Assembly: GCF_028882255.1 (NCBI RefSeq)
Contig: NZ_JARBUY010000001.1
Coordinates: forward strand, 1,022,344-1,086,343
Reading direction: 5' to 3'
From: Maribacter polysaccharolyticus
GTDB lineage: Bacteria > Bacteroidota > Bacteroidia > Flavobacteriales > Flavobacteriaceae
Length of the DNA stretch: 64,000 nt
The notes under the pieces: model-generated
Told to the model about the DNA's origin: nothing
The model's input: only the letters and a program-made list of their open reading frames with translations
Database searches by the model: none
Translations under genes and position numbers: made by a program
Shown: positions 1 to 64,000 of the stretch, piece after piece
How positions within the stretch are numbered: the stretch's first letter is position 1
Layout of the letters: the number at the start of each line of letters is the position of its first letter

Positions 1-330
1 AAAATGGGGCTCGATGAACAAGCGTCTGAATTGTTCAAGGCGTATGCCGACTATTGTGAAAGGGACGAATCAATTTACAAAAATGCGAGTATGGCCCTGA
101 AGTATGCCTATGAAGGGAAGATCGACCAAGGTATGGAACAGCTGAAAATCTTCGCATTACAAGACCATTACCAATATTGGATCTTATTGTTCCTCGAAAA
201 AGACCCACTGATCGATCCGTTGAAAAAGCATCCTGAGTACAAAAAGACGATCCAAAAGATCAAAGACAGGTTTTGGGACAATCAGGCCAAACTGAAAAAA
301 TCCTTGGAAGAGCAAGGGCTTATTTCATAG
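1..330 (+). CDS. C-terminal end of a helical-repeat (TPR-like) protein, partial
   Basis: The reading frame is open from the first base and stops at TAG 328-330, so only the last 109 residues are present and the true start lies outside the window. The residues alternate aromatic and charged positions as in paired antiparallel helices. The end (motif FLEKDPLIDPLKKHPEY followed by a Lys/Gln-rich helix) resembles the C-termini of Bacteroidota TPR proteins joined to adenylate-cyclase-like or winged-helix N-terminal domains; that is family knowledge, not visible here. A strong terminator follows at 525-553. It lies outside the tRNA scar at 632-657 and is therefore probably host chromosome rather than island. 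The exact family is uncertain. Confidence 0.6.
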   Translation, partial: KMGLDEQASELFKAYADYCERDESIYKNASMALKYAYEGKIDQGMEQLKIFALQDHYQYWILLFLEKDPLIDPLKKHPEYKKTIQKIKDRFWDNQAKLKKSLEEQGLIS

Positions 331-524
331 CACGGAATAATTGCATCCTTCCCGGAATCTACAGGCATCCACATAGAAAAGACGGTATTTAAAAAAGGGG
401 AAAGTTTTAAGACCACTGCCTTAATCCCGGTCCTCCCAAATAAGTAAAAACATAACTGGCCGCACAGGATTACCTCCCTGCGCTCGGTGAACCTGAAATG
501 GGGTTGTTGCCCAAGATAATCCGA

Positions 525-553
525 CACAGGCCACGGCCTGTGCGTATTTTTTG
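525..553 (+). terminator. Rho-independent terminator of the leftmost gene
   Basis: A perfect 8-bp stem (CACAGGCC / GGCCTGTG) with a two-base loop at 525-542 is followed by CGTATTTTTTG. It is the only strong hairpin downstream of the gene ending at 330. The bases between 331 and 524 contain no recognisable gene. Confidence 0.75.
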
Positions 554-599
554 TTTTCCATTGCTTAAGTACCTAGCGGTACTGCACTACGGAAAACAA

Positions 600-629
600 A
601 AAATCCGACCACTTTCGTGATCGGATTTT
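600..629 (-). terminator. Terminator hairpin just downstream of the tRNA 3' end
   Basis: A 13-bp stem with one mismatch (arms 600-612 and 617-629, loop tttc) is flanked by A and T runs. On the minus strand it sits directly after the tRNA 3' fragment at 632-657, where a tRNA terminator normally lies. This supports reading bases below 632 as native sequence downstream of the target tRNA. Confidence 0.6.
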
Positions 630-631
630 CT

Positions 632-657
632 TGGTCGGGGTGGCAGGGCTTGAACCC
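632..657 (-). other. tRNA 3'-end fragment (probable tRNA-Pro), island attachment-site half
   Basis: On the minus strand this reads as a T-loop (TTCAAGC), the 3' T-stem strand CCTGC, the acceptor strand CACCCCG and then ACCA. That is exactly positions 54-76 of a tRNA. No D-arm, anticodon arm or 5' acceptor strand follows; homology stops at the 5' side of the T-stem, where TTGGG replaces the expected GCAGG. The implied acceptor begins with C1 (C1-G72, A73), which points to tRNA-Pro. A lone 3' fragment is what site-specific integration into a tRNA 3' end leaves at the distal junction, with the complete tRNA at the other end of the element, outside this window. Confidence 0.7.
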
Positions 658-1315
658 AACCACATAAAACTTTACATACCAACAAGTTACATTTCAAAAA
701 AACTTAACTGTTAGCCGATTTGTTGACGATACTTAAATGAACTTAAAGTAAAATGCCTTACTTCTGACGTTACGAATATAAAATATGTTAATTATTAAAA
801 CAACATAATTCGCGTCGAATCTTATAGATGTGTGACTATCACATTAACCGTTCCTACAGAGCATTCTGATCTCCTCTTTAACGACATTCGGTTAAGGTTC
901 TTAACTGCAGTGAATAATTCGTGTGAGTTCATTAGTAAAATATTGGGCAAGAGGACATATGAAGTTGAGGGTGTTTTCATTTGTTTCGTCATTTAATCAA
1001 CCACAGTATGTTGTCAGACGAAAGCCAAATCACTTAAAAAGATACATTTTATTACTGAACCGAAAAGGCCATTCCAACAATTAGATAGACACAAACGTTA
1101 AAACTGTTTTGTTATCCGATTTGTAGACTTTTCTTGACGGATTCAATTATTTCTCTTGATTCTTGAAAATACGATAAATCTTGAAAATCAACGGATTAAA
1201 TGCATTTTTTTAGAGATAAAATTAGCAACTATTTTCATATAGATTCATTTAACTTCAAATTAAACACTTTTCCAGCGGTAATTCGTTTCACAAAATCTAT
1301 TTCGACGTATAATTG
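658..1315. other. Gene-free AT-rich stretch next to the attachment scar
   Basis: No open frame of convincing length or recognisable product is seen on either strand. The only structure noticed is a cluster of TCTTGA repeats at 1132-1188. Similar non-coding tracts beside attachment sites often carry recombinase arm-binding sites, but this cannot be shown here. Confidence 0.4.
1132..1188 (+). repeat. TCTTGA repeat cluster, possible recombinase arm sites
   Basis: TCTTGA occurs at 1132, 1154, 1161 and 1179. The last two are identical over ten bases (TCTTGAAAAT) and 18 bp apart. The cluster lies about 475 bp inside the island junction. A role as integrase or excisionase arm sites is speculation. 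Confidence 0.3.
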
Positions 1316-2246
1316 CTAAGAAAGCAATCGATATACCTCGGCAGTTGCATCCCCAAATAATAGGGTAAATTCATCAATAAGTAGGGAGTTCCTTCGATTG
1401 ATGTAAAATTTTAAATTCTCTCGCGTACATTCTCACAGCATATTGATGGTCTGTTCTATCCATAAATTGATGCAAGGATTTCAAGGTTCCTATTGCGCCA
1501 GACTTTATTTCAATTGGAACAATCTTATCACGATAGGCATCTACCAAATCTACTTCGGATGAAGACTATTTTCTTTCACGCACCCAAAAATGAGGTTTGG
1601 TATTTGTTATGGTGTTTAAAGATATGAGTTCTTGAGTGATTAAATGTGGTATTATAGCTCCTTTAAAGGCTTTGCTCAAATCATCCATACCTAATAACTG
1701 AGCTTGTACTCCCAAGCTGTAGTTCACTAATCCTGTATCCAAAAGTTGCAACCTTGGTGATTTTTTGATATCTGATTTGATAGGTGGCTCTATATCCGTG
1801 GTAGTATAAATAAGTTGTACAATCTTGGCTGCATCAAGATTACGCATGGCCTCCCCTACCTCCCTTGACCTATAGTTGGATTTTCCGAAATTTTGGAATT
1901 TGATTCGTTGGTCAATATGTAAGTGTGCGGTGCCCATGATATGTTTAATAACCTTTCATTCTGTGGCATTAGAAGTATATTTTTCAACATCCTCTTTGTA
2001 GGTGCCCCAGATAATTTCATATACTTTTGGAAGATTGGCCAGATTTCCTTCTCCGATATCCCCTTTGACCACTTCAGGCATTCCTCCAAAAATGAAATAC
2101 CTATGAAAAAGCTCCAGTAATATTTTGTGTGTTATGGGGTTACAGGTACGCTGGTCAATTTTTTGAATACCATGGTAGGGTTTATCGCTTGCCTTTTGAA
2201 ATTCATATCTAAATACTTTTGTAACAAAGTAAGGGTGTTTACACAA
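1316..2246 (-). pseudogene. Broken AAA-family ATPase with DUF4143 C-terminal domain
   Basis: One minus-strand frame carries the central and C-terminal part of the DUF4143-type ATPase family: the HRYFIFGGMPEVV motif, a LLDTGLVNYSLG helix, and the nuclease-like stretch EVDLVDAYRDKIVPIEIKSG. The frame is interrupted by TGA at 1956-1958 and TAG at 1566-1568, both in phase with the flanking homology. A change of frame near 1405 leads into the last residues, ending at TAG 1316-1318. The N-terminal P-loop part is missing upstream. The gene is clearly dead. Intact relatives are common accessory genes with no settled function. Confidence 0.75.
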
Positions 2247-2663
2247 TTGACGTCAATATTTAAGTCTATGTTATCCCAACTCTTACCATAACTTACCTTC
2301 ACGTAGAGCTGTAAGTTTCCCTTAGATAGAAATGCTTAGTTTTCTAAAACTTTACTAAAGTTATTTTTTAAATTCTTTTGGGTCTATGTAACCTTTCCTA
2401 AAAAACAGGACACTATTATAGGACTATTTAAAATACAGTTCATTTTCAAAGGGCTCATTTTAAAACTCTCTTATTACTCCTATTAATAGGAAAAAAATCC
2501 CTCATAAAGTGACCATATTTTTGATTTATTGAACTAATATATTGTTAACAGAATCGAAGTTTCCTACGACTATTTACTTACTCCTCTATTTAAATCTTTG
2601 GTCTTAAGTATTATAAAGTCACTAAAGACAAACTTAAGATGGCTTTAGTGTCCAAAATTTCCA
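2247..2663. other. Gene-free AT-rich stretch
   Basis: Nothing convincing is seen on either strand. A short minus-strand open stretch immediately upstream of the broken ATPase has codon-like composition but matches no family I recognise. Confidence 0.3.
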
Positions 2664-2850
2664 TTACTCACCTAGTTTTTGCTTAAAACATTGTACCAGC
2701 ATTAAGTATAGTTCTGGATGTTTTTCCTTTAGTAGATCGGGACATTCGAAAAAATACTCTGTAACTACGGCAAAGAATTCAGCTTGATTGATTCCTCCAT
2801 ATTTTCTGATATCAGAGTAGTTATCATTTATCGCTTCCAATTTGAATTCA
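2664..2850 (-). pseudogene. 3' fragment of an mtfA-like peptidase gene
   Basis: The minus strand reads LEAIND, then IRKYGG, NQAEFFAV, TEYFFE and HPELY, then stops at TAA 2664-2666. This is the C-terminal ~60 residues of the M90/MtfA peptidase encoded complete at 9681-10454, with scattered substitutions. The zinc-binding HEFAH segment and everything before it are absent, so it cannot be active. The fragment and the complete gene lie in the same orientation on either side of the czc operon (3025-9598) and so form a diverged direct repeat of about 185 bp. Confidence 0.85.
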
Positions 2851-3024
2851 TATGTTCAAAAAAGAAATTTAAAACCGTAATTTTTACTATTACTTTTTAG
2901 TTTGTATCAACCGTAGTCCTTTGGTAGAAAAATTAATCCCACCCAAAATTCATATATTTATTCATTCTTAATTTTTAAAAATATATAATATGTTATATTT
3001 TGGGCAGGACTTATACTTATCAAT

Positions 3025-6000
3025 TTATACTAAGTCTTTCTTTGTTATTAATTGATACACACAAGGAATTACCACCAAGTTCAAAATAGTAGCTGATAAC
3101 AATCCTCCTAAAATTACAACGGCCATTGGACTTTGAATTTCACTTCCAGGTTCGCCTCCTTTTAAGGCTAATGGTATCAGTGCCAGACCTGTAGTAAAGG
3201 CAGTCATTAAAATAGGGTTCAATCTGTCTAAAGCTCCTGTTTTTATCAACTGAAAACCGTATATTCCTTCTTTTCTCAAATCTTCATACCGTGAGACCAA
3301 TAGAATACCGTTTCGTGTGGCAATACCAAACAAACTGATAAAACCTATGGTCGCTGCAATACTTATGATTCCTGATGTGAAATACACAATTAAGATACCA
3401 CCTATTAAAGCTAAGGGTAAATTAATCAATACTACAAATGCCAATTTTACATCCTTAAATTCATAATAAAGTAAAAGGAAAATAATAGCTATCGCAATGA
3501 TTGCTGTTATCAAAAGTAATTGTGATGCTTTGGATTCACTTTCAAACTGTCCGCCATATTGCACACGGTAACCTTCTGGCATATTCACATTGTTTGCAAT
3601 CACTTCCTTTATTTCGTTTACTGCACCACGTAAATCCCTGCCATGTACATTGGCGGCGACCACAATCTTTCGTTGCACATCTTCACGGTTGATGGTATTT
3701 GGACTACTTACCGATTGTACGGTTGCCAATTCGCCCAACGTAGTTTGTCCACCATTCGGCAGGCTAATCAAGGCTTTTTTGATATTCTCAATATTGTTCC
3801 GAAACGGTTTTTCATAGCGCACTACCAAATCAAAATACTGCTGTCCTTTATAAATCTCGCCCGCTTCTTCCCCTGCAAAGGCAATATCCACTTGCTCCAT
3901 TAAATCGCCCACCGTCATTCCGTAGGCTGAGAGAATCTGGCGTTTGGGCTTGATGCGTATTTGCGGTACTTCAATTTGCTGGTCGAGCGCAACATCTGCC
4001 AGTCCATCAATATCCTTGATGTTCTGCTCTACGCTTTTGCCCACTTCGAACAGTCGTTGTAAATCGGAACCAAAAATCTTGATGGCAATATTGGCACGTG
4101 TTCCAGAAAGCATATGGTCTATACGATGTGCTATGGGTTGTCCTAAAGTGATATTCACTCCTGGTGCAACGCTCAATTTATTTCGGACTTCTTCAAAGAA
4201 TTCTTCTTTGGTCTTGTCTTCAAGAACAAAAGGCACATCGATTTCCGAAGCATTGACACCTTGTGCGTGTTCGTCCAGTTCGGCACGTCCTTGTCTTCGT
4301 GTTACGACAGCTACTTCGGGCATATCCAATAGTATAGTCTCAATTAATTTACCTGTCTTATTGCTTTCTTCCAACGACATTCCCGGTGGACCAACTACAC
4401 TTATTACTAAAGAGCCTTCATTGAATTCAGGAAGAAAACTTCGTCCCAACTGTGTGACCACTAATAGGCTTAACAGAAAGGCAATCACAGTTACGCCAAT
4501 AATGGTTTTCGGTATTCGTGTGGCACGTTCCAAAAGGTTGAGATAATGTTTCTGTAGCAATCGCTCTACACGTGTGCCTTCTGCTTGCTTGTTCAAGAGC
4601 TTTTCACTATCCAACAAATAGGAACACAAAATAGGCGTTACCGTTACGGCAACAACCAATGAGGTCAATACCGATGTTACAAAGGCTATTCCCAGCGGTT
4701 GCAACAAACGACCTTCCATTCCGCTTAAAAAGAACAAGGGAACAAATGATACAATAATAATTAGGGTTGCAATAATGATGGAACTTCTAATCTCTACCGA
4801 AGCATCACGCACTACTTTTATAGTCGATTCCCGATCCGTTTTAGGTTTTCTGATATTTTCACGCAAGCGTTTATACACATTTTCCACATCGATGATGGCG
4901 TCATCCACCAACGCACCTATGGCAATGGCCATACCACCCAAACTCATCGTATTTATGGTGTATCCCAACCATTTTAAAATAATGATGGACACCAATAAGG
5001 AAATTGGGATAGCAAGCAAGGAAATAACGGTAGTTCTCCAGTTCATTAAAAAGATGAACAGGATAATCATTACAAAAAACGCACCTTCTATAAGAGTCAT
5101 ATTTAGATTACTAATAGAAGCATCTATGAAATCAGACTGCCTAAAGATTTGACTTTTTATGTTGACCCCTTTTGGCAAGGTAGTTTCCAAATCTGCAATA
5201 GCTTCGTCCAAGCGGTCTGTCAGCTCCAAGGTGTTTACATCAGGCTGTTTAGAAATAGTCAGAATCACAGCGGGATTTGCGTTTAATGAACCATCGCCAA
5301 TTTTATCAGCTGCACCAATTTGTACGGTTGCAACGTCTTTAATCTTGATGGTTTGACCATTCACTTCCATAAGTACTGCTTCCTGCAAGTCTTCCAGCGT
5401 ATAGGCTCTACCACTTCCCTTTATGATGTACTGATTGCCATATTGGTTAATGACACCACCGGGCGCATTTTGATTTGCTTCCTTAACGTGTTCTACCAAT
5501 TCTGATAGGCTCACGTCGTAATATTTCATCTTTTCGGGATTGGCAAATACTTGGTATTGCTTGTAATCGCCACCAATTACCACCACGTTTGCAATACCGC
5601 CAATTGCCTTTAAACGAGGCCTGATGGTCCAGTCGGACAAGGTTCGCAGTTCCATTGGTGAAAGGCTGTCCGATGTCACTCCCAAGAGCATTATTTCGCC
5701 CATAATGGATGAAATAGGTGCCATCGTTGGTGCTCCTATGCCTTCGGGTAGGTTCTCTCGAACCATCGGGATACGTTCGCCCACGATTTGTCGGGCACGG
5801 TAAATATCCGTTCCCCATTCAAATTCTACCCAAACAATGGAAACACCTGCCGCCGATGAGGAACGGATTCGCCTTACATTGGGCGAACCGTTTAAGGCTG
5901 TTTCCAGTTGATAAGTCACTAATTTTTCTACTTCTTCAGATTCCATTCCGTGGGCTTCTGTAAGAATGGTTACCGTAGGTGCCGTGAGGTCTGGGAATAC

Positions 6001-6111
6001 GTCCACGTTCATTGTACGCGCATAATAGATTCCCAAAACGCTCAATGCAACTGCTCCCAATAAAATGAGTAATCTGTTTTGAAGTGAAATTGATAATATT
6101 TTGTTTAACAT
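3025..6111 (-). CDS. czcA: HME-RND metal efflux pump (CzcA/CusA family)
   Basis: This inner-membrane proton-driven pump moves divalent or monovalent metal ions from periplasm/cytosol into a tripartite exit channel. At 1028 residues it is the usual length. It has the two repeats of six membrane segments with large periplasmic loops. The TM4 motif at residues 401-411 (LVDDAIIDVEN) carries the acidic residues of the proton relay, but differs from the DFGIIVDGAV version of the second pump in this window, so it may prefer a different ion. It is the last gene of an operon with adaptor (12-bp gap), His-rich lipoprotein and outer-membrane factor upstream. Substrate cannot be fixed from sequence; Zn/Cd/Co/Ni or Cu/Ag are the family options. 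Confidence 0.92.
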   Translation of the reverse strand: MLNKILSISLQNRLLILLGAVALSVLGIYYARTMNVDVFPDLTAPTVTILTEAHGMESEEVEKLVTYQLETALNGSPNVRRIRSSSAAGVSIVWVEFEWGTDIYRARQIVGERIPMVRENLPEGIGAPTMAPISSIMGEIMLLGVTSDSLSPMELRTLSDWTIRPRLKAIGGIANVVVIGGDYKQYQVFANPEKMKYYDVSLSELVEHVKEANQNAPGGVINQYGNQYIIKGSGRAYTLEDLQEAVLMEVNGQTIKIKDVATVQIGAADKIGDGSLNANPAVILTISKQPDVNTLELTDRLDEAIADLETTLPKGVNIKSQIFRQSDFIDASISNLNMTLIEGAFFVMIILFIFLMNWRTTVISLLAIPISLLVSIIILKWLGYTINTMSLGGMAIAIGALVDDAIIDVENVYKRLRENIRKPKTDRESTIKVVRDASVEIRSSIIIATLIIIVSFVPLFFLSGMEGRLLQPLGIAFVTSVLTSLVVAVTVTPILCSYLLDSEKLLNKQAEGTRVERLLQKHYLNLLERATRIPKTIIGVTVIAFLLSLLVVTQLGRSFLPEFNEGSLVISVVGPPGMSLEESNKTGKLIETILLDMPEVAVVTRRQGRAELDEHAQGVNASEIDVPFVLEDKTKEEFFEEVRNKLSVAPGVNITLGQPIAHRIDHMLSGTRANIAIKIFGSDLQRLFEVGKSVEQNIKDIDGLADVALDQQIEVPQIRIKPKRQILSAYGMTVGDLMEQVDIAFAGEEAGEIYKGQQYFDLVVRYEKPFRNNIENIKKALISLPNGGQTTLGELATVQSVSSPNTINREDVQRKIVVAANVHGRDLRGAVNEIKEVIANNVNMPEGYRVQYGGQFESESKASQLLLITAIIAIAIIFLLLYYEFKDVKLAFVVLINLPLALIGGILIVYFTSGIISIAATIGFISLFGIATRNGILLVSRYEDLRKEGIYGFQLIKTGALDRLNPILMTAFTTGLALIPLALKGGEPGSEIQSPMAVVILGGLLSATILNLVVIPCVYQLITKKDLV

Positions 6112-6123
6112 TTCTCTTCGTTT

Positions 6124-7626
6124 TTAATGTTCGTGACCGTGCGCGGGTGTAGAACCAGACATTGAAGCCATTTTAACTTGATACGCTCCGGTTGTTACCA
6201 CCACTTCACCAACTTGCAGACCTTCCAATATCTCTACATTTTCGCCATTGCGCTTTCCAATCTTTACGGGTCGTCTTTCAAAACTCTCGCCTGATAGTTG
6301 AACGATAACGGAATAACTTCCATAGTCTTCCAAGAGAGCATTCACAGGAATCATTGTGTTCTGTGTTGCATTTCCCATCGCTATCTGAACAGGTGTTAGA
6401 CTTCCTATTGGCATATCGACGGTAGCATTGACTTCTGCAAAAACAGAAATCAAAGGGTTTTCACGTTCCACGTCCTTACCAATCGAAAGGATTTTGCCCT
6501 CTGCATCCGTTACGTCTTTCCATTGGTTATCATTATCCTGATACCATATACCTTGTATATTGCCCATCGCAAGTCCGTAGTTGGATGCTAACTGCGCTTT
6601 TAAAACTCTGGATTGATGTGTCCCAACTGTCACAAGCGAAACGCCTTGCTCAACATAATCGCCATTGGAAACGGTTATGGATTTGATAAAACCATCAAAA
6701 GGTGCACCTATTTGTTTACTTCCGCCCGAGACACCAGACACCAATGATTGATAGTTGGCTTTGGCTATCTCGAAACTGCTCTCTACTTTTTCAAATTCAG
6801 ATTTCGGGACTATTTTGGATTCGTATAGCTCCTTCTTCCTTTCATATTCCGATTTGGCCTGTTGGAATGTCGCTTTCGCGGAAGCGATATCCGTACTCAA
6901 ATTGTTGGATGCCAAACCTTGACTGTTCAAACTCATCAACAACTGACCTTGTTTTACTTCTGTACCTTCAGTAAGGTTATTTACTTTGAAATCTACCACA
7001 CCATTGGATTTTGCTGCTAAAGACTTTGTTGAACCTGGCGATGGCATCCACACCCCAGAGGTATTGATAACATCGTAAATTTTACCCGAAACGACAGGTG
7101 CGGTTTGAAAATCGATTTTCCAAGCTTGTTCCTTTAAGAACGAGATTCCTGCATCTTCTTCTTCCGTACCCAAAGCTTTTATGGCTTCATCCGTAGTGGC
7201 ATATACTACTACTTCATCAATGGAAATTTTATCTGAATTTTCTGGTGTTGTCAATTCAAAAACCAATTGATAGTTTCCAGCTTCTTTCGGTTGGATGGCA
7301 GGCGAAAAAATACCTGATGATGACGGTGCATCTACCGTATTTCTAATTCCTTTTCCATCTTTTATTAAGCTGACCGTTACAGAACCTTCTTGAACGGGCT
7401 GGTGTTTATCCAAAACCGTAAAATGGGCTGCAAATCTACTTCCGTTACCTACTATGAGTGCAGGAAACTCAACAAAGAGTTCTGTTTTATCCGTCCAAAT
7501 AGTATGGCTCAATCGTGGAATTTCTTCGCCCACGTGAATACCATCTTCGTTGTGTGCGTGTATGTCTTCTGCCTTGTTATTGCAGGACATTGCCAAAAAG
7601 GCGAGTACTACTATTATATATTTCAT
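6124..7626 (-). CDS. czcB: RND periplasmic adaptor (CzcB-type membrane fusion protein)
   Basis: This lipoprotein adaptor joins the inner-membrane pump to the outer-membrane channel. The signal peptide ends in LAMSC, so Cys15 is probably lipidated. A short HAHNEDGIH stretch follows, then an extra Ig-like domain (about residues 40-145) in front of the usual adaptor body: barrel-sandwich halves around a coiled-coil hairpin (about 245-300), then beta-barrel and membrane-proximal domains. The protein ends in a metal-binding-looking AHGHEH tail. At 500 residues it is longer than a typical CzcB because of the N-terminal domain. Gene order between the outer-membrane factor and the pump fits its role. 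Confidence 0.9.
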   Translation of the reverse strand: MKYIIVVLAFLAMSCNNKAEDIHAHNEDGIHVGEEIPRLSHTIWTDKTELFVEFPALIVGNGSRFAAHFTVLDKHQPVQEGSVTVSLIKDGKGIRNTVDAPSSSGIFSPAIQPKEAGNYQLVFELTTPENSDKISIDEVVVYATTDEAIKALGTEEEDAGISFLKEQAWKIDFQTAPVVSGKIYDVINTSGVWMPSPGSTKSLAAKSNGVVDFKVNNLTEGTEVKQGQLLMSLNSQGLASNNLSTDIASAKATFQQAKSEYERKKELYESKIVPKSEFEKVESSFEIAKANYQSLVSGVSGGSKQIGAPFDGFIKSITVSNGDYVEQGVSLVTVGTHQSRVLKAQLASNYGLAMGNIQGIWYQDNDNQWKDVTDAEGKILSIGKDVERENPLISVFAEVNATVDMPIGSLTPVQIAMGNATQNTMIPVNALLEDYGSYSVIVQLSGESFERRPVKIGKRNGENVEILEGLQVGEVVVTTGAYQVKMASMSGSTPAHGHEH

Positions 7627-7645
7627 CTTTTATATTTGTTAGATT

Positions 7646-7882
7646 TTAATGGTCGTGGTGTTCAGAACCATCATCGTGTTTATGAGTTTCAATTTTTATC
7701 TCCATAGAATCTTTTTTCACCTGAAATCCCTCTTGCTCTATGGTTTCATCCTCCATATGACTGCCATCTGCATCGTGTTCGTGGCCGTGGTCATCCGTAC
7801 TTTCGATTTTTGTATCTCTGCAAGAGGTTACTGTAATCATTGAACCTATGGCTATTGCGAATATTGCTTTTGACATTTTCAT
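7646..7882 (-). CDS. Small His-rich lipoprotein of the czc operon
   Basis: A 78-residue exported lipoprotein: signal peptide with lipobox VTSC (Cys21), then an Asp/His-rich segment (DDHGHEHDADGSH), an acidic linker, and a His-rich end (HKHDDGSEHHDH). It lies 19 bp after the outer-membrane factor and 19 bp before the adaptor, so it is co-transcribed with both. It probably acts as a periplasmic metal buffer or chaperone feeding the pump; that role is inferred from composition and location. No named domain is recognised. Confidence 0.8.
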   Translation of the reverse strand: MKMSKAIFAIAIGSMITVTSCRDTKIESTDDHGHEHDADGSHMEDETIEQEGFQVKKDSMEIKIETHKHDDGSEHHDH

Positions 7883-7900
7883 AATCTTAGTTTTTAAGGT

Positions 7901-9085
7901 TTATAATGTATGTTTTAATAATTGTGCCTTTAATAATTGGATTTTCTTTTCTAATTGCAGCATTCTGTCAGATGCATTGCGGTAAAACTGCAGCTCTACA
8001 TAGTAATCCATAAACGAATATTCACCCAACATATAGGCCCTAAAGAGCAGTTCTTCACTATTTAGGTTGGCCATCGTGGTTTGATACTCACTGTATTTTT
8101 CGAGCATCAATTCGTATCGATTGTATGTTTCCTGAAATTGTGCGTAAAGCGAAGCAGTAATTACTTGAGTGTTCGATTGCTGATACTCATAATTCGCTTC
8201 GGCCGCTTTTACCTTGTTCTTGCTTTTCCACAACGGAATAGAAAAGCCACCGTAAAAACCTGAATAATTGCTACCACTAACACCCTGGTAATTGTAACCA
8301 AGTGCCACATTGGGCAACACCTTGTTTTTTTCCAGTTTTACTTTTTGAAGCGAAGCTGTTTCAGCAGCCTTTAAACCTTTTAAAGAAGGGTCGTTTGCCA
8401 ATTTTTCTTGCCAAAGCGTTTCGACCGCAGCAACCTCGATAGGTAAATCAATACCTGGCGTAAAACCATCAATGACTTTCCCCCCATTCAATGTTTTGAG
8501 TTTGGACAGTACAATTTGGATTTCGCTTTCTACTTGTTCAACCACAAACTGCTTTTGAATCCAAGCGATTTTCGCCTTGTTCAAATCTAAAATACCGACT
8601 TGCTCTTTATCATAAAGCTCTTCAATCTGGTCGAAAACCTGTTTGCTCTGGGCTCTTCTTTCAGTTTCAATGGCTTTCTGCTTTTGAAGGAAGGCGAGTT
8701 CAATCAATACCGATTTTGCTTCCAACAAAACTTCCTGCCTTTTTTTAGCATAAGACATTTGCAGTTGTATCGACTTTAAGTCGTTCCATTTACTACGTGA
8801 ACCATAAACCGTCGGAAATTCAATGGATTGCGATATTTGAAATTCGGTATAATTTCCCATTGCGTTATCGCCAATGGGCAAATAATAGCCTGAAAGCTGT
8901 GGGTCAGGTAAATTATTGGTGCTCTTGTTTTCGAGCTGTTGGCTTTCAATGATAGATTGATAGCCTTTTAACTCTGTATTGTTCTGTTCTATTTCGTAAA
9001 GCAGTTCCCTAATGTTTTTATCCTGTGAGAAACCATTAACAAAGAACAGGCATCCGCAAATCGCGGACACGATGTATTTATTCAT
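7901..9085 (-). CDS. czcC: TolC-family outer-membrane efflux factor (CzcC-type)
   Basis: This outer-membrane channel completes the RND export system. A Sec signal peptide (ending GFSQ) is followed by the two TolC-type repeats rich in long amphipathic helices, with Gln/Glu/Lys heptads typical of the periplasmic tunnel. At 394 residues it is in the normal CzcC range. It precedes the His-rich lipoprotein, adaptor and pump genes in the same direction. Confidence 0.88.
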   Translation of the reverse strand: MNKYIVSAICGCLFFVNGFSQDKNIRELLYEIEQNNTELKGYQSIIESQQLENKSTNNLPDPQLSGYYLPIGDNAMGNYTEFQISQSIEFPTVYGSRSKWNDLKSIQLQMSYAKKRQEVLLEAKSVLIELAFLQKQKAIETERRAQSKQVFDQIEELYDKEQVGILDLNKAKIAWIQKQFVVEQVESEIQIVLSKLKTLNGGKVIDGFTPGIDLPIEVAAVETLWQEKLANDPSLKGLKAAETASLQKVKLEKNKVLPNVALGYNYQGVSGSNYSGFYGGFSIPLWKSKNKVKAAEANYEYQQSNTQVITASLYAQFQETYNRYELMLEKYSEYQTTMANLNSEELLFRAYMLGEYSFMDYYVELQFYRNASDRMLQLEKKIQLLKAQLLKHTL

Positions 9086-9157
9086 TGTTTTAAATTTTAG
9101 GTTTAATCTTAAATGTATAAGAGGATTCCTACCGTAGCGGCAGGTGTTCCTAAACGA

Positions 9158-9598
9158 TTAACCTAAAGATGGAGGGGCTCGTAAATTGAGGGATGAGAGG
9201 TAAGGATTAAAATAATAACTTGGTGGCTGATAAATTGGGGGTTTAGAGTTTTTCCTATTATCAACGACATAAAATTCTTGAAAATCAGAAATAAGTTTTA
9301 CGACATTGTCATCTACGATAGTTTGCCGCTCAACAGTATTCTTTTTAAGTACAACAACATCGCTGGACACCGTTGAATGGACGTGCATATCCATAAAGAA
9401 TCCAAATAAACCGTATGGGGATTCTTCTTTCTCGCAAGAACTGTCATCGTGATGAAGGTGTTCGCCAGTATGGGCAATATCTGAATGGGAATGAGTTTCC
9501 TCGTGCTGATGATGCAAATGTGGAAAAGCCTGATGCAACATCAATAGGCTAAACAAGCCTAAAAAGAAAAATGCCGCTATTTTATTTGGTTTTTGCAT
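9158..9598 (-). CDS. Small exported His/Cys-rich protein heading the czc operon
   Basis: This encodes 146 residues from the ATG at 9598; the frame extends three codons upstream to a TTG, but that would place the start inside the promoter element. It has an N-terminal hydrophobic export segment, then a dense histidine block (HLHHQHEETHSHSD, then HLHHDDSSC), and ends with a proline-rich tail (KPPIYQPPSYY ... APPSLG). It opens the czc operon. A TATATTTG promoter element ends six bases before the ATG, so the mRNA would have almost no leader. Probable periplasmic metal binding or sensing (inference). No characterised family is recognised. Confidence 0.75.
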   Translation of the reverse strand: MQKPNKIAAFFFLGLFSLLMLHQAFPHLHHQHEETHSHSDIAHTGEHLHHDDSSCEKEESPYGLFGFFMDMHVHSTVSSDVVVLKKNTVERQTIVDDNVVKLISDFQEFYVVDNRKNSKPPIYQPPSYYFNPYLSSLNLRAPPSLG

Positions 9599-9604
9599 CA
9601 AGTA

Positions 9605-9612
9605 CAAATATA
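9605..9612 (-). promoter_or_regulatory. Bacteroidota -7 promoter element for the czc operon
   Basis: TATATTTG on the minus strand matches the Bacteroidota -7 consensus TAnnTTTG. It ends six bases before the ATG at 9598. No TTG is found at the expected -33 distance, so the call rests on the -7 box alone. Confidence 0.45.
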
Positions 9613-9680
9613 AAATTTTAAAACTTGTAACTTTGTTTTTTTATCAAGACATATAACTTTTGTTGAAAGACCTAAATGAT

Positions 9681-10454
9681 TTAACTGATTGGCTTTTGAT
9701 TAAAACATTTAACCAACATTTGATATAATTCAGGATGTTTCTTTTTAAGCATATCCGGGCGCTCAAAAAAATACTCTGAAGCAACGGCAAAGAATTCAGC
9801 TTGATTTGTTCCACCATATTTTCTAATGTCAGAGTGGTTACCATTTATCGCTTCCATTTCTTTATGGATTAAATTTAACCAAGGTATTGCATATTGATGT
9901 TCTAATAGCCGTTCTGGAACTCCGTCGATTACATCATCCAATTTATCTATTAGGTGTGCAAATTCGTGAATCCCCGTGTTTCCTTTATCACTGGTATTAT
10001 TGAAACCGTGGTACAATGCTTTTTTAGAAAGTATCATCTGTTTCTCGAACCTTCCATTCCCAACTATTCCACCAATATTCCGTGAGTTATCTTTACTGCT
10101 AAATTGCATATCCTTATTAAAATTATCTGGATATAAAAGGATTCCGCTTAAATTGGTGTAGTGCCATTCTTTAAAGCCAAAAACAGGAATTACTGCACTT
10201 GCCGCAATTAAAATCTTGTCCAATTCTTCCAATTCAAGCTGTACAGCGTCGATATAGACCTCACTTAAAAATTGCATCATTTTTTGCTGAAAAATTAGCT
10301 GCCTATCGTTCGAAAGATTTCTATAAAACAGAACATTATTCATCAATAATTTGTGCCAATGCTCCGGAAATGGCTTTACACTATGGCGTTTCGCTTTTCT
10401 GTGAAAATGAATAGCAAAGAGAATAATCACAACCGAAATTAAAATATAAACCAT
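9681..10454 (-). CDS. mtfA: M90-family zinc metallopeptidase (MtfA-like)
   Basis: An N-terminal membrane helix (residues 2-17) is followed by a basic stretch and a soluble MtfA-type domain. The gluzincin motif HEFAH is at residues 163-167, and a downstream NQAEFFAV segment (about 208-215) supplies the third zinc ligand. At 257 residues it matches the family. E. coli MtfA is a peptidase that binds the Mlc repressor; what it does in a copper operon is unknown. It lies 15 bp after the small HMA gene and 248 bp from the copA reading frame, all same strand, so it is likely part of the copper operon. A broken 3' copy lies at 2664-2850. Confidence 0.85.
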   Translation of the reverse strand: MVYILISVVIILFAIHFHRKAKRHSVKPFPEHWHKLLMNNVLFYRNLSNDRQLIFQQKMMQFLSEVYIDAVQLELEELDKILIAASAVIPVFGFKEWHYTNLSGILLYPDNFNKDMQFSSKDNSRNIGGIVGNGRFEKQMILSKKALYHGFNNTSDKGNTGIHEFAHLIDKLDDVIDGVPERLLEHQYAIPWLNLIHKEMEAINGNHSDIRKYGGTNQAEFFAVASEYFFERPDMLKKKHPELYQMLVKCFNQKPIS

Positions 10455-10469
10455 ATTAAAAGAAAAGTA

Positions 10470-10682
10470 TTAATCAACAGCTTTGGCCTTGAATCCCACC
10501 TTTTGCAAAGTTGTCTTTACATCTTCTTCGGTTGCACCATCGCTTTCAATAGTCAGGATTTTATCGGGATTAATGGTATCCACTTCCCAACTTTCTACAC
10601 CTTCTTGTCTGTTTAAAAAAGGGGTTACTTTCGATACACACCCACCACAATTAATATTTGTTTTGAATTTTAAAGTTTTCAT
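10470..10682 (-). CDS. HMA-domain copper chaperone (CopZ-like)
   Basis: The 70-residue protein is a single heavy-metal-associated domain with the metal-binding loop NCGGC (Cys12, Cys15) and the expected beta-alpha-beta-beta-alpha-beta length. It carries no signal peptide, so it acts in the cytosol, most likely handing Cu(I) to the P-type ATPase encoded 20 bp upstream. The loop has CGGC rather than the usual MxCxxC. A frameshifted relative with the same CGGC loop is at 52959-53173. Confidence 0.85.
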   Translation of the reverse strand: MKTLKFKTNINCGGCVSKVTPFLNRQEGVESWEVDTINPDKILTIESDGATEEDVKTTLQKVGFKAKAVD

Positions 10683-10702
10683 TGTATTGAATTTATTTGT
10701 TA

Positions 10703-12961
10703 TTAAAGTTTTACTCTTTTAAGTCTTAAGCTATTTGCTACCACAGATACACTGCTGAATGCCATTGCTGCACCTGCAATCATCGGGTCCAATAAAAATC
10801 CATTTACGGGATACAAAACTCCTGCTGCAATAGGAATACCGATGATGTTGTAAATGAACGCCCAAAACAAGTTCTGACGTATGCCCAACACGGTTCTTTT
10901 TGATAGCTCCAATGCTTTTGGGATGGATTGTAAATCTGATGTTATCAAAGTCATTTTTGCTACATCCATTGCGATATCCGAACCTTTACCCATTGCAATA
11001 CTCACATTGGCTTGTGCCAAAGCGTGCGAATCGTTGATACCATCGCCAACCATTGCGACTATATTCCCGCCTGCCTGTAATTTTTCGACAAAAGAGGCTT
11101 TGTCCGAAGGCATTACTTCGCCCTGGTAATTTGAAATTCCCACCTGTTTTGCCACGGCAGAAGCCGTTTTATTGTTATCTCCCGTGAGCATATAGACCTC
11201 GATGCCTCTTTCTTGAAGTGTGGCTATGGCTTTTTTTGAAGTTTCCTTAATCTTGTCTGCAATGGCGAGTATCGTAAGCACTTGATGTTCGTCACCAAAG
11301 AATATGACCGTTTTTGCCTGCTCTTCTAGATTTTCTGCTGTCTGCATCAAGGAAGCGCCGATTTGAATATCCTTTTCGACCATTAGTTTATGGTTGCCCA
11401 CATAATATTTTGAACCATTCTCCGATTGTGCTTTAACACCTTTTCCTGTAATGCTTTCGAAGGAGGTAATTTCTGCTTGTTCAAGGTTTTCCTCCTTCAG
11501 GTGATTAACGACCGCTTCTGCCAAGGGATGTTCTGATTGTGCTTCGATAGCCATAAGAATTTCCTTGTATTCTTTTTGATTTTCTAACTTATTGTCCCAG
11601 AGTATGTCGGTTACCAATGGTTTCCCTTCTGTAATCGTACCCGTTTTATCAAGTATTACTGCATTCACTTTATGGCCAAGCTCTAAACTTTCGGCATCCT
11701 TTATAAGGATATTATTTTCAGCTCCCTTACCGATACCCACCATTATAGCGGTAGGCGTTGCCAAGCCCAAGGCACAGGGGCAAGCGATAACCAATACGGC
11801 TACAGAGGTCAACAAGGCTTGAGAGAAACCATTATCGCCACCTACTGACATCCAGACTATGAAAGTTATAATGGAAATACCCAATACCACGGGAACGAAA
11901 ATACCGGCAATCTTATCGACCAGTTTTTGAACCGGTGCCTTACTCCCTTGCGCTTGCTGAACCATTTTAATGATTTGAGATAACAAGGTTTCTCCACCAA
12001 CTTTTTCAGCGGTAAATTGAAAGCTTCCTTTTTGATTAACTGTACCAGCGAAGACCTTTTCCCCTTGGGATTTCTGAACTGGAACGGGTTCTCCCGTTAT
12101 CATACTTTCATCTACATACGAGCTTCCCTTGGAAACTTCACCATCCACAGGAATCTTTTCTCCGGGACGCACCAAAATGGCCTGACCAACCTGTACGGAT
12201 GAAATAGGGATTTCCGTCTCTTCCCCATTCTCTATAATTTTAAGGGTTTTAGGCTGAAGACCCATCAATTTTTTAATGGCCGTAGAGGTATTTGATTTAG
12301 CCTTTTCTTCCAATAATTTCCCCAAGGAAATAAAGGTAATAATCACCGTAGCCGCTTCGTAATACACGTGAGGTTCGATACCACGACTTAACCAAAATTC
12401 AGGAAAGAAAGTATTGAATACACTAAAGAGGAAAGCGATTCCGGTACTCAAAGCCACCAAGGTATCCATATTAGCTTTACCGTGTTTAGCCTGCTTGAAC
12501 GCGTTGATGAAAAAGCTACGCCCGAACCAAAAAAGAATGGGAAAGGCCAATACCAAAGAAATCCATTTGCCTGGTTCCCATTGCATATAGAACATTCCCA
12601 GCACAAAAATGGGTAGCGCGAGGATGGCCGACCAGATAGTACGTCTTTTTATGTCCTGATAGTGCTTTTGCTGAAGTTCTTGTTGTACTTCTGATGGGTC
12701 TTCGACATCTATTATAATATCATAACCGACCTCACGAAGTGCATTTTGAAGTTGATTAGGGTTCAACCCCTCATCATACTCTACTAGAACAGAGCTATTC
12801 GCGAAATTGACGCTTGCATCAAACACGCCTTCTGAGTGTTTTAATACAGATTCAACACTCGCTGCACAAGATGCACAGGTCATTCCCGTAACAAGAAATG
12901 ATTCTTTTATCCCCTGTTTATGATTCTTTTTTTCGGTTTCAAATATGTTGATTGTCTCCAT
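10703..12961 (-). CDS. copA: Cu(+)-exporting P1B-type ATPase CopA
   Basis: This ATPase pumps Cu(I)/Ag(I) out of the cytosol. The 752 residues hold one N-terminal HMA domain (GMTCASC, Cys29 and Cys32), an actuator loop TGEP (289-292), the transmembrane metal site CPCALGL (394-400), the phosphorylation motif DKTGT (from 438), and the SEHP motif of the nucleotide domain. The CPC site with a trailing ATPTA is the Cu/Ag subtype rather than Zn/Cd. It heads an operon with the HMA chaperone and mtfA. An inverted repeat lies 13 bp upstream of its start (12974-12990), a good place for an operator. Confidence 0.95.
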
Positions 12962-12973
12962 AAATCCATTCTT

Positions 12974-12990
12974 ATTTGTACACTACAAAT
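12974..12990. promoter_or_regulatory. Inverted repeat at the copA promoter, possible operator
   Basis: ATTTGTA, three bases, TACAAAT: a perfect 7-bp inverted repeat ending 13 bp before the copA ATG. No TAnnTTTG element is seen here, so a promoter needing an activator is plausible. Confidence 0.4.
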
Positions 12991-13025
12991 TTCAAGATTA
13001 ATAGGCTTTAATATGTTACGTTATA

Positions 13026-13054
13026 TGCTGAATGATTTGTAGAATTTGCTGAAT
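13026..13054. repeat. Direct repeats TGCTGAAT spaced 21 bp upstream of copA
   Basis: Two identical octamers begin at 13026 and 13047, 21 bp apart (two helical turns) and on the upstream side of copA. Spacing of this kind is typical of AraC-family half-sites, and two AraC-type genes are present in the island. An assignment to either is untested. Confidence 0.35.
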
Positions 13055-13155
13055 TCGTTACATTTTAAAATGAGGTTGTAATTTAGTCACTCCCTTATAA
13101 AATGATAAGTTTAGTTTCAATACTAATAGATGCTTTAGTTACTCATTTTGAGACT

Positions 13156-15120
13156 TTAGTTCCAACTCATTCGCTGTAACCTAACAGCATTCAATATTGC
13201 CAATAATGCCACTCCAACATCTGCAAATACAGCTTCCCACATTGTCGCTAAACCACCTGCCCCTAAAATCAAGACAACCAATTTAACTCCAAAAGCCAAT
13301 ATGATATTCTGCCATACAATTTTTCGAGTTGAACGACTTATTTTAATGGCTTTAGCCACTTTTGATGGTTGGTCGGTTTGAATGATTACATCTGCGGTTT
13401 CAATAGCCACATCGCTTCCTAAACCACCCATTGCAATACCAACATTACTTGCAGCTAAAACAGGAGCATCGTTGATGCCATCCCCTATAAATGCAACTTT
13501 GTTTTCTGAATTTTGTTTTAATATTTCAACTTCATTTAATTTATCTTCCGGTAATAAACCGCCTTTTGCTTTTTCAACATTTAATTCTTTTGCAATTTTT
13601 TGTGTTACGGTATCTTTATCACCAGAAAGCATCATAATATTTTTAATACCCACTTTGTGTAATGCTGAAATCGTTTCTTTTGCATCTTCTTTTAATTCAT
13701 CTGCAATAACTACATGACCAGCAAATACATTATCGATTGCTACAAATACAATAGATTCTACAATACTTTCAGTTTCCTTTGGAACATCTATATTATTAGC
13801 AATCATTAAGGCCTTGTTTCCTACTAAAACGGTTTTACCGTTTACAATTCCTTTTAAGCCTTTACCTGCAATTTCAAAGACTTCCTTTGCTTCAAAGTCT
13901 TCACCATTTTCTTTATACTCCATAATGGCTTTTGCAATTGGATGCGTAGATTGTTCCTCCAGAGCCATTAGGTGTTTCATAAATTCAGATTCTTCCCAAC
14001 CTATAGCTTTAATTTCCTTGATTTTGAAAACACCTTTGGTAACTGTTCCTGTTTTATCCATTACCAATGTATTTATTTTCGTCATTGCATCTAAAAACGA
14101 AGCACCTTTAAATAAAATACCGTTCTTTGAAGCCGCACCCAATCCACCGAAATAACCTAATGGAATGGAAATAACCAATGCACATGGGCAAGAAATAACC
14201 AAGAAAATCAAGGCTCTATACAACCAATCTCTAAAAACATAATCATCAACAAAAAAGTAAGGTAGGAAAGTAACCCCAATAGCTGAAAATACAACTATTG
14301 GCGTATATATGCGAGCAAACTGCCTAATGAATAATTCCGTTTTGGATTTACGTGCCGTAGCGTTTTGAACCAAATCCAATATTCTGGCAATTGAACTATC
14401 CTCAAGCTTATTAGTTACTTCAACTTCAATAACACTTTCTAAATTAATACTACCTGCATATACTTTGGCTTCTTTCTGAACAGAATCCGGTTTACTTTCT
14501 CCTGTTAAAGCAGCGGTATTCAACGATGCTTTTTCTGATAATAAAATACCATCCAAAGGAATTTTCTCTCCTACCCGAATTTGAATTTTCTCTCCAATAT
14601 TTACATCTTCTGGTGAAACACTTTTATAATTGCCATCACGAAGTACATTGGCTTCTTTTGGGCGAACATCCAACAAGGCTTTGATATTACCCTTTGCTTT
14701 TTTAACTGCAGCATTTTGAAATAGTTCACCAACTGCATAAAATAGCATTACAGCTACGCCTTCGGGATATTCACCAATGAAAAATGCGCCAATAGTAGCA
14801 ATAGACATTAAAAAGAACTCTGTGAAGAAATCTCCTTTTTTTATACTTTCCCACCCTTCTTTCACTACAGGAAATCCAACAGGGATATAGGCTATTACAT
14901 ACCAAAGAATACGATTCCAATTAGAAAAATGTGGAAAGGCATCAAAATAATCAATAGCAATTCCAGCAATCAGCATTACAAGACTGAATATAGAGGGCAA
15001 GTAAGTTCTAAAATTGAATATCACTTCAGTACTGTTATTGTTATGACCGTCATCGTGGCTGTGCTCACCGTGGTGTTTTTTAGGATTTAAGTCGCGTAAA
15101 TTTATTTTTTTCTTTTTCAT
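13156..15120 (-). CDS. zntA: Zn/Cd/Pb-exporting P1B-type ATPase (ZntA/CadA type)
   Basis: This inner-membrane ATPase exports divalent soft metals from the cytosol. The 654 residues begin with a His-rich segment (KKHHGEHSHDDGH, about 14-26) instead of an HMA domain. They carry TGES (206-209), the SCPCALV site (310-316) followed by ISIPLGYFGG as in Zn/Cd/Pb enzymes, DKTGT (355-359), an STHP motif, and the C-terminal FADVGVALLAILNAVRL helix whose Asp is a zinc ligand in ZntA. A Fur-family regulator and PII-like gene lie directly upstream on the same strand. The missing HMA domain is replaced by the His tail. Confidence 0.93.
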   Translation of the reverse strand: MKKKKINLRDLNPKKHHGEHSHDDGHNNNSTEVIFNFRTYLPSIFSLVMLIAGIAIDYFDAFPHFSNWNRILWYVIAYIPVGFPVVKEGWESIKKGDFFTEFFLMSIATIGAFFIGEYPEGVAVMLFYAVGELFQNAAVKKAKGNIKALLDVRPKEANVLRDGNYKSVSPEDVNIGEKIQIRVGEKIPLDGILLSEKASLNTAALTGESKPDSVQKEAKVYAGSINLESVIEVEVTNKLEDSSIARILDLVQNATARKSKTELFIRQFARIYTPIVVFSAIGVTFLPYFFVDDYVFRDWLYRALIFLVISCPCALVISIPLGYFGGLGAASKNGILFKGASFLDAMTKINTLVMDKTGTVTKGVFKIKEIKAIGWEESEFMKHLMALEEQSTHPIAKAIMEYKENGEDFEAKEVFEIAGKGLKGIVNGKTVLVGNKALMIANNIDVPKETESIVESIVFVAIDNVFAGHVVIADELKEDAKETISALHKVGIKNIMMLSGDKDTVTQKIAKELNVEKAKGGLLPEDKLNEVEILKQNSENKVAFIGDGINDAPVLAASNVGIAMGGLGSDVAIETADVIIQTDQPSKVAKAIKISRSTRKIVWQNIILAFGVKLVVLILGAGGLATMWEAVFADVGVALLAILNAVRLQRMSWN

Positions 15121-15164
15121 AATCTTTGCAAATAATTAAAAATTGTAGTGCAACGGAAGTACAT

Positions 15165-15581
15165 TTATTTAGCACTGCATTTATCACAAACACCTTTTAC
15201 AACCAAGTTTACATTTTCGGCAGTAAATCCTTTAGGTAGATTGATATGCGGAATTTTATGCTCGGTCAAACAAATAGTTTCATTGCAATTGTTACAGTGA
15301 AAATGCAAGTGCAGGTCTGTATCTATTTCACAATTACAGTGCTCTTCACACAAAGCATATTTGGTTATTCCTGTGCCATCATCTATTTGATGTGCAATAC
15401 CGCTTTCAACAAAGGTTTTTAGAGTGCGGTACAAGGTTGTTCTTTCAGAATTATCAAAATACGCTTCAACATTTGTTAGACTGACTGCTACTTTTTTATT
15501 TAAGAGAAATTGTAAAACCAACAAGCGCATGGCTGTTGGTTTTACATTATTAGTCTCTAATATTTGCTCTAAATTTGCCAT
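15165..15581 (-). CDS. Fur-family metalloregulator (Zur-like)
   Basis: This is a 138-residue winged-helix repressor of the Fur superfamily. The N-terminal HTH (about 1-75) contains the family signature ERTTLYRTLKTFVESGIA. The C-terminal dimerisation part contains a His-rich stretch (HLHFHCNNC) and two CxxC pairs (CNNC and CDKC) forming the structural zinc site, plus an unusual CEEHCNCE segment. It is encoded 44 bp upstream of the Zn/Cd ATPase and 4 bp downstream of the PII-like gene. Most likely it controls this Zn/Cd block. Zn(II) as effector is inferred from context. Confidence 0.85.
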   Translation of the reverse strand: MANLEQILETNNVKPTAMRLLVLQFLLNKKVAVSLTNVEAYFDNSERTTLYRTLKTFVESGIAHQIDDGTGITKYALCEEHCNCEIDTDLHLHFHCNNCNETICLTEHKIPHINLPKGFTAENVNLVVKGVCDKCSAK

Positions 15582-15585
15582 GCTG

Positions 15586-15924
15586 CTATAAATTAAAGCG
15601 CTTTAAGGAATCTCCAGTCTTAATTTGAAAGGCATCCTCTATATTGGATATATAAATAATACCATCAGCTGGTTCTTCTGTTTTACCATTGGCTAAAATA
15701 ATCTCTATAGCTTTTTGAGCTTCCTCATTTTGGCATACCAATTCTATTTTAATTACTGGGCTATCGGTAATACGAAAATCCAGCGATGGTCTTGCGCCTT
15801 TTGCCTTAAATGCTCCTGTGCCTTCTCCATTTGAAAGTGTCATACTTTCAAATCCATTATCGGTCAAGCCTTCTATAATTTTTTGTATCCTGATTGGTTT
15901 TACAAATGCTTTTATTTCCTTCAT
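15586..15924 (-). CDS. PII-family signalling-like protein, metal-operon type
   Basis: A 112-residue protein with the GlnB/PII fold signature: N-terminal MKEIKAFVKPIRIQKIIEGL strand-helix, GEGTGAFKAKGARP in place of the nitrogen-sensor T-loop, and a DGIIYISNIEDAFQIKTGD end. The T-loop lacks the uridylylated Tyr context of classical GlnB/GlnK. A PII subgroup linked to metal-efflux operons is known; whether it senses nucleotide or metal is not settled. It sits between the adaptor gene and the Fur-family gene. A paralogue is at 35031-35384, near the Cu system. Confidence 0.82.
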   Translation of the reverse strand: MKEIKAFVKPIRIQKIIEGLTDNGFESMTLSNGEGTGAFKAKGARPSLDFRITDSPVIKIELVCQNEEAQKAIEIILANGKTEEPADGIIYISNIEDAFQIKTGDSLKRFNL

Positions 15925-16013
15925 ATCATTAATTTATTAAATTTTTAATCGATTTTGAACCGAGCCTGTTTTTTAATTTTTAACTAACTAATTAGAATGA
16001 TAAACAAACTCGG

Positions 16014-16037
16014 AATCAAAATCTTTTATCTTTGATT
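16014..16037 (-). terminator. Short hairpin abutting the adaptor stop codon
   Basis: AATCAAA and TTTGATT (7-bp arms, 10-base loop) lie at 16014-16037, touching the TAA of the adaptor gene. It could be a weak terminator or processing site between the RND genes and the PII/Fur/ATPase genes. It lacks a clear U-tract. Confidence 0.3.
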
Positions 16038-17268
16038 AATCCTCGTGTTCCAGTTCTCCTTTTATTCTTTCTGATGACAACATATAAGATCCTTTGATGA
16101 CCACTTTGGCATCCTTTGAAACTTCGGAAGGAAGATTGACTTCAACAAAGCCTAAATCGGTAATTCCGACCGTTACAGGTATCATATTAAATTTCATTTT
16201 GTTCGCTTCCATTTCTTCATCGTCATCCAGAATAAAAATAAAGGATTGTTCGCCCTCTTTTATAATGGCAGCTTCCGGTACGGCAAAACCTTTTTTCTCG
16301 CCCTGAACTATACGTCCTTCTACATACATCCCTGGAAGCAATTTGTCATTTTTATTTTCCATATCTGCATGAATATGTAATGCTTTGGGGTCGGTTTCAA
16401 AAGTTTTACCCATGGAATGTACTTTGGCCTTTAGTATTTCATTGGGCCTGGAGGCTACAGTAAAGAAAATTTGCTGACCTAATTCCACTTTACTAATGTC
16501 TTTTTCATACACTTTTAAATCGACATGCAGTTTGGAATTATCACTAACGGTAAACATTTTAGTTTGAGGAGCTACATAATCGCCAAGATTAACTATAACT
16601 TCATCCACAAAACCGTTTATTGGGGTAATAATAGGAATTGCGGAAAAAATTTGACCTTCAGCAATTTTATCAGTACTCAATCCTAGTAGCCTTAACTTTG
16701 ATTTTAAAGCATTAACACTTGACGTAGTTGAACGGAATTTAGACTGTGCCATTTGAAATTCCTTTCCAGATGACACACCTTTATCATATAAGGTTTGTTT
16801 ACGTTCAAAATCCTGTTTAAGGAAAACGAGTTCATCATTTTTTTCTTGAAACTCCTGTTGCATACTAATAATGTCAGGATGTTCTAAGTATGCCAATATT
16901 TGACCTTTTCTCACTTGGTCGCCTTCAATTACTCTTATTGTACTTACGTTACCCCCTACAAATGGACTAATATTTGCCCTGTCTTGTGGAAAAAGTTCAA
17001 GAACGCCTGTAACTTTAATGTTGTTCCCTAAATTACGCTCCTCCAATGGTTTCATTTCCAAACCGATGGTTTCAGCCTGTTGCTTCGTAAGTTCTACAAC
17101 ACCTTCTTCCTCACTGTGGCCTTCTTCACCGTGGGCATCTACTCCACCAGCTTCTGTTTTTGATACACCTTTAGCTTCGTTATGCCCAAGTTCAGATTTT
17201 TGGTCTTTCTTACAACTCATAAACATAAGTGTAAATAATACGGTACTTATTAATAATATATTCTTCAT
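16036..17268 (-). CDS. czcB: RND periplasmic adaptor (CzcB-type) of the Zn/Cd system
   Basis: The start is set at the ATG at 17268, which begins a lipoprotein signal (MKNILLISTVLFTLMFMSC). A longer frame begins at 17316 but would overlap the pump gene and hide the signal peptide. The 410-residue product has a His/Glu-rich segment after the lipid anchor (GVDAHGEEGHSEEEG), a barrel-sandwich with a coiled-coil hairpin, and the beta-barrel domain of membrane fusion proteins. It is encoded 16 bp after the CzcA-TolC fusion. The polar linker may carry divalent metal to the pump. Confidence 0.9.
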   Translation of the reverse strand: MKNILLISTVLFTLMFMSCKKDQKSELGHNEAKGVSKTEAGGVDAHGEEGHSEEEGVVELTKQQAETIGLEMKPLEERNLGNNIKVTGVLELFPQDRANISPFVGGNVSTIRVIEGDQVRKGQILAYLEHPDIISMQQEFQEKNDELVFLKQDFERKQTLYDKGVSSGKEFQMAQSKFRSTTSSVNALKSKLRLLGLSTDKIAEGQIFSAIPIITPINGFVDEVIVNLGDYVAPQTKMFTVSDNSKLHVDLKVYEKDISKVELGQQIFFTVASRPNEILKAKVHSMGKTFETDPKALHIHADMENKNDKLLPGMYVEGRIVQGEKKGFAVPEAAIIKEGEQSFIFILDDDEEMEANKMKFNMIPVTVGITDLGFVEVNLPSEVSKDAKVVIKGSYMLSSERIKGELEHED

Positions 17269-17284
17269 TTTTCTTTTTTTAAGA

Positions 17285-20200
17285 TTATAGATTGCCCAAT
17301 TGATATTGTAACTCAATGGCTTGTTGGTTATACTGGTTGATAAATTGAATGTGATTCTGCTTTATGCGAATGGCACTGTTCAGGATTGTGATATAGTTAA
17401 CATAATCTATTTCACCTTCTTTTGAAGAAAGTTCTGCCGTTGTAATCTGTTCTTCAGCTAAAATCAACGCACCTTTTTGGTAATAATTAAGTGTCTTTTG
17501 GGTTTTCTCCAGGGATTTTAACAATTGTGAAACCCTACTTTCGGTTATGGCTTTCTGTTCCAGATACTGATTTTCGGCAACCATGGCATCTGCTTTCGCG
17601 GCCTTAACCCTTGATTTTTGTGGGAAGAACCACAATGGGATACTTATACCCGCTTGATATGCGCTAAATCCAGATATATCATTGTATTTAAGCTTATCAT
17701 AACTAATGCTAAATTTTGGAAGAAATTCTGATTTTTCTACCCCAATGTTTGCTTTGCTTACCTCGGCATTTTGCATTGAATACTGCAACAATGGATTATT
17801 AGTAACAGATGCAGAATCAAAATCAGCTATAAAATTTATCGTTTCATAAGTAGATCCTACGGTTTCTATTTCTTGATCAATCCCCAAATACTGCTTCAAT
17901 GCTCTATTAGCAATTTCAATATCATCATAGGCCTGTTGACGAAATACCTGTATCTGTTGATATTCAGAAGAAGCTGCAATAAATTCCAGTTTTCCGGTTT
18001 CTCCCGTATCATAACGTGATTCTGCTGCCATCCTGAAATTTGTATATACACTGTCCAGCTGTTCTGCAAATCGCAATTGTGCCTTGTTATAATTGATTAG
18101 GTCATAGGCCTGCATCACATTACGAACCAACTGTTGTTCGCTGAGGGCATAGAATTTTTCTCCAAGTTGGGTACGTTCTTTATAGTACTTGGATTTTGAG
18201 AAACCAGATAGCAAATCGATATCGCCTTGTTGCACGCCATAAGTTCGCAATGCTCCCTGCTGTACCCCTTGTTCTTCCCTACCTGTATATATGGAAGTGC
18301 TTCCCAGATCGAAACTTGTTCCCTTCATCGCCCGCTCCCGTTCAATAAATGCCTGACTTTCTTTAAGTGACGGATAATTCTGTTTTGCCATAGCAATAGC
18401 CTCATCTACAGTCAAGGTTTTTGGAATTGTACCATCTTGATTGGTGTCTTGTGCAAAAGCAGTTCCAGAAGCCATCAAACCACCAACCATCAGCAATACG
18501 GTCACAATATTCGTGGATTTGTTAATATAGCTTACATCTTCATCGGTTTTGTTTCGTTCCTTTCTCGATTCCAGCCAATAATATAATACTGGAAGGACCA
18601 CAAGCGTTAAAAACGTTGCAGTAATCAAACCACCAATAACCACTGTTGCCAATGGTCGCTGCACTTCTGCCCCGCCAGAGGTAGAAATCGCCATTGGGAT
18701 AAAGCCCATAATGGCCGCCGTTGCCGTAAGCAAAATTGGACGTAAGCGTTCGTGTGTTGCCTCGTATATTCGTTTTTTTAAGTCTGTCATTCCACTTTCT
18801 TTTAATTCATTGAATTTGTTTATCAGTACCAATCCGTTTAAAACCGCAACTCCAAAGAGCACAATAAAACCAACGCCTGCCGATATACTAAAAGGCATTC
18901 CTCGTATCAATAGTGCAAAGACACCTCCAATGGCCGCCAAAGGCACTGCCATATAAATCATTAGTGATTGCGAGAACGAACTCAATGCAAAATAGAGCAG
19001 TATGAATATTAGGAAAAGTGCGATAGGAACTACAATCATCAATCGGTCTGAAGCACGTTGAAGGTTTTCGAACGATCCTCCGTAGGTTACAAAATAACCT
19101 GGTGGCAGTTTCACTTCCGTTTCCAATTTTTGCTGAATTTCCTCGACCATCGATTTTACATCGCGCCCACGAACATTGACCCCAACCGAAATACGGCGAG
19201 AGGTATTGTCCCTTGAAATTTGCATTGGTCCTGGCTTATAGCTGATATCTGCGACCTCCTTTAAAGGCACTTGCGCTCCGTTTGGTAAATCGATATAAAG
19301 ATTTTTAAGACTGTTGATATCTTGTCGAAATTCCTTCGCCAAACGAATGACCACATCAAACCTTTTTTCGCCTTCAAAAATCACACTTGCCTGTTCTCCA
19401 GAAAATGAAGCACTCACATAATCATTCAGCTTGTCAACGGTTACACCGTATTGTGCCATTTTCGCACGGTTATATACCACCGTCATTTGTGGTAAACCGC
19501 TTGTAGCTTCCGCATTGAGGTCAGCTGCTCCGGGAACGGTTCTGATGACTGCTGCGATTTCCTGTACTTTGTCTGCCAACACTCCCAAATCTTCTCCATA
19601 AAGTTTTATCGCCACATCCTCACGGACACCTGTAAGCAATTCATTAAAACGAAGTTCTACAGGTTGCGTAAACACGAAATTTACGCCGGGAACTACTGAA
19701 ATTTTTTCTTGAATTTTTTCTATGAGTTCTTCTTTACTATCTGCGGAAGTCCATTTACTCTTATCTTTTTCAAGAATAATGTAACTATCCGCAATGTCCA
19801 GAGGCATCGGGTCTGTTGGTATTTCGGCTACACCAATTCTTGAAATTACCGTTTTTACTTCTGGAAATTCATTGATTAAATTTTGAAGTTTTTTTGAAGC
19901 CTCAATGGATTCTGTAAGACTGCTCCCCGGTTTTATCAACGCTTGAAACGCAATATCGCCCTCATCAAATTTTGGGATAAATTCGCCACCCATATTGCCG
20001 AAAATAAATCCCGCAATCAAAAGCAAGGCAACAGCGCCTATAACGACTCCAGCCCTAAAGCGAAGTGCAAAATTGAGCAATGGTATATACCCTCTGTTTA
20101 AACCGGACATTATTTTATCACTGAACCTATCAATCTTGTTTTCAAATTTGGCAAACCAACTATTCTGATTTTTAGCAGGTTTTAGGAACATCGCCGAAAT

Positions 20201-21697
20201 CATGGGAACATAAGTAAGACAAAGGATAATCGCTCCTAAAACGGCAAATCCAAAAGTAAACGCCATTGGACGGAACATTTTTCCTTCTACACCCGTCAAA
20301 AAGAGAATCGGTGTAAATACAATAAGGATAATAAGTTGTCCGAAAAACGCCGAATTCATCATTGTACTTGCCGATTCATAGGCTATTTCATCCATTTCAG
20401 ACTGGTCTATGGCGGTTGTGGTTTTTTTCATCCGTTGATGAATGTGGAATACCATTCCTTCTACAATGATTACCGCACCATCCACGATGATACCAAAATC
20501 GATTGCTCCCAAGGACATTAAATTTGCCCATACACCAAATTGTTTCATCAAGATAAATGCGAAGAGCAATGATAAAGGGATTACCGAAGCTGTAATTAAT
20601 CCACCACGGAAGCTTCCCAAAAGCAAGACCAAAACAAAAATCACAATCAATGAACCTTCAATAAGGTTTTTTTCAACGGTGCTTGTGGTTCTTCCAATGA
20701 GTTCACTTCGGCTTAAAAATGGTTCTATATAAACACCTTCTGGAAGTGATTTTTGAATTTCATCGATACGTTTTTGCACATTTTCTATTACGGTGCCCGG
20801 GCTTTGTCCCTTAAGCATAAGTATTTGTCCTCCTACAGATTCGTGGCCATCTTGGGTGAATGCACCATAACGTACCTGATTTCCGAAACCTACTTTTTCA
20901 GCCACATCACGAATTAAAATTGGGCTTCCATTTTGCGTGGTCACCACGGTATTTTCCAAGTCTTTTAAACTACGTGCCAATCCTTCACCTCTAATAAAAT
21001 TGGCCTGATGGTTTTTTTCGATATAAGCACCTCCTGTATTGGCGTTGTTCACTTTTAGAGCTTCAAAGACTTGGTTCATGGTGATACCAAAACTTTTTAA
21101 TTTATCTGGGTTGATAGCAACCTCATATTGCTTAACAAAACCTCCAAATGCATTTACCTCTACCACGCCAGGCACCAATGCCATTTGGCGTTTTACAATC
21201 CAATCTTGTATGGTACGAAGTTCCATCGCATCATATTTGTCTTCATAGCCCTCTTTAACTTTTAGCGTATATTGAAATATTTCACCCAAACCTGTCGTTA
21301 TTGGTGCCATAAAGGGCGTGCCGAAGCCTTCAGGGATTTCTCCAGCAACTTCGGTTAATTTCTCCTGTACTAATTGCCGTGGCAGATAAGTGCCTGCCTC
21401 GTCCTTAAAGACAATGGTAACCACGGACAGCCCAAAACGGGATACTGAACGCAGCTCGATTACGTCAGGAAGATTGGCCATTGCCAATTCTACGGGATAG
21501 GTAACAAATTGCTCAATATCTTCAGTACCTAAATTTGGGGCAACTGTAATAACTTGTACTTGGTTGTTGGTAATATCGGGTACAGATCCCAGATTTATTG
21601 TGGCCATAGACCAAATGCCCGTGCCAACCAATGCCACTATAAATAAGCCAATAATAAATTTATTATTAATGGAAAATGAAATGATTTTGTTAATCAT
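17285..21697 (-). CDS. czcA: CzcA-type RND pump fused to a TolC-type outer-membrane factor
   Basis: The protein has 1470 residues. Residues 1 to about 1035 form a complete HME-RND pump, with the CzcA-type TM4 motif DFGIIVDGAVIIVE (400-413) whose Asp/Glu residues match the proton relay of Zn/Co/Cd pumps. After the last membrane helix a linker leads to a second hydrophobic, signal-like segment (VTVLLMVGGLMASGTAFAQ) and then about 400 residues of a TolC/CzcC-like protein (from LTVDEAIAMAKQNYPSL). A single frame with no stop joins them. Similar fusions are known in Bacteroidota. How one chain serves inner and outer membranes is unclear; cleavage at the AFA-Q junction would release a free outer-membrane factor. 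It forms an operon with the adaptor downstream. Confidence 0.9.
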   Translation of the reverse strand: MINKIISFSINNKFIIGLFIVALVGTGIWSMATINLGSVPDITNNQVQVITVAPNLGTEDIEQFVTYPVELAMANLPDVIELRSVSRFGLSVVTIVFKDEAGTYLPRQLVQEKLTEVAGEIPEGFGTPFMAPITTGLGEIFQYTLKVKEGYEDKYDAMELRTIQDWIVKRQMALVPGVVEVNAFGGFVKQYEVAINPDKLKSFGITMNQVFEALKVNNANTGGAYIEKNHQANFIRGEGLARSLKDLENTVVTTQNGSPILIRDVAEKVGFGNQVRYGAFTQDGHESVGGQILMLKGQSPGTVIENVQKRIDEIQKSLPEGVYIEPFLSRSELIGRTTSTVEKNLIEGSLIVIFVLVLLLGSFRGGLITASVIPLSLLFAFILMKQFGVWANLMSLGAIDFGIIVDGAVIIVEGMVFHIHQRMKKTTTAIDQSEMDEIAYESASTMMNSAFFGQLIILIVFTPILFLTGVEGKMFRPMAFTFGFAVLGAIILCLTYVPMISAMFLKPAKNQNSWFAKFENKIDRFSDKIMSGLNRGYIPLLNFALRFRAGVVIGAVALLLIAGFIFGNMGGEFIPKFDEGDIAFQALIKPGSSLTESIEASKKLQNLINEFPEVKTVISRIGVAEIPTDPMPLDIADSYIILEKDKSKWTSADSKEELIEKIQEKISVVPGVNFVFTQPVELRFNELLTGVREDVAIKLYGEDLGVLADKVQEIAAVIRTVPGAADLNAEATSGLPQMTVVYNRAKMAQYGVTVDKLNDYVSASFSGEQASVIFEGEKRFDVVIRLAKEFRQDINSLKNLYIDLPNGAQVPLKEVADISYKPGPMQISRDNTSRRISVGVNVRGRDVKSMVEEIQQKLETEVKLPPGYFVTYGGSFENLQRASDRLMIVVPIALFLIFILLYFALSSFSQSLMIYMAVPLAAIGGVFALLIRGMPFSISAGVGFIVLFGVAVLNGLVLINKFNELKESGMTDLKKRIYEATHERLRPILLTATAAIMGFIPMAISTSGGAEVQRPLATVVIGGLITATFLTLVVLPVLYYWLESRKERNKTDEDVSYINKSTNIVTVLLMVGGLMASGTAFAQDTNQDGTIPKTLTVDEAIAMAKQNYPSLKESQAFIERERAMKGTSFDLGSTSIYTGREEQGVQQGALRTYGVQQGDIDLLSGFSKSKYYKERTQLGEKFYALSEQQLVRNVMQAYDLINYNKAQLRFAEQLDSVYTNFRMAAESRYDTGETGKLEFIAASSEYQQIQVFRQQAYDDIEIANRALKQYLGIDQEIETVGSTYETINFIADFDSASVTNNPLLQYSMQNAEVSKANIGVEKSEFLPKFSISYDKLKYNDISGFSAYQAGISIPLWFFPQKSRVKAAKADAMVAENQYLEQKAITESRVSQLLKSLEKTQKTLNYYQKGALILAEEQITTAELSSKEGEIDYVNYITILNSAIRIKQNHIQFINQYNQQAIELQYQLGNL

Positions 21698-21728
21698 AGA
21701 AAATGTATTAATTCAGTTTAAAACTTAC

Positions 21729-21804
21729 GATGCGAATAGGTGCAACGCATTTATATAGCAATGCCTATCTTGAGAAGCATCACGTTAGGATATAGCTATC
21801 CTAA
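21729..21804 (-). promoter_or_regulatory. Structured leader upstream of the CzcA-TolC gene
   Basis: Nested pairings are seen: GATGC/GCATC outer (21729-21733 with 21777-21781), ATAGG/CCTAT (21736-21740 with 21764-21768) and GCATT/AATGC (21747-21751 with 21760-21764). Just upstream is an inverted repeat with 8-bp arms, TTAGGATA and TATCCTAA (21785-21804). There is no U-tract on the minus strand after the last hairpin, so it is not a plain terminator. An RNA leader element or operator is possible. Confidence 0.4.
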
Positions 21805-21815
21805 AAAAAACTGAA

Positions 21816-22211
21816 TTATACTTTAGGGGGTTGGAAAAACGATTCCAAATATCTGGAAGTGAAGTTTACTTTATGTAAGGTAAGCTGTTTTTTTACTTCA
21901 AACTTTAGTCGATTAGTTAAAGCCAAATCGTTGTTCGCAATAATTAATACTAAAGGATGACAACATTGATTATGGGAATGAACTGGTGCATTCTCCTTAT
22001 CTGGGTTATTATGATGCCCTTCATTTTTTGCATCGTTGTCAATGTAATCTTCAACTACATATTCAAGGAATGAGTCTCCATAAACTTTATGGTCTTGATA
22101 ATGGGTAAAAATGCTTGAAATTTCTTTAATTGGTCCACAAAAGTCCATATCAATGCTAATTCCCTGAAAAAAGAATAAAATAGACATTGATATGGAAAAG
22201 AATATTTTCAT
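21816..22211 (-). CDS. Small exported Cys/His protein heading the Zn/Cd RND operon
   Basis: A 131-residue protein with a Sec-type signal segment, a FCGP motif, then acidic and His-rich residues (EGHHNNPDKENAPVHSHNQCCHP) containing a CC pair, and an end in FFQPPKV. The order of Cys motif, CC and C-terminal PP resembles the HYC/CC/PP small proteins at 43086 and 47843. It is read toward the CzcA-TolC gene, 118 bp away. A TATTTTTG promoter element lies nine bases before its ATG. Probable periplasmic metal binding (inference). Confidence 0.75.
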   Translation of the reverse strand: MKIFFSISMSILFFFQGISIDMDFCGPIKEISSIFTHYQDHKVYGDSFLEYVVEDYIDNDAKNEGHHNNPDKENAPVHSHNQCCHPLVLIIANNDLALTNRLKFEVKKQLTLHKVNFTSRYLESFFQPPKV

Positions 22212-22220
22212 AAAGTTTTA

Positions 22221-22255
22221 CAAAAATACAAATTAATCGATGCACAGGTTGTGCA
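22221..22255 (-). promoter_or_regulatory. Promoter element plus palindromic operator candidate
   Basis: TATTTTTG (22221-22228, minus) fits TAnnTTTG and ends nine bases before the ATG at 22211. Thirteen bp further upstream is a perfect inverted repeat, TGCACA-3-TGTGCA (22241-22255). A TTG lies 25 bp from the -7 box, slightly long for a -33 element. Confidence 0.45.
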
Positions 22256-22264
22256 AAGAAATTA

Positions 22265-22396
22265 TCAGCACCTTTTATTTTTTTGAATCGGTGAGAAAGG
22301 AATTGTTCTATAAGAATAATACACACAACAATCTCCTTCTTTTGGTTTTAATACTTTCTCGCAGTTTTTACATTCATAAAAGAACTGGCATTCCCT
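22265..22396 (-). pseudogene. Remnant of a GDCCVxC-domain (seleno)protein gene
   Basis: Just after merA the minus strand reads QFFYECKNCEK, then KPKEGDCCVYYSYR, and stops at TGA 22265-22267. This matches the end of the small GDCCVxC-domain proteins often found beside Bacteroidota mer genes. Here the conserved third Cys of the motif and a downstream Cys are replaced (Tyr, Phe). An in-frame TAA lies just upstream and no start codon is available. The 5' half is gone, probably by a deletion that reached the merA stop. Confidence 0.65.
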
Positions 22397-22416
22397 TTAA
22401 AACCTTTTATTTTGAA

Positions 22417-24123
22417 TTAACTCGCACAGCAACTTAATTTAGAAACATCTTTTCCAAAGGTAATTGCTGCCAGTTTAACAGCTTCTCCTAATGTCAAATA
22501 TGGATAAAAACTTTCAGTTAAATCTTTTACTGTAATACCAAACTTAATAGCCATACTTAATTGTTGGATGAGTTCGCCACCTTCTGGTGCTATGACCCTT
22601 GCGCCTATTAATTTATCGGTTTCAGTGTTGCGAATCAGTTTTATGAACCCTCTGGTATCTTGAGCTGCCAATGCTCTTGGAACGTGAATTAAATCAAGTT
22701 TACTGACTTCAAAAGGAATTCCCTTTTTTTCTGCTTCTATTTCATCTATGCCTGCTCCTGCAATTTGAGGGTCTGTAAATACTACCCAAGGTAAAGATGA
22801 ATAATTCAAAATGGTTTTTGATAATGAAAATGCGTTTTGTATTGCTGCACTGCCTTCGGTTGCTGCTGTATACACAAATGCTGGTGTATTGGTAACATCT
22901 CCTGCGGCAAAAATATTGGAAATGTTGGTTTCCATTTTTTCATTGACAATAATATGGCCTCTTTCTGTTAACTCGAGACCAATATTCTCAAGCCCTAATT
23001 TAGAGGTGTTAGGCTTGGTTCCTGTAGCAACCACAATGTTACCCTTTTCTATAATTTGTGTTGTAGAACCATCGGGGCAATTACAATGAATAATTGTATC
23101 GTTACCTTTCTTTTCAAATTTAAACGCTCGAAAGTTTGGAAGGATTTCAATGCCTTCACTTTTCATTTGAGCTTCCAACACGTCTGTAATGTCTTCTGTT
23201 TGACTGCGTAATGGCCTATCGGTAAATTCTATGATACGCACTTTTACACCTAAACGATTATATGCCATCGCAATTTCCAAACCAATATAACCAGCTCCCA
23301 TAATGGTCAGGCTTTCAGGCTTTTCCTCTAAATCGAACAAGGTCACATTGGTTAAATATCCAACCTCATTTAATCCTTCTATATTTGGGATATTAGTTGT
23401 TGCGCCTGTTGCAATAACAATGTTTGTAGCGGTAAATTTGTCTTTTCTATCAACAAGAATTGTATTATTATCCATAAATTCTGCCCATCCTTTAAGTATC
23501 GTTAGGTTTTCAAAATCACTTACTACATCCATATATTTTTGTTGCTGAAGTGAAGCAACCAATGCTTTTTTATCTTTTATGATTTGTGCAAAATCAATGT
23601 CTGCTCCTTTAGGTTTTATACCCTTAAAATTGGAATGCGTAGCGAGACGTACCGTTTCGGCAGCCCGAATAAGGTTTTTAGACGGTACACAACCCACATT
23701 TACGCAAGTGCCACCAAAATCTAATCCTGCATTTACCATAAGTGTTGTGAGCCCTAAACCTTCAGCTTTAATGGCTGCTGAAAATGCAGCTGAACCACCA
23801 CCAATAATTATTAAATCGAATTGATTTTGGCCTTTGGAATTTACAGCGGAAACCTCTTCCTCGTCGACATTATTTACAACCGAATAATCACCAACGCTGT
23901 TTATAGCATCTATTACATTTGCCTTACTCATCTTATCAGCATCAAAAGTAAATTCGCCTTTTCCGGTTTCGTGGTTAACTGTGGAACTTAAAACTCCTTG
24001 AGTTGCGTTCATATCCTTTTTGATATGTGTTGCACAACCTTCACAGGTCATACCCTCGATTTCCAATATAATGGTTTCTCTATTTTGAGGCATTTTGATT
24101 TTCATTTTAGCTGTATTTTTCAT
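22417..24123 (-). CDS. merA: Mercuric reductase MerA
   Basis: This flavoenzyme reduces Hg(II) to volatile Hg(0) with NADPH in the cytosol. The 568 residues contain an N-terminal HMA domain (GMTCEGC, Cys27 and Cys30), the FAD-binding GGGSAAF, the redox-active disulfide GTCVNVGC (Cys140 and Cys145), a second NAD(P)-binding region (GAGYIGLEIA), the DVTNTPAFVYTAA FAD motif, and the C-terminal vicinal cysteine pair (SCCAS, Cys565-566) that receives Hg(II). All diagnostic residues are intact. It is the last gene of the mer operon, followed by a decayed GDCCVxC fragment. Confidence 0.96.
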   Translation of the reverse strand: MKNTAKMKIKMPQNRETIILEIEGMTCEGCATHIKKDMNATQGVLSSTVNHETGKGEFTFDADKMSKANVIDAINSVGDYSVVNNVDEEEVSAVNSKGQNQFDLIIIGGGSAAFSAAIKAEGLGLTTLMVNAGLDFGGTCVNVGCVPSKNLIRAAETVRLATHSNFKGIKPKGADIDFAQIIKDKKALVASLQQQKYMDVVSDFENLTILKGWAEFMDNNTILVDRKDKFTATNIVIATGATTNIPNIEGLNEVGYLTNVTLFDLEEKPESLTIMGAGYIGLEIAMAYNRLGVKVRIIEFTDRPLRSQTEDITDVLEAQMKSEGIEILPNFRAFKFEKKGNDTIIHCNCPDGSTTQIIEKGNIVVATGTKPNTSKLGLENIGLELTERGHIIVNEKMETNISNIFAAGDVTNTPAFVYTAATEGSAAIQNAFSLSKTILNYSSLPWVVFTDPQIAGAGIDEIEAEKKGIPFEVSKLDLIHVPRALAAQDTRGFIKLIRNTETDKLIGARVIAPEGGELIQQLSMAIKFGITVKDLTESFYPYLTLGEAVKLAAITFGKDVSKLSCCAS

Positions 24124-24152
24124 TGAAATCGGTACTGTTTACTTATTAAAAA

Positions 24153-24521
24153 TTAGACCTTCCCTTTAATTACTTCGGCCTTAAACCCTTTCTTTTCTAT
24201 GATAAGCTTTAGGGCTTTGATACTTGTTTTTGAACCATCAAACTCAATAACAGCAATATCTCCAGGGTATTCAACCGAATGTTCCAAAACACCATCTATT
24301 TCCTTTAATGCATTATAAATAGCATTGGAACAACCAGCACAAGTAATGCCTGTAATTTTAAATTTCACCGTGGTTGCATTGTGTTTCTTTGAAGCTACTT
24401 CCACAACTTGATTTGTAACCTCCTTGCTTTGTGATTTGGCCTGAAAAGAAAACAGTATTAAAGCCAAAATAGGCACTATTGATAATTTTTCATAATGGGT
24501 GATTTTGCGTTTATTTATCAT
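24153..24521 (-). CDS. MerP-like exported HMA-domain protein
   Basis: A 122-residue protein with an N-terminal membrane/signal segment (about residues 13-30) and one HMA domain carrying GITCAGC (Cys61, Cys64). It probably captures Hg(II) in the periplasm for the MerT part of the neighbour. The gene overlaps the end of merTP by 11 bp and lies 29 bp before merA, so translation is likely coupled. The MerTP protein already has its own HMA domain, so this is a second, separate periplasmic binding domain. Confidence 0.85.
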   Translation of the reverse strand: MINKRKITHYEKLSIVPILALILFSFQAKSQSKEVTNQVVEVASKKHNATTVKFKITGITCAGCSNAIYNALKEIDGVLEHSVEYPGDIAVIEFDGSKTSIKALKLIIEKKGFKAEVIKGKV

Positions 24522-25104
24522 TTATAACTTTGTATCCTGTTGCGTTAATTGCCTTTTCAATTTCTTTTTCATTGGTTTTGGTTTTATCAAACTCTACGAT
24601 GGCATTTCCCTTTTCATACGAAGGGGTTACATTTATAATACCGTCCAATTCATTTATAGCGTGTTTTATGCTTTCTTCACAGCCAGCACAAGTCATTCCT
24701 TGAATATTAAAGTTTACAGTTTGAATATTTGATTGGTTTACAATGACTACTTCTTTTTTATTATCTGGATAAAAAATGGATGAATAATATGGAAATGCCA
24801 GCATTATAATTGCAAATACAGTTACAATTCCTAAAAACTTTTTTGATTGTATAAATTTTGGTTTGTCGTCTGTATCGCATTCACAGTCGATTTCCTTTTG
24901 AGGTTTTAGTTTTTGATACCAAGCAAAGCCGAGCACTAAAATTGTCAGCCCGATTAGATAAGGTCTAAAAAGTTCAATCCAAGAAAATGTTGAAACAATT
25001 CCGCTTGTTCCCGCTATTAAAGCCAAAACAGGTGTAATACAACATAATGAAGCTGTTATTGCAGTCAGCAAACCTGCACCAATTAATTTGTTCTCACTTT
25101 TCAT
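24511..25104 (-). CDS. merTP: Mercuric transport protein MerTP (MerT-HMA fusion)
   Basis: This carries Hg(II) across the inner membrane to MerA. The first membrane segment bears the vicinal pair SLCCITP (Cys21-22), and a later polar loop has DCECD (Cys74, Cys76). After a third membrane segment the chain ends in an HMA domain with GMTCAGC (Cys139, Cys142), located on the periplasmic side. The 197-residue fusion is the Bacteroidota form of MerT plus MerP. Its start codon overlaps the stop of the upstream ArsR-type gene (ATGA). Confidence 0.93.
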   Translation of the reverse strand: MKSENKLIGAGLLTAITASLCCITPVLALIAGTSGIVSTFSWIELFRPYLIGLTILVLGFAWYQKLKPQKEIDCECDTDDKPKFIQSKKFLGIVTVFAIIMLAFPYYSSIFYPDNKKEVVIVNQSNIQTVNFNIQGMTCAGCEESIKHAINELDGIINVTPSYEKGNAIVEFDKTKTNEKEIEKAINATGYKVINDK

Positions 25105-25475
25105 ATCGTTTCCAAGATTTTGTTTTTATCAAGTATTTCAAAAAACGGATTTAACAATGTTGAATATTCAAGTGTCAATGAGTAAAAAATCGTTTGAGCA
25201 TCTCTTTCGGTTTCCAATAAATTTCTGTCTTTCATTTTTCTTAAATGTTGAGAGATAGCAGAAATGTTCATTCCTAGAATATCACTTAAGTCACAAACGC
25301 AAAGTCGTTTCTCCTCAAAGAGTAAGTAAAGTATCTTAAGTCTTACGCTATTTCCAACCAATGAAAGTCCATTTGCTAAATAATCAAATGTTTCGCTTAG
25401 TTCTGAAACTGTTTCTTTACAACGGTTTATCTGTTCAATATCCGCCTGTTGTCTTATACAAGAATTATTTTCCAT
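25101..25475 (-). CDS. ArsR/SmtB-family regulator of the mer operon
   Basis: A 124-residue winged-helix repressor. The helix before the recognition helix reads RLCVCDLSDILG (Cys59, Cys61), the classic metal site of ArsR/CadC-type sensors, and Cys6 and Cys19 near the N-terminus could complete a thiol site. The recognition region is NISAISQHLRKMKDRNLL. It is first in the mer operon and overlaps merTP by four bases. It therefore replaces MerR as the mercury sensor, as in other Bacteroidota. Hg(II) as inducer is inferred from the operon. Confidence 0.88.
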   Translation of the reverse strand: MENNSCIRQQADIEQINRCKETVSELSETFDYLANGLSLVGNSVRLKILYLLFEEKRLCVCDLSDILGMNISAISQHLRKMKDRNLLETERDAQTIFYSLTLEYSTLLNPFFEILDKNKILETI

Positions 25476-25479
25476 AAAG

Positions 25480-25509
25480 CAAAGTTACAATTATTTCTTA
25501 TTTAAGCAA
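25480..25509 (-). promoter_or_regulatory. mer operon promoter
   Basis: TTG (25507-25509), a 19-bp spacer and TAACTTTG (25480-25487) on the minus strand fit the Bacteroidota consensus well. The box ends four bases before the ATG at 25475, so transcription should begin at or next to the start codon. Confidence 0.7.
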
Positions 25510-25578
25510 TTACTAAAATAACAATTTTACAAGTAGCTGTGAACTTTAAAATAACCCTTCGTTTTTAATGTACTTTAA

Positions 25579-26145
25579 TTAAATCTCATCCAAGAATTTC
25601 CTGTTTTTAACTAAACTGTTCTTAAAATGCGTCGATGTCATACCGGTAATCTTCTTGAATTGGTTGCTCAAATAAGCAACACTGCTGTAATCCAATTGAT
25701 AGGAGATTTCGCTCAAGCTCATCTCATCATAAACTATCAATTCCTTTACTCGTTCAATCTTTTGGTGGATGATGTATTGTTCAAAGGTGATACTTTCAAT
25801 AGATGAAAACAGGGAACTGGCATACTTATAGTCAAGATGCAATTTGTTGCTGATGTATTCTGCCCAGTTGATATTTATGGGATTGTTTGAGTGGTGCAGT
25901 TTTTCAATGACCAAGCTTTTCATCTGCTCTATTAATTGGCTTTTACGATCATTAATTAATGTAAAACCGATTTTTTCAAGCCTACTTTTTAAATCTTTCT
26001 TGACTTCGCCCATAAGTTCTTCCGTTAAGGTTATTTCACCCAATCTAACGGATTTATAGGGAATCTCCATTTTATCCAAAATTTCTTGGACAGCCATAAT
26101 GCACCGTGGGCAGACCATGTTCTTGAGATGGATAATGTTTTTCAT
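25579..26145 (-). CDS. AraC-family regulator with N-terminal CxxC HMA-like domain
   Basis: A 188-residue protein. Residues 1 to about 62 read like an HMA domain (MVCPRC, Cys12 and Cys15, then a LGEITL strand and a GFTLI end). Residues 95-180 form the AraC DNA-binding domain with two HTH units (MSLSEISYQLDYSSVAYLSNQF is the second-HTH signature). No sugar-binding domain is present. The likely reading is a one-component metal sensor in which Cu(I), Ag(I) or Hg(II) bound at CxxC controls DNA binding. It stands alone between the mer operon and the PepSY/DUF3347 genes. A paralogue is at 48441-49022. Targets are unknown. Confidence 0.82.
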   Translation of the reverse strand: MKNIIHLKNMVCPRCIMAVQEILDKMEIPYKSVRLGEITLTEELMGEVKKDLKSRLEKIGFTLINDRKSQLIEQMKSLVIEKLHHSNNPININWAEYISNKLHLDYKYASSLFSSIESITFEQYIIHQKIERVKELIVYDEMSLSEISYQLDYSSVAYLSNQFKKITGMTSTHFKNSLVKNRKFLDEI

Positions 26146-26177
26146 GATTTTCCTATTTAAGAGGAATTTATTGTTCG

Positions 26178-26327
26178 TTAAGAAAGTGCTTCGAGGATAA
26201 TCAATACAAACGCTACCAAAAATAGAATTAAAATTGAAAGTGCGGCGTATATTCTTTCTTTCTTGGATACCTTATTAATATTACCTTCCCTCTCCTTCTT
26301 CCTTCTATTTCGTCGATTTTGGCTCAT
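26178..26327 (-). CDS. Small basic single-pass membrane protein, 49 aa
   Basis: ATG at 26325-26327, TAA at 26178-26180. The product begins with an Arg/Lys-rich segment (NRRNRRKKERE), followed by one hydrophobic helix (AALSILILFLVAFVLIILEAL). No domain is recognised. A similar small ORF lies on the other side of the PepSY gene at 27116-27247. The composition and context look genuine, but no homologue was checked. Confidence 0.5.
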   Translation of the reverse strand: MSQNRRNRRKKEREGNINKVSKKERIYAALSILILFLVAFVLIILEALS

Positions 26328-26371
26328 TCTTTTGTTTAATTTTAGAGAATAAAATAATTCAATTAACCTCC

Positions 26372-27076
26372 CTAATTCTTTTTATTTATTTTTCTAATTG
26401 TTGGAGAGGATATATACCAAAGCATAAACCCACTCAATACAGTAATTAACCCTAATAGCGAAAACACTCTTAATACTATAGTATTGAAATTGTCCCTTCC
26501 TTGATAGTCCATAGTATGGGTCATCCATAGAAAATCAAACCAACGCCAATTACGATGTCGAAGAGTTTGAAATGAACCATCCGCAATGGATACATAAGAC
26601 TTAATATCTATTTGGGAATCATATGAAATAACATAGACAGGTAGCGGCCTGCCACGATATTCGTGATGATTCCCTACTTCTGCTATCTTCTCAATTCCTT
26701 TCACTTTCAGTTCTGGTAACATATTTTGTCCAGCCACTGCCAAAGCCTCCTTTGCCGACACTTCCTTTTTAATTTCCCCTGTTTTGGCATTTACTAGGTT
26801 TTCTTTGTTTATCCAGTAATAGGGTTTTCCTGCAATATCACGTAGTTCAAGAGAAGTGATTTTCGTATTGTGCTTAAAGATTGTAGGACTTATCAAATTA
26901 TCGAAAAGTGACAATTTAGCTACCGGATTTTTAAATTGGTCTCCGTGTATCTCATCAATATCAGTCCAGCTGAAATACATTCCACTAATGGTCCATATTA
27001 AGAATTGAATTCCTAAAAAAACACCCAAGTATCTATGCATTTTCCTGATTTTCAATGCTGTTTGTCTCTTCACCAT
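26372..27076 (-). CDS. PepSY-domain membrane protein
   Basis: A 234-residue inner-membrane protein: N-terminal helix RYLGVFLGIQFLIWTISGMYFSW (PepSY-associated TM pattern), a periplasmic PepSY region containing the AKTGEIKKEVSAKEAL motif, and a second helix near the end (VFSLLGLITVLSGFMLWYI). It resembles the PepSY_TM proteins that accompany haem/iron or copper genes in Bacteroidota; a role in periplasmic redox or metal handling is likely but not shown. It lies between two small membrane-protein genes. Confidence 0.8.
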   Translation of the reverse strand: MVKRQTALKIRKMHRYLGVFLGIQFLIWTISGMYFSWTDIDEIHGDQFKNPVAKLSLFDNLISPTIFKHNTKITSLELRDIAGKPYYWINKENLVNAKTGEIKKEVSAKEALAVAGQNMLPELKVKGIEKIAEVGNHHEYRGRPLPVYVISYDSQIDIKSYVSIADGSFQTLRHRNWRWFDFLWMTHTMDYQGRDNFNTIVLRVFSLLGLITVLSGFMLWYISSPTIRKINKKN

Positions 27077-27115
27077 ATTTATCTATTTGGAACAGGATTT
27101 CTTACTTTTAAAAAT

Positions 27116-27247
27116 TTAATGGCTTATTACCCGTAAAATAAGCGACCCTATGATTGTTACTATGATACCGATATAAAGTAGACAGCTTAACCAGTATACT
27201 ATTTTCGATTCTTTCTTTTTCCTATATTTTCCTCGACGATTCTTCAC
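27116..27247 (-). CDS. Small basic single-pass membrane protein, 43 aa
   Basis: Stop at 27116-27118. The likely start is GTG 27245-27247, with a possible TTG further upstream. The product has the same design as the ORF at 26178: a basic head (KNRRGKYRKKKESK) and one hydrophobic helix (LLYIGIIVTIIGSLIL). No ATG is available, so confidence is limited. Confidence 0.4.
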   Translation of the reverse strand: MKNRRGKYRKKKESKIVYWLSCLLYIGIIVTIIGSLILRVISH

Positions 27248-27266
27248 ATCTTTCTTCTTAATTGTG

Positions 27267-27325
27267 CCTGTCAAGGGAAGGGTATTAAACACTAACCATT
27301 AACTAAATATTCCCTTCCCAAAACA
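27267..27325. repeat. Copy A of a ~60-bp direct repeat with GGGAAGGG hairpin
   Basis: It contains arms GGGAAGGG (27275-27282) and CCCTTCCC (27312-27319). The same layout (cctg, gggaagg, attaa, ctaacc, ccctccc, aacagg) recurs at 27911-27970 in the same direction. The two copies flank the broken membrane gene at 27453-27825. Confidence 0.5.
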
Positions 27326-27452
27326 GGACTTTAACTTTGATAATATCATCTGGGTAGAAATGGATGACACTAAAAAATCAATTAATAACACTTTCTTACC
27401 CTACCCAGAAATTTATATTTCTATTACTTTTTCTTCATAAACATTTACCTTG

Positions 27453-27825
27453 TCAAAACAATTCGCCACAACTAAATCGTAAATTATAATAATGGTGAAT
27501 TCCCACATCAACCAAAGGAGGTTTTTGAATTTCCTCTGAATAGGCCCAATAACCTATTCTTGTAGAACACATTTCTGTAATTATTGCTAACACCAATCCG
27601 ATACTGAACAAGACCATAGTTTTTTAGATTTAGAATTCGAATCCCGAATATGTTCGTATAAAGCATTCCTAAGGCAAAAAACAGTAGCAATACAATGAGT
27701 AAAACACTACCTATGCTGGGGCATAGAATGAAATATGTTCCCAGTCATATTTAAAACCTGATCGAGAGGGGCCTGGGCAACTTCCCAAATAGAATTTACC
27801 GTAAACGCGGCAATGGCATTATTCA
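27453..27825 (-). pseudogene. Decayed multi-pass membrane protein gene
   Basis: Coding-like segments appear in successive minus-strand frames: AAFTVNSIWEVAQAPL ending in FHSMPQHR and a stop, then a hydrophobic stretch, then a frame with AIITEMCSTRIGYWAYSEEI ending at TGA 27453-27455. The pieces look like a polytopic membrane protein with Trp/Tyr-rich helices, broken by at least one stop and one frameshift. I do not recognise the exact family. It sits between two copies of a 60-bp direct repeat. Confidence 0.5.
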
Positions 27826-27910
27826 ACACCTAAAAATCATTGGCCACAAGGTTCTGTTTTCCACTTTAGCATCTTCCACATTTTCAGTATATTTCTTTTA
27901 CATAGACCTA

Positions 27911-27970
27911 GACCTGAATAGGGAAGGAATTAACTAACCTCTAATGACTCTCCCTCCCCTAACAGGGCTA
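27911..27970. repeat. Copy B of the ~60-bp direct repeat
   Basis: Homologous to 27267-27325 with several small gaps. It also contains outer arms GAATAG (27916-27921) and CTATTC (27968-27973). It lies immediately downstream of the DUF3347 gene, so it may double as a terminator on the minus strand. Confidence 0.45.
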
Positions 27971-27973
27971 TTC

Positions 27974-28501
27974 CTATTCAATTACTTCAGCTACCTTACC
28001 GCAGTTAATCATATTAGCTCCATAATATGGATTCCTAATATCCTCAATCGAGGATAGCCAATGTGCTCCACTTCCAAATGCCATGGGACAAAAATCTTTA
28101 TAGATCTTCCCAGACTTGATATGTCCTCTTATTAATCCTTCCACTGCATTACTTAATTCAGCAAAGGCCTTTCGTTGTACTTTTAAGTCAAAGGAATTGG
28201 CAATTCTTTTTGATGCCGTTAACGCCTCTTCCGAACCCTTGATTTTATCCAGGGCGTCGATTAGCATTATTGCTCCCTTTTGGGCATCTCCCGAATTTGA
28301 ACCCACCAGGTCATTTTTGATATGTTCATAATGTTCGTAAACGGCAGCAAAATTGAGGTCGTTGAACTCTGGTGTCATTTTCATACCGGTCATGTCCATC
28401 TTGCTATGGTCATGATTCATTTTATCTTTTTCCTGCGCATTGGTACAAGCAACTGTGATTAGTAGCATAGCTGTCATATACATGTTTAAATTTATCATCA
28501 T
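27974..28501 (-). CDS. DUF3347-domain exported protein (copy 1)
   Basis: A 175-residue exported protein: hydrophobic signal with a Cys near the end (LLITVACTNAQ), then a His/Met segment (MNHDHSKMDMTGMKM) and a helical DUF3347 domain. The domain ends with the conserved YKDFCPMAFGSGAHWLS and NPYYGANMINCG motifs. The Cys-Pro-Met and Met/Cys residues suggest soft-metal binding, and DUF3347 proteins accompany Cu/Ag systems. Two more separate copies and one CusB-fused copy are in this window. The start could be an internal Met within the first nine codons. Confidence 0.85.
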   Translation of the reverse strand: MMINLNMYMTAMLLITVACTNAQEKDKMNHDHSKMDMTGMKMTPEFNDLNFAAVYEHYEHIKNDLVGSNSGDAQKGAIMLIDALDKIKGSEEALTASKRIANSFDLKVQRKAFAELSNAVEGLIRGHIKSGKIYKDFCPMAFGSGAHWLSSIEDIRNPYYGANMINCGKVAEVIE

Positions 28502-28519
28502 TACTATTTTTAATTTTTG

Positions 28520-28972
28520 TTACAAACTATCTTTCAATTGTGTTATCCATTTTATCACGATTTCTTTGTTTTTTTCTGAAAGTTGGGCATCGCTATGGAT
28601 TAGCGTATAAGATGTGAGCGGCATTTCATCGTCCTCGATTTGGCTGATGATTGATTTCAACTTACTGTTTCTTCTTCTCGATGAATAGTTCCCCCATTCG
28701 TTAAAATTCAATTCTTTCTTACCATCCTCTACGTGGCCCTCCAAAAACCAAGCTACAGGCTGAACTTTGTTGTACCAAGGATAGTTTGTGTTGTTACTAT
28801 GGCAATCATAACAAGAGGTTATTAAACTATTCTCGACTGGTTTAGGTACGTTATTCACAATCATAAAATCTGTTGTGGGCACTATGTCGCTCTGATTACG
28901 AGTGGTAGACACAAACTGGATACCCACCAACACTATCAGTAAAACCCATCCTATAACCTTTGCAATCTTCAT
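28520..28972 (-). CDS. Haem-binding-domain membrane-anchored cytochrome
   Basis: A 150-residue protein with an N-terminal membrane helix (residues 4-22) and a single c-type haem motif CYDCH (54-58) followed by NTNYPWYNKVQPVAWF, the signature of the Bacteroidota haem-binding domain. A later MPLTSYTLIH segment may supply the distal Met. It faces the periplasm. It is encoded 1 bp upstream of the next DUF3347 gene's end, so they form one operon. A redox role in metal oxidation is possible. Confidence 0.87.
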   Translation of the reverse strand: MKIAKVIGWVLLIVLVGIQFVSTTRNQSDIVPTTDFMIVNNVPKPVENSLITSCYDCHSNNTNYPWYNKVQPVAWFLEGHVEDGKKELNFNEWGNYSSRRRNSKLKSIISQIEDDEMPLTSYTLIHSDAQLSEKNKEIVIKWITQLKDSL

Positions 28973-29632
28973 CTAATTGATCTGCTTTTGAACACTACCA
29001 CAAGTCACCATTTTACTTCCGTAGTAAGGATTCTTTATTTCTTTAGTAGCACTTAACCACTGGGCTCCCTTTTTATCATTGAACATTGGGCAAAAATCTT
29101 GATACAAGGTTTTTTTCGTTCCTGTAATGCTAATAAGGTCTATGACATCCTTGCTTAGGACATCAAAGTGTTCCCGTTGATGGTCAAGATGGCTTTTGGC
29201 GATATGCTCGGCATGTTCCGTTGCGTCTTCGATGATGTCGGTTAACTCTCCCTGCTGTTCTTTATCGAATTTGCTTTTATCAAAATTTTCAAGGGAACCC
29301 ACCAATTTTTCACCAACTTTCGCCGCAGCTTCTTTATTATCGGCCACGAGCGCATTCTTTAGCTCCAGATAATCCCCGACAATTTGGGAAGACCTCATGG
29401 CATTTTTGTTCATGTCCATCATCTTATCGGATAATCCCATTTTATCGTGATCCATTGTTGAGTGGTCTTGAACACCATCGTCCAAGTGCCCATTTTCTTC
29501 CATTTGTTCGGTATGGTGCGCATCTTCGTTATTATTTTCTTTTTTGGTGTCCTTACACGATGTTGCCATTAAGGCAACTACTGCCATTGCCAATATTCCT
29601 GTTGGTATCTTTAATTTGCTCATTTTCTTCAA
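28973..29632 (-). CDS. DUF3347-domain lipoprotein (copy 2)
   Basis: A 219-residue lipoprotein (lipobox MATSC, Cys26) with a long His/Met/Asp linker (HHTEQMEENGH, then DHSTMDHDKM), a helical bundle with a HAEHIAKSHLDHQREHFD stretch, and the DUF3347 end (YQDFCPM, then NPYYGSKMVTCG). It is longer than copy 1 because of the linker. Likely a periplasmic Cu/Ag-binding protein. It forms an operon with the haem-binding and copy 1 genes downstream. Confidence 0.85.
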   Translation of the reverse strand: MKKMSKLKIPTGILAMAVVALMATSCKDTKKENNNEDAHHTEQMEENGHLDDGVQDHSTMDHDKMGLSDKMMDMNKNAMRSSQIVGDYLELKNALVADNKEAAAKVGEKLVGSLENFDKSKFDKEQQGELTDIIEDATEHAEHIAKSHLDHQREHFDVLSKDVIDLISITGTKKTLYQDFCPMFNDKKGAQWLSATKEIKNPYYGSKMVTCGSVQKQIN

Positions 29633-29693
29633 TTTATGGATTAATCAATGTCAATAATTCCTAATCGTTTTCCATTTAGTAAAAATCTTTAAC

Positions 29694-30080
29694 CTAAAGT
29701 TTCTCGATTACATTTTCCAGTTTTGCCGTAATTTCCTGAGCAATCTCAAATAATTTCTCATTTTCCACGGCTTGCATCGAAGCCATGGGGTTTACTGCGG
29801 CAACTTCTACGCAACTTTCCTCTATTTCCTGTACGATCACATTACATGGTAACATGGTACCTATTTTGTCTTCGGCCTCCAACGCTTGATGGGCATAGGG
29901 TGGATTACAGGCACCCAGTATCCTGTACTTCTTGAAATCGACATCAAGTTTCTTTTTCAAGGTTTCCTTGACGTCGATTTCAGTTAGAATTCCAAAACCT
30001 TCATTTTTTAGTGCTGATGTAACCCTTTCGATTACACTATTAAAATCTTCATTAAGCGTTTTGTTGAAATAATATTTCAT
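29694..30080 (-). CDS. DUF302-family protein
   Basis: 128 residues from the ATG at 30080. A longer frame to 30206 would overlap the SHOCT gene and has no support. The sequence fits DUF302 (FNSVIERVTSALKNEGFGILTEID at the start, then ILGACNPPYAHQALEAED and LPCNVIVQE). DUF302 proteins are small alpha-beta proteins often found with metal or sulfur genes; the function is unknown. The single Cys in GACNPP and the LPC motif are conserved in the family. No signal peptide. Confidence 0.85.
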   Translation of the reverse strand: MKYYFNKTLNEDFNSVIERVTSALKNEGFGILTEIDVKETLKKKLDVDFKKYRILGACNPPYAHQALEAEDKIGTMLPCNVIVQEIEESCVEVAAVNPMASMQAVENEKLFEIAQEITAKLENVIEKL

Positions 30081-30084
30081 AGTC

Positions 30085-30276
30085 TTAATTTTTAGAATTA
30101 ATAATTCGTTTTTGTTCTTCGTATTCCTCTTTGGTAATTTCACCCCTCGCAAAACGGTAGTCCAAAATATCAATAGGAGTTTCTCTATTCCTCTTATTAT
30201 TTCCATTCTTTCCCATATAGTAAAAAATTACTAAAGCTATCACAGCCAAGACTATAACCCACCAGTACATCATCAT
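30085..30276 (-). CDS. SHOCT-domain small membrane protein
   Basis: A 63-residue protein: one N-terminal membrane helix (WWVIVLAVIALVIFYYMG), a basic linker, and the SHOCT motif ILDYRFARGEITKEEYEEQKR. SHOCT is a short oligomerisation domain. The partner is unknown. It lies four bp upstream of the DUF302 gene. Relatives are at 53452 and, decayed, at 53196. Confidence 0.85.
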   Translation of the reverse strand: MMMYWWVIVLAVIALVIFYYMGKNGNNKRNRETPIDILDYRFARGEITKEEYEEQKRIINSKN

Positions 30277-30288
30277 AATTAATATGTT

Positions 30289-31587
30289 TTAAATGTTATC
30301 GTTCTCTTTTAAAAACCATTTTTCCCCTGTAAAAACCAGCACCATAAATACTGCTGCCACGATTACTACAAATACATCGCTCGATGCCTTGATCCATAAA
30401 AACGCACCCAGAACTATAAGGTCAAGAATAATGGCAGTTACGATTACCCAGGTTTTTACCTTTATTTCTTTTCTAAGGTTTCTTAAGATACCCCAGTGGA
30501 TTCCGATGTCCATAACTAAATATAGTATCGCTCCTAATGAAGCAATTCTCGTTAAGTCGAATAAGGCGGTTAAGGCAATAGCCAGGACTACCGTATAAAT
30601 AAGCATATGTCTTTGAATACTTCCGGACATTCCAAAATGATTGTGTGGTATGAGATTCATTTTTGTAAGCATGGCTGTCATTCTGGAAACCGCAAATACA
30701 CTGGCAACAACCCCAGAAATAGTAGCGACAATGGCTATACCTACCGTAAACCAAAGACCATACTTGCCAAATGCGGGTTTGGAAGCCTCTGCCAAAGAAT
30801 AATCTTTAGCTTGAATGATCTCGCTGATCGATAGGTTGGAGGAAACGGCAAAAGCAACCAATAGATATATCAACGTGCAAATGGCCAACGAAATGATGAT
30901 GGCCCTACCCACATTCTTATTCGGATTTACAATCTCGCCCCCGCTATTGGTTATTGTGGTAAACCCTTTATATGCCAATATGGACAATGCCAGAGCCCCT
31001 AAATAACTTGTAACGGGATACTCCGACAAATCGTTTGATGGAATAACTTCTCCAAAAGAAAAGCCGGCGGCCCAAAGACCCCCTATAGCAAAAATAGAAA
31101 TGCCCCCGATCTTCAGTATTGCCATAGCCAAGGACGATTTGCCTATAACATTGTTACCCGAAATATTTATAAGGAAGGCCACAATCAAAAGCAAAACTCC
31201 AAGAACAGGTACCCAAACACTATTCTCGCCCACATCGAACAATTGCAAAGTGTACGACCCGAAGGTACGCGCAACCAAACTCTCGTTGATGACCATTGAG
31301 AACGCCATTAACAAAGCTCCGGAAGCAGTAAGTGCCCCTTTACCATAAATTTTCTTGAGATAAGTTGCAATACCCCCGGCGGATGGGTAAGCATTCGATA
31401 ATTTGATATAGGAATAAGCACTAAAACCAGATATAATGGCACCCACCAAAAACGCAATCGGAAACCATTGACCTGAAAGCTCCGCTACTTGTCCCAACAA
31501 CGCAAAAATACCCGCACCAATCATTACACCGGTACCTAGGGATACGGCACCGGTCAAACTCAAGCTATTTTTTTTATATTGTCCCAT
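30289..31587 (-). CDS. APC-family amino-acid permease
   Basis: 432 residues with the start set at ATG 31587; a longer frame from 31620 would run into the oxidase stop. Twelve hydrophobic segments are visible, and the N-terminal helix carries the family motif GVMIGAGIFALLG. The protein belongs to the amino-acid/polyamine/organocation transporters. Substrate is not predictable. It is encoded three bp after the multicopper oxidase stop and is presumably co-transcribed with it, which is unexpected for a metal operon. Confidence 0.85.
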   Translation of the reverse strand: MGQYKKNSLSLTGAVSLGTGVMIGAGIFALLGQVAELSGQWFPIAFLVGAIISGFSAYSYIKLSNAYPSAGGIATYLKKIYGKGALTASGALLMAFSMVINESLVARTFGSYTLQLFDVGENSVWVPVLGVLLLIVAFLINISGNNVIGKSSLAMAILKIGGISIFAIGGLWAAGFSFGEVIPSNDLSEYPVTSYLGALALSILAYKGFTTITNSGGEIVNPNKNVGRAIIISLAICTLIYLLVAFAVSSNLSISEIIQAKDYSLAEASKPAFGKYGLWFTVGIAIVATISGVVASVFAVSRMTAMLTKMNLIPHNHFGMSGSIQRHMLIYTVVLAIALTALFDLTRIASLGAILYLVMDIGIHWGILRNLRKEIKVKTWVIVTAIILDLIVLGAFLWIKASSDVFVVIVAAVFMVLVFTGEKWFLKENDNI

Positions 31588-31589
31588 AT

Positions 31590-33971
31590 TTAAAATCTTA
31601 CCAAAAGTCCGCCCCCCCAACCATATCGATTATTGTAGTTAGCTTGGATTGAAAAATTGCGCGAAAGAATGTATGCAACCCCTACCAACCATTGTGTTTC
31701 GCTTTCAAAGGATTTGTTATTCTCTAAATCATTGACCCATCCAAAATCTGCTCTGTATTCGTATTCGCCTTCCAGAAAAATTCTTGGAAAAATCAAAAGT
31801 TCTCTGTCCAAACGTATTCTTGGGCGTAGCTGATGGTCCATACTCACATCTACATTAAATCTATAAGGCGTAAAATACTTTACACCAACCAATCCTACGG
31901 TATTAAATGTATCGTAAGAATCTGGTGTTGACGTTTCGGTATTTACTCCTGCATAAACACGTACCCAATCGTTCAGATACCTATTATAACTTATTTCGGC
32001 TTCAAGATTTTGGTCGTAATCGAACTCTGCTCTCAAACCAAATTCATTTCGGATATTGCTCGACGTTAAAAAGAGTTCATTAAAATTTGAACCTGCACGA
32101 CCCAATCCCCACGAATAATAATGGTCTGTCTCATCGATGAGTTTCTGAACTGGATAATCTTTCATCCTTTCATCCCTTGGGGTATCATAACTGAACACTC
32201 TTGCCATACCACCCATCATATGATACAATACGTGACAATGAAAGAACCAATCACCATACTCCTCGTTATAAAATTCGATAACTACTTTTTGCATCGGTGG
32301 CACATTAACAGTATGCTTTAACGGTGAACGCTCTCCATTTTCATTGATGACCCTGAAGTAATGCCCGTGCAAGTGCATTGGATGGTGCATCATAGTTAAG
32401 TTATTCAATGTAATTCTGGTTACCTCACCTCCTTTTATATTTATCTTGTCGGTTTCTGATAATGGTACTCCATTCATACTCCATACATATCTCTGCATAT
32501 TGCCTGTTAGGTTCAATAAAACATCATTTACGGGCAAATCGGCTTCGTAGGTAGTATTTTGTTTTGCCTTTAAAAAGTCATAGTTGAAATAGGTTTTTCG
32601 CTCTTCGTAATCAAACGAGGAAGTATCATTCTGCATCATTGGCATACTGTGTCTATGACCTTTCATTTTATCTGATGCTTCATTTTGATTCATTGACATC
32701 GAGTCCTTTTTCATCTGGTCACTTTCCATTGGTTTTTTATCATCCATTTTCATATCCATTTGGTCATTCATCTTGCCATCTTTCTTAGACATCTTATCGT
32801 GCTTCCCCATAATCATCTGACCGTCGTTCATATCCATCTTCATTCCATACTTCTGCATTAAAACTTCGGGGGTATTCTTTTTTTTGTTTCCCACCATTGC
32901 AGGTGCTCCCATTTTCATATCCATTTTAGCCATTTGCTTCATCATCGCTACTTTGTCCGGTCTGTCAATTCTTTTGGCCGGATAAAGAGTGCCATTACCT
33001 AATAGTATTGAGGTATGCCCAGAGCCATCTTGTGCCGTTGCCGTGACTTCCAAAGTACCGTCAGGTATGGTTACGATTACGTCGTAGGTTTCGGCAATAC
33101 CAAATAGAAATCGGCTTTTGGATACGGGTTGCACATCAATACCATCACTGGACACCACCATTGGGTTTCCGCCACCAAAATCTATCCAAAAATAAGTAGA
33201 TGCAGAGGCATTGATAAAGCGAAGACGTACTTTTTCGCCTGTCGTAAATTCAGGATACTCTGCCAGTTTTCTACCATTGGATAAAAATGCGGGATAGTAA
33301 ATATCTGCAATATCAGCGCCCTCCATACGGTCTCTCCAAAATTTAAATTGAGCACCAAAGGCACCTTCTGAAATGACTCTACTTAACGGAACTGCTGTGC
33401 CTTTTTTAACTTGATACCACTCGTTTCCTCTTTTGAGGTTTCTTAATGCATTCATTGGTTTTTCATTCGTCCAATCAGAAAGAACAGCGACTAAATCTCT
33501 ATCATATTCCAATGTTTTTTCTTTTGGCTGAATGACTATGGCACCATAAACTCCCTTTTGCTCCTGCAACATAGTATGGGAATGATACCAGTACGTACCT
33601 GATTGGTTGATAGGAATTTTATACTGAAATGTTGTACCTGGTTTTATTGGAGGTGTTGTTAAATATGGAACGCCATCATAAAAGTTGGGCAACAACAACC
33701 CATGCCAATGTACGGATGTTTCCTCGTCCATTTTATTGGTCACGTTTATCACCGCATATTCTCCTTCGGTAAATTCCAAAACAGGACCAGGAATGCCCCC
33801 ATTGATGGTCATTGCCTTAACATCCTTACCTGTAAAATTGACGGTTTCATAATCTATTGTCAAATCATATTCATGTACAGGAAGATTATCCACATTTCCT
33901 TCCACGGATTGTGCGGATATGTAACTTAGTGGTGTTATCAACAAAATAATCAGGTATTTTAAATTGTTCAT
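31590..33971 (-). CDS. Multicopper oxidase fused to a C-terminal beta-barrel domain
   Basis: A 793-residue exported enzyme that probably oxidises periplasmic Cu(I) to the less toxic Cu(II). After a signal peptide come cupredoxin domains with all copper-ligand motifs: HWHG (88-91), WYHSH (128-132), HPMHLHGH (530-537) and HCHVLYHM (578-585). Between domains 2 and 3 lies a Met/His/Lys-rich insert (about 342-446) that likely binds Cu(I), as in CueO and CopA. Residues from about 620 to the end are not oxidase. They alternate strands and end in an aromatic residue, resembling the outer-membrane CopB barrel (WGLGRAGSNFNELFLT). Confidence 0.93.
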   Translation of the reverse strand: MNNLKYLIILLITPLSYISAQSVEGNVDNLPVHEYDLTIDYETVNFTGKDVKAMTINGGIPGPVLEFTEGEYAVINVTNKMDEETSVHWHGLLLPNFYDGVPYLTTPPIKPGTTFQYKIPINQSGTYWYHSHTMLQEQKGVYGAIVIQPKEKTLEYDRDLVAVLSDWTNEKPMNALRNLKRGNEWYQVKKGTAVPLSRVISEGAFGAQFKFWRDRMEGADIADIYYPAFLSNGRKLAEYPEFTTGEKVRLRFINASASTYFWIDFGGGNPMVVSSDGIDVQPVSKSRFLFGIAETYDVIVTIPDGTLEVTATAQDGSGHTSILLGNGTLYPAKRIDRPDKVAMMKQMAKMDMKMGAPAMVGNKKKNTPEVLMQKYGMKMDMNDGQMIMGKHDKMSKKDGKMNDQMDMKMDDKKPMESDQMKKDSMSMNQNEASDKMKGHRHSMPMMQNDTSSFDYEERKTYFNYDFLKAKQNTTYEADLPVNDVLLNLTGNMQRYVWSMNGVPLSETDKINIKGGEVTRITLNNLTMMHHPMHLHGHYFRVINENGERSPLKHTVNVPPMQKVVIEFYNEEYGDWFFHCHVLYHMMGGMARVFSYDTPRDERMKDYPVQKLIDETDHYYSWGLGRAGSNFNELFLTSSNIRNEFGLRAEFDYDQNLEAEISYNRYLNDWVRVYAGVNTETSTPDSYDTFNTVGLVGVKYFTPYRFNVDVSMDHQLRPRIRLDRELLIFPRIFLEGEYEYRADFGWVNDLENNKSFESETQWLVGVAYILSRNFSIQANYNNRYGWGGGLLVRF

Positions 33972-34078
33972 TTTTAATTTTTTAAATTTATAATCAAACG
34001 AAAATAATGATCCAATTGCCCATTCCTTAACTCATTCCATCTTTTTACTAACTCTTTATACACTTTAAAATCGGAGAC

Positions 34079-34170
34079 TTATATTTGGAATCCTTCAATA
34101 AATTCGATTGGGTTGTACCATGGTTTTAATTGCTGCCCCTGAATCTCCTGAACCTTGTTAAATTGATAGT
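34079..34170 (-). other. Short coding-like remnant of unknown origin
   Basis: A minus-strand open stretch with coding-like composition (QEIQGQQLKPWYNPIEFI) ends at TAA 34079-34081 and is closed upstream by a stop after about 30 codons. No start codon. It is probably the end of a lost gene. The rest of the 33972-34230 gap upstream of the oxidase shows nothing else. Confidence 0.25.
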
Positions 34171-34230
34171 TACCGTTTCACAACTATTGCTTGAAATCTA
34201 CCCCGTATCGGCCACTTGCTGTCCCATTCT

Positions 34231-34413
34231 CTAATTATTCCCAACCTTATTCCCTTCTTCATAGTTATCCGTTATTGTTTCATTATCATAGGCCTGGCTT
34301 TCTGTAAAAGGCTTTGCGCTCCTAGAATGTTGACGAAGAAATCCCTGCTTTTCCCCTAGGTATAGCGAAATACCAAAGACAATTATACCAATACCCAATG
34401 CCCACCAGTACAT
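34231..34413 (-). CDS. Small membrane protein, 60 aa
   Basis: An N-terminal membrane helix (YWWALGIGIIVFGISLYLG), then a short basic turn and an acidic tail (NETITDNYEEGNK). The head resembles those of the SHOCT proteins here, but the tail lacks the SHOCT motif. No family recognised. It stands alone upstream of the multicopper oxidase gene. Confidence 0.5.
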   Translation of the reverse strand: MYWWALGIGIIVFGISLYLGEKQGFLRQHSRSAKPFTESQAYDNETITDNYEEGNKVGNN

Positions 34414-34594
34414 TTACAATTAGTTTTTATTAATTAATTTTTTTCTATGTATTACCTACAACCTGAATTCATCAACACTGCATTCATTATATAAGCTCTT
34501 ACATTAAAAAATAGTAATTAGCACAGCATTAATTACATTCACTACTTTAAAATCGCTATGAATATCCGCTCAACCATTCACTAAACTCAACTTT

Positions 34595-35023
34595 TCAATT
34601 ATTTAAAGTTTCTTTATAGTTTAAAAAATTCTGCTCTGATTCAAAATATGCAACATCACCCTCATCTTTCATCAATACTATATAGGCTTCCGTTTTATCA
34701 ATAGGTTTTTTGCTAAACGGATCAATACCGACACGTGCACTCTCATTATTGTTTAGTGTACCGACACACATTTCGCAACATCCATAATAGGTCTTGCCAT
34801 TTACCAGAACAGGGATTTGAGGCTTGGCCATATAAGCATTGTTTACCATACATACTAAATCGTCGGGTACTTGGGAACCTACTTTATACCCCGAGGAAGG
34901 TTCTTCATTTGTTTCAACACTTGTTTCGACAATAGGTTTTTGGACCTCCATTTTTTTTGTGTCGGTTTTGCAACTCATTAGTGTAATTGTCATTAATACG
35001 CCAGTAATCAATTGTTTTTTCAT
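34595..35023 (-). CDS. Lipoprotein with metal-binding CCEMC motif
   Basis: 142 residues starting at ATG 35023; the longer frame overlaps the PII gene. A lipoprotein signal (LITGVLMTITLMSC) precedes an acidic linker and a compact domain: DLVCMVNNAYM, then VNGKTYYGCCEMC, then DPFSKKPIDK. The Cys-Met and Cys-Cys-x-Met-Cys pattern resembles YHS/TRASH-type soft-metal sites. Likely a periplasmic Cu/Ag-binding protein. It ends the PII-DUF3347-CusBCA group in the minus direction. Confidence 0.75.
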   Translation of the reverse strand: MKKQLITGVLMTITLMSCKTDTKKMEVQKPIVETSVETNEEPSSGYKVGSQVPDDLVCMVNNAYMAKPQIPVLVNGKTYYGCCEMCVGTLNNNESARVGIDPFSKKPIDKTEAYIVLMKDEGDVAYFESEQNFLNYKETLNN

Positions 35024-35030
35024 TATATTT

Positions 35031-35384
35031 TTATTTATGGGAATGTATGGTATTTCCATTATTACGCTCCCCGGTTTTGATTTTAACACTATAATCAACA
35101 CTACTCACATAGATCAGACCATCACCACTTTTGCCTGTATGGGCATGTTCCCTCAAGACATTGATGATTTTTTCTGTTTCTTGCTTGTTACATACGATTT
35201 CTATTTTTATGATGCTATGGTGTAAAAAAGGAAAGTTCAAACTTGGAAATTCAGTTTCCGGATCTATATAATCCCCTACACCCTCTCCTTCAAAAACCGT
35301 AAAACAGCAGAAGTGTTCTTTTTTAAGTCCTTTGGCTACTTTAGTTAGCATTTCTTTACGGATAAGCGCTTTGATTTCTTTCAT
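35031..35384 (-). CDS. PII-family protein of the Cu/Ag block
   Basis: A 117-residue paralogue of the PII-like protein at 15586. It shares the MKEIKALIRKE start, an FEGEGVGDYID segment at the T-loop position, and GLIYVSSVDYSVKIKTGERN near the end, plus a CC pair (HFCCF) and a His-containing tail (THSHK-like) that the other lacks. It probably serves as a signalling or binding protein of the metal-efflux PII subgroup. It is encoded 7 bp upstream of the CCEMC lipoprotein. Confidence 0.8.
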   Translation of the reverse strand: MKEIKALIRKEMLTKVAKGLKKEHFCCFTVFEGEGVGDYIDPETEFPSLNFPFLHHSIIKIEIVCNKQETEKIINVLREHAHTGKSGDGLIYVSSVDYSVKIKTGERNNGNTIHSHK

Positions 35385-35403
35385 TTTATTAACTGTTTAG
35401 ATT

Positions 35404-35454
35404 AATAAGCTGGCTTAAAAACGACTTTAAGAATGATTTATAAACCAGCCTATT
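35404..35454 (-). terminator. Long imperfect inverted repeat after the CusCBA/DUF3347 operon
   Basis: Eighteen-base arms (35404-35421 and 35437-35454) pair with only four mismatches around a GCTGG/CCAGC core. The hairpin lies just downstream of the DUF3347 stop at 35464 and before the PII start. A terminator is the simplest reading, although the U-tract is poor. Confidence 0.5.
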
Positions 35455-35463
35455 CTATACTAA

Positions 35464-36003
35464 TTACATAGCATGAAACGTTTCTTTTACACTACCGCAG
35501 CTTGCCATGGCTTTATCCATATAAGGATTTACAATTTTACTTGAATTGGAAAACCAATACGAGCCACCATCCTTAGCCATTGGACAAAACGTTTTATATA
35601 TTTCACCTTCAACAATATTACCCTTCAGTAAAGGTTCGAATGCTGTTGTAAGTGATGAAAACATAATACGCTGATCCTTGATGTTGGAGGTTGATGCCAT
35701 TTCTGCCGCTACTTTTTCCGCTTCCCCAGCTTTAACATATTTCTCTAAGATCGCAACAAGCATTTTAGAGCTTTCTTTTGCTTTTTCTGAGTTGGCTTCA
35801 ACCAAGGCTTTGTTGATCATTGTATAATGCATATAGGCTTTGGTAAGGTTTTTATCGTTTAACTTTACCATTTTGTCGTTATAATCCATCATTGCATGAT
35901 CGTCCTGTTGCTTATTCATCTTGCTGTGATCGTGTTGTGCATGTGTGAAACTCGATACGCTAACCATAAAAGCGATCATTACTACTGATTTTAAATTTTT
36001 CAT
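35464..36003 (-). CDS. DUF3347-domain exported protein (copy 3)
   Basis: A 179-residue exported protein: signal peptide (VMIAFMVSVSSFTHA), a short His/Met linker (HDHSKMNKQQDDHAMMDY) and one DUF3347 domain ending YKTFCPMAKDGGSYWFS and NPYMDKAMASCG. It is encoded 26 bp after the CusB gene, whose own C-terminus is a DUF3347 domain. Probably a soluble periplasmic Cu/Ag chaperone for the pump. Confidence 0.85.
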   Translation of the reverse strand: MKNLKSVVMIAFMVSVSSFTHAQHDHSKMNKQQDDHAMMDYNDKMVKLNDKNLTKAYMHYTMINKALVEANSEKAKESSKMLVAILEKYVKAGEAEKVAAEMASTSNIKDQRIMFSSLTTAFEPLLKGNIVEGEIYKTFCPMAKDGGSYWFSNSSKIVNPYMDKAMASCGSVKETFHAM

Positions 36004-36029
36004 CTGTTTTTGTTTTTAAAAAGTTTTTA

Positions 36030-37880
36030 TTATTTTATAATTACTGCTTTTGTGTCACCACAGGTTAGCATTTTAGCCCCTAAATAAGGATTTTTAATAG
36101 CTTCATCAAGGCTTAACCAATAGGCGCCATTGTTGTTGTCGGCCATAGGGCAAAATTGTTCATACACTTTTTGATTAACCCCAAATAGCTTTACTCCTTT
36201 TGATAAATGCGCTGATAAATGCTTGAAATGGCTGCGTTGTTCTACTATATCCGAAATTTCTGAAATGGAATTTGCCGATCCCAAAATTTCTTTTGAAATT
36301 GTCATCCAGTGGTTATGTGCTTTATGGTCGGTCAATTGCTTCATGTCCACCTTTTTCATGGCACTCAACAATGTTTTAGCCAATGTACTGGCAGCACCGC
36401 TATCATCACTTACAAAAGCATCTTTTAATTCAATGTAAGCGTTGAATACCTGTTCTAATTGACCTTTAAACGTATCTGTTGTTGTGATTCGCTGGTTCAT
36501 ATCAGTATGATCTGTTTCAGCTTCCATTGTAGTATTGCTCATATCCATTTGAGAATGATCGACACCATCTTCGCTCTCACCTTTATCCATTTTCATTCCA
36601 CCATGGTTATGACCAGTATTTACCTTGCCTCCCTCAGGGTTCATCATGCTTCTTTGGCCCAATAATTGAGCAGAAGCATCTATTCTGAACACACCATTTG
36701 TGGCAACAATTTCACCTTCTTCCAAGCCGTCAGCAACACTATAAAACTGGCCCATATCCTGCCCCAGCTCTATTTCCCTATATACGAACGAAATGGTTTT
36801 GTCGTGTGGTACTTTTACGTAAACCACAGCACGTTTTCCGGTCCAAAGTACTGCCGATTTTGGTATGACAATGGCATTCTCCATATCTTTCATTTTTGCG
36901 CGAATGATACCGCTTGCATACATTTCAGGCAGGAGCTTGTTCCCAGGATTATTTACCTCAACACGTACTTTGGCAACTCGTGTGCTAGGTGATACAAAAG
37001 GATCAACGTAGGTTACTCTACCTTCAAAGGTTTTGCCTGGGATGGCCTGTATAGTAAAACTTACCTTATCATTAATGTTTATCCACGGTATATCGGCTTC
37101 ATAGGCTTCGAACATGACCCAAACAGTGCTTAAGTTTGCTATATCAAATAAATTTCCACCTGCCATGACATAATCGCCAACCTCGACATTGCGCTTCATA
37201 ACATAGCCCGAATGATCGGACAAAATATCAATTTGCTCCTGTACATTTCCGGTCGCTTCAATGGCATCAATTTGCTTATCGGATAGCTTCCATAATTTTA
37301 ATTTATTACGTGATGCCTTATAAAGCTGTGGGTATATATCTTTAGATTTAATCGCTTCAAACAATTCTTTTTGTGCGGAAATTAATTCCGGTGAATAAAT
37401 ACGCACAATTTTTTGACCAGCATATACTTTTTCACCCGTAAAATTCAAGTATAATCGTTCTATACGACCAGGAATGTGGGAAACTTGAGAATACAACCGA
37501 CGTTCATCAGGTTTTACCCTGCCCAGTAATCGTATTTCTTTACTAGCACTAGCTTTTTCAACTATTGTGGTTTGTATATTTGCCAACTGATACGCCTCTT
37601 CGTTCATAACGATTTCGTTGGCTGCAATGTTTTCTGAAGAACTGTCCTCTTCTACCAATGGAATGAGTTCCATCCCACAAATTGGGCAATTTCCAGGTTC
37701 TTCCAATTTAATTTGTGGGTGCATGGAACAGGTCCATAAACCTGTTTCTTTGTCTTGAACATATTCATGTTCACCATCTGCATGTGTTGGTTCTGAACTT
37801 CCCCCGGAAAACACGTTTCCTAAAATAATTCCGATAATTAAAATACCGGCTGCTATGATATAATTTTTATATTTTTTCAT
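36030..37880 (-). CDS. cusB: CusB-type adaptor with metal-binding and DUF3347 domains
   Basis: A 616-residue periplasmic adaptor of a Cu/Ag RND pump. After one membrane anchor (residues 7-22) comes the heavy-metal-binding domain WTCSMHPQI (Cys51) with NCPICGMEL (Cys65, Cys68), the Bacteroidota equivalent of CusB's metal-capture N-terminus. The adaptor body follows (barrel-sandwich, hairpin, beta-barrel), then a His/Met linker (NHGGMKMDKGESEDGVDHSQMDMS), and finally a full DUF3347 domain (about 470-616) ending YEQFCPMADN and MLTCG. The C-terminal fusion adds about 150 residues. It forms an operon with TolC and pump genes upstream. Confidence 0.92.
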   Translation of the reverse strand: MKKYKNYIIAAGILIIGIILGNVFSGGSSEPTHADGEHEYVQDKETGLWTCSMHPQIKLEEPGNCPICGMELIPLVEEDSSSENIAANEIVMNEEAYQLANIQTTIVEKASASKEIRLLGRVKPDERRLYSQVSHIPGRIERLYLNFTGEKVYAGQKIVRIYSPELISAQKELFEAIKSKDIYPQLYKASRNKLKLWKLSDKQIDAIEATGNVQEQIDILSDHSGYVMKRNVEVGDYVMAGGNLFDIANLSTVWVMFEAYEADIPWININDKVSFTIQAIPGKTFEGRVTYVDPFVSPSTRVAKVRVEVNNPGNKLLPEMYASGIIRAKMKDMENAIVIPKSAVLWTGKRAVVYVKVPHDKTISFVYREIELGQDMGQFYSVADGLEEGEIVATNGVFRIDASAQLLGQRSMMNPEGGKVNTGHNHGGMKMDKGESEDGVDHSQMDMSNTTMEAETDHTDMNQRITTTDTFKGQLEQVFNAYIELKDAFVSDDSGAASTLAKTLLSAMKKVDMKQLTDHKAHNHWMTISKEILGSANSISEISDIVEQRSHFKHLSAHLSKGVKLFGVNQKVYEQFCPMADNNNGAYWLSLDEAIKNPYLGAKMLTCGDTKAVIIK

Positions 37881-37887
37881 ATTTTTT

Positions 37888-39135
37888 TTATTTTCCTATT
37901 AAATAATCCATAAATGCTACTGCTGCATTTTTATCAGTTAAAGCCTTTTGATATTCCAATTCGTATTTGAGCATTTGTCGTTCTATACGCAATACTTCTT
38001 CAAAATCTTTAGCGTTTGTAGAGTATGATGTAATCAATATGTCCAATACTTTTTTGGCTATTTCAGACTGCCGTTTGTTTAATGCAATTCGACGATCGCC
38101 ATCGTTAAAATCTTTATTTATATTTTCATAAACTGAACTTAAGGTATTCTTTTTATCCACTTTTCTGGAAATTTCGGCTTCTTGCAAATATTGTGCTTCC
38201 TTGATCAAGGCTTTATATTTTTTACGATATAAGGGAATTGTAACACCCACAGATGGAAACATAAACGCATCTTTACCGTTTTCTGCAACCGAAGAACCTG
38301 CGTTCTCACCAACAACGGTATAACCAAGACCAATATTGAATTTTGGCAAACCTTGTTTTTTTGCGACAACTTCTTGGTTTACAAATGCATTGAGTTTATG
38401 CTCTATACTTTTTATTTGATGGTTTGATGCATAAATCTCATCGAGCATTTTTAATTGATCCAAAGGAATATCTTCCTGCCACAATACTTCCGGAATTACA
38501 ATTTCGGAAGTATCATCTATATCCAGCAGGTTATTGAAGTTTACTTGTAAGGCATCCTTGGTGTCCAAAAACAGAGCTAATTGATTTTCCAGGTCGTTCA
38601 GCTCCAATTCTACACGCAGCTCGTCAACAATAGAGGCTGTTCCAGCCTCAATCTTGACCAATGATAAGCGCTTAAAGACTTCTAGGATTTCAATATTCTC
38701 TTTTGTTATTTCAATAGCCTTTTCAATAAAATAATAGTTATAATAGGCAGTTTTTACTTCAAAGAAAATATTTGATTTTGTGTTTTCAAAGTCTTCATAT
38801 TTAGCTTTTGCCATTTCGGTGGCAACATCTTCCTGTGCACTCAAGAGTCCGAACCACGGAAAGCTTTGTGCTAAATTAAAAGTTGCCCTTTGCGGACCAA
38901 CCCTTGTTTCCGGCGATTGGATAAAATATCCAAAGGCAACAGTTGGATCCGGTAAAGCACCCACTTGAGGCACTTTTTCCATAGCAGCCATATAATCGTT
39001 GAATTTTGCTTTTAGTGCAGGATTATTATTGGCTGCGATTTCCAGATAGTTATTCAGATTTTCTTGACTAAAGCTGCTTATAGTAAGCATCAAAACTAGA
39101 CTCAAGAAAAGGTATTTATTAGTTTTAGTTTTCAT
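37888..39135 (-). CDS. cusC: TolC-family outer-membrane factor (CusC-type)
   Basis: The outer-membrane channel of the Cu/Ag export system. A signal peptide (LFLSLVLMLTISSFS) precedes about 390 residues of helical TolC repeats. A short VPQVGALPDPTVAFGYF segment and an ERQMLKYELEYQKAL heptad-rich tunnel helix are typical of CusC/CzcC homologues in this phylum. It is encoded between the pump (10 bp) and the adaptor (7 bp), tightly packed. Confidence 0.9.
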   Translation of the reverse strand: MKTKTNKYLFLSLVLMLTISSFSQENLNNYLEIAANNNPALKAKFNDYMAAMEKVPQVGALPDPTVAFGYFIQSPETRVGPQRATFNLAQSFPWFGLLSAQEDVATEMAKAKYEDFENTKSNIFFEVKTAYYNYYFIEKAIEITKENIEILEVFKRLSLVKIEAGTASIVDELRVELELNDLENQLALFLDTKDALQVNFNNLLDIDDTSEIVIPEVLWQEDIPLDQLKMLDEIYASNHQIKSIEHKLNAFVNQEVVAKKQGLPKFNIGLGYTVVGENAGSSVAENGKDAFMFPSVGVTIPLYRKKYKALIKEAQYLQEAEISRKVDKKNTLSSVYENINKDFNDGDRRIALNKRQSEIAKKVLDILITSYSTNAKDFEEVLRIERQMLKYELEYQKALTDKNAAVAFMDYLIGK

Positions 39136-39145
39136 CTTTCAAAAT

Positions 39146-42100
39146 TTAAGCATTGCTTTGTTTTAATTGTTTTTTTAGCCCCTTTTCTTTCCACATACTG
39201 TACAGTACAGGCACCACAAACATGGTCATTACCTGTAACAGCATACCACCAAATGTAGGTATCGCCATTGGTATGACTACATCAGCACCTTTACCAGTTG
39301 CTGTTAGAACCGGGATTAGAGCAATTATAGCTGTTGCAGCAGTCATCATTGCTGGACGAACTCTTTTGGAACCTGCAATTAAAACTGAGGATCGAATACC
39401 TTCAATTGTAGTCGGTTTTTTTTCATCAAACACCTGAGTTAAATAGGTCCCCATAATAACCCCATCGTCGGTAGCAATACCAAATAAAGCTATAAACCCG
39501 ACCCAAACGGCAACACTTAAATTAATTGTATGCAGTTGAAACAAGTCTCGCATATGAACTCCGAAAACTTCAAAGTTTAAGAACCAACCTTGTCCATACA
39601 ACCAAATCATAAGAAAACCACCAGAAAATGCCACGAAAATTCCCGAGAATATCATTAATGAAGGAATCAACGATTTGAATTGGAAATACAAAATCAGCAG
39701 AATTAGAATCAATGAAATTGGTACAACAATCATTAAACGCTTTGAAGCCCGGATCTGATTTTCATAATTTCCTGTAAAACGATAGGTTACACCATCGGGC
39801 AAAGAAAATTCACCACTCTCCATTTTTTGCTCGATAAGGGCTTGTGCATCTTCAACCACATTGGTTTCGGCATAGCCTTCTTTCATATCAAAAATCACAT
39901 ATCCCGTTAAAAAGGTATCCTCACTTTTAATCACCTGTGGGCCCCTAACATATTCAATTGAAGCCAACTCACCCAGTTCTACTTGAACCCCTGCCGGGGT
40001 TGGAATCAATATCTTTTTAATATCGTCCGGATTGTCCCTAAACTCCCTAGCATATCGCACACGTACGGGGAATCGTTCCCTACCTTCAACCGTTGTGGTC
40101 AATTGTTTTCCCCCTATGGCTACCGATAGCTGCATTTGCATATCTTTAATGGTCAATCCGTAGCGCGACATGGCTTGTCGATTCAAATTTATCTCCAAGT
40201 ACGGTTTCCCTACCACTCTGTCAGCAAACACTGTTGGCGGATTAACACTTGGAACTTCTTTCAAAATATTTTCCAGTTCAAACCCAACTTTCTCAATTAC
40301 TTCCAAAGTCGGGCCAAACACTTTAATACCCATTGGAGCGCGCATGCCTGTTGCCAACATAATCAAACGGGTTTGAATGGGCTGCAGTTTTGGAGCGGAC
40401 GTTAATCCAGGGAATTTGGCATGTTTGACAATTTCATTCCATATATCGTCTGGCTTTTTTATATGTTCACGCCATTGCCTGAAATTTTCCCCATCATCAT
40501 CCGGTATGAGTTCTTCTCTGGATATTTTTCGAAACTCGTCCGTACCATATTTATAGGTTGTACCATCTTTTAATACAAAAGCATCATGCTCATTTACTTT
40601 AAACCGTACCCTGTGCCCATCTTCATCCAAAATATACTCTGGCACATAATTAATGGTATTTTCATACATAGAGGTTGGTGCAGGGTCTAATGCAGAATTT
40701 ACACGCCCCCATTTCCCAACTGATGATTCAATTTCAGGAATGGTCATCACATGCCTATCGACACTGGCGATAACTTCCATGTTTTCAGAAATTCCAGAGT
40801 GCGGCATAGTGGTAGGCATTAACAAGAACGAGCCTTCATTTAAGGCAGGCATAAATTCTTTACCAATTCCCGGAAATGATTTTTCTATACTCGCCCAAGC
40901 CTTTGTGTCTTTTACAAAATCTGGCATAAAGCCAAACACATTGCCAATACCCATCCAAATAGTAACACCAAAAACAACTAAAAAAATTGGTATAGTTAAA
41001 AACTTCCATTTGTTATTCAAACACCAAACTAAAATTCTTTTATAGAAATGTACTATAGTCATTAAAAAGCCTAAAACAAGACCAATTACAACTATAACAA
41101 ATATAAAGTTGACAAAAGTTGAATTTGAAACCCCTAACGGCATCCATTCAATGGTTAAAAAATAAACCAATATTATTATGGTTATGGCTATGTTTATGTA
41201 ATTTCCTAATTTTTCAGAATATGGTAATTTTAATTTCCCGTTGAAGAAACTTTGCTCTTTTACTTGTGTCAATAAATTATTAACACCAAACGCTATTAAT
41301 GAAATAGCTATAAGGCTTCCATATTTTATTAAAAAAACAATCCCGAAACCAATTAAAATACCATTGAATATTCTACTAGTTCTTTTTTTGTCAATTCTAA
41401 TTGAAAACAAAACCTTTGCCAAGGCAGGGATAAACATAATTCCAATAAAAAGTGCAGATATTAATGCAAATGTTTTCGTCCATGCTAATGGTCTGAATAA
41501 TTTTCCTTCAGAAGCCTGCATCGCAAAAACAGGAAGAAAACTTACGACTGTCGTAGCAAGGGCCGTAATAACTGCCGATGCTACCTCTACCGTTGCTACA
41601 TATATAACCTGTATCAACTCTTTACCCTTAACTCCTTTGTTTTCTGGCATTTCCAAATGCCTAACTATGTTCTCGGTAAAAACGATACCGACATCGACCA
41701 TTACCCCTATAGCAATAGCAATTCCGGAAAGAGCAACAATATTGGCATCTACACCAAAATACTTCATTAATATAAAGGTCATCAACACCCCTATTGGTAA
41801 TAAAGTAGAAATTAATACCGAGGCTCTTAAATTTAACACGAGTATGATAACTACCAGAATACTAATCAATATTTCATGTGAAAGTGCAGATTCTAAGGTT
41901 CCCAATGTTTCCTGAATTAAACCAGAGCGATCATAGAACGGTACAATTGTTACTTTTGAAACGGTACCGTCTTCAAGTGTTTTTGATGGCAGTCCAGGTG
42001 CCACTTCCTTAATTTTAGCTTTAAGATTTTGAATTACTTCCTGCGGGTTGGCACCATAACGTGCCACGGCAACACCTCCTACAGCTTCCACACCACTTTT

Positions 42101-42985
42101 ATCCAGACCTCCTCTACGAGTGGCAGGCCCGAATTGTATTTTAGCAACGTCCTTTAAACGTATTGGGACATTATCCCGAACCGTAACCACACTTTCCTCA
42201 AGATCACTTAAATTTTTAATATACCCCAAACCTCTTACCAGATATTCAGCTCTGTTAAACTCTAATGTACGTGCGCCAATGTCGAGATTACTGTTTTTTA
42301 CAGCGTTCATTATTAATTTAACGTCCACATTGTTGGCCTTCATTGCATCAGGATCTATCTCGATCTGATACTCTTTTAGGAAGCCTCCAATGGAAGCAAC
42401 TTCTGCAACACCACTTGCAGCCGTTAAATAATAACGTACATAAAAATCCTGTATGGTTCTTAATTCGTGTGGATCCCAACCTCCTGTTGGTTTGCCGGTT
42501 TTAGCGTCTCTACCTTCTAAGGTATACCAATACACTTGCCCTAAAGCTGTTGCATCCGGCCCAAGTGCTGGAGTAACTTCATTAGGTACAGTGCCTGGTG
42601 GTAGGGAATTTAATTTCTCAAGGATTCGGGTTCTACTCCAGTAAAAATCGACATCGTCTTCAAAAATGATATAAATGCTGGAAAGCCCAAAAATGGAATT
42701 ACTTCTAATGGTCTTTACACTGGGTATCCCAAGTAATGCCGTGGTCAATGGGTAGGTGATTTGATCTTCAATATCTTGGGGCGATTGTCCCATCCATTCG
42801 GTAAAGACAATTTGTTGATTTTCACCAATATCCGGTATGGCATCAACTGGCACAGGGTTTCGTTCTATCAATGAGGTTTCCCAGTTAAATGGGGCTGTTA
42901 TAATTCCTCCAACAATAAAGGCAAGGAGCAACATAAATGTTATCAACTTATTTTCAAGAAAATAACGGATTGTTTTATTTAGCAT
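39146..42985 (-). CDS. cusA: CusA-type RND pump with an inserted membrane segment
   Basis: A 1279-residue inner-membrane pump, probably for Cu(I)/Ag(I) given its adaptor and neighbours. It has the CusA-like TM1 end, the RSNSIFGLSSIYIIFED motif of the porter domain, and TM4 AIGVMVDVGIVFTENIV. The chain is about 230 residues longer than a standard CusA. Much of the excess lies after TM6, where several added hydrophobic helices (IFNGILIGFGIVFLI, ITIIILVYFLTIEWM, FVNFIFVIVVIGLVLGFL) precede the second half. Such long forms occur in Flavobacteriia. It is first in the operon, and a terminator separates it from the upstream HYC/CC/PP gene. Confidence 0.92.
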   Translation of the reverse strand: MLNKTIRYFLENKLITFMLLLAFIVGGIITAPFNWETSLIERNPVPVDAIPDIGENQQIVFTEWMGQSPQDIEDQITYPLTTALLGIPSVKTIRSNSIFGLSSIYIIFEDDVDFYWSRTRILEKLNSLPPGTVPNEVTPALGPDATALGQVYWYTLEGRDAKTGKPTGGWDPHELRTIQDFYVRYYLTAASGVAEVASIGGFLKEYQIEIDPDAMKANNVDVKLIMNAVKNSNLDIGARTLEFNRAEYLVRGLGYIKNLSDLEESVVTVRDNVPIRLKDVAKIQFGPATRRGGLDKSGVEAVGGVAVARYGANPQEVIQNLKAKIKEVAPGLPSKTLEDGTVSKVTIVPFYDRSGLIQETLGTLESALSHEILISILVVIILVLNLRASVLISTLLPIGVLMTFILMKYFGVDANIVALSGIAIAIGVMVDVGIVFTENIVRHLEMPENKGVKGKELIQVIYVATVEVASAVITALATTVVSFLPVFAMQASEGKLFRPLAWTKTFALISALFIGIMFIPALAKVLFSIRIDKKRTSRIFNGILIGFGIVFLIKYGSLIAISLIAFGVNNLLTQVKEQSFFNGKLKLPYSEKLGNYINIAITIIILVYFLTIEWMPLGVSNSTFVNFIFVIVVIGLVLGFLMTIVHFYKRILVWCLNNKWKFLTIPIFLVVFGVTIWMGIGNVFGFMPDFVKDTKAWASIEKSFPGIGKEFMPALNEGSFLLMPTTMPHSGISENMEVIASVDRHVMTIPEIESSVGKWGRVNSALDPAPTSMYENTINYVPEYILDEDGHRVRFKVNEHDAFVLKDGTTYKYGTDEFRKISREELIPDDDGENFRQWREHIKKPDDIWNEIVKHAKFPGLTSAPKLQPIQTRLIMLATGMRAPMGIKVFGPTLEVIEKVGFELENILKEVPSVNPPTVFADRVVGKPYLEINLNRQAMSRYGLTIKDMQMQLSVAIGGKQLTTTVEGRERFPVRVRYAREFRDNPDDIKKILIPTPAGVQVELGELASIEYVRGPQVIKSEDTFLTGYVIFDMKEGYAETNVVEDAQALIEQKMESGEFSLPDGVTYRFTGNYENQIRASKRLMIVVPISLILILLILYFQFKSLIPSLMIFSGIFVAFSGGFLMIWLYGQGWFLNFEVFGVHMRDLFQLHTINLSVAVWVGFIALFGIATDDGVIMGTYLTQVFDEKKPTTIEGIRSSVLIAGSKRVRPAMMTAATAIIALIPVLTATGKGADVVIPMAIPTFGGMLLQVMTMFVVPVLYSMWKEKGLKKQLKQSNA

Positions 42986-43030
42986 ACTAATGATTATTAA
43001 ATAATTGGAAATTCAGGTTGAAAAATCAAC

Positions 43031-43062
43031 AAAAAAATGCCTATAACATTTATATGTTAGGC
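43031..43062 (-). terminator. Terminator between HYC/CC/PP gene and cusA
   Basis: On the minus strand a GCCTAACAT / ATGTTATAGGC hairpin (one bulge) is followed by seven Ts. It lies 24 bp after the stop at 43086 and 46 bp before cusA, so the two genes are at least partly uncoupled. Confidence 0.65.
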
Positions 43063-43085
43063 TTATGAATTCAATTATTTAATAA

Positions 43086-43502
43086 TCAAATGAGGAAAGT
43101 CTGATCAAGGACTTGCACGTCCCTAACCAGTAGAGGTGAAGAATAATCCTTAAAAGGAACGATATTTGAATCGAGTCCCTCATAAAGATTTATGTAAGAA
43201 TAAATAAAGGAAACAACAAAAAGTTGTTGTTCCATATTAAATTTTTCAAAGGAAATTTTCAGGTCGTCTTGACCATTAATGGATAAAGTTTCATTGCTAC
43301 AGCAATTTTTCTGAGTAAGATCACATTCACCGGAATCGGAAGATTGCTGTACATCCATACCACAAGAATCTGCTTTACCATACAGTGATGAATCTACTAA
43401 AATATCACCACAATAATGATTTTCAATCGTAAAAGAGAACGTTGAAAGAAGCACAATAAGTGCCATTAAAAAAGATGATATTTTGGTAAAAAACTTCTTC
43501 AT
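43086..43502 (-). CDS. HYC/CC/PP-family small exported protein upstream of cusA
   Basis: 138 residues from ATG 43502 (a longer frame starts at a non-ATG codon upstream). The signal peptide (KISSFLMALIVLLSTFSFT) is followed by the diagnostic NHYCGD, then an acidic Cys-containing stretch with CSN preceded by NCC, and an end in LDQTFLI. The usual PP is SPLL here. These small Cys-rich proteins are conserved beside metal genes in Flavobacteriia and have no assigned function. It sits upstream of the cusA operon and has its own promoter element and terminator. A relative on the plus strand is at 47843. Confidence 0.8.
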   Translation of the reverse strand: MKKFFTKISSFLMALIVLLSTFSFTIENHYCGDILVDSSLYGKADSCGMDVQQSSDSGECDLTQKNCCSNETLSINGQDDLKISFEKFNMEQQLFVVSFIYSYINLYEGLDSNIVPFKDYSSPLLVRDVQVLDQTFLI

Positions 43503-43510
43503 TAGATATG

Positions 43511-43518
43511 CAAAGTTA
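43511..43518 (-). promoter_or_regulatory. -7 promoter element of the HYC/CC/PP gene
   Basis: TAACTTTG on the minus strand (consensus TAnnTTTG) ends eight bases before the ATG at 43502. The nearest TTG is 14 bp upstream, shorter than ideal. Confidence 0.5.
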
Positions 43519-43535
43519 TAAAAAATTTGATACAA

Positions 43536-43958
43536 GAAGTTCCTTTAACATTATTTTAGGGTCAAATGAAATGGTATACAATCGAATTGTCTTCCTGGAT
43601 TTACTTGATGACCTGAATATTTTCCACTAGATTTTAGATGCCTTTCTGTGGGTTTTCATAGTCGAACCCTGTTGATTCGTAAACTTGCATTTTCAAAAGG
43701 ATTTCAAGTTTAGTGTGAGTTGCCTATTTGACAATCGTTTCTTAGATGGAGCTTACAAATAGGGCATTCCTTTCAGGTCGAAACTATTTATTAAACTAAT
43801 TTGAAGCAGGTGCTTGTACAATTTTAAAAGGAATTTTTTAAGTGACTGGATTTATGACAAAGGGTCGCATTAATTTAGAATTAAAATAATTCTGCTGATA
43901 AAAACAAGAAAATTTTAAGAAAGATTTTAAATAATTTTTTTTGTTTAAAAAGTATATT
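43536..43958. other. Divergent intergenic region, no gene seen
   Basis: This separates the minus-strand Cu/Ag block from the plus-strand TonB receptor. I see no gene, repeat or hairpin of note beyond the promoter elements at its edges. Confidence 0.4.
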
Positions 43959-43966
43959 TAGGTTTG
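43959..43966 (+). promoter_or_regulatory. -7 promoter element of the TonB-dependent receptor gene
   Basis: TAGGTTTG matches TAnnTTTG. A TTTG lies 15 bp upstream, closer than the usual 17-23 bp. Transcription would begin about 28 bp before the ATG at 44000. Confidence 0.45.
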
Positions 43967-43999
43967 TACTTATTTTTATTAAATCTAAATAAATATAAA

Positions 44000-46234
44000 A
44001 TGAATAAGTTCTTGTTCTGGAACATTGCCGTATTACTGGTATCCCAAGCTTGCGTATCCCAACAGAAGGAAAGGGTAAAGGATTCAGTTACAACGAAAAT
44101 CGAAATGCTAAAGGAGGTGATAGTAAGTGGGAGCGTAATCCTGGGGAGTGAATTCGAGGCAAGGAACAGGACCGGATCAGCACAATTTATATCTGAAAAG
44201 GAACTACAAAGATTTGGTTACACTGATATCAATCGAACATTGAAAAGAATTCCAGGTGTTAATATATATGAGGAGGATGGCTTCGGTCTGAGACCCAATA
44301 TCAGCTTAAGGGGCACATCTCCTGAAAGGAGTGCAAAAATTAACTTGATGGAAGATGGGGTACTGATTGCACCTGCTCCTTACAGTGCCCCTGCGGCCTA
44401 CTACTTTCCTACTTTGGGCAGAATGCAGGCCTTGGAAATTTTAAAGGGAAGCAGTCAGATCCAATACGGCCCAAATACTACAGGGGGAGCGATCAATATG
44501 ATATCTGCACGCATTCCGTCTCAATTTGGAGGCAAGGTCGCCATCTCAGCTGGTAATTTCAATTCAAGGAACACACAAGTTGTTCTCGGTAATAATTATG
44601 GAAATTTTGGATTCGTAAGTGAGTACTACAATTATAATTCCGATGGTTTTAAAAATCTGGATGGTGGGGGAAATACGGGTTTTGATAAATCGGACTACTT
44701 GGCAAAATTCAGAATAAACACAGATAAGGAAGACAAAATCTACCAATCGCTTCAATTCAAAATTCAATTTTCCGAGGAAAAGGCCAATGAAACCTATTTG
44801 GGCCTGACCGATAGTGATTTTAGGAAAAATCCATATCGAAGATATAGGGCATCTTCCGAGGATGTTATGGATACGGAGCATCGGCAGTATCAATTGACGC
44901 ATTTTCTAGAACTTTTCCCTAAACTTAGTATCAGTACTACTGGATACCTTAACAAGTTTAAACGTAATTGGTATAAATTGGACGATGTTACCCTAGGAGA
45001 GCGAGTTGGAATAAATGAGGTGCTCTCGGATCCTGGAACATATGATATGGAATATGGTGCATTACTGGGAAATGATGATACAGCAGCCGATGTTTTTGGA
45101 ATAAAGGCCAATAACAGGGAATACAGTTCCAAGGGAATACAGTCTATTGCCAGATTCCGTTGGGGCTCGGATTGGTTGCAAAGCCTAGAGTTTGGGGTAA
45201 GGTACCACACAGACGAGGAGGATAGATTCCAATGGATAGACAGATATGCCATTTCAAATAATGAACTTATACCTACGACTGTGGGAATCAAAGGAACCAA
45301 TGCAAATCGAATCAGCAAGGCGAAAGCATTTGCGGCATACACCATGTACAAATTAAATATTGGCAGATTTACCTTAACCCCCGGACTTCGTTATGAGAAC
45401 ATAACTATGGGGAGATTAGATTATGGGAGCAATGATTCCGCGAGATCGGGTACGGAGCTTTCCGAGCGATCCAACAGGGTGGATGTGTGGATTCCAGGCA
45501 TGGGGGCAAATTATACTTTTACCAATTATTTATCGGTTTTCGGCGGGATACACAAAGGGTTTTCTCCTCCTGGAAACATCGATGGCCAGGATGTCGAAAA
45601 AAGCATAAATTACGAATTAGGAACCCGCTTTAACCGTATGGGAATTCGGGGTGAGGTCGTTTTATATTACAATGATTACCAAAACCTATTGGGCAGTGAC
45701 CTTGCCGCTAGTGGGGGAACGGGAAGTCTGGATCAATTTAACGCTGGAGCCGTAAGGGTCAGTGGAGCGGAACTGCTATTGAGTTACAATCTCCTGGAGA
45801 AAACATCTAAAAAATTAGGACTACCTTTATCCTTTACTTACACCTTGACGGATACCGAATTTCTCAGCTCCTTTGAAAGTGATAATGATATCTTTGGGGC
45901 GGTAACCGCAGGTGATGAAATACCATATATTTCTAAACACCAAATCAATTTGAACCTTGGAATGGAACATGAGAAATTTACCCTCGATTTGGGTGCACGT
46001 TACACGGATGCATTCAGAACGCTGGCCGGCACAGGTACGATCTCGCCAAATCTAAAGGTGGAATCCAATTTTGTTATCGATATATCCGCGCGATATTTTT
46101 ACAATGAATACTTTGCATTCTCCATGAATATTATAAATCTATTGGATGAAGTCTACGCGGTGTCAAGGGTTCCTGCAGGCTTAAGACCTGGTCATCCTTT
46201 TGGAATCATTTTTTCAATAGCACACGAGTTTTGA
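44000..46234 (+). CDS. TonB-dependent outer-membrane receptor (FecA-like)
   Basis: 744 residues from ATG 44000 (a TTG-initiated frame begins at 43964 but overlaps the promoter). A signal peptide ends near QACVSQQ; then a plug domain with RIPGVNIYEEDGFGLRPNISLRGTSPERSAKINLMEDGV, the FecA-type plug signature; then a 22-strand-type barrel ending in a terminal Phe (AHEF). No carboxypeptidase-like N-terminal domain is present. It imports a chelated substrate at the expense of the proton motive force; iron citrate is the family default, but a metal-chelate role in this island is equally possible. It is paired with the DUF6503 gene 99 bp downstream. Confidence 0.85.
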   Translation: MNKFLFWNIAVLLVSQACVSQQKERVKDSVTTKIEMLKEVIVSGSVILGSEFEARNRTGSAQFISEKELQRFGYTDINRTLKRIPGVNIYEEDGFGLRPNISLRGTSPERSAKINLMEDGVLIAPAPYSAPAAYYFPTLGRMQALEILKGSSQIQYGPNTTGGAINMISARIPSQFGGKVAISAGNFNSRNTQVVLGNNYGNFGFVSEYYNYNSDGFKNLDGGGNTGFDKSDYLAKFRINTDKEDKIYQSLQFKIQFSEEKANETYLGLTDSDFRKNPYRRYRASSEDVMDTEHRQYQLTHFLELFPKLSISTTGYLNKFKRNWYKLDDVTLGERVGINEVLSDPGTYDMEYGALLGNDDTAADVFGIKANNREYSSKGIQSIARFRWGSDWLQSLEFGVRYHTDEEDRFQWIDRYAISNNELIPTTVGIKGTNANRISKAKAFAAYTMYKLNIGRFTLTPGLRYENITMGRLDYGSNDSARSGTELSERSNRVDVWIPGMGANYTFTNYLSVFGGIHKGFSPPGNIDGQDVEKSINYELGTRFNRMGIRGEVVLYYNDYQNLLGSDLAASGGTGSLDQFNAGAVRVSGAELLLSYNLLEKTSKKLGLPLSFTYTLTDTEFLSSFESDNDIFGAVTAGDEIPYISKHQINLNLGMEHEKFTLDLGARYTDAFRTLAGTGTISPNLKVESNFVIDISARYFYNEYFAFSMNIINLLDEVYAVSRVPAGLRPGHPFGIIFSIAHEF

Positions 46235-46333
46235 GATTAGAAGAATACTCCAAGGCATTGATAGAATTTAGACTTAAACGTTAAAAGTAATCAAATTGGA
46301 AAATTTCTTAATAATTAAAAAACTACGTAACCT

Positions 46334-47098
46334 ATGCAATCAATCAAGTATCGCACATACCTTTCGTTTGGTATCTTTCTAGTATCATATTTTTTGCCAA
46401 ACGCAGTAGTGGCACAACAAGAAATTGTAACGATGGCCATCGAGGTTTCTGGGACCGCGAAATTGAAAAATGCAGAAGCCTCCTTTACCTTTCGCGATAA
46501 CAGCTATAAATACAAAAGAAACAAAGGACGATTTGAATACACAAGAATCGGCAAGAAGATAGATGGCACCAAAATACGGGATGTCTATACCAACGAAGGG
46601 CTCTTCCGTTATGTGGATGACACCATGGTTGCACTTACCGAGAAAAGAAAGAAGGCCTTTACAAATTCTGTCAATTCGGTAATTTATTTTGCATTTCTTC
46701 CTTTATGGCTCAAAGACCCTGCGGTGATACTTGAAAATAAGGGAATATCGAAAATCAAAGGCAAGGAGTACCATAAAATACGCGTCACTTTCAAGCAAGA
46801 GAGTGGTGGCGATGATTTTGAGGATGTATTTTTATACTGGTTTGATGTTCATGATTACCGCATGGATTACCTTGCATATAAATATTTTACCGACAAAGGC
46901 GGAATACGGTTCCGTGAAGCTTATAACCAACGTACAGTTAACGGCGTTACTATACAGGACTATCGTAACCTACAACCCAAAATCAAAGGAAGTATTGATT
47001 TTGAACATATTGATAAAGCCTTTGAAAATGATAAATTGGAAGAACTGTCCATTATTGGATTAAAAAAAGTAAAAATAGCATCCATTCCAAAAACTTAA
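46334..47098 (+). CDS. DUF6503-family exported protein
   Basis: A 254-residue protein with a signal peptide (ending VVAQQ) and a beta-rich domain (ASFTFRDNSYKYKRNKGRFEYTRIG, then GKEYHKIRVTFKQESGG and VFLYWFDVHDYRMDYLAYKY). This layout is a Bacteroidota-specific family (DUF6503) with a lipoprotein-carrier-like fold. It lacks a lipobox Cys. It follows the TonB receptor at 99 bp in the same direction and may assist it. Function unknown. Confidence 0.72.
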   Translation: MQSIKYRTYLSFGIFLVSYFLPNAVVAQQEIVTMAIEVSGTAKLKNAEASFTFRDNSYKYKRNKGRFEYTRIGKKIDGTKIRDVYTNEGLFRYVDDTMVALTEKRKKAFTNSVNSVIYFAFLPLWLKDPAVILENKGISKIKGKEYHKIRVTFKQESGGDDFEDVFLYWFDVHDYRMDYLAYKYFTDKGGIRFREAYNQRTVNGVTIQDYRNLQPKIKGSIDFEHIDKAFENDKLEELSIIGLKKVKIASIPKT

Positions 47099-47104
47099 CC
47101 TTTA

Positions 47105-47129
47105 TTTCTTAAAAAAGAAACAGTTTTTT
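47105..47129 (+). terminator. Weak terminator after the DUF6503 gene
   Basis: TTTCTT and AAGAAA (6-bp arms) are followed by CAG and TTTTTT. The stem is all A-T, so strength is doubtful. Confidence 0.35.
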
Positions 47130-47151
47130 GGACTCAACACCATGATGTTAT

Positions 47152-47580
47152 TCATTCAAAAACTCGAAGTATGTTTCCAGTAAGTTCTGTTTGAAATATT
47201 TTCAAGGGATTGCTTGTGATGCTGTTTAACGGTTTTCCTGTCTGGTCAAACCGTGCACCGTGCGTAGAACAGTAATAGATGCCCCCATCATTCGAAATAA
47301 ATCACACTTCCTCGGTCTGTTGATGGCTACAGATTTGGCTCGCCGCTACATACTGCCCCTCCAAGTTTTTTGCCACGACCACAAATTCCTTTAAAATAAA
47401 TCCCCCATTATTCTGTAATGGCACACCTTCCTGAGAGTCAAGGTAAATGGTAAAATCAATTCCGGTAGAGACAGCAAGGCCCGTTTCTGCACTGTCTTCA
47501 GAACAACCATGAACGCAGGGAAAAACTATGGCAAATGCCGCACCAGCACCCAAACTCCGCAAAAACTGTTTTCTTTCCAT
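47152..47580 (-). pseudogene. Rieske-type [2Fe-2S] protein gene with in-frame stop
   Basis: Start at ATG 47580. An export signal (RKQFLRSLGAGAAFAIVF) precedes a Rieske domain. The first cluster motif CSHQ is intact; nine codons after its Cys, TGA at 47302-47304 interrupts the frame. The same frame then continues through the second motif CSTHGARFD and ends at TGA 47152-47154. All four cluster ligands (Cys-His, Cys-His) are therefore encoded, split by one stop. It may be a recent pseudogene or a sequencing error; recoding is unlikely. The intact protein would be about 142 residues and periplasmic. Confidence 0.8.
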
Positions 47581-47690
47581 AACAAAAACGATTTTAAAAA
47601 AGAACATTTCAATTTCTAAAATCGTATTGCTACTTACCAATAATTTCCTAAGAAAAGCTCATTGTTAATTCTGTGTGAAAATTTTTATGA

Positions 47691-47736
47691 ACATGACAAA
47701 TATCATGTCAAGGCCTTGTTAGCTATCCTATTTTTG
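47691..47736 (+). promoter_or_regulatory. Inverted repeat and -7 element before the second HYC/CC/PP gene
   Basis: ACATGA-6-TCATGT (47691-47708) lies about 20 bp upstream of TATTTTTG (47729-47736, consensus TAnnTTTG). A repeat covering the -33 region is where a repressor or activator would bind. The gene start at 47843 leaves a leader of about 100 bases. Confidence 0.45.
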
Positions 47737-47842
47737 TAGTTGAATGCCAAAAAATACATAACTATATAACTATATATCAGATAATTATAAACCGGGAATA
47801 ACTAATATTCAGAGTTAAATAATTTTTAACTAACTTTATAAT

Positions 47843-48262
47843 GTGAAAAAGTTTTTTACCAAAATACTATCTATCAGTTTGACTTGCGCCGTGCTCTTCA
47901 CATCGACGGCGTTCACGGCAGATATGCATTTCTGTTGTAATAAATTGGTAGATGTAGCCGTATTTGGTAAAGCAAAACCCTGCAAAGATAAAATTCAGAA
48001 AGCAGAAAAATATTCAAAAAAATGTTCCTTCGACCAAAAAGATTGTTGTAGTAATAAGAGTTTTGTGAAGCAGGGAAATGACAACTTAAAGAAGGTTACT
48101 TTTGAACTGGGTGCAGAAAATTATGTTTTCTTACAAGCTTTTTTATACACCTATGTGAACCTTTTTGATGGGTTCGAAAATAAATTAGTTGCCTTTGTAA
48201 ACTATAATCCACCTTGGATTGAGAAGGACATTCTTGTGCTTCACGAAACTTTCTTGATTTGA
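47843..48262 (+). CDS. HYC/CC/PP-family small exported protein (second copy)
   Basis: 139 residues with a GTG start (47843); an ATG one base off is followed by a stop. The signal peptide (KILSISLTCAVLFTSTAFTA) is followed by MHFCCNKLVD, a Lys-rich Cys region (CKDK, CSFDQKDCCSN) and FVNYNPPWIEKD, with LHETFLI at the end. Here the HYC motif reads HFC and the PP pair is intact, making this the more complete of the two copies. A Lys-rich Cys cluster could bind soft metals. It is followed by two hairpins and then the second AraC-type gene. Confidence 0.8.
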   Translation: MKKFFTKILSISLTCAVLFTSTAFTADMHFCCNKLVDVAVFGKAKPCKDKIQKAEKYSKKCSFDQKDCCSNKSFVKQGNDNLKKVTFELGAENYVFLQAFLYTYVNLFDGFENKLVAFVNYNPPWIEKDILVLHETFLI

Positions 48263-48274
48263 TTTTTATTTAAG

Positions 48275-48332
48275 CAGATTATTGATTTAATAATCTGTAC
48301 TTCCCCTTTAGCCAGTAATTGATTATTGGCTA
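48275..48332 (+). terminator. Two successive hairpins after the HYC/CC/PP gene
   Basis: Hairpin 1: CAGATTATT / AATAATCTG (48275-48297, 5-base loop). Hairpin 2: 11-bp arms TAGCCAGTAAT / ATTATTGGCTA (48309-48332) with one mismatch. Neither is followed by a clear U-tract, so an attenuator between this gene and the AraC-type gene is also possible. Confidence 0.4.
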
Positions 48333-48440
48333 CCTCTTGTCGTACTCGTATTCTAACGACAGCCTATTCCGACCCCTATTAAAAAAAGGGATTTAACCTC
48401 TGTTCGGCTTTAATGCCAGGGAAAATCAACATATATACTC

Positions 48441-49022
48441 ATGGAATCCATTCGGAAATACTGGATTAAAAACATGGTTTGCAGACGGTGTCTGAAGGTC
48501 ATAAAACAGGAACTTGTAGCTATCAACGTCGAAGTACTCTCCCTAGAATTGGGAAAATTAACAATACGTACTACTCCTATTAATGTTAGGCAAATCGATA
48601 TTCAAATAGCAAATATTCTTTACTCAAATGGCTTTGAAATCGCCAAAAGTGAAGAAGAAATGTTGATTGAAGAAATAAAGATATCACTAATAGAACTTAT
48701 AAAAGATTTGCCTATATCCATAAAGGTGAATACCTCCGAGTACTTGGCCTCGACCTTACATCGTGAATATAAAATATTGAGCAAATTGTTTTCCAAAACT
48801 GAGAAAACAACTATTGAAAAGTATTTTATAAAACTGAAAATCGAAAAGGCAAAAGAGCTAATGCAATTGCAACGATATACTTTCTCGGATATTGCTTATC
48901 TCTTGGATTATAGTAGCGTGAACCATTTATCAAGGCAGTTTAAGAATATTAGCGGAATGAGTATGACAGATTATAAAAAAACAGAAGATTGGAAGCGTAA
49001 TTTCTATGACGAAATTATATAG
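48441..49022 (+). CDS. AraC-family regulator with CxxC HMA-like domain (second copy)
   Basis: A 193-residue paralogue of the protein at 25579. The N-terminal part carries MVCRRC (Cys14, Cys17) in an HMA-like context, and the C-terminal part holds the AraC DNA-binding domain (FSDIAYLLDYSSVNHLSRQFKNISGM). No third domain is present. Here the CxxC has Arg-Arg between the cysteines, against Pro-Arg in the other copy. It lies 71 bp before the cytochrome-porin group and likely regulates this part of the island (inference). Metal identity unknown. Confidence 0.82.
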   Translation: MESIRKYWIKNMVCRRCLKVIKQELVAINVEVLSLELGKLTIRTTPINVRQIDIQIANILYSNGFEIAKSEEEMLIEEIKISLIELIKDLPISIKVNTSEYLASTLHREYKILSKLFSKTEKTTIEKYFIKLKIEKAKELMQLQRYTFSDIAYLLDYSSVNHLSRQFKNISGMSMTDYKKTEDWKRNFYDEII

Positions 49023-49093
49023 AAATGAAAGAAAATTATACAGAAGAAAGCTATCAATATAAGATAGATTTACTAACAATGAAATATCAATAA

Positions 49094-49498
49094 ATGAAAA
49101 ATATAAAATTCTTACCAAGCACCATTACTATAACAATGTGTTTTCTGTTCATAGGGTTTAATACCCATGCACAGGATAAATGGGTTGCACCTGCTAATGC
49201 TGACAAGATTATAAACCCTCTTAAAGGAAATACCTCTGCAACGGAATCCGGTAAAAGAACCTTTAAGATGTTATGCGTTGTATGCCATGGGGCTAAAGGC
49301 AAAGGCAATGGAATAGGTGGTTCAGGATTGACCCCGAAACCATCAGATTTGACGAGTACAAGTGTACAGAACCAAACAGACGGAGCAATTTATTGGAAGC
49401 TTACTAAAGGACGGCCTCCAATGGCGTCTTATGAAACCGCAATACCTGAAAATAAAAGGTGGGAAATCATTAACTATATAAGAACCTTAAAAAAATGA
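49094..49498 (+). CDS. Small c-type cytochrome
   Basis: 134 residues with a cleavable signal (FIGFNTHAQ) and one class I haem motif CVVCH (61-65). A distal Met is provided by PPMASY, and GGSGLTPKPSDLTS is typical of periplasmic cytochrome c. Its stop overlaps the porin start by four bases, so the two are translationally coupled. It is probably an electron carrier in the periplasm. Confidence 0.88.
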   Translation: MKNIKFLPSTITITMCFLFIGFNTHAQDKWVAPANADKIINPLKGNTSATESGKRTFKMLCVVCHGAKGKGNGIGGSGLTPKPSDLTSTSVQNQTDGAIYWKLTKGRPPMASYETAIPENKRWEIINYIRTLKK

Positions 49499-50655
49499 AA
49501 AAGCTAATCATATTAATAATAGCAGTTGTCTTTGGCAATCAAATGAACGGTCAAACTTACAACACCTTTGAACCAAGTAAGACCCAGTTCATGATACGGG
49601 GTTATGGTCATACCGGATTCGAGTACATGAAATCGGGAGACGAAAAGGAATCAACTTTCTTAGGTTCAGCATTTGCCCCAATTTTTTTATTCAAACATTC
49701 AGATAAGCTGATGTTCGAAGCGGAATTAGAATTTGTTTTAGAAAACAATGAACTCGAAGTAGGATTGGAATATGCCGATGTTATGTATGTATTGAATAAG
49801 AACATGACCATAAGGGCAGGGAAATTTCTGCTACCCTTTGGAACGTTTATGGAAAGATTGCATCCTGCTTGGATCAATAGGCTTCCGACAAGACCATTGG
49901 GTTTTGGCCATGATGGAATTGCACCCTCCTCTGGTATCGGTGTTGAATTAAGGGGTGCTTTTGATCTAGGCGGTCCTTCCCTGAACTATTCTGTGTATTC
50001 AACAAATGGCCCTCGTTTAAAAGATGGAAGTGTAGAGCCGGAAGAGGCCGGCATGCTTATGTTCCAAAATTTTGAGGATAATAATTTGAGTAAGGCCATA
50101 GGTGGTCGTTTAGGATTATTGCCTTTTGCCGATTCTTCGACCGAAATAGGTATTTCGGCATATTCAACATCTGGTGTTGGTGAAGAGGATTCGGTATATG
50201 AAGATATAGGCGCTTTTCTTTATGCACTGGACTTTGCTTTCGTAAAACAAATACCTGCAATTAGTGGATTAGTTGATATCAAGGCCCAGTATAATAGTTC
50301 CAATGTAGATACGGCAACTTTTATAGAAACTCATGAGGATGGTGATGAAGAGGCATACAGTTTTGACAATCAAAGTGACTCCTTTTACGGACAGCTTAGT
50401 TATAGACCTACAATGGCAGATAGTGACTTTATGAAAAAGTTGGAGTTTGTTGGAAGGTATTCAGATTTCAATGCTCCCGAAGGGGCCGAATGGGAAGAGA
50501 AATCCATTCAATACGCATTTGGCATCAACTACTGGTTAACATGGCGATCAGTAATCAAAATGAGTTATCAAACGACTGAGACCGAAGGTGGTCATGACGG
50601 AGATGGAATAACCAATACGGATGGTTTTTTCCTTCATTGGGCAATAGGATTCTAA
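49495..50655 (+). CDS. Outer-membrane porin-like protein
   Basis: A 386-residue beta-barrel protein: signal peptide (VVFGNQMNGQ), alternating strands with the aromatic girdle pattern, a RAGKFLLPFGTFMERLHPAWINR segment typical of phosphate/OprO-like porins, and an aromatic C-terminal residue (AIGF). It might admit a metal or oxyanion substrate related to the cytochromes that flank it. No strict family assignment. Confidence 0.75.
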   Translation: MKKLIILIIAVVFGNQMNGQTYNTFEPSKTQFMIRGYGHTGFEYMKSGDEKESTFLGSAFAPIFLFKHSDKLMFEAELEFVLENNELEVGLEYADVMYVLNKNMTIRAGKFLLPFGTFMERLHPAWINRLPTRPLGFGHDGIAPSSGIGVELRGAFDLGGPSLNYSVYSTNGPRLKDGSVEPEEAGMLMFQNFEDNNLSKAIGGRLGLLPFADSSTEIGISAYSTSGVGEEDSVYEDIGAFLYALDFAFVKQIPAISGLVDIKAQYNSSNVDTATFIETHEDGDEEAYSFDNQSDSFYGQLSYRPTMADSDFMKKLEFVGRYSDFNAPEGAEWEEKSIQYAFGINYWLTWRSVIKMSYQTTETEGGHDGDGITNTDGFFLHWAIGF

Positions 50656-50763
50656 TAAAACAATATATAAACAGAAAACATGAAAATAATAAAACAAATT
50701 ATAGTACTGGGATTTTTCTCCGCAGGAATCATCTACGAGTTGTTATCAAAACTTTTTAAAATT

Positions 50764-51090
50764 ATGAGCGTGAAAACAGTGCAGAAAAAGTTGTCAATAG
50801 GGATTGTTTTTTTAACCATCGGAGCAACCACAATTGCCTGTACTTCAACAAAAGGAACTAATGCTGATGACCCGACAATCGCAATAGCAGAAATTGTTGA
50901 AGAATTCAAAATAGAAAAATCGGGGGCACAAATGTGGGGGGAAACCTGTAACAGATGCCATTTGGCTCCTTCACCGGCAGATTACAACGACACTGATTGG
51001 GAAACCATTAGTCTGCATATGAGGGTAAGAGCGAATATTACTGAAAACCAAATAACGAAAATTGAGGAATTTCTTAAATCGGCCAATTAA
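50764..51090 (+). CDS. Lipoprotein c-type cytochrome
   Basis: The start is set at ATG 50764 because it begins a lipoprotein signal ending in TTIAC; an upstream ATG at 50680 would add a second hydrophobic helix. The mature part has one haem motif CNRCH and a helix-rich end (RANITENQITKIEEFL). It closes the cytochrome-porin group. The CNRCHLAPSPADY pattern resembles cytochromes involved in quinol or metal oxidation. Confidence 0.7.
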   Translation: MSVKTVQKKLSIGIVFLTIGATTIACTSTKGTNADDPTIAIAEIVEEFKIEKSGAQMWGETCNRCHLAPSPADYNDTDWETISLHMRVRANITENQITKIEEFLKSAN

Positions 51091-51202
51091 AATGGCAAAA
51101 AACACTCCAATAGTTGCTTCGATAATACAGCGATAGAGGTAAAATAATGCCCGAATCCAAAAATGGAACAAAACAACTTAGAACTAATTTAAAATAGATG
51201 TA

Positions 51203-52018
51203 ATGGACAAATTGCCAAAAATTGCGTTACCTGCAATATTCATAATTTTCGTGCTGGTTATTTTAATTACAAAATCTGCAGTAACGATTGGATCCGGGGA
51301 AGCCGGGGTACTCTACAAAACCTTTGGGGGCGGAGTGGTTACGGATCAGCCGCCTTTGGGCGAGGGTTTCCATATTGTGGCACCTTGGAACAAGGTTTTT
51401 ATATATGAGGTTAGACAGCAAGAAGTTTTTGAAAAAATGCAGGTGCTTTCTTCCAACGGATTGGAGATAAAACTGGATGCCTCCGCTTGGTTTGAACCAA
51501 AGAGGGAATTTTTAGGGAAACTTCACCAAGAAAAAGGTACCGAATACGTTAACCGTGTACTACTGCCCACAATAAGATCTGCAGCAAGAAGCGTTGTGGG
51601 GCGCTATACCCCAGAGCAATTATATTCCAGTAAACGAGATGCAATACAGGCAGAGATTTATGAAGAGACCAAAAAAATCGTTGACGGACAGTACATTCAG
51701 CTCAATGAGATACTAGTGCGAGATGTTACTTTGCCAGGCACAATAAAGGAAGCTATAGAGCGTAAACTTAAACAAGAACAAGAGTCGTTGGAATATGAAT
51801 TTCGTTTGGTTACCGCCAAAAAGGAAGCGGAAAAAGTAACCATTGAAGCACAAGGAAAGGCTGATGCGAACAAAATTTTAAGTGCTTCCCTGACCGATAA
51901 GATATTACAGGACAAGGGTATCGATGCAACATTGGAACTAGCGAAGTCACCTAACTCGAAAGTAGTCGTAGTTGGTAGTGGCGATTCTGGACTACCGTTG
52001 ATACTGGGCAATAATTGA
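51203..52018 (+). CDS. SPFH/prohibitin-family membrane protein
   Basis: A 271-residue inner-membrane scaffold protein: one N-terminal helix (LPAIFIIFVLVILITKSAV), the SPFH domain (VTIGSGEAGVLYKTF to YVNRVLLPTIRSAARSVVGRYTPEQLY), and a long charged coiled-coil helix (TIKEAIERKLKQEQESLEYEFRLVTAKKEAEKV). Prohibitin-like proteins organise proteases and membrane microdomains. Its place here may reflect envelope protection under metal stress. It is followed by a strong terminator. Confidence 0.9.
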   Translation: MDKLPKIALPAIFIIFVLVILITKSAVTIGSGEAGVLYKTFGGGVVTDQPPLGEGFHIVAPWNKVFIYEVRQQEVFEKMQVLSSNGLEIKLDASAWFEPKREFLGKLHQEKGTEYVNRVLLPTIRSAARSVVGRYTPEQLYSSKRDAIQAEIYEETKKIVDGQYIQLNEILVRDVTLPGTIKEAIERKLKQEQESLEYEFRLVTAKKEAEKVTIEAQGKADANKILSASLTDKILQDKGIDATLELAKSPNSKVVVVGSGDSGLPLILGNN

Positions 52019-52042
52019 TTTTTTGTTTAGCACAATGGGACT

Positions 52043-52072
52043 AAAAGTTTAAATGAACCCATTTAAACTTTT
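52043..52072 (+). terminator. Terminator after the SPFH gene
   Basis: A perfect 13-bp stem (AAAAGTTTAAATG / CATTTAAACTTTT, loop AACC) extends by two more pairs. Its A-rich 5' side makes it bidirectional. Confidence 0.65.
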
Positions 52073-52173
52073 GGATTGAAGCGAAAATTAGGGCATAAAA
52101 TGTGCCTCCGAAACTTTGGGGGCAAGTAAAAGAAAAAGTTAAAACGAATCGAGTAACTCTTAAATCAAATACA

Positions 52174-52641
52174 ATGAAAAAAGTAACACTATTTTTTTTG
52201 ACAATCGGGCTGGTAACCTTAAATGGTTGCAACCAGAAAACTGACGTTAACGCAGTTCTTGAAAATTCGGAAACAAAGACTGAAATTTTTGATGCGATTG
52301 CGAACAATCATAGTTATATGATGCAGTTTATGCAAAACATGCAAGCTAGTGATCATGCGATGCAGATGATGAAAGGCGACAATCAAATGATGGGCAAAAT
52401 GATGCAAGGTGGTATGCAGATGATGATGAAAGACAGTATGATGATGATGAATATGATGCAATCCATGATGAAGGATGGAAAGATGATGGGGAACATGATG
52501 CGAATGATGCACGAAAAGGGGATGATGAGTGATGAATGCATGGAGTCTTGCAAGAACATGATGGCCGAGAAAGGAATGGACATTATAGAACAAGGCGAGT
52601 TGGAATTGAGCAAAAGCCAAAGTCATGGCGATCATCATTAA
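52174..52641 (+). CDS. Met-rich lipoprotein
   Basis: 155 residues from ATG 52174 (an upstream in-frame start would add a basic extension before the signal). Signal peptide with lipobox VTLNGC (Cys19). The mature part is extremely Met-rich (DHAMQMMKGDNQMMGKMMQ and similar), with a His-containing end. Such Met clusters bind Cu(I)/Ag(I), as in the CopK/PcoE/SilE class. It is likely a periplasmic metal sponge. No exact family assigned. Confidence 0.8.
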   Translation: MKKVTLFFLTIGLVTLNGCNQKTDVNAVLENSETKTEIFDAIANNHSYMMQFMQNMQASDHAMQMMKGDNQMMGKMMQGGMQMMMKDSMMMMNMMQSMMKDGKMMGNMMRMMHEKGMMSDECMESCKNMMAEKGMDIIEQGELELSKSQSHGDHH

Positions 52642-52673
52642 AACACTAATGTTTAACGCAAATACAGGTAAAC

Positions 52674-52946
52674 ATGAAAAGTCATTGGATATGGATGATT
52701 ATCGGTTGTGGGCTACCCCTACTACTGATATTTTTCGCCCCGGCATTGGGCATCACAGGGTATAATAGCCTTTTCGGTTTTATAATCCTGATGTTCATAT
52801 TGCATCTGTTTATGCCGCATGGCTCACATGGTCGCTATGGACACGATCATGCCGGACATGGCAAGGCAGGGCATGCGCATAATCATGATAAAAAAGAAAC
52901 CCAAGAGGGAACAAAAGAAGAGCATAAAGGGCACCAGCACCATTAA
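52674..52946 (+). CDS. DUF2933-type small membrane protein with His tail
   Basis: 90 residues: two hydrophobic helices (WMIIGCGLPLLLIFFAPALG, then LFGFIILMFILHLFM) and a His/Gly tail (HGRYGHDHAGHGKAGHAHNHD). The layout fits the DUF2933 family, small inner-membrane proteins of metal-resistance islands. The His tail may bind Cu or Zn at the membrane surface. It lies 32 bp after the Met-rich lipoprotein gene. Confidence 0.75.
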   Translation: MKSHWIWMIIGCGLPLLLIFFAPALGITGYNSLFGFIILMFILHLFMPHGSHGRYGHDHAGHGKAGHAHNHDKKETQEGTKEEHKGHQHH

Positions 52947-52958
52947 AAAATTAGACAA

Positions 52959-53173
52959 ATGAAACGCAAATTTCATATCGAAGGAATAAGCTGTGGTGGA
53001 TGTGTGACAAGGGTCAAAAATCATTGGAAGCCCATCCTGCGGTAGATAAAACGCAGATTTCCTTACACCCAAAAGGTGCCACAATTATCGATATGAATGA
53101 AGAACTTTCAGTAGAAGATCTTCAATATCAACTCAATGAACTTAATGGTTATACAATTACGAAAATGAAATAA
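52959..53173 (+). pseudogene. HMA-domain chaperone gene with a one-base deletion
   Basis: ATG 52959. The first 18 codons encode an HMA start with SCGGC; then the frame breaks in the A-run at 53016-53020 (215 nt in total, one short of 72 codons). The second frame completes the domain (SLEAHPAVDKTQISLHPKG, then LNELNGYTITKMK) and stops at TAA 53171-53173. Restoring one A gives a 71-residue protein close to the chaperone at 10470. Homopolymer error or true decay cannot be told apart. Confidence 0.75.
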
Positions 53174-53195
53174 TAGCAACCTTAAATCTAATAAT

Positions 53196-53414
53196 ATGTT
53201 TTACAGAGACGGATTTTTTTGGGGCATGCACTTTATATGGTGAGCCATATGGTTTGTGCTCCTAGTCTGGATATTCTTGGCCACATCCAGCACATCACTT
53301 CAAGAAACGGAGGAAGACAACCCCCTCTAAATGCTAAAAAGACGTTTCGCAAATGGTGAGATTACCAAGGGGGAATATGAAGAATCAAAGAAATTTTTAA
53401 AATCGGACAATTAA
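53196..53414 (+). pseudogene. Decayed SHOCT-domain gene (tandem copy)
   Basis: 219 bases in one frame that align codon for codon with the intact SHOCT gene 38 bp downstream, but with TGA at codon 16 (53241-53243, where the intact copy has Trp) and TAA at codon 45 (53328-53330). The SHOCT core is still readable (LKRRFANGEITKGEYEESKK). Two stops make this a genuine pseudogene, formed by tandem duplication. Confidence 0.85.
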
Positions 53415-53451
53415 TCCAAAAAATAAGTATTAACAACTAAAATATAAAACT

Positions 53452-53670
53452 ATGCATTTATTTGATGGACACTACGGCGGTATGCACTTCATCTGGTGGT
53501 TCGTATGGTTGGTCCTATTGATCTGGATCTTTTTTGTGCCTTACGACCTTCCCTATACCAAAAATAGAAAGGAAGACCCTCTACGTATTCTTAAAAAGCG
53601 ATTCGCCAAAGGCGAGATTACAAAAGAAGAATATGAGGAAGCAAAGAAAATTTTAGAATCTGATAATTAA
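53452..53670 (+). CDS. SHOCT-domain small membrane protein
   Basis: 72 residues: a short His-containing start (HLFDGHYGGMHF), one Trp-rich membrane helix (WWFVWLVLLIWIFFV), and the SHOCT motif ILKKRFAKGEITKEEYEEAKK. It is the functional member of a tandem pair. The partner is unknown. It is followed 16 bp later by the DUF5676 gene, a common neighbour. Confidence 0.85.
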   Translation: MHLFDGHYGGMHFIWWFVWLVLLIWIFFVPYDLPYTKNRKEDPLRILKKRFAKGEITKEEYEEAKKILESDN

Positions 53671-53686
53671 TTTAAAAACAAAAATC

Positions 53687-53965
53687 ATGAATCGTATCAA
53701 TATAAAAAAATTCGGTTTTGCAATGGGTCTAACAGGAGCTTTACTCTACTCGGGCTGCATGATCGTTTTGGCTACTGCTGGTCAGGAAGGAAGTATAAAA
53801 TTCTTTAACAGTCTATTACATGGCTTGGACACAACTAATATAATAAGGATGGATGTGCCCATTTGGGAGGCATTGATCGGCATCGTTCAGACATTTATAA
53901 TCGCATGGCTCACAGGCGCCCTTATTGCGGCTTTTTACAATGCCCAGTTAAAACTGAAAAGGTGA
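53687..53965 (+). CDS. DUF5676-family small membrane protein
   Basis: 92 residues with two membrane helices (AMGLTGALLYSGCMIVLATAG and ALIGIVQTFIIAWLTGALIAAFYN) and a FFNSLLHGLDTTNIIR loop, the DUF5676 layout. Function unknown. The family recurs next to SHOCT and copper genes. No metal-binding motif is obvious. Confidence 0.82.
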   Translation: MNRINIKKFGFAMGLTGALLYSGCMIVLATAGQEGSIKFFNSLLHGLDTTNIIRMDVPIWEALIGIVQTFIIAWLTGALIAAFYNAQLKLKR

Positions 53966-54024
53966 GTAAAAATCATGTGGAGTGGTTTAAAACATAAGAT
54001 AAAAAACTATTAAATATAAAAACA

Positions 54025-54561
54025 ATGAGAAGGATTGTATTAATTGCTATTACTGTTGTATTAACCGTTTTCGCTCTAGCAGCTTGTGAAAAATCAGAAG
54101 AACAATTTGTTAATTTGATTGAAGGAACCTATGTGGGAATTATTACCAATTCGGAGGGCTTGAAAGGCCAGGGTGCTGGGGAAACTATAGGGGATGCTAG
54201 TGCCGAAATTACCAAAATCAGAAAAGGAACAATTGAGGTCCATTTATATAATGTTGAATTGGACACAACCTTTATGTTGAATGTTTATGAGCACCAAGAT
54301 AGTGTGCAAGTGTGCTTCACCGGGGATTACTTTGAAAACATGTATGGCCATAAGATGGGACAGGGCCACATCAGTGGTGGCATGATGAATGATATTCAAA
54401 ATGATGAAACAGAATGGATGCATCACTTGAACGATGAGCACGAGAACAATGATGAGCATTTTGGAGTTTTTAATATGCTCAACCATACGTTTGGGTACCG
54501 ATTCATTAGTATTGAAGGCGGCATATCTACCTACCTGAAATTTGAAGGCAAGAAAGAATAG
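54025..54561 (+). CDS. Hypothetical lipoprotein with acidic His/Met region
   Basis: 178 residues: lipoprotein signal (lipobox LAAC, Cys21), a beta-rich N-terminal part (GTYVGIITNSEGLKGQG), and a His/Asp/Met-rich middle (MYGHKMGQGHISGGMMND, then HHLNDEHENNDEH). No known family. The His/Met run is consistent with binding Cu or Zn. It follows the SHOCT-DUF5676 pair. Confidence 0.7.
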   Translation: MRRIVLIAITVVLTVFALAACEKSEEQFVNLIEGTYVGIITNSEGLKGQGAGETIGDASAEITKIRKGTIEVHLYNVELDTTFMLNVYEHQDSVQVCFTGDYFENMYGHKMGQGHISGGMMNDIQNDETEWMHHLNDEHENNDEHFGVFNMLNHTFGYRFISIEGGISTYLKFEGKKE

Positions 54562-54891
54562 GTTCAATAGACAAGGCATTTTCTGATAGTTGGGTCATTA
54601 GGGTAGTTAGCTGATTTATTTCAAATGGGAAACTATTTGTAAGTGAAGCAATTTGGAGTCAACCAAACGCGATACTATTGGTTTTTTCTAGGCCAATCAA
54701 AAGAGGGTACGAAACAACGTAACGACAAAGTGAAGGCTCGTTGCAATTAGCCATGATCCAGAAATTATCCTTTCAGCAAAAAGTTAGGAATATAGGAGGT
54801 TTTTAAATCTAGATTGCACCTATATACAATAGCTAAAATAATACAATGGGGCTAAACCATTTATCCCAAATATTGAAAATTGAAATTAATT
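54562..54891. other. Gene-free gap before the AlbA_2 gene
   Basis: No coding frame or clear promoter is seen on either strand in these 330 bases. Confidence 0.35.
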
Positions 54892-55692
54892 ATGAAGCCA
54901 AGAATATTGACAAAAAATTTAAAAACAATATTGATCCATGTGATTATTGGGATGGGCTTGTTCTATTTTTTGGTTCATCCTTTTACCATGGTTCTTTATT
55001 GGTTTGAGTTTAATAATACCGCCTATTCCTTTACGTTGTTCCAAGAGGTTTTGAGAGAAAGATTGGTTGAGGCCTTTACATTTAAAATGGTTGGGATGAG
55101 TGGCCTACTTACCGTTTTAGGCGGTTTTTTGGGGTTTATATCCGGTTTGATTTGGATTAACATCAAACAGAAAAAGGACTTGATCAACAAGCAGGAACGT
55201 CTTCTCCAGCGTGATATAAATGAGTTGATAGCAAGGGGAGAGGATGAGTGGGTCGAATTTAAATCCTCCATTCGATACGATTATTATCGGAAAACCACAA
55301 ATCGCAGTTTGGAAGGGGTCATTGCCAAGACCATCAGTGGTTTTATGAACGCCAAAGGAGGAAAACTGATTGTTGGCGTCGATGATGATGGTCATGTTCT
55401 GGGTTTGGAGAACGATTTTAAAACCCTAAAGCACAAGAACAAAGATGGTTTTGAGCGCGAAGTTTTTAGAATCATTTCTGAATATCTAGGCCGTAAAGCC
55501 AGTTTTGGATGCCATTTGTCCTTTTATCGACATGAACAAAAGGATATATGCCTGGTAGATGTTGAGTCGTCGTTGGATCCAGTATATGTAAAAGATGGTA
55601 AAAACACCGTCTTTTATATTAGGACGGGCAATGCCACCTACCCTCTTTCAGTAGAGGAAACTGTTGAATATTTAAAAATTAAAAAAACTTAA
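54892..55692 (+). CDS. Membrane-anchored AlbA_2 (Schlafen-like) domain protein
   Basis: 266 residues from ATG 54892. Two N-terminal membrane helices (IHVIIGMGLFYFLVHPF, then MSGLLTVLGGFLGFISGLIW) are followed by a short charged coil and an AlbA_2 domain: GEDEWVEFKSSIRYDYY, then VIAKTISGFMNAKGGKLIVGVDDDGHVLGLEND, then VDVESSLDPVYVKDGKNTVFYIRTGNATYPLS. AlbA_2 domains bind nucleic acid or nucleotides and are usually cytosolic. A membrane anchor on one is unusual. It lies 5 bp before the lycopene-cyclase-like gene, so they are coupled. Function unknown. Confidence 0.82.
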   Translation: MKPRILTKNLKTILIHVIIGMGLFYFLVHPFTMVLYWFEFNNTAYSFTLFQEVLRERLVEAFTFKMVGMSGLLTVLGGFLGFISGLIWINIKQKKDLINKQERLLQRDINELIARGEDEWVEFKSSIRYDYYRKTTNRSLEGVIAKTISGFMNAKGGKLIVGVDDDGHVLGLENDFKTLKHKNKDGFEREVFRIISEYLGRKASFGCHLSFYRHEQKDICLVDVESSLDPVYVKDGKNTVFYIRTGNATYPLSVEETVEYLKIKKT

Positions 55693-55697
55693 TAACT

Positions 55698-56402
55698 ATG
55701 CAATACGTCTGGTTTATATGGTCTATTATCATTTTTGCCCTTTGGGCAGTGGTTTACTTCTTAAAAAAAGACTCTAGGAAAGAGATGCTTAAAATGAGTT
55801 GGATTACTGTGCTTTTTGGGCTTACTGAACCTTTATTCGTGCCTGAGTATTGGCACCCGCCATCTCTTTTTGATTTGGCTATAAAAACGGGCTTCGATAT
55901 TGAAAGTCTCATCTTTTCGTTTGCCATTGGGGGTATTGGCACGGTATTGTACAACCTTATCTTTAAAAGGCGTTATGTCAAAATGCCTCGATCGGAGCGT
56001 AATCATGATATGCATAAACTACATATTTACATCCTTTTTGTCCCATTTTTTGTTTTTTTGGCTTTAGGTCCATTTACTCCACTAAGTCATATCTATTGTG
56101 GAATATTGGCACTGTTCTTAGGGGGACTGGCGACCACTTATTGTCGTCCAGACCTGTCTACTAAAATATGGATTAGTGGGTTCCTTTTTACACTACTATA
56201 TTTAATTTATTTCGGAAGTATCCTTCCCTTCTACCCTAAATACGTAGAGCAATTTTGGAATTTAGATAATTTGACCAAATTTTTTGTTTTCGGCATTCCA
56301 ATAGAAGAGTTATTATTCGCATTTACTTTCGGCATTTACTGGGCTGGGTTATATGAACATATGTACTGGAGAAAGTTAATTAAACCCACAGTGGAAAGCT
56401 GA
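55698..56402 (+). CDS. Lycopene-cyclase-domain membrane protein
   Basis: 234 residues with about seven hydrophobic segments. The last helix reads FGIPIEELLFAFTFGIYWAGLYEH, the P-x-E-E signature of CrtY-type lycopene beta-cyclase domains. Other helices carry EPLFVPEYWHP. No carotenoid genes are near. Whether it cyclises lycopene or has another role, perhaps as partner of the AlbA_2 protein, is unknown. Confidence 0.72.
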   Translation: MQYVWFIWSIIIFALWAVVYFLKKDSRKEMLKMSWITVLFGLTEPLFVPEYWHPPSLFDLAIKTGFDIESLIFSFAIGGIGTVLYNLIFKRRYVKMPRSERNHDMHKLHIYILFVPFFVFLALGPFTPLSHIYCGILALFLGGLATTYCRPDLSTKIWISGFLFTLLYLIYFGSILPFYPKYVEQFWNLDNLTKFFVFGIPIEELLFAFTFGIYWAGLYEHMYWRKLIKPTVES

Positions 56403-56445
56403 GGTTATTGGACAATTATATTAATGTAACACTTAAAAAAAATTC

Positions 56446-56910
56446 ATGAAAATAGTATTAGCCATAGATGGTTCGGAATATAGTAAAGTAGCGGTTGACG
56501 AATTAATGCAGATGCCATTCGCACCCGACACCGAGGTACGCATTGTATCGGTTTTTGAGAATGTTTTATTGGGCGCACCAGGACCGGTTCCGATGGGCGG
56601 TTTACCGAGCGACTATAAAAAAGCCATATTGGCGGCAAAAAAATCAGCGAAAGATACCGTTGAGCATGCCGCTCAATTATTAAAAGAAAAAAACACCCAA
56701 TTAGTGGTAACCACGGCAGTTCTTAATGGTCTGCCAAAACATGCAATTCTTGAAGACGCAGAAGCCTTTAACGCTGATTTAATTGTAGTAGGGTCACAAG
56801 GTCATGGCGCGGTATCCCGGTTTCTGCTGGGATCTGTCTCCCAGTCTTTGTCGATGCATGCCGACTGCTCGATCATGATAGTACGTAAACGTAGCGCTAA
56901 GTTAAAATAA
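56446..56910 (+). CDS. Universal stress protein (single domain)
   Basis: 154 residues with a complete USP fold, including the nucleotide-binding motif GSQGHGAVSRFLLGSVSQ (G-x-x-G-x9-GS). It likely binds ATP. It opens the stress/metabolism cassette with the next genes on the same strand. Confidence 0.88.
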   Translation: MKIVLAIDGSEYSKVAVDELMQMPFAPDTEVRIVSVFENVLLGAPGPVPMGGLPSDYKKAILAAKKSAKDTVEHAAQLLKEKNTQLVVTTAVLNGLPKHAILEDAEAFNADLIVVGSQGHGAVSRFLLGSVSQSLSMHADCSIMIVRKRSAKLK

Positions 56911-56975
56911 CCAGTAGGAATAATCATGAGCTGTTTGAACGCCTGTATTGGAAAATATCTTAAAATGAAATCGTC

Positions 56976-58373
56976 ATGAGCAATAATCAAATGTTAGACG
57001 ATGTCGATCATGCTACCTGTAAGGTAACAATTTCAATTTGTTTGCCAAATTCAAAGCTCCCACGTGTAGTGGTGGTTGGTGGTGGCTTTGGTGGCTTGGC
57101 ATTGGTAGAAGGCCTGAAAAACAAAGATGTTCAAGTAATACTGATAGACCGCAACAACTTCCATCAATTTCAGCCCTTATTTTATCAAGTGGCTACCAGT
57201 GCTCTCGAACCGGATAGCATTGTATTCCCTTTTAGGAAACAGATATCTGGATATAAAAATGTTTCATTTCGCTTGGCGGAAGTTCAGGAAGTGCAACCAT
57301 CCATCAATACCATTGTTACCGATAAAGGTACGTTGACCTACGATTATCTGGTAATGGCCACGGGAACGGCCACCAACTTTTTTGGGATGGAAAACGTGGA
57401 AAGAAATAGTTTGGGCATGAAGGATATTCGGGACTCTTTGAATATCCGCCATATGATGTTGCAAAACTTGGAGCAAGCCGCGATAACCTGCGATGATGAG
57501 GAACGAGATGGCCTTACCAATTTTGTCATCGTTGGTGGCGGCCCAGCAGGAGTGGAAATGGCAGGTGCCTTGGCGGAGTTTTGCAAATTCATCCTTCCAA
57601 AGGACTATCCCGAATATCCTTCTTCCATAATGAACATTTATTTAGTGGAAGCGAATATTCAACTACTGGCAACTATGTCGGATAAAGCCTCTAAGAATAC
57701 TTTAAACTATTTGAAGAAACTAGGTGTTGAAGTTCTCTTGAACGAATCGGTCAGCGATTATAATGGCAAGATCGTCCGGACAAAAAGCGGTAAAAAGTTG
57801 TTGGCCCGAAATCTTATATGGACAGCTGGGGTAAAAGGGGACTTCCCCAAGGGTATCGATCAGAAGCATGTAGTCAAGGGCAATCGCCTAAAAACCGATG
57901 CATATCTCAAAGTGGAAGGCCAAAAAGACATTTATGCCATTGGGGATATTGCTGCATTGATTTCCGAGGAAACCCCGAAAGGCCACCCACAGGTGGCCCA
58001 GGCCGCTATCCAACAAGGAAAATACCTGGCCAGGGCGTTGTTGAACATTATCAATAAAAAAACGGCGCGCCCTTTTAAATACAAGGATAAGGGGTCATTG
58101 GCCACGGTTGGAAAACGAAGGGCGGTCGCCGATCTGGGCAGATTAAAATTCGCCGGTTTTACCGCATGGCTGTTATGGTCCATTGTGCACCTTATGTCCA
58201 TCAGTGGCTTCAGAAATAGATTAATGGTAGGCTTTAATTGGGCCGTAAGCTATTTTTCTTATGAGAAGAGCAATAGGGTTATTATTAGGAATTTTAAAGT
58301 GGACAAAGATAAAAAGAAAAGTTTGGTGAGGCCTCTCAACCCAATGCCAACAAATATAAATACAGATAGTTAA
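56976..58373 (+). CDS. Type II NADH dehydrogenase-like FAD oxidoreductase
   Basis: A 465-residue flavoprotein: FAD-binding RVVVVGGGFGGLALVEGL near residue 30, a second nucleotide-binding region NFVIVGGGPAGVEMAGALAEF, and a GDIAAL loop. A C-terminal hydrophobic patch anchors it to the membrane face. NDH-2 passes electrons from NADH to quinone without pumping protons and needs no Fe-S clusters, which are metal-sensitive. The N-terminal 30 residues are an unusual extension with two Cys. Confidence 0.85.
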   Translation: MSNNQMLDDVDHATCKVTISICLPNSKLPRVVVVGGGFGGLALVEGLKNKDVQVILIDRNNFHQFQPLFYQVATSALEPDSIVFPFRKQISGYKNVSFRLAEVQEVQPSINTIVTDKGTLTYDYLVMATGTATNFFGMENVERNSLGMKDIRDSLNIRHMMLQNLEQAAITCDDEERDGLTNFVIVGGGPAGVEMAGALAEFCKFILPKDYPEYPSSIMNIYLVEANIQLLATMSDKASKNTLNYLKKLGVEVLLNESVSDYNGKIVRTKSGKKLLARNLIWTAGVKGDFPKGIDQKHVVKGNRLKTDAYLKVEGQKDIYAIGDIAALISEETPKGHPQVAQAAIQQGKYLARALLNIINKKTARPFKYKDKGSLATVGKRRAVADLGRLKFAGFTAWLLWSIVHLMSISGFRNRLMVGFNWAVSYFSYEKSNRVIIRNFKVDKDKKKSLVRPLNPMPTNINTDS

Positions 58374-58385
58374 AACAAAAAAAAG

Positions 58386-59399
58386 ATGAAAAACGTAGGA
58401 TTAGTTGGATATGGGGTCATCGGGAAAAGAGTCACCGATGCCATAAATGTACAAGATGATATGAATCTTGTTGGGGTTTGCGATGTTATAAGCGATTGGC
58501 GTATACAAAACGCCGTAAGAAAGAATTATGACATCTATGCGGCAACTACCGAAGCCGAAAAAGAAATGAAGGTTTCAGGTATTTCAGTAACTGGTCATAT
58601 GCAGGACCTTTTGAATAAGGTCGACCTCGTAGTCGATTGTACTCCGAAGAACATAGCGGCAAAGAATGTAGAAATATATAAAAAAAAGGGTATAAAATTC
58701 ATTCTTCAAGGTGGTGAAAAACATCAAACGACTGGCCATTCCTTTAGTGCAGAAAATAATTATCAATCCGCTTTAAATTTAGATACAACGAGGGTGGTTT
58801 CCTGCAATACCACCTCCATTCTACGAACCCTAGGAGCTTTGAAAAGGGCAGGGTTACTTGACTATGCTCGCGGCACATTGCTTAGAAGGGCCACCGACCC
58901 TTGGGAAAGCCATTTGGGGGGTATTATGAATACAATGGTACCCGAAAAAGAAATCCCTAGTCATCAAGGTCCCGATGCACAAAGCGTAGATCCCGATTTG
59001 GATGTCATTACTACAGCAGTCAAAGTCCCCGAAACCCTTAGCCATATGCATTATTGGAACGTTAAATTAAAAAAACAAGCCACGAAGGAAGAAGTGCTGA
59101 ACGCTTTTAAAACCTCTACGCGCATTAAGCTAATCCGTTATGACCAAGGCTTGGTTTCCAACAACACCATTAAGGAAATGTTCATGGATATGGGTAGACC
59201 CTGGGGAGATATGTACGAGGTGGCCCTATGGGAAGATATGCTAAAGGTAGTGGGAGATGAACTTTTTTATGCCTATGTGGTAGATAATCAGGCCATCGTA
59301 ATCCCAGAGACCATAGATGCAATTCGGGCACTAACCGGTATTGAGACCTATGCCCATAAATCCATCAACAAAACCAATGAAAGTTTTGGTATCAAATAG
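58386..59399 (+). CDS. Type II (archaeal) glyceraldehyde-3-phosphate dehydrogenase
   Basis: 337 residues of the archaeal-type phosphorylating GAPDH: Rossmann start NVGLVGYGVIGKRV, VVDCTPKNIAAKN, and the catalytic Cys in VVSCNTTS (Cys140), plus HLGGIMNTMVPEKEIPSHQGPDA. This form has no close relation to the bacterial GapA. It is rare outside Archaea, so horizontal acquisition is likely. It is encoded 10 bp before the class I aldolase. It may replace GapA when that enzyme is poisoned by copper or silver (inference). Confidence 0.92.
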   Translation: MKNVGLVGYGVIGKRVTDAINVQDDMNLVGVCDVISDWRIQNAVRKNYDIYAATTEAEKEMKVSGISVTGHMQDLLNKVDLVVDCTPKNIAAKNVEIYKKKGIKFILQGGEKHQTTGHSFSAENNYQSALNLDTTRVVSCNTTSILRTLGALKRAGLLDYARGTLLRRATDPWESHLGGIMNTMVPEKEIPSHQGPDAQSVDPDLDVITTAVKVPETLSHMHYWNVKLKKQATKEEVLNAFKTSTRIKLIRYDQGLVSNNTIKEMFMDMGRPWGDMYEVALWEDMLKVVGDELFYAYVVDNQAIVIPETIDAIRALTGIETYAHKSINKTNESFGIK

Positions 59400-59409
59400 A
59401 TAAAGAGCT

Positions 59410-60471
59410 ATGAAAACGTACGAAAATATTGTGGAACACCTAGGGGATAAAGCCTCCTTCTATCTCGAGCATGTAAGCGAAAAAATTACCCAGGATGAAT
59501 TACAGTTGCCCGACAAAAATATTATGGATAAAGTTTTCATCAATAGTAATCGAAATCCACAAGTGCTTCGAAGTCTTGCCCAATTGTATGGGCATGGCAA
59601 TCTGAAAGATACGGGGTATTTAAGTATACTACCCGTAGATCAAGGGATTGAGCATAGTGCCGCTTTTTCCTTTTACAAGAACCCTGATTATTTTAATCCA
59701 GAGAACATCATTAAATTAGCAATCGGTGCGGGTTGTAACGGGGTGGCCTCGACTTTTGGGGCCTTGGGCCTCCATGCTCGTAAATATGCCCATAAGATCC
59801 CGTTCATAGTCAAGATAAACCACAATGAGTTACTATCCTACCCCAATACCTATGACCAAACCTTATTCGGAAAGGTCAAGGAAGCATGGGACATGGGCGG
59901 GGTAGCGATCGGGGCCACTATCTATTTCGGATCTAAAGAAAGTAATCGACAGTTAAAAGAAATCGCCGAGGCTTTTGCCGAGGCACATAACCTTGGGATG
60001 GCCACGATCTTGTGGTGCTACACCCGTAACGACGCTTTCAAAACGGATAATGAGGACTATCATACCGCTGCGGATTTAACGGGGCAGTCGAACCACCTCG
60101 GAGTTACTATACAGGCGGACATCATCAAACAAAAATTACCCACCACAAATTTTGGCTTTAGGAATCTTCAATTTGGGAAATATAATGATGCCATGTACGA
60201 AACCCTGACGACGGAACACCCAATTGACTTATGCAGATTGCAAGTGGCTAATTGCTATATGGGTAAAATAGGATTGATCAATTCCGGCGGGGGTTCCAAA
60301 GGAGCATCCGATATGGGCGAGGCCATCACAACTGCAATCGTAAACAAACGAGCCGGAGGCTCGGGTCTGATACTGGGAAGAAAGGCCTTTCAGCGGCAGT
60401 TCAAAGAAGGCGTAGAATTGTTACATGCCATACAAAGTGTGTATTTAGAAAAGAAGATCACCATAGCCTAG
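59410..60471 (+). CDS. Class I fructose-bisphosphate aldolase (DhnA/archaeal type)
   Basis: 353 residues. The Schiff-base (class I) aldolase of the DhnA family: [37 protein letters not shown] and [14 protein letters not shown] motifs. It needs no zinc, unlike the class II enzymes most bacteria use. It is encoded with the type II GAPDH and forms a metal-independent central-glycolysis pair with it. Transfer from another lineage is likely. Confidence 0.88.
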
Positions 60472-60525
60472 TATCCTATTAATAGTATAGGGACTTTTAT
60501 TCGGAAATACTTAAAACCACATACA

Positions 60526-61356
60526 ATGAAAAATATATTAGTACCCACCGATTTCTCAGAAAACTGCAGGAAAGCAGCCGATCTTGGCATCAAAATGGCC
60601 AAACTTTATGACGCAGAGATTCATTTCTTTCATTTAATCCATACACCGGTGAATTGGGTAAAACTTGATAAACAAAAGGAAAAAAGATATCCCGAAACCC
60701 TAAGACTAATTGGGGCGGCCAAGGCTGCATTGCGGGAATTGGAAAAAAGAGCAGAAAAGGAAGGCCTAAAATGCGTGACATTTTTGGAGTATCAGGTGGA
60801 AACAACCAATATTTTAAGACATTCGGGGCATTTTGACCACGATTTTATCATCACGGGAAGTAGTGGAACCAAAGGCTTTGTGAGGGAATTGTTCGGCAGC
60901 AACGCTGAACAAATAGTACGAAAATCCAATGAGCCGGTAATTGTGGTCAAGGAGGATGCTGTTACCTTCCCGTTCAGGGATATTGTCTTTGTCTCCGATT
61001 TTTTTGAGGGTATGAGTACGGCTTTCGAACAAGTAATCTCCATAGCGGAAAAATGCGGTGCGAAAATTCACCTTTTGCACATCAACACCGAATCGGACCG
61101 TAACAGTGTAGTACTTGGTCTTAGTCCCATAAAGAAGTTTTTGGAAAAATTCCCCCAACTCAAGAACTACTCGATGAATTTGTATAACGAAAAGACAGTG
61201 GAGATTGGTATAAACACATATCTCAGACATAACAAAGGTGATCTTATCGCGATGTGCACCCATGGGAATTCCGGGTTTTTAAGCATGTTCTCCAAAAGTA
61301 TAACAGAGGGTGTAGCCAATCATTCGATGCTACCAGTAATGACCTTTAGAATTTAG
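60526..61356 (+). CDS. Tandem universal stress protein
   Basis: 276 residues with two USP domains. The first carries GSSGTKGFVRELFGSNAEQI; the second ends CTHGNSGFLSMFSKSITEG with a less complete loop. Such duplicated USPs are typical of Bacteroidota stress regulons. It is adjacent to the nuclease gene (3 bp). Confidence 0.87.
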   Translation: MKNILVPTDFSENCRKAADLGIKMAKLYDAEIHFFHLIHTPVNWVKLDKQKEKRYPETLRLIGAAKAALRELEKRAEKEGLKCVTFLEYQVETTNILRHSGHFDHDFIITGSSGTKGFVRELFGSNAEQIVRKSNEPVIVVKEDAVTFPFRDIVFVSDFFEGMSTAFEQVISIAEKCGAKIHLLHINTESDRNSVVLGLSPIKKFLEKFPQLKNYSMNLYNEKTVEIGINTYLRHNKGDLIAMCTHGNSGFLSMFSKSITEGVANHSMLPVMTFRI

Positions 61357-61359
61357 GGG

Positions 61360-62199
61360 ATGAAAACAATACATATCAAAAAATATTCAGGTGAGTTAGA
61401 GGCCTTTGATGTGGACAAACTCATTAGCTCTTTGCGGAGGTCTCAGGCCGATGAAAGTCTTGTACTGCAAATCGCCCATGATGTAGAAAGTAAAATCGAG
61501 GATGGAATGACCACAAAAAAGATATATCAAATCGCTTTCAGAATGCTAAAAAGCAGAGCGAGGGTTAGTGCGTCAAGGTACAAACTTAAGAACGCCATTA
61601 TGGAATTAGGCCCTACAGGTTTTCCATTTGAAAAATTTGTAGGTAAAATATTGGAATCCGAAGGTTATGATACAAAAGTCGGCGTAATTGTCCAAGGCAA
61701 ATGTGTACAGCACGAAGTAGATGTGATTGCCCAGAAGGAAAACAAACATTATATGATCGAATGCAAGTACCATAGTGATCAAGGGCGGTTTTGCAATGTA
61801 AAAATTCCATTATATATCCAATCAAGATTTTTGGACGTGGCAAAAAAATGGGAAAAACAACTAGGCCACGAAACCAAATTTCACCAAGGCGGTGTTTATA
61901 CCAATACCCGTTTTACAAGCGATGCCATACTATACGGAAACTGTGTCGGATTGATACTGACCAGTTGGGATTATCCCATGGGTAACGGACTAAGAGAGAG
62001 AATAGACAAATCCGGCCTACATCCACTTACATCACTTACAACACTCACTAATGCAGATAAATCAAAATTACTGGAAGAAAATATAGTCTTGTGCAGTGAG
62101 GTCGCAAATAATCCATCTCTATTGGAGAAAGTAGGTATTGACAAAAAAAGACATAAACATATACTTGAAGATTCTGAAGAATTATGTAATACCTATTAA
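61360..62199 (+). CDS. ATP-cone domain fused to a PD-(D/E)xK nuclease domain
   Basis: 279 residues: residues 1 to about 90 form an ATP-cone (KYSGELEAFDVDKLISSLRRS, then KKIYQIAFRMLKS), a nucleotide-sensing module best known in ribonucleotide reductase and NrdR. Residues from about 95 form a Mrr/REase-like domain with EVDVIAQKENKHYMIECKYH, matching the D-(E)xK catalytic layout, and an HHEL-free tail. The fusion of an ATP sensor to a nuclease is unusual. Possibly a stress-regulated DNase or RNase. Part of the stress cassette. Confidence 0.8.
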   Translation: MKTIHIKKYSGELEAFDVDKLISSLRRSQADESLVLQIAHDVESKIEDGMTTKKIYQIAFRMLKSRARVSASRYKLKNAIMELGPTGFPFEKFVGKILESEGYDTKVGVIVQGKCVQHEVDVIAQKENKHYMIECKYHSDQGRFCNVKIPLYIQSRFLDVAKKWEKQLGHETKFHQGGVYTNTRFTSDAILYGNCVGLILTSWDYPMGNGLRERIDKSGLHPLTSLTTLTNADKSKLLEENIVLCSEVANNPSLLEKVGIDKKRHKHILEDSEELCNTY

Positions 62200-62238
62200 A
62201 ACAACAATATAAATACAATAACAAAAATACTTAAACAG

Positions 62239-62493
62239 ATGAAAACAAAAGAATTGCAAAAACAGAAGAGTATCAATCTTGAGCCATTTTACCAAGCACT
62301 GGAAGATGACCCAATCTTAATGGAAAAAGCCTTTGAAATACTATTGGAAATGGTAAGCACCGAACATAAATCGGCCAAGAAAATGGCCCTTCTTATCAAA
62401 GATGACTTTCATGTTCTATATAAAGAAATAGAAGCGTTATGCAAATCGAACCAAGATAAAGGAAAAACACCTTCCTGCTGTGGGGGACACTAA
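62239..62493 (+). CDS. Small helical protein ending in CCGGH
   Basis: 84 residues, mostly helical (LEPFYQALEDDPILMEKAFEILLEMVSTEHKSAKKMALLIKD split over two helices), with a short tail KTPSCCGGH. The CC-GG-H end could bind a soft metal. No family recognised. No signal peptide. It follows the ATP-cone nuclease by 39 bp. Confidence 0.6.
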   Translation: MKTKELQKQKSINLEPFYQALEDDPILMEKAFEILLEMVSTEHKSAKKMALLIKDDFHVLYKEIEALCKSNQDKGKTPSCCGGH

Positions 62494-62700
62494 AATTGGG
62501 CATATGTACAACCCCAACAACCGATTACATCCATTGAACAGGACTATCGGACTCATAGAGACAAGGGTTGTGGATGACGTGAACGGGTAAATCGAAATCA
62601 TCAATAGTTCAAGGTGATGTTACTTTTTATTCAAATGACAAAAAAATTTAGGCTTTCATAAGAATTGTACAGCCGGCATTAGTGGATTTTATCAAAAACG

Positions 62701-64000
62701 ATGGAAACAGATACAATAAAAATTCATTTTTTAGGTGCTGCGGGAACTGTTACGGGCTCGAAATACCTTTTGGACACAGGGAAAAGAAGAATATTAATCG
62801 ATAGTGGTCTATTTCAAGGACTCAAGGAATTACGACTTAAAAACTGGGAATATCCACCCGTTGAAGTTCCGAAAATTGATGTCGTATTGCTAACCCACGG
62901 CCATATGGATCATACAGGCTATCTGCCAAGATTGGTAAAGCAAGGCTTCAAAGGACCTATTTACGGTACCTATCCCACCTTGGATATCACAAAGATAGTA
63001 TTGAACGATAGTGCCAAAATTCAGGAACAAGAGGCCGAACGTGCCAATAAGGAAGGATATTCAAAGCATAGTCCTGCGGAACCCTTATATAATTTAAAGG
63101 ATGTTGAAAAGACCATTCCATATTTCAAAGGAGTACCTCCCAACCAGTGGTTACCCTTGTTAAAAAACGTAAAAGCAAGATTTCAGTATAACGGACATAT
63201 CCTGGGTGCCACCAATATTGAATTGGATGTAAATGGAAAACGCTTTGTCTTTTCGGGCGATATTGGCAGAACAAATGATTTGCTCTTATATCCCCCAGTA
63301 AAACCAAAAAGGGCGGATGTATTAATTATAGAATCCACTTATGGTGGCAGGTTCCATCCTGAAGAGAAGGAGGCCGTTCCACTATTAGAAAAATTGGTCA
63401 ACGAAACCATAGAAAGGGGCGGTAGCCTGTTCGTTCCAAGTTTTTCGGTAGAACGCGCCCAATTGATGATGTTGATATTTTGGAGACTTTTAAAAGAAAA
63501 GAAAATCCCAAAAGTCCCGATGATCATGGACAGTCCCATGGGGGCCAATGTTTTGGAACTATTTCACAGAACAAGGGACTGGCACAGGTTGGAAGAGGAC
63601 GAGTGCGATGAAATGTGTTCCCATTTTACCGTCGTTAGCAGTTACCGTGAAACCATGGAACTTAGAAGTGACGACAAACCCAAAATCGTTATTGCCGGTA
63701 GTGGGATGCTAACGGGTGGTAGAATGTTGAACTATTTAGAAACACAGGCACAAAACCCTAATAACACCTTACTATTTGTTGGCTACCAAGCTGAAGGTAC
63801 CAGGGGAAGAAAATTATTGGAAGGGGAAAAGGAACTAAAAGTCTATGGAAAGACAGTTTCCTTCAAAATGCAAATGGCAGAGATTGAAGGGCTTTCGGCA
63901 CATGGCGACCATACCGAACTCCTGGATTGGTTGAGTGATATAAAGGAAAGACCAAAAAGGATATTTATTGTCCACGGTGAAAAGGAAGGAGTGGAAGCCT
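62701..64000 (+). CDS. MBL-fold RNA-metabolising hydrolase, truncated by window end
   Basis: Starts at ATG 62701 and stays open to the window end (433 codons visible). The metallo-beta-lactamase core has THGHMDHTGY (metal ligands HxHxDH), HILGATNIEL and FSGDIGR; then the RNA-specificity part (VERAQLMMLIF, then SAHGDHTELLDWL and IVHGEKEG), as in beta-CASP RNases related to archaeal CPSF-like enzymes. Probably a stress-related RNase needing zinc. About 25 residues of the C-terminus are likely missing. Confidence 0.9.
   Translation, partial: METDTIKIHFLGAAGTVTGSKYLLDTGKRRILIDSGLFQGLKELRLKNWEYPPVEVPKIDVVLLTHGHMDHTGYLPRLVKQGFKGPIYGTYPTLDITKIVLNDSAKIQEQEAERANKEGYSKHSPAEPLYNLKDVEKTIPYFKGVPPNQWLPLLKNVKARFQYNGHILGATNIELDVNGKRFVFSGDIGRTNDLLLYPPVKPKRADVLIIESTYGGRFHPEEKEAVPLLEKLVNETIERGGSLFVPSFSVERAQLMMLIFWRLLKEKKIPKVPMIMDSPMGANVLELFHRTRDWHRLEEDECDEMCSHFTVVSSYRETMELRSDDKPKIVIAGSGMLTGGRMLNYLETQAQNPNNTLLFVGYQAEGTRGRKLLEGEKELKVYGKTVSFKMQMAEIEGLSAHGDHTELLDWLSDIKERPKRIFIVHGEKEGVEA

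Follow-up and report, generated by a model that had tools for sequence, protein, structure and literature searches.

Regulators that join an HMA-like domain to an AraC-type DNA-binding domain form a large Bacteroidota family that is probably copper-sensing

Within a 64,000-nucleotide stretch of the Maribacter polysaccharolyticus genome, hereafter the window, two short genes of a metal-resistance island encode proteins that appear to join a metallochaperone-like domain to an AraC-type DNA-binding domain, which raises the question of what such regulators sense and which genes they control. The sequence-only reading of this locus took them for one-component soft-metal sensors, one guarding the mer part of the window and the other the cytochrome part, and knew of no characterised example. 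Our search of the open-access literature likewise found no published description, and our analysis indicates that the architecture defines a large Bacteroidota family that probably senses copper and switches on copper export.

Domain layout of regulators A and B and predicted fold of A

Regulator A (25579..26145, minus strand) is a protein of 188 aa composed of an HMA-like domain (residues 1–66; 25948..26145, minus strand) and an AraC/XylS-type HTH (residues 99–176; 25618..25851, minus strand). Regulator B (48441..49022, plus strand), with 193 aa and 37% identity to A, has the same layout. As had been proposed, both ORFs are real and an N-terminal domain with a CxRC motif is joined to an AraC output in each. 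The Pfam HTH_18 model recognizes the C-terminal half of both proteins (A, 1.7e-12 and 47.9 bits; B, 2.1e-11 and 44.4 bits; cut-off 33.6), while neither the CsoR (PF02583) nor the CueR (TIGR02044) model matched either protein at E≤1 when both were scanned with Pfam and NCBIfam. The motif reads NMVCPRC in A (Cys12 and Cys15) and NMVCRRC in B (Cys14 and Cys17), making the C-P-R-C of A (residues 12–15; 26101..26112, minus strand) and the C-R-R-C of B (residues 14–17; 48480..48491, plus strand) candidate metal sites.

An AlphaFold2 (AF2) model of full-length A had a mean pLDDT of 89.9. It contains strand 3–8, helix 13–25, strands 30–34 and 37–40, helix 46–58 and strand 62–64, followed by a linker helix (67–84) and the AraC helices. 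The N-terminus thus has the beta-alpha-beta-beta-alpha-beta, ferredoxin-like topology of HMA domains, and the CxxC sits between strand 1 and helix 1, with Cys12 just ahead of the helix and Cys15 in its first turn. The statement that nothing lies between the two domains was nearly right, save for the single linker helix that connects them. Modelled alone, the N-domain reached a pLDDT of 88.8, and the 13 top Foldseek matches to it in the PDB were HMA-type copper chaperones or ATPase metal-binding domains, some of which we take to be HMA-type from their names (best E 0.0076, with no PDB match at E≤0.001); AraC-family structures were also matched by the A model. Profile comparison with hhalign aligned the N-domain family to HMA with a probability of 93.7% (E 1.9e-7), and 15 column-shuffled controls stayed at or below 2.5%. 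Structure prediction of residues 1–65, suggested earlier as a check, therefore gave an HMA fold for A. The Pfam HMA model (PF00403) did not match A or B at E≤1. The domain has diverged so far that at E≤0.1 this model detected 12 family members out of 64 (best E 1.2e-4) and missed 52; the unrelated Pfam model DUF2120 also detected 10 of the 64 (best 0.0022). The AF2 model is of A, and the corresponding domain of B is a putative assignment by homology to it.

Family spread, cysteine motif and gene neighborhood

The HMA-AraC family is phylum-wide. Among 296 sampled Bacteroidota genomes the architecture was present in 142, of which 131 encode the exact NMVCxRC motif and 11 do not. In an alignment of 64 proteins (from 62 of 80 loci related to A, plus A and B), N9, M10, V11, C12, R14 and C15 were invariant in all 64, a biased figure because a scan with two search patterns, KNMVC[NDP]RC among them, supplied 62 of the proteins. 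A tree was built from 30 of the 80 loci, 40 other loci, A and B. The family also includes paralogue clades without CxxC, represented by 7 SxxC rows and 11 further rows. In 10 of these 11, the next gene encodes a protein of 146–149 aa, with a Pfam receiver domain in the one that was checked (L178), and sensor kinases follow some non-CxxC paralogues. Such relatives favor an explanation in which the HMA-like domain mediates dimerisation or docks a partner, the cysteines act as a thiol or redox switch, and the link to copper arises through copper-caused thiol stress. However, MVCxRC is retained in 27 of 31 relatives collected by whole-protein similarity without any motif pattern, and the identified genes that follow the site described below are mostly copper-handling, and we regard a redox switch as quite improbable. 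Phage carriage of the architecture was considered and rejected, since 83 pattern matches in viral contigs yielded no confirmed relative.

The next same-strand gene (ORFs of at least 70 aa) encodes a copA-type Cu(I)-ATPase with a CPC motif in 45 of the 80 related loci, a biased rate because these loci are the best-scoring matches to A. A 46th next-gene match, at locus L061, is a 71-aa HMA ORF. In A's own lineage, mer or other genes mostly come next and copA is located elsewhere. Relatives of the B type lie inside a cus cluster in 9 of 22 cases and beside and divergent from one in 10 of 22. Turning to the other copper sensors, of 99 sampled genomes, 32 encode CsoR-type proteins and 5 of these 32 have HMA-AraC as well, and no protein scored above the cut-off of the CueR model (TIGR02044) in the 99 sampled Bacteroidota; CueR-like proteins under the curated cut-off do occur, some of them strong (up to 135 bits). 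A complementary distribution of CsoR and HMA-AraC was rejected: HMA-AraC was found in 5 of 32 genomes with CsoR versus 46 of 67 without (p 1e-6), but one family drives the signal, which falls to p 0.18 without that family and to p 0.30 with one genome per genus.

A predicted operator ahead of copA and the other genes of the window

The intergenic gaps between regulator and copA contain a conserved direct repeat with 21-bp spacing (consensus AATCTTAYAA-N11-AATNYTRYAA), and column autocorrelation of these regions peaks at 21 bp (0.76). A TTTG promoter element lies exactly 24 nt on in 38 of the 45 regions. To describe the site we built a matrix from 45 of the 46 regions (L061 was removed by a length filter), seeded on TTACAA/TTATAA in 31 of the 45; in a held-out test, 42 of 45 regions scored at least 13 bits. 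Scanning 1.86 Mb of collected loci, training loci included, gave 96 matches of at least 13 bits versus 6 in a reversed control. The 33 matches outside the training set comprise 15 that precede copA (10 distinct site sequences), 2 that precede Csp1-like copper-storage genes, 3 that precede SO_0444-type Cu/Zn efflux genes, and 13 that precede none of these. Some of these 13 are in loci of non-CxxC paralogues, so the sites are not exclusive to Cys-bearing proteins. In the training loci, the site is also found ahead of CopZ-like genes, identified by family matches at L064, L068 and L074 and by eye at L086.

Applied to the window, the matrix built from these other loci gave a sole strong match of 22.1 bits (runner-up 8.3 bits; maximum of 40 shuffles 16.9). 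This predicted operator (13014..13046, minus strand) consists of two half-sites 21 bp apart with TTTG 24 nt downstream, and its pattern occurs once in the 4.76-Mb genome. It lies 12.5 kb away from A and 52 nt ahead of a copA-type P1B ATPase gene (10703..12961, minus strand), the predicted target, whose product has an N-terminal HMA domain (CASC) and a CPC motif. The copper model TIGR01511 scores this ATPase at 614.5 bits (cut-off 397), and the cadmium model TIGR01512 also passes (386.8 bits; cut-off 313.5).

The repeat might be bound by a different regulator, with the HMA-AraC gene a mere neighbor. Binding of A or B to it is a prediction, two genomes without the family (G062 and G067) have a CueR-like gene about 0.5 kb upstream of copA, and other sensors serve copA elsewhere. 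Nevertheless, direct repeats spaced by 21 bp fit binding by an AraC-type dimer, whereas CueR- and CopY-type operators are inverted, and related repeats are present after B-type genes and near non-CxxC paralogues. Moreover, a site of at least 10 bits was absent from all 28 copA-type promoters sampled in family-less genomes and present in 12 of 30 from genomes with the family (Fisher p 1.3e-4, a comparison that phylogeny confounds); dropping one family-bearing locus with 97% identity to a locus of the training set left 11 of 29 (p 3.0e-4). The remaining 18 of the 30 had no site of at least 10 bits. We consider binding by a different regulator very unlikely, and keep A or B as the predicted ligand of the repeat.

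The mer genes, encoding a MerTP fusion, a small HMA protein and MerA (22417..25104, minus strand; NCBIfam), are separated from A by a gene for an ArsR/SmtB-family regulator (25101..25475, minus strand; NF033788 above cut-off). That arsR-merTP-merA follows A here and in several close relatives, and that mer proteins handle Hg with their CxxC HMA domains, would agree with an explanation in which the same architecture responds to another soft metal (Hg(II), Ag(I) or Au(I)), or to soft metals broadly, and A serves mer and shares only ancestry with copper sensors. Yet the interval from A to arsR/mer yielded no operator-like site, whereas copA has one; copA comes next in 45 of the 80 related loci, and the ArsR-family gene stands directly ahead of merTP. 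This explanation is therefore unlikely in our view, the ArsR/SmtB-family protein is the likelier mer regulator, and the proposal that A guards the mer part did not hold: mer regulation as its main role was rejected, and the only strong site of the window precedes copA.

For B, a guarding role over the cytochrome part drew weak support. A possible operator, the 21-bp direct repeat AATTATATAG-N11-AATTATACAG (49013..49043, plus strand), spans the B stop and precedes a cytochrome c-like gene assigned by Pfam (49094..49498, plus strand) that may be a B target; it is a weaker candidate than the copA site because its first half overlaps coding sequence. The window also contains a Cus-type efflux system (36030..42985, minus strand; Pfam and NCBIfam) with a CusB-like protein carrying DUF3347, an outer-membrane factor and a CusA/CzcA permease. 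No copA-type site was present upstream of this operon (43536–43795; best score −8.8 bits in the window and at most 2.8 bits in 22 relatives). Other repeats are visible in the same region.

Proposed mechanism and relation to known systems

The fold of A, the conserved cysteines, the family spread, the gene linkage, the site at a constant distance from the promoter and the lack of it in sampled copA promoters of family-less genomes together make it likely that A and B are Bacteroidota one-component Cu(I)-responsive activators, which would take Cu(I) on CxRC, bind the predicted 21-bp repeat and switch on copper export and storage genes. The one-component soft-metal sensor idea fits these data, with copper as the best candidate; we infer the identity and binding of the metal, dimerisation, activation rather than repression, and the action of A or B at the copA site. 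Cu(I) would be loaded onto the CxRC of the HMA-like domain, probably out of the cytosolic chaperone pool, and would let a dimer of the AraC-type domains bind the direct repeat just 5′ of the promoters, where the bound regulator would recruit RNA polymerase. In the window, copA, which has a clear site, would be the target, regulated in trans, and B may additionally act on the genes directly 3′ of it.

The N-terminal domain of A shares with the HMA superfamily (CopZ/Atx1, the N-terminal domains of CopA and ATP7A/B, and MerP) the fold, a CxxC that starts helix 1 and a Met placed two positions ahead of the first Cys. The usual HMA motif is GMTCxxC, which is present in the copA neighbors of family loci, whereas A and B have NMVCxRC and a fused DNA-binding domain. 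With AraC/XylS activators, A and B have in common a C-terminal HTH and a predicted direct-repeat site, spaced by two helical turns and adjacent to the promoter, but those activators carry a sugar cupin, PAS or receiver sensor in place of the HMA-like sensor of these proteins of only 188–193 aa. In predicted role they resemble CueR, CsoR and CopY, which regulate copA and CopZ-like genes in response to cytosolic Cu(I); the folds of these three are unrelated to HMA-AraC and their operators are inverted. Ada also combines an N-terminal cysteine-metal domain with an AraC-type HTH, but its cysteines accept methyl groups, its Zn is structural, and its fold and role differ.

HMA domains of chaperones can form pairs with copper between them. 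More tentatively, and with less confidence than we place in copper sensing itself, HMA-AraC may be a main cytosolic Cu(I) sensor in much of Bacteroidota and a new structural family of metalloregulators, in which a Cu(I)-bridged HMA pair would bring two AraC domains onto the 21-bp repeat, the non-CxxC paralogues having perhaps been reassigned to two-component signalling and to other loci.

A 2024 study of the copper genes of Bizionia argentinensis (Flavobacteriaceae) described MerR- and CopY-like proteins that lack a conserved copper site and turned instead to two ArsR-type candidates, and the term 'AraC' does not occur in the portions of the article available to us (PMC11213822). Cytosolic copper sensing in Bacteroidota becomes directly testable with this phylum-wide HMA-AraC family, its predicted operator, the list of targets and the relatives that naturally lack CxxC. 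If the proposal is true, these proteins would represent a one-component sensor made from a metallochaperone fold and a simple part for copper biosensors.

The two regulators and the predicted fold of A

Both reading frames were borne out as the sequence-only reading had described them, each with its CxxC motif and an AraC-type helix-turn-helix (HTH) recognized by Pfam. Regulator A (25579-26145, minus strand) has 188 amino acids with CPRC at residues 12-15, and regulator B (48441-49022, plus strand) 193 amino acids with CRRC at residues 14-17; the two are 37% identical. Because the HTH is the sole Pfam match in both proteins, the assignment of an HMA domain had to be tested. An AlphaFold model of A, made with 64 family members as input, reached a mean pLDDT of 89.9 and folds residues 3-64 as strand-helix-strand-strand-helix-strand, followed by a helix (residues 67-84) and the AraC helices. 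The N-terminus of A is predicted to have the HMA order of strands and helices, in keeping with the HMA-like domain proposed from the sequence, and the N-domain modelled separately had a pLDDT of 88.8. When full-length A was compared with the PDB by Foldseek, the top ranks were AraC-type proteins, and CopZ (2qif, rank 42), CsoZ (6ff1, rank 43), ATP7B domains (ranks 44 and 45), GolB (rank 47), and CopA (rank 49) were also found, with the unrelated SidD interleaved at ranks 46 and 48. With the N-domain of A, the 13 top matches were HMA-type copper proteins, with modest E-values (best 0.0076), and rank 14 was UreE. A 62-row N-domain alignment compared by hhalign with 40 HMA domains from copA neighbours and the window scored 93.7% (E 1.9e-7), and column-shuffled controls (n = 15) scored at most 2.5%. 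The Pfam HMA model matched 12 of 64 family members at E ≤ 0.1; the unrelated DUF2120 model matched 10.

A predicted operator at copA promoters

On reading the gaps between copA genes and the HMA-AraC genes preceding them (the Bacteroidota relatives of A and B, core motif NMVCxRC), we spotted a repeated motif, from which a 33-column matrix was built using 45 of 46 gaps. Its self-similarity peaks at exactly 21 bp (0.76; best inverted arrangement, 0.41), and in 5-fold hold-out 42 of the 45 regions reached at least 13 bits. TTTG lies exactly 24 nt past the site in 38/45 regions, although promoter position was not used in training; TTTG agrees with the -7 box of Bacteroidota promoters. Across 1.86 Mb of locus sequence, which includes the training loci, the matrix had 96 matches at ≥13 bits, versus 6 in reversed sequence. 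Outside the training loci there were 33 matches: 15 upstream of copA (10 distinct site sequences), 2 upstream of a Csp1-like copper storage gene (loci L051 and L059, 92% identical; in L051, TIGR04401 under and PF03860 over cut-off), and 3 upstream of SO_0444-type Cu/Zn efflux genes (L073 and L093, NF033936 over cut-off; L098, 70% identical to L093). The remaining 13 include sites at a DUF4396 gene and at HMA-AraC paralogues and their neighbours, plus a few likely chance matches. Within training loci, the matrix also picks out CopZ-like genes (identified by family match in L064, L068, and L074, and by eye in L086) and other genes, for example DoxX-like and DUF3347 genes (L095 and L112).

In the 64-kb window, from which no sequence entered training, the matrix found a single outstanding match at 13014-13046 (minus strand, 22.1 bits; runner-up 8.3, maximum over 40 shuffles 16.9). 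This site lies 52 nt upstream of the start of copA (10703-12961, minus strand), with TTTG 24 nt downstream. The encoded ATPase has CPC and an N-terminal CASC, and among metal-specificity subfamily models copper scored best (614.5 bits), with the cadmium cut-off also exceeded. The window version of the site, searched as a pattern with up to 3 mismatches, which more diverged sites would escape, matched once in the 4.76-Mb genome and not in the backward control. Nothing resembling the copA-type site was found in the gap between A and arsR (25101-25475, minus strand). The stop codon of B falls within a direct repeat, AATTATATAG-N11-AATTATACAG (49013-49043), and 21 bp is the spacing of the best repeat pair in 21 of 22 B-type relatives (20 in L170). 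Because the half-site was picked by eye from these very sequences and the first half of the repeat falls within the coding region, we regard it as a weak candidate for a B operator.

We then compared genomes with and without the family. Of 38 family-less genomes searched, 25 had a copA-like match; 30 of the 31 matching loci were read and the 28 with CPC kept. Among 40 family-bearing genomes, 35 had a match, and the best locus of 30 was read, all with CPC. A site of ≥10 bits was present in 0/28 family-less versus 12/30 family-bearing ATPase promoters (p = 1.3e-4), or 11/29 when one locus 97% identical to a training locus was dropped (p = 3.0e-4), both uncorrected for relatedness. More than half of the family-bearing promoters thus have no such site; mono-shuffled promoters gave 0/1200. 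Two genomes of one genus fit this pattern: G134 carries the family together with a 32.4-bit site, and G168 lacks both.

As to known copper sensors, no protein in 99 sampled Bacteroidota exceeded the CueR cut-off (147.4); weaker MerR-type matches occur in 64, some CueR-like (maximum 135 bits). In two genomes that lack HMA-AraC, a copA-type gene is preceded at a distance of about 0.5 kb by a CueR-like gene scoring 129-130 bits (G062:C1:3030845-3031216 and G067:C1:2852895-2853266). CsoR-type proteins occur in 32 of the 99; an apparent mutual exclusion between them and HMA-AraC comes from one family. A Bizionia argentinensis study describes MerR-like and CopY-like proteins that lack a conserved copper site and puts forward ArsR-type candidates, and the word "AraC" does not occur in it (PMC11213822); the passages of PMC10710014 that mention AraC do so in unrelated contexts. 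A search of titles and abstract openings in a library of open-access papers found no paper on an HMA-AraC regulator.

Distribution and gene neighbourhoods

The family was matched in 142 of 296 Bacteroidota genomes (E-limit 1e-20), and an NMVCxRC DNA pattern in 133 of the same genomes, 131 of them within the 142 (backward control, 4). A named-genome scan gave at least 585 relatives among at least 599 pattern matches; of the best 80 kept, 79 are Bacteroidota by title. The other (L062) is from a metagenome-assembled genome labelled Thalassovita (Pseudomonadota); it clusters with Flavobacteriaceae, and its contig was probably mis-binned. Of 32 plasmid records matching at E ≤ 1e-8, half are Hymenobacter and one, cyanobacterial, matches through the HTH part only; relatives sought in viral contigs were not confirmed.

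The immediate same-strand downstream gene (ORFs ≥70 aa) encodes a copA-type ATPase with CPC in 45 of the 80 loci; L061 gave a 46th match, to an HMA ORF of 71 aa. In the A lineage, arsR-merTP-merA or other genes mostly follow, with copA some kb further in several loci. Among 22 B-type relatives, 9 lie inside a cus cluster, after an outer-membrane factor and before a multicopper oxidase or copA; 10 follow a HYC_CC_PP gene, with the cus cluster divergent and, downstream, a protein judged Met-rich by eye and another that is a small HMA protein; and 3 have the order HYC_CC_PP-like gene, B, copA. Many relatives have one HYC_CC_PP gene before CusA and another before B; in the window, such proteins (43086-43535 and 47843-48262) flank the TonB-receptor region. 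The window also encodes a single 1470-aa ORF in which an RND permease (ACR_tran) is fused with an outer-membrane efflux protein (OEP) domain (17285-21697), a CusB-like adaptor with HMBD and a C-terminal DUF3347 (36030-37880), and three more DUF3347 proteins nearby (27974-28501, 28973-29632, and 35464-36003). The window pair spans 25579-49022, and eight other Flavobacteriaceae genomes (G023, G373, G378, G398, G404, G431, G437, and G442) carry a B-type and an A-like gene about 18-26 kb apart on one contig; this spacing suggests a conserved, perhaps mobile, metal-resistance island.

Proposed switch and relatives without the CxxC motif

Most likely, Cu(I) bound by CxRC would shift a regulator dimer towards the activating state in which it binds the direct repeat. 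The second half-site of this repeat lies immediately before the promoter, a placement that suits an activator contacting RNA polymerase. Two HMA domains bridged by copper would make an attractive candidate switch.

An unrooted 72-row tree separates, by well-supported branches, 54 CxxC rows, 7 with SxxC, and 11 others. In the SxxC group (L189-L195) YMVSLRC is conserved, with Ser in place of the first Cys, and in some loci genes nearby resemble, by eye, those for sigma factors, YtxH, holins, or cupins. In 10 of the 11 other loci (L178-L188) a 146-149-aa protein is encoded next; in L178 it is a receiver domain (Pfam), followed by a PAS histidine kinase, and its equivalents in the other loci read look alike. 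Sensor kinases also follow in some of these loci. The HMA-like domain may possibly have been rewired there to phosphorelay signalling.

A copper role for the HMA-AraC family is strongly suggested by the genome evidence, and the motif-less relatives are natural controls for it. Judged from sequence, the family is a new domain architecture of predicted one-component metalloregulator.
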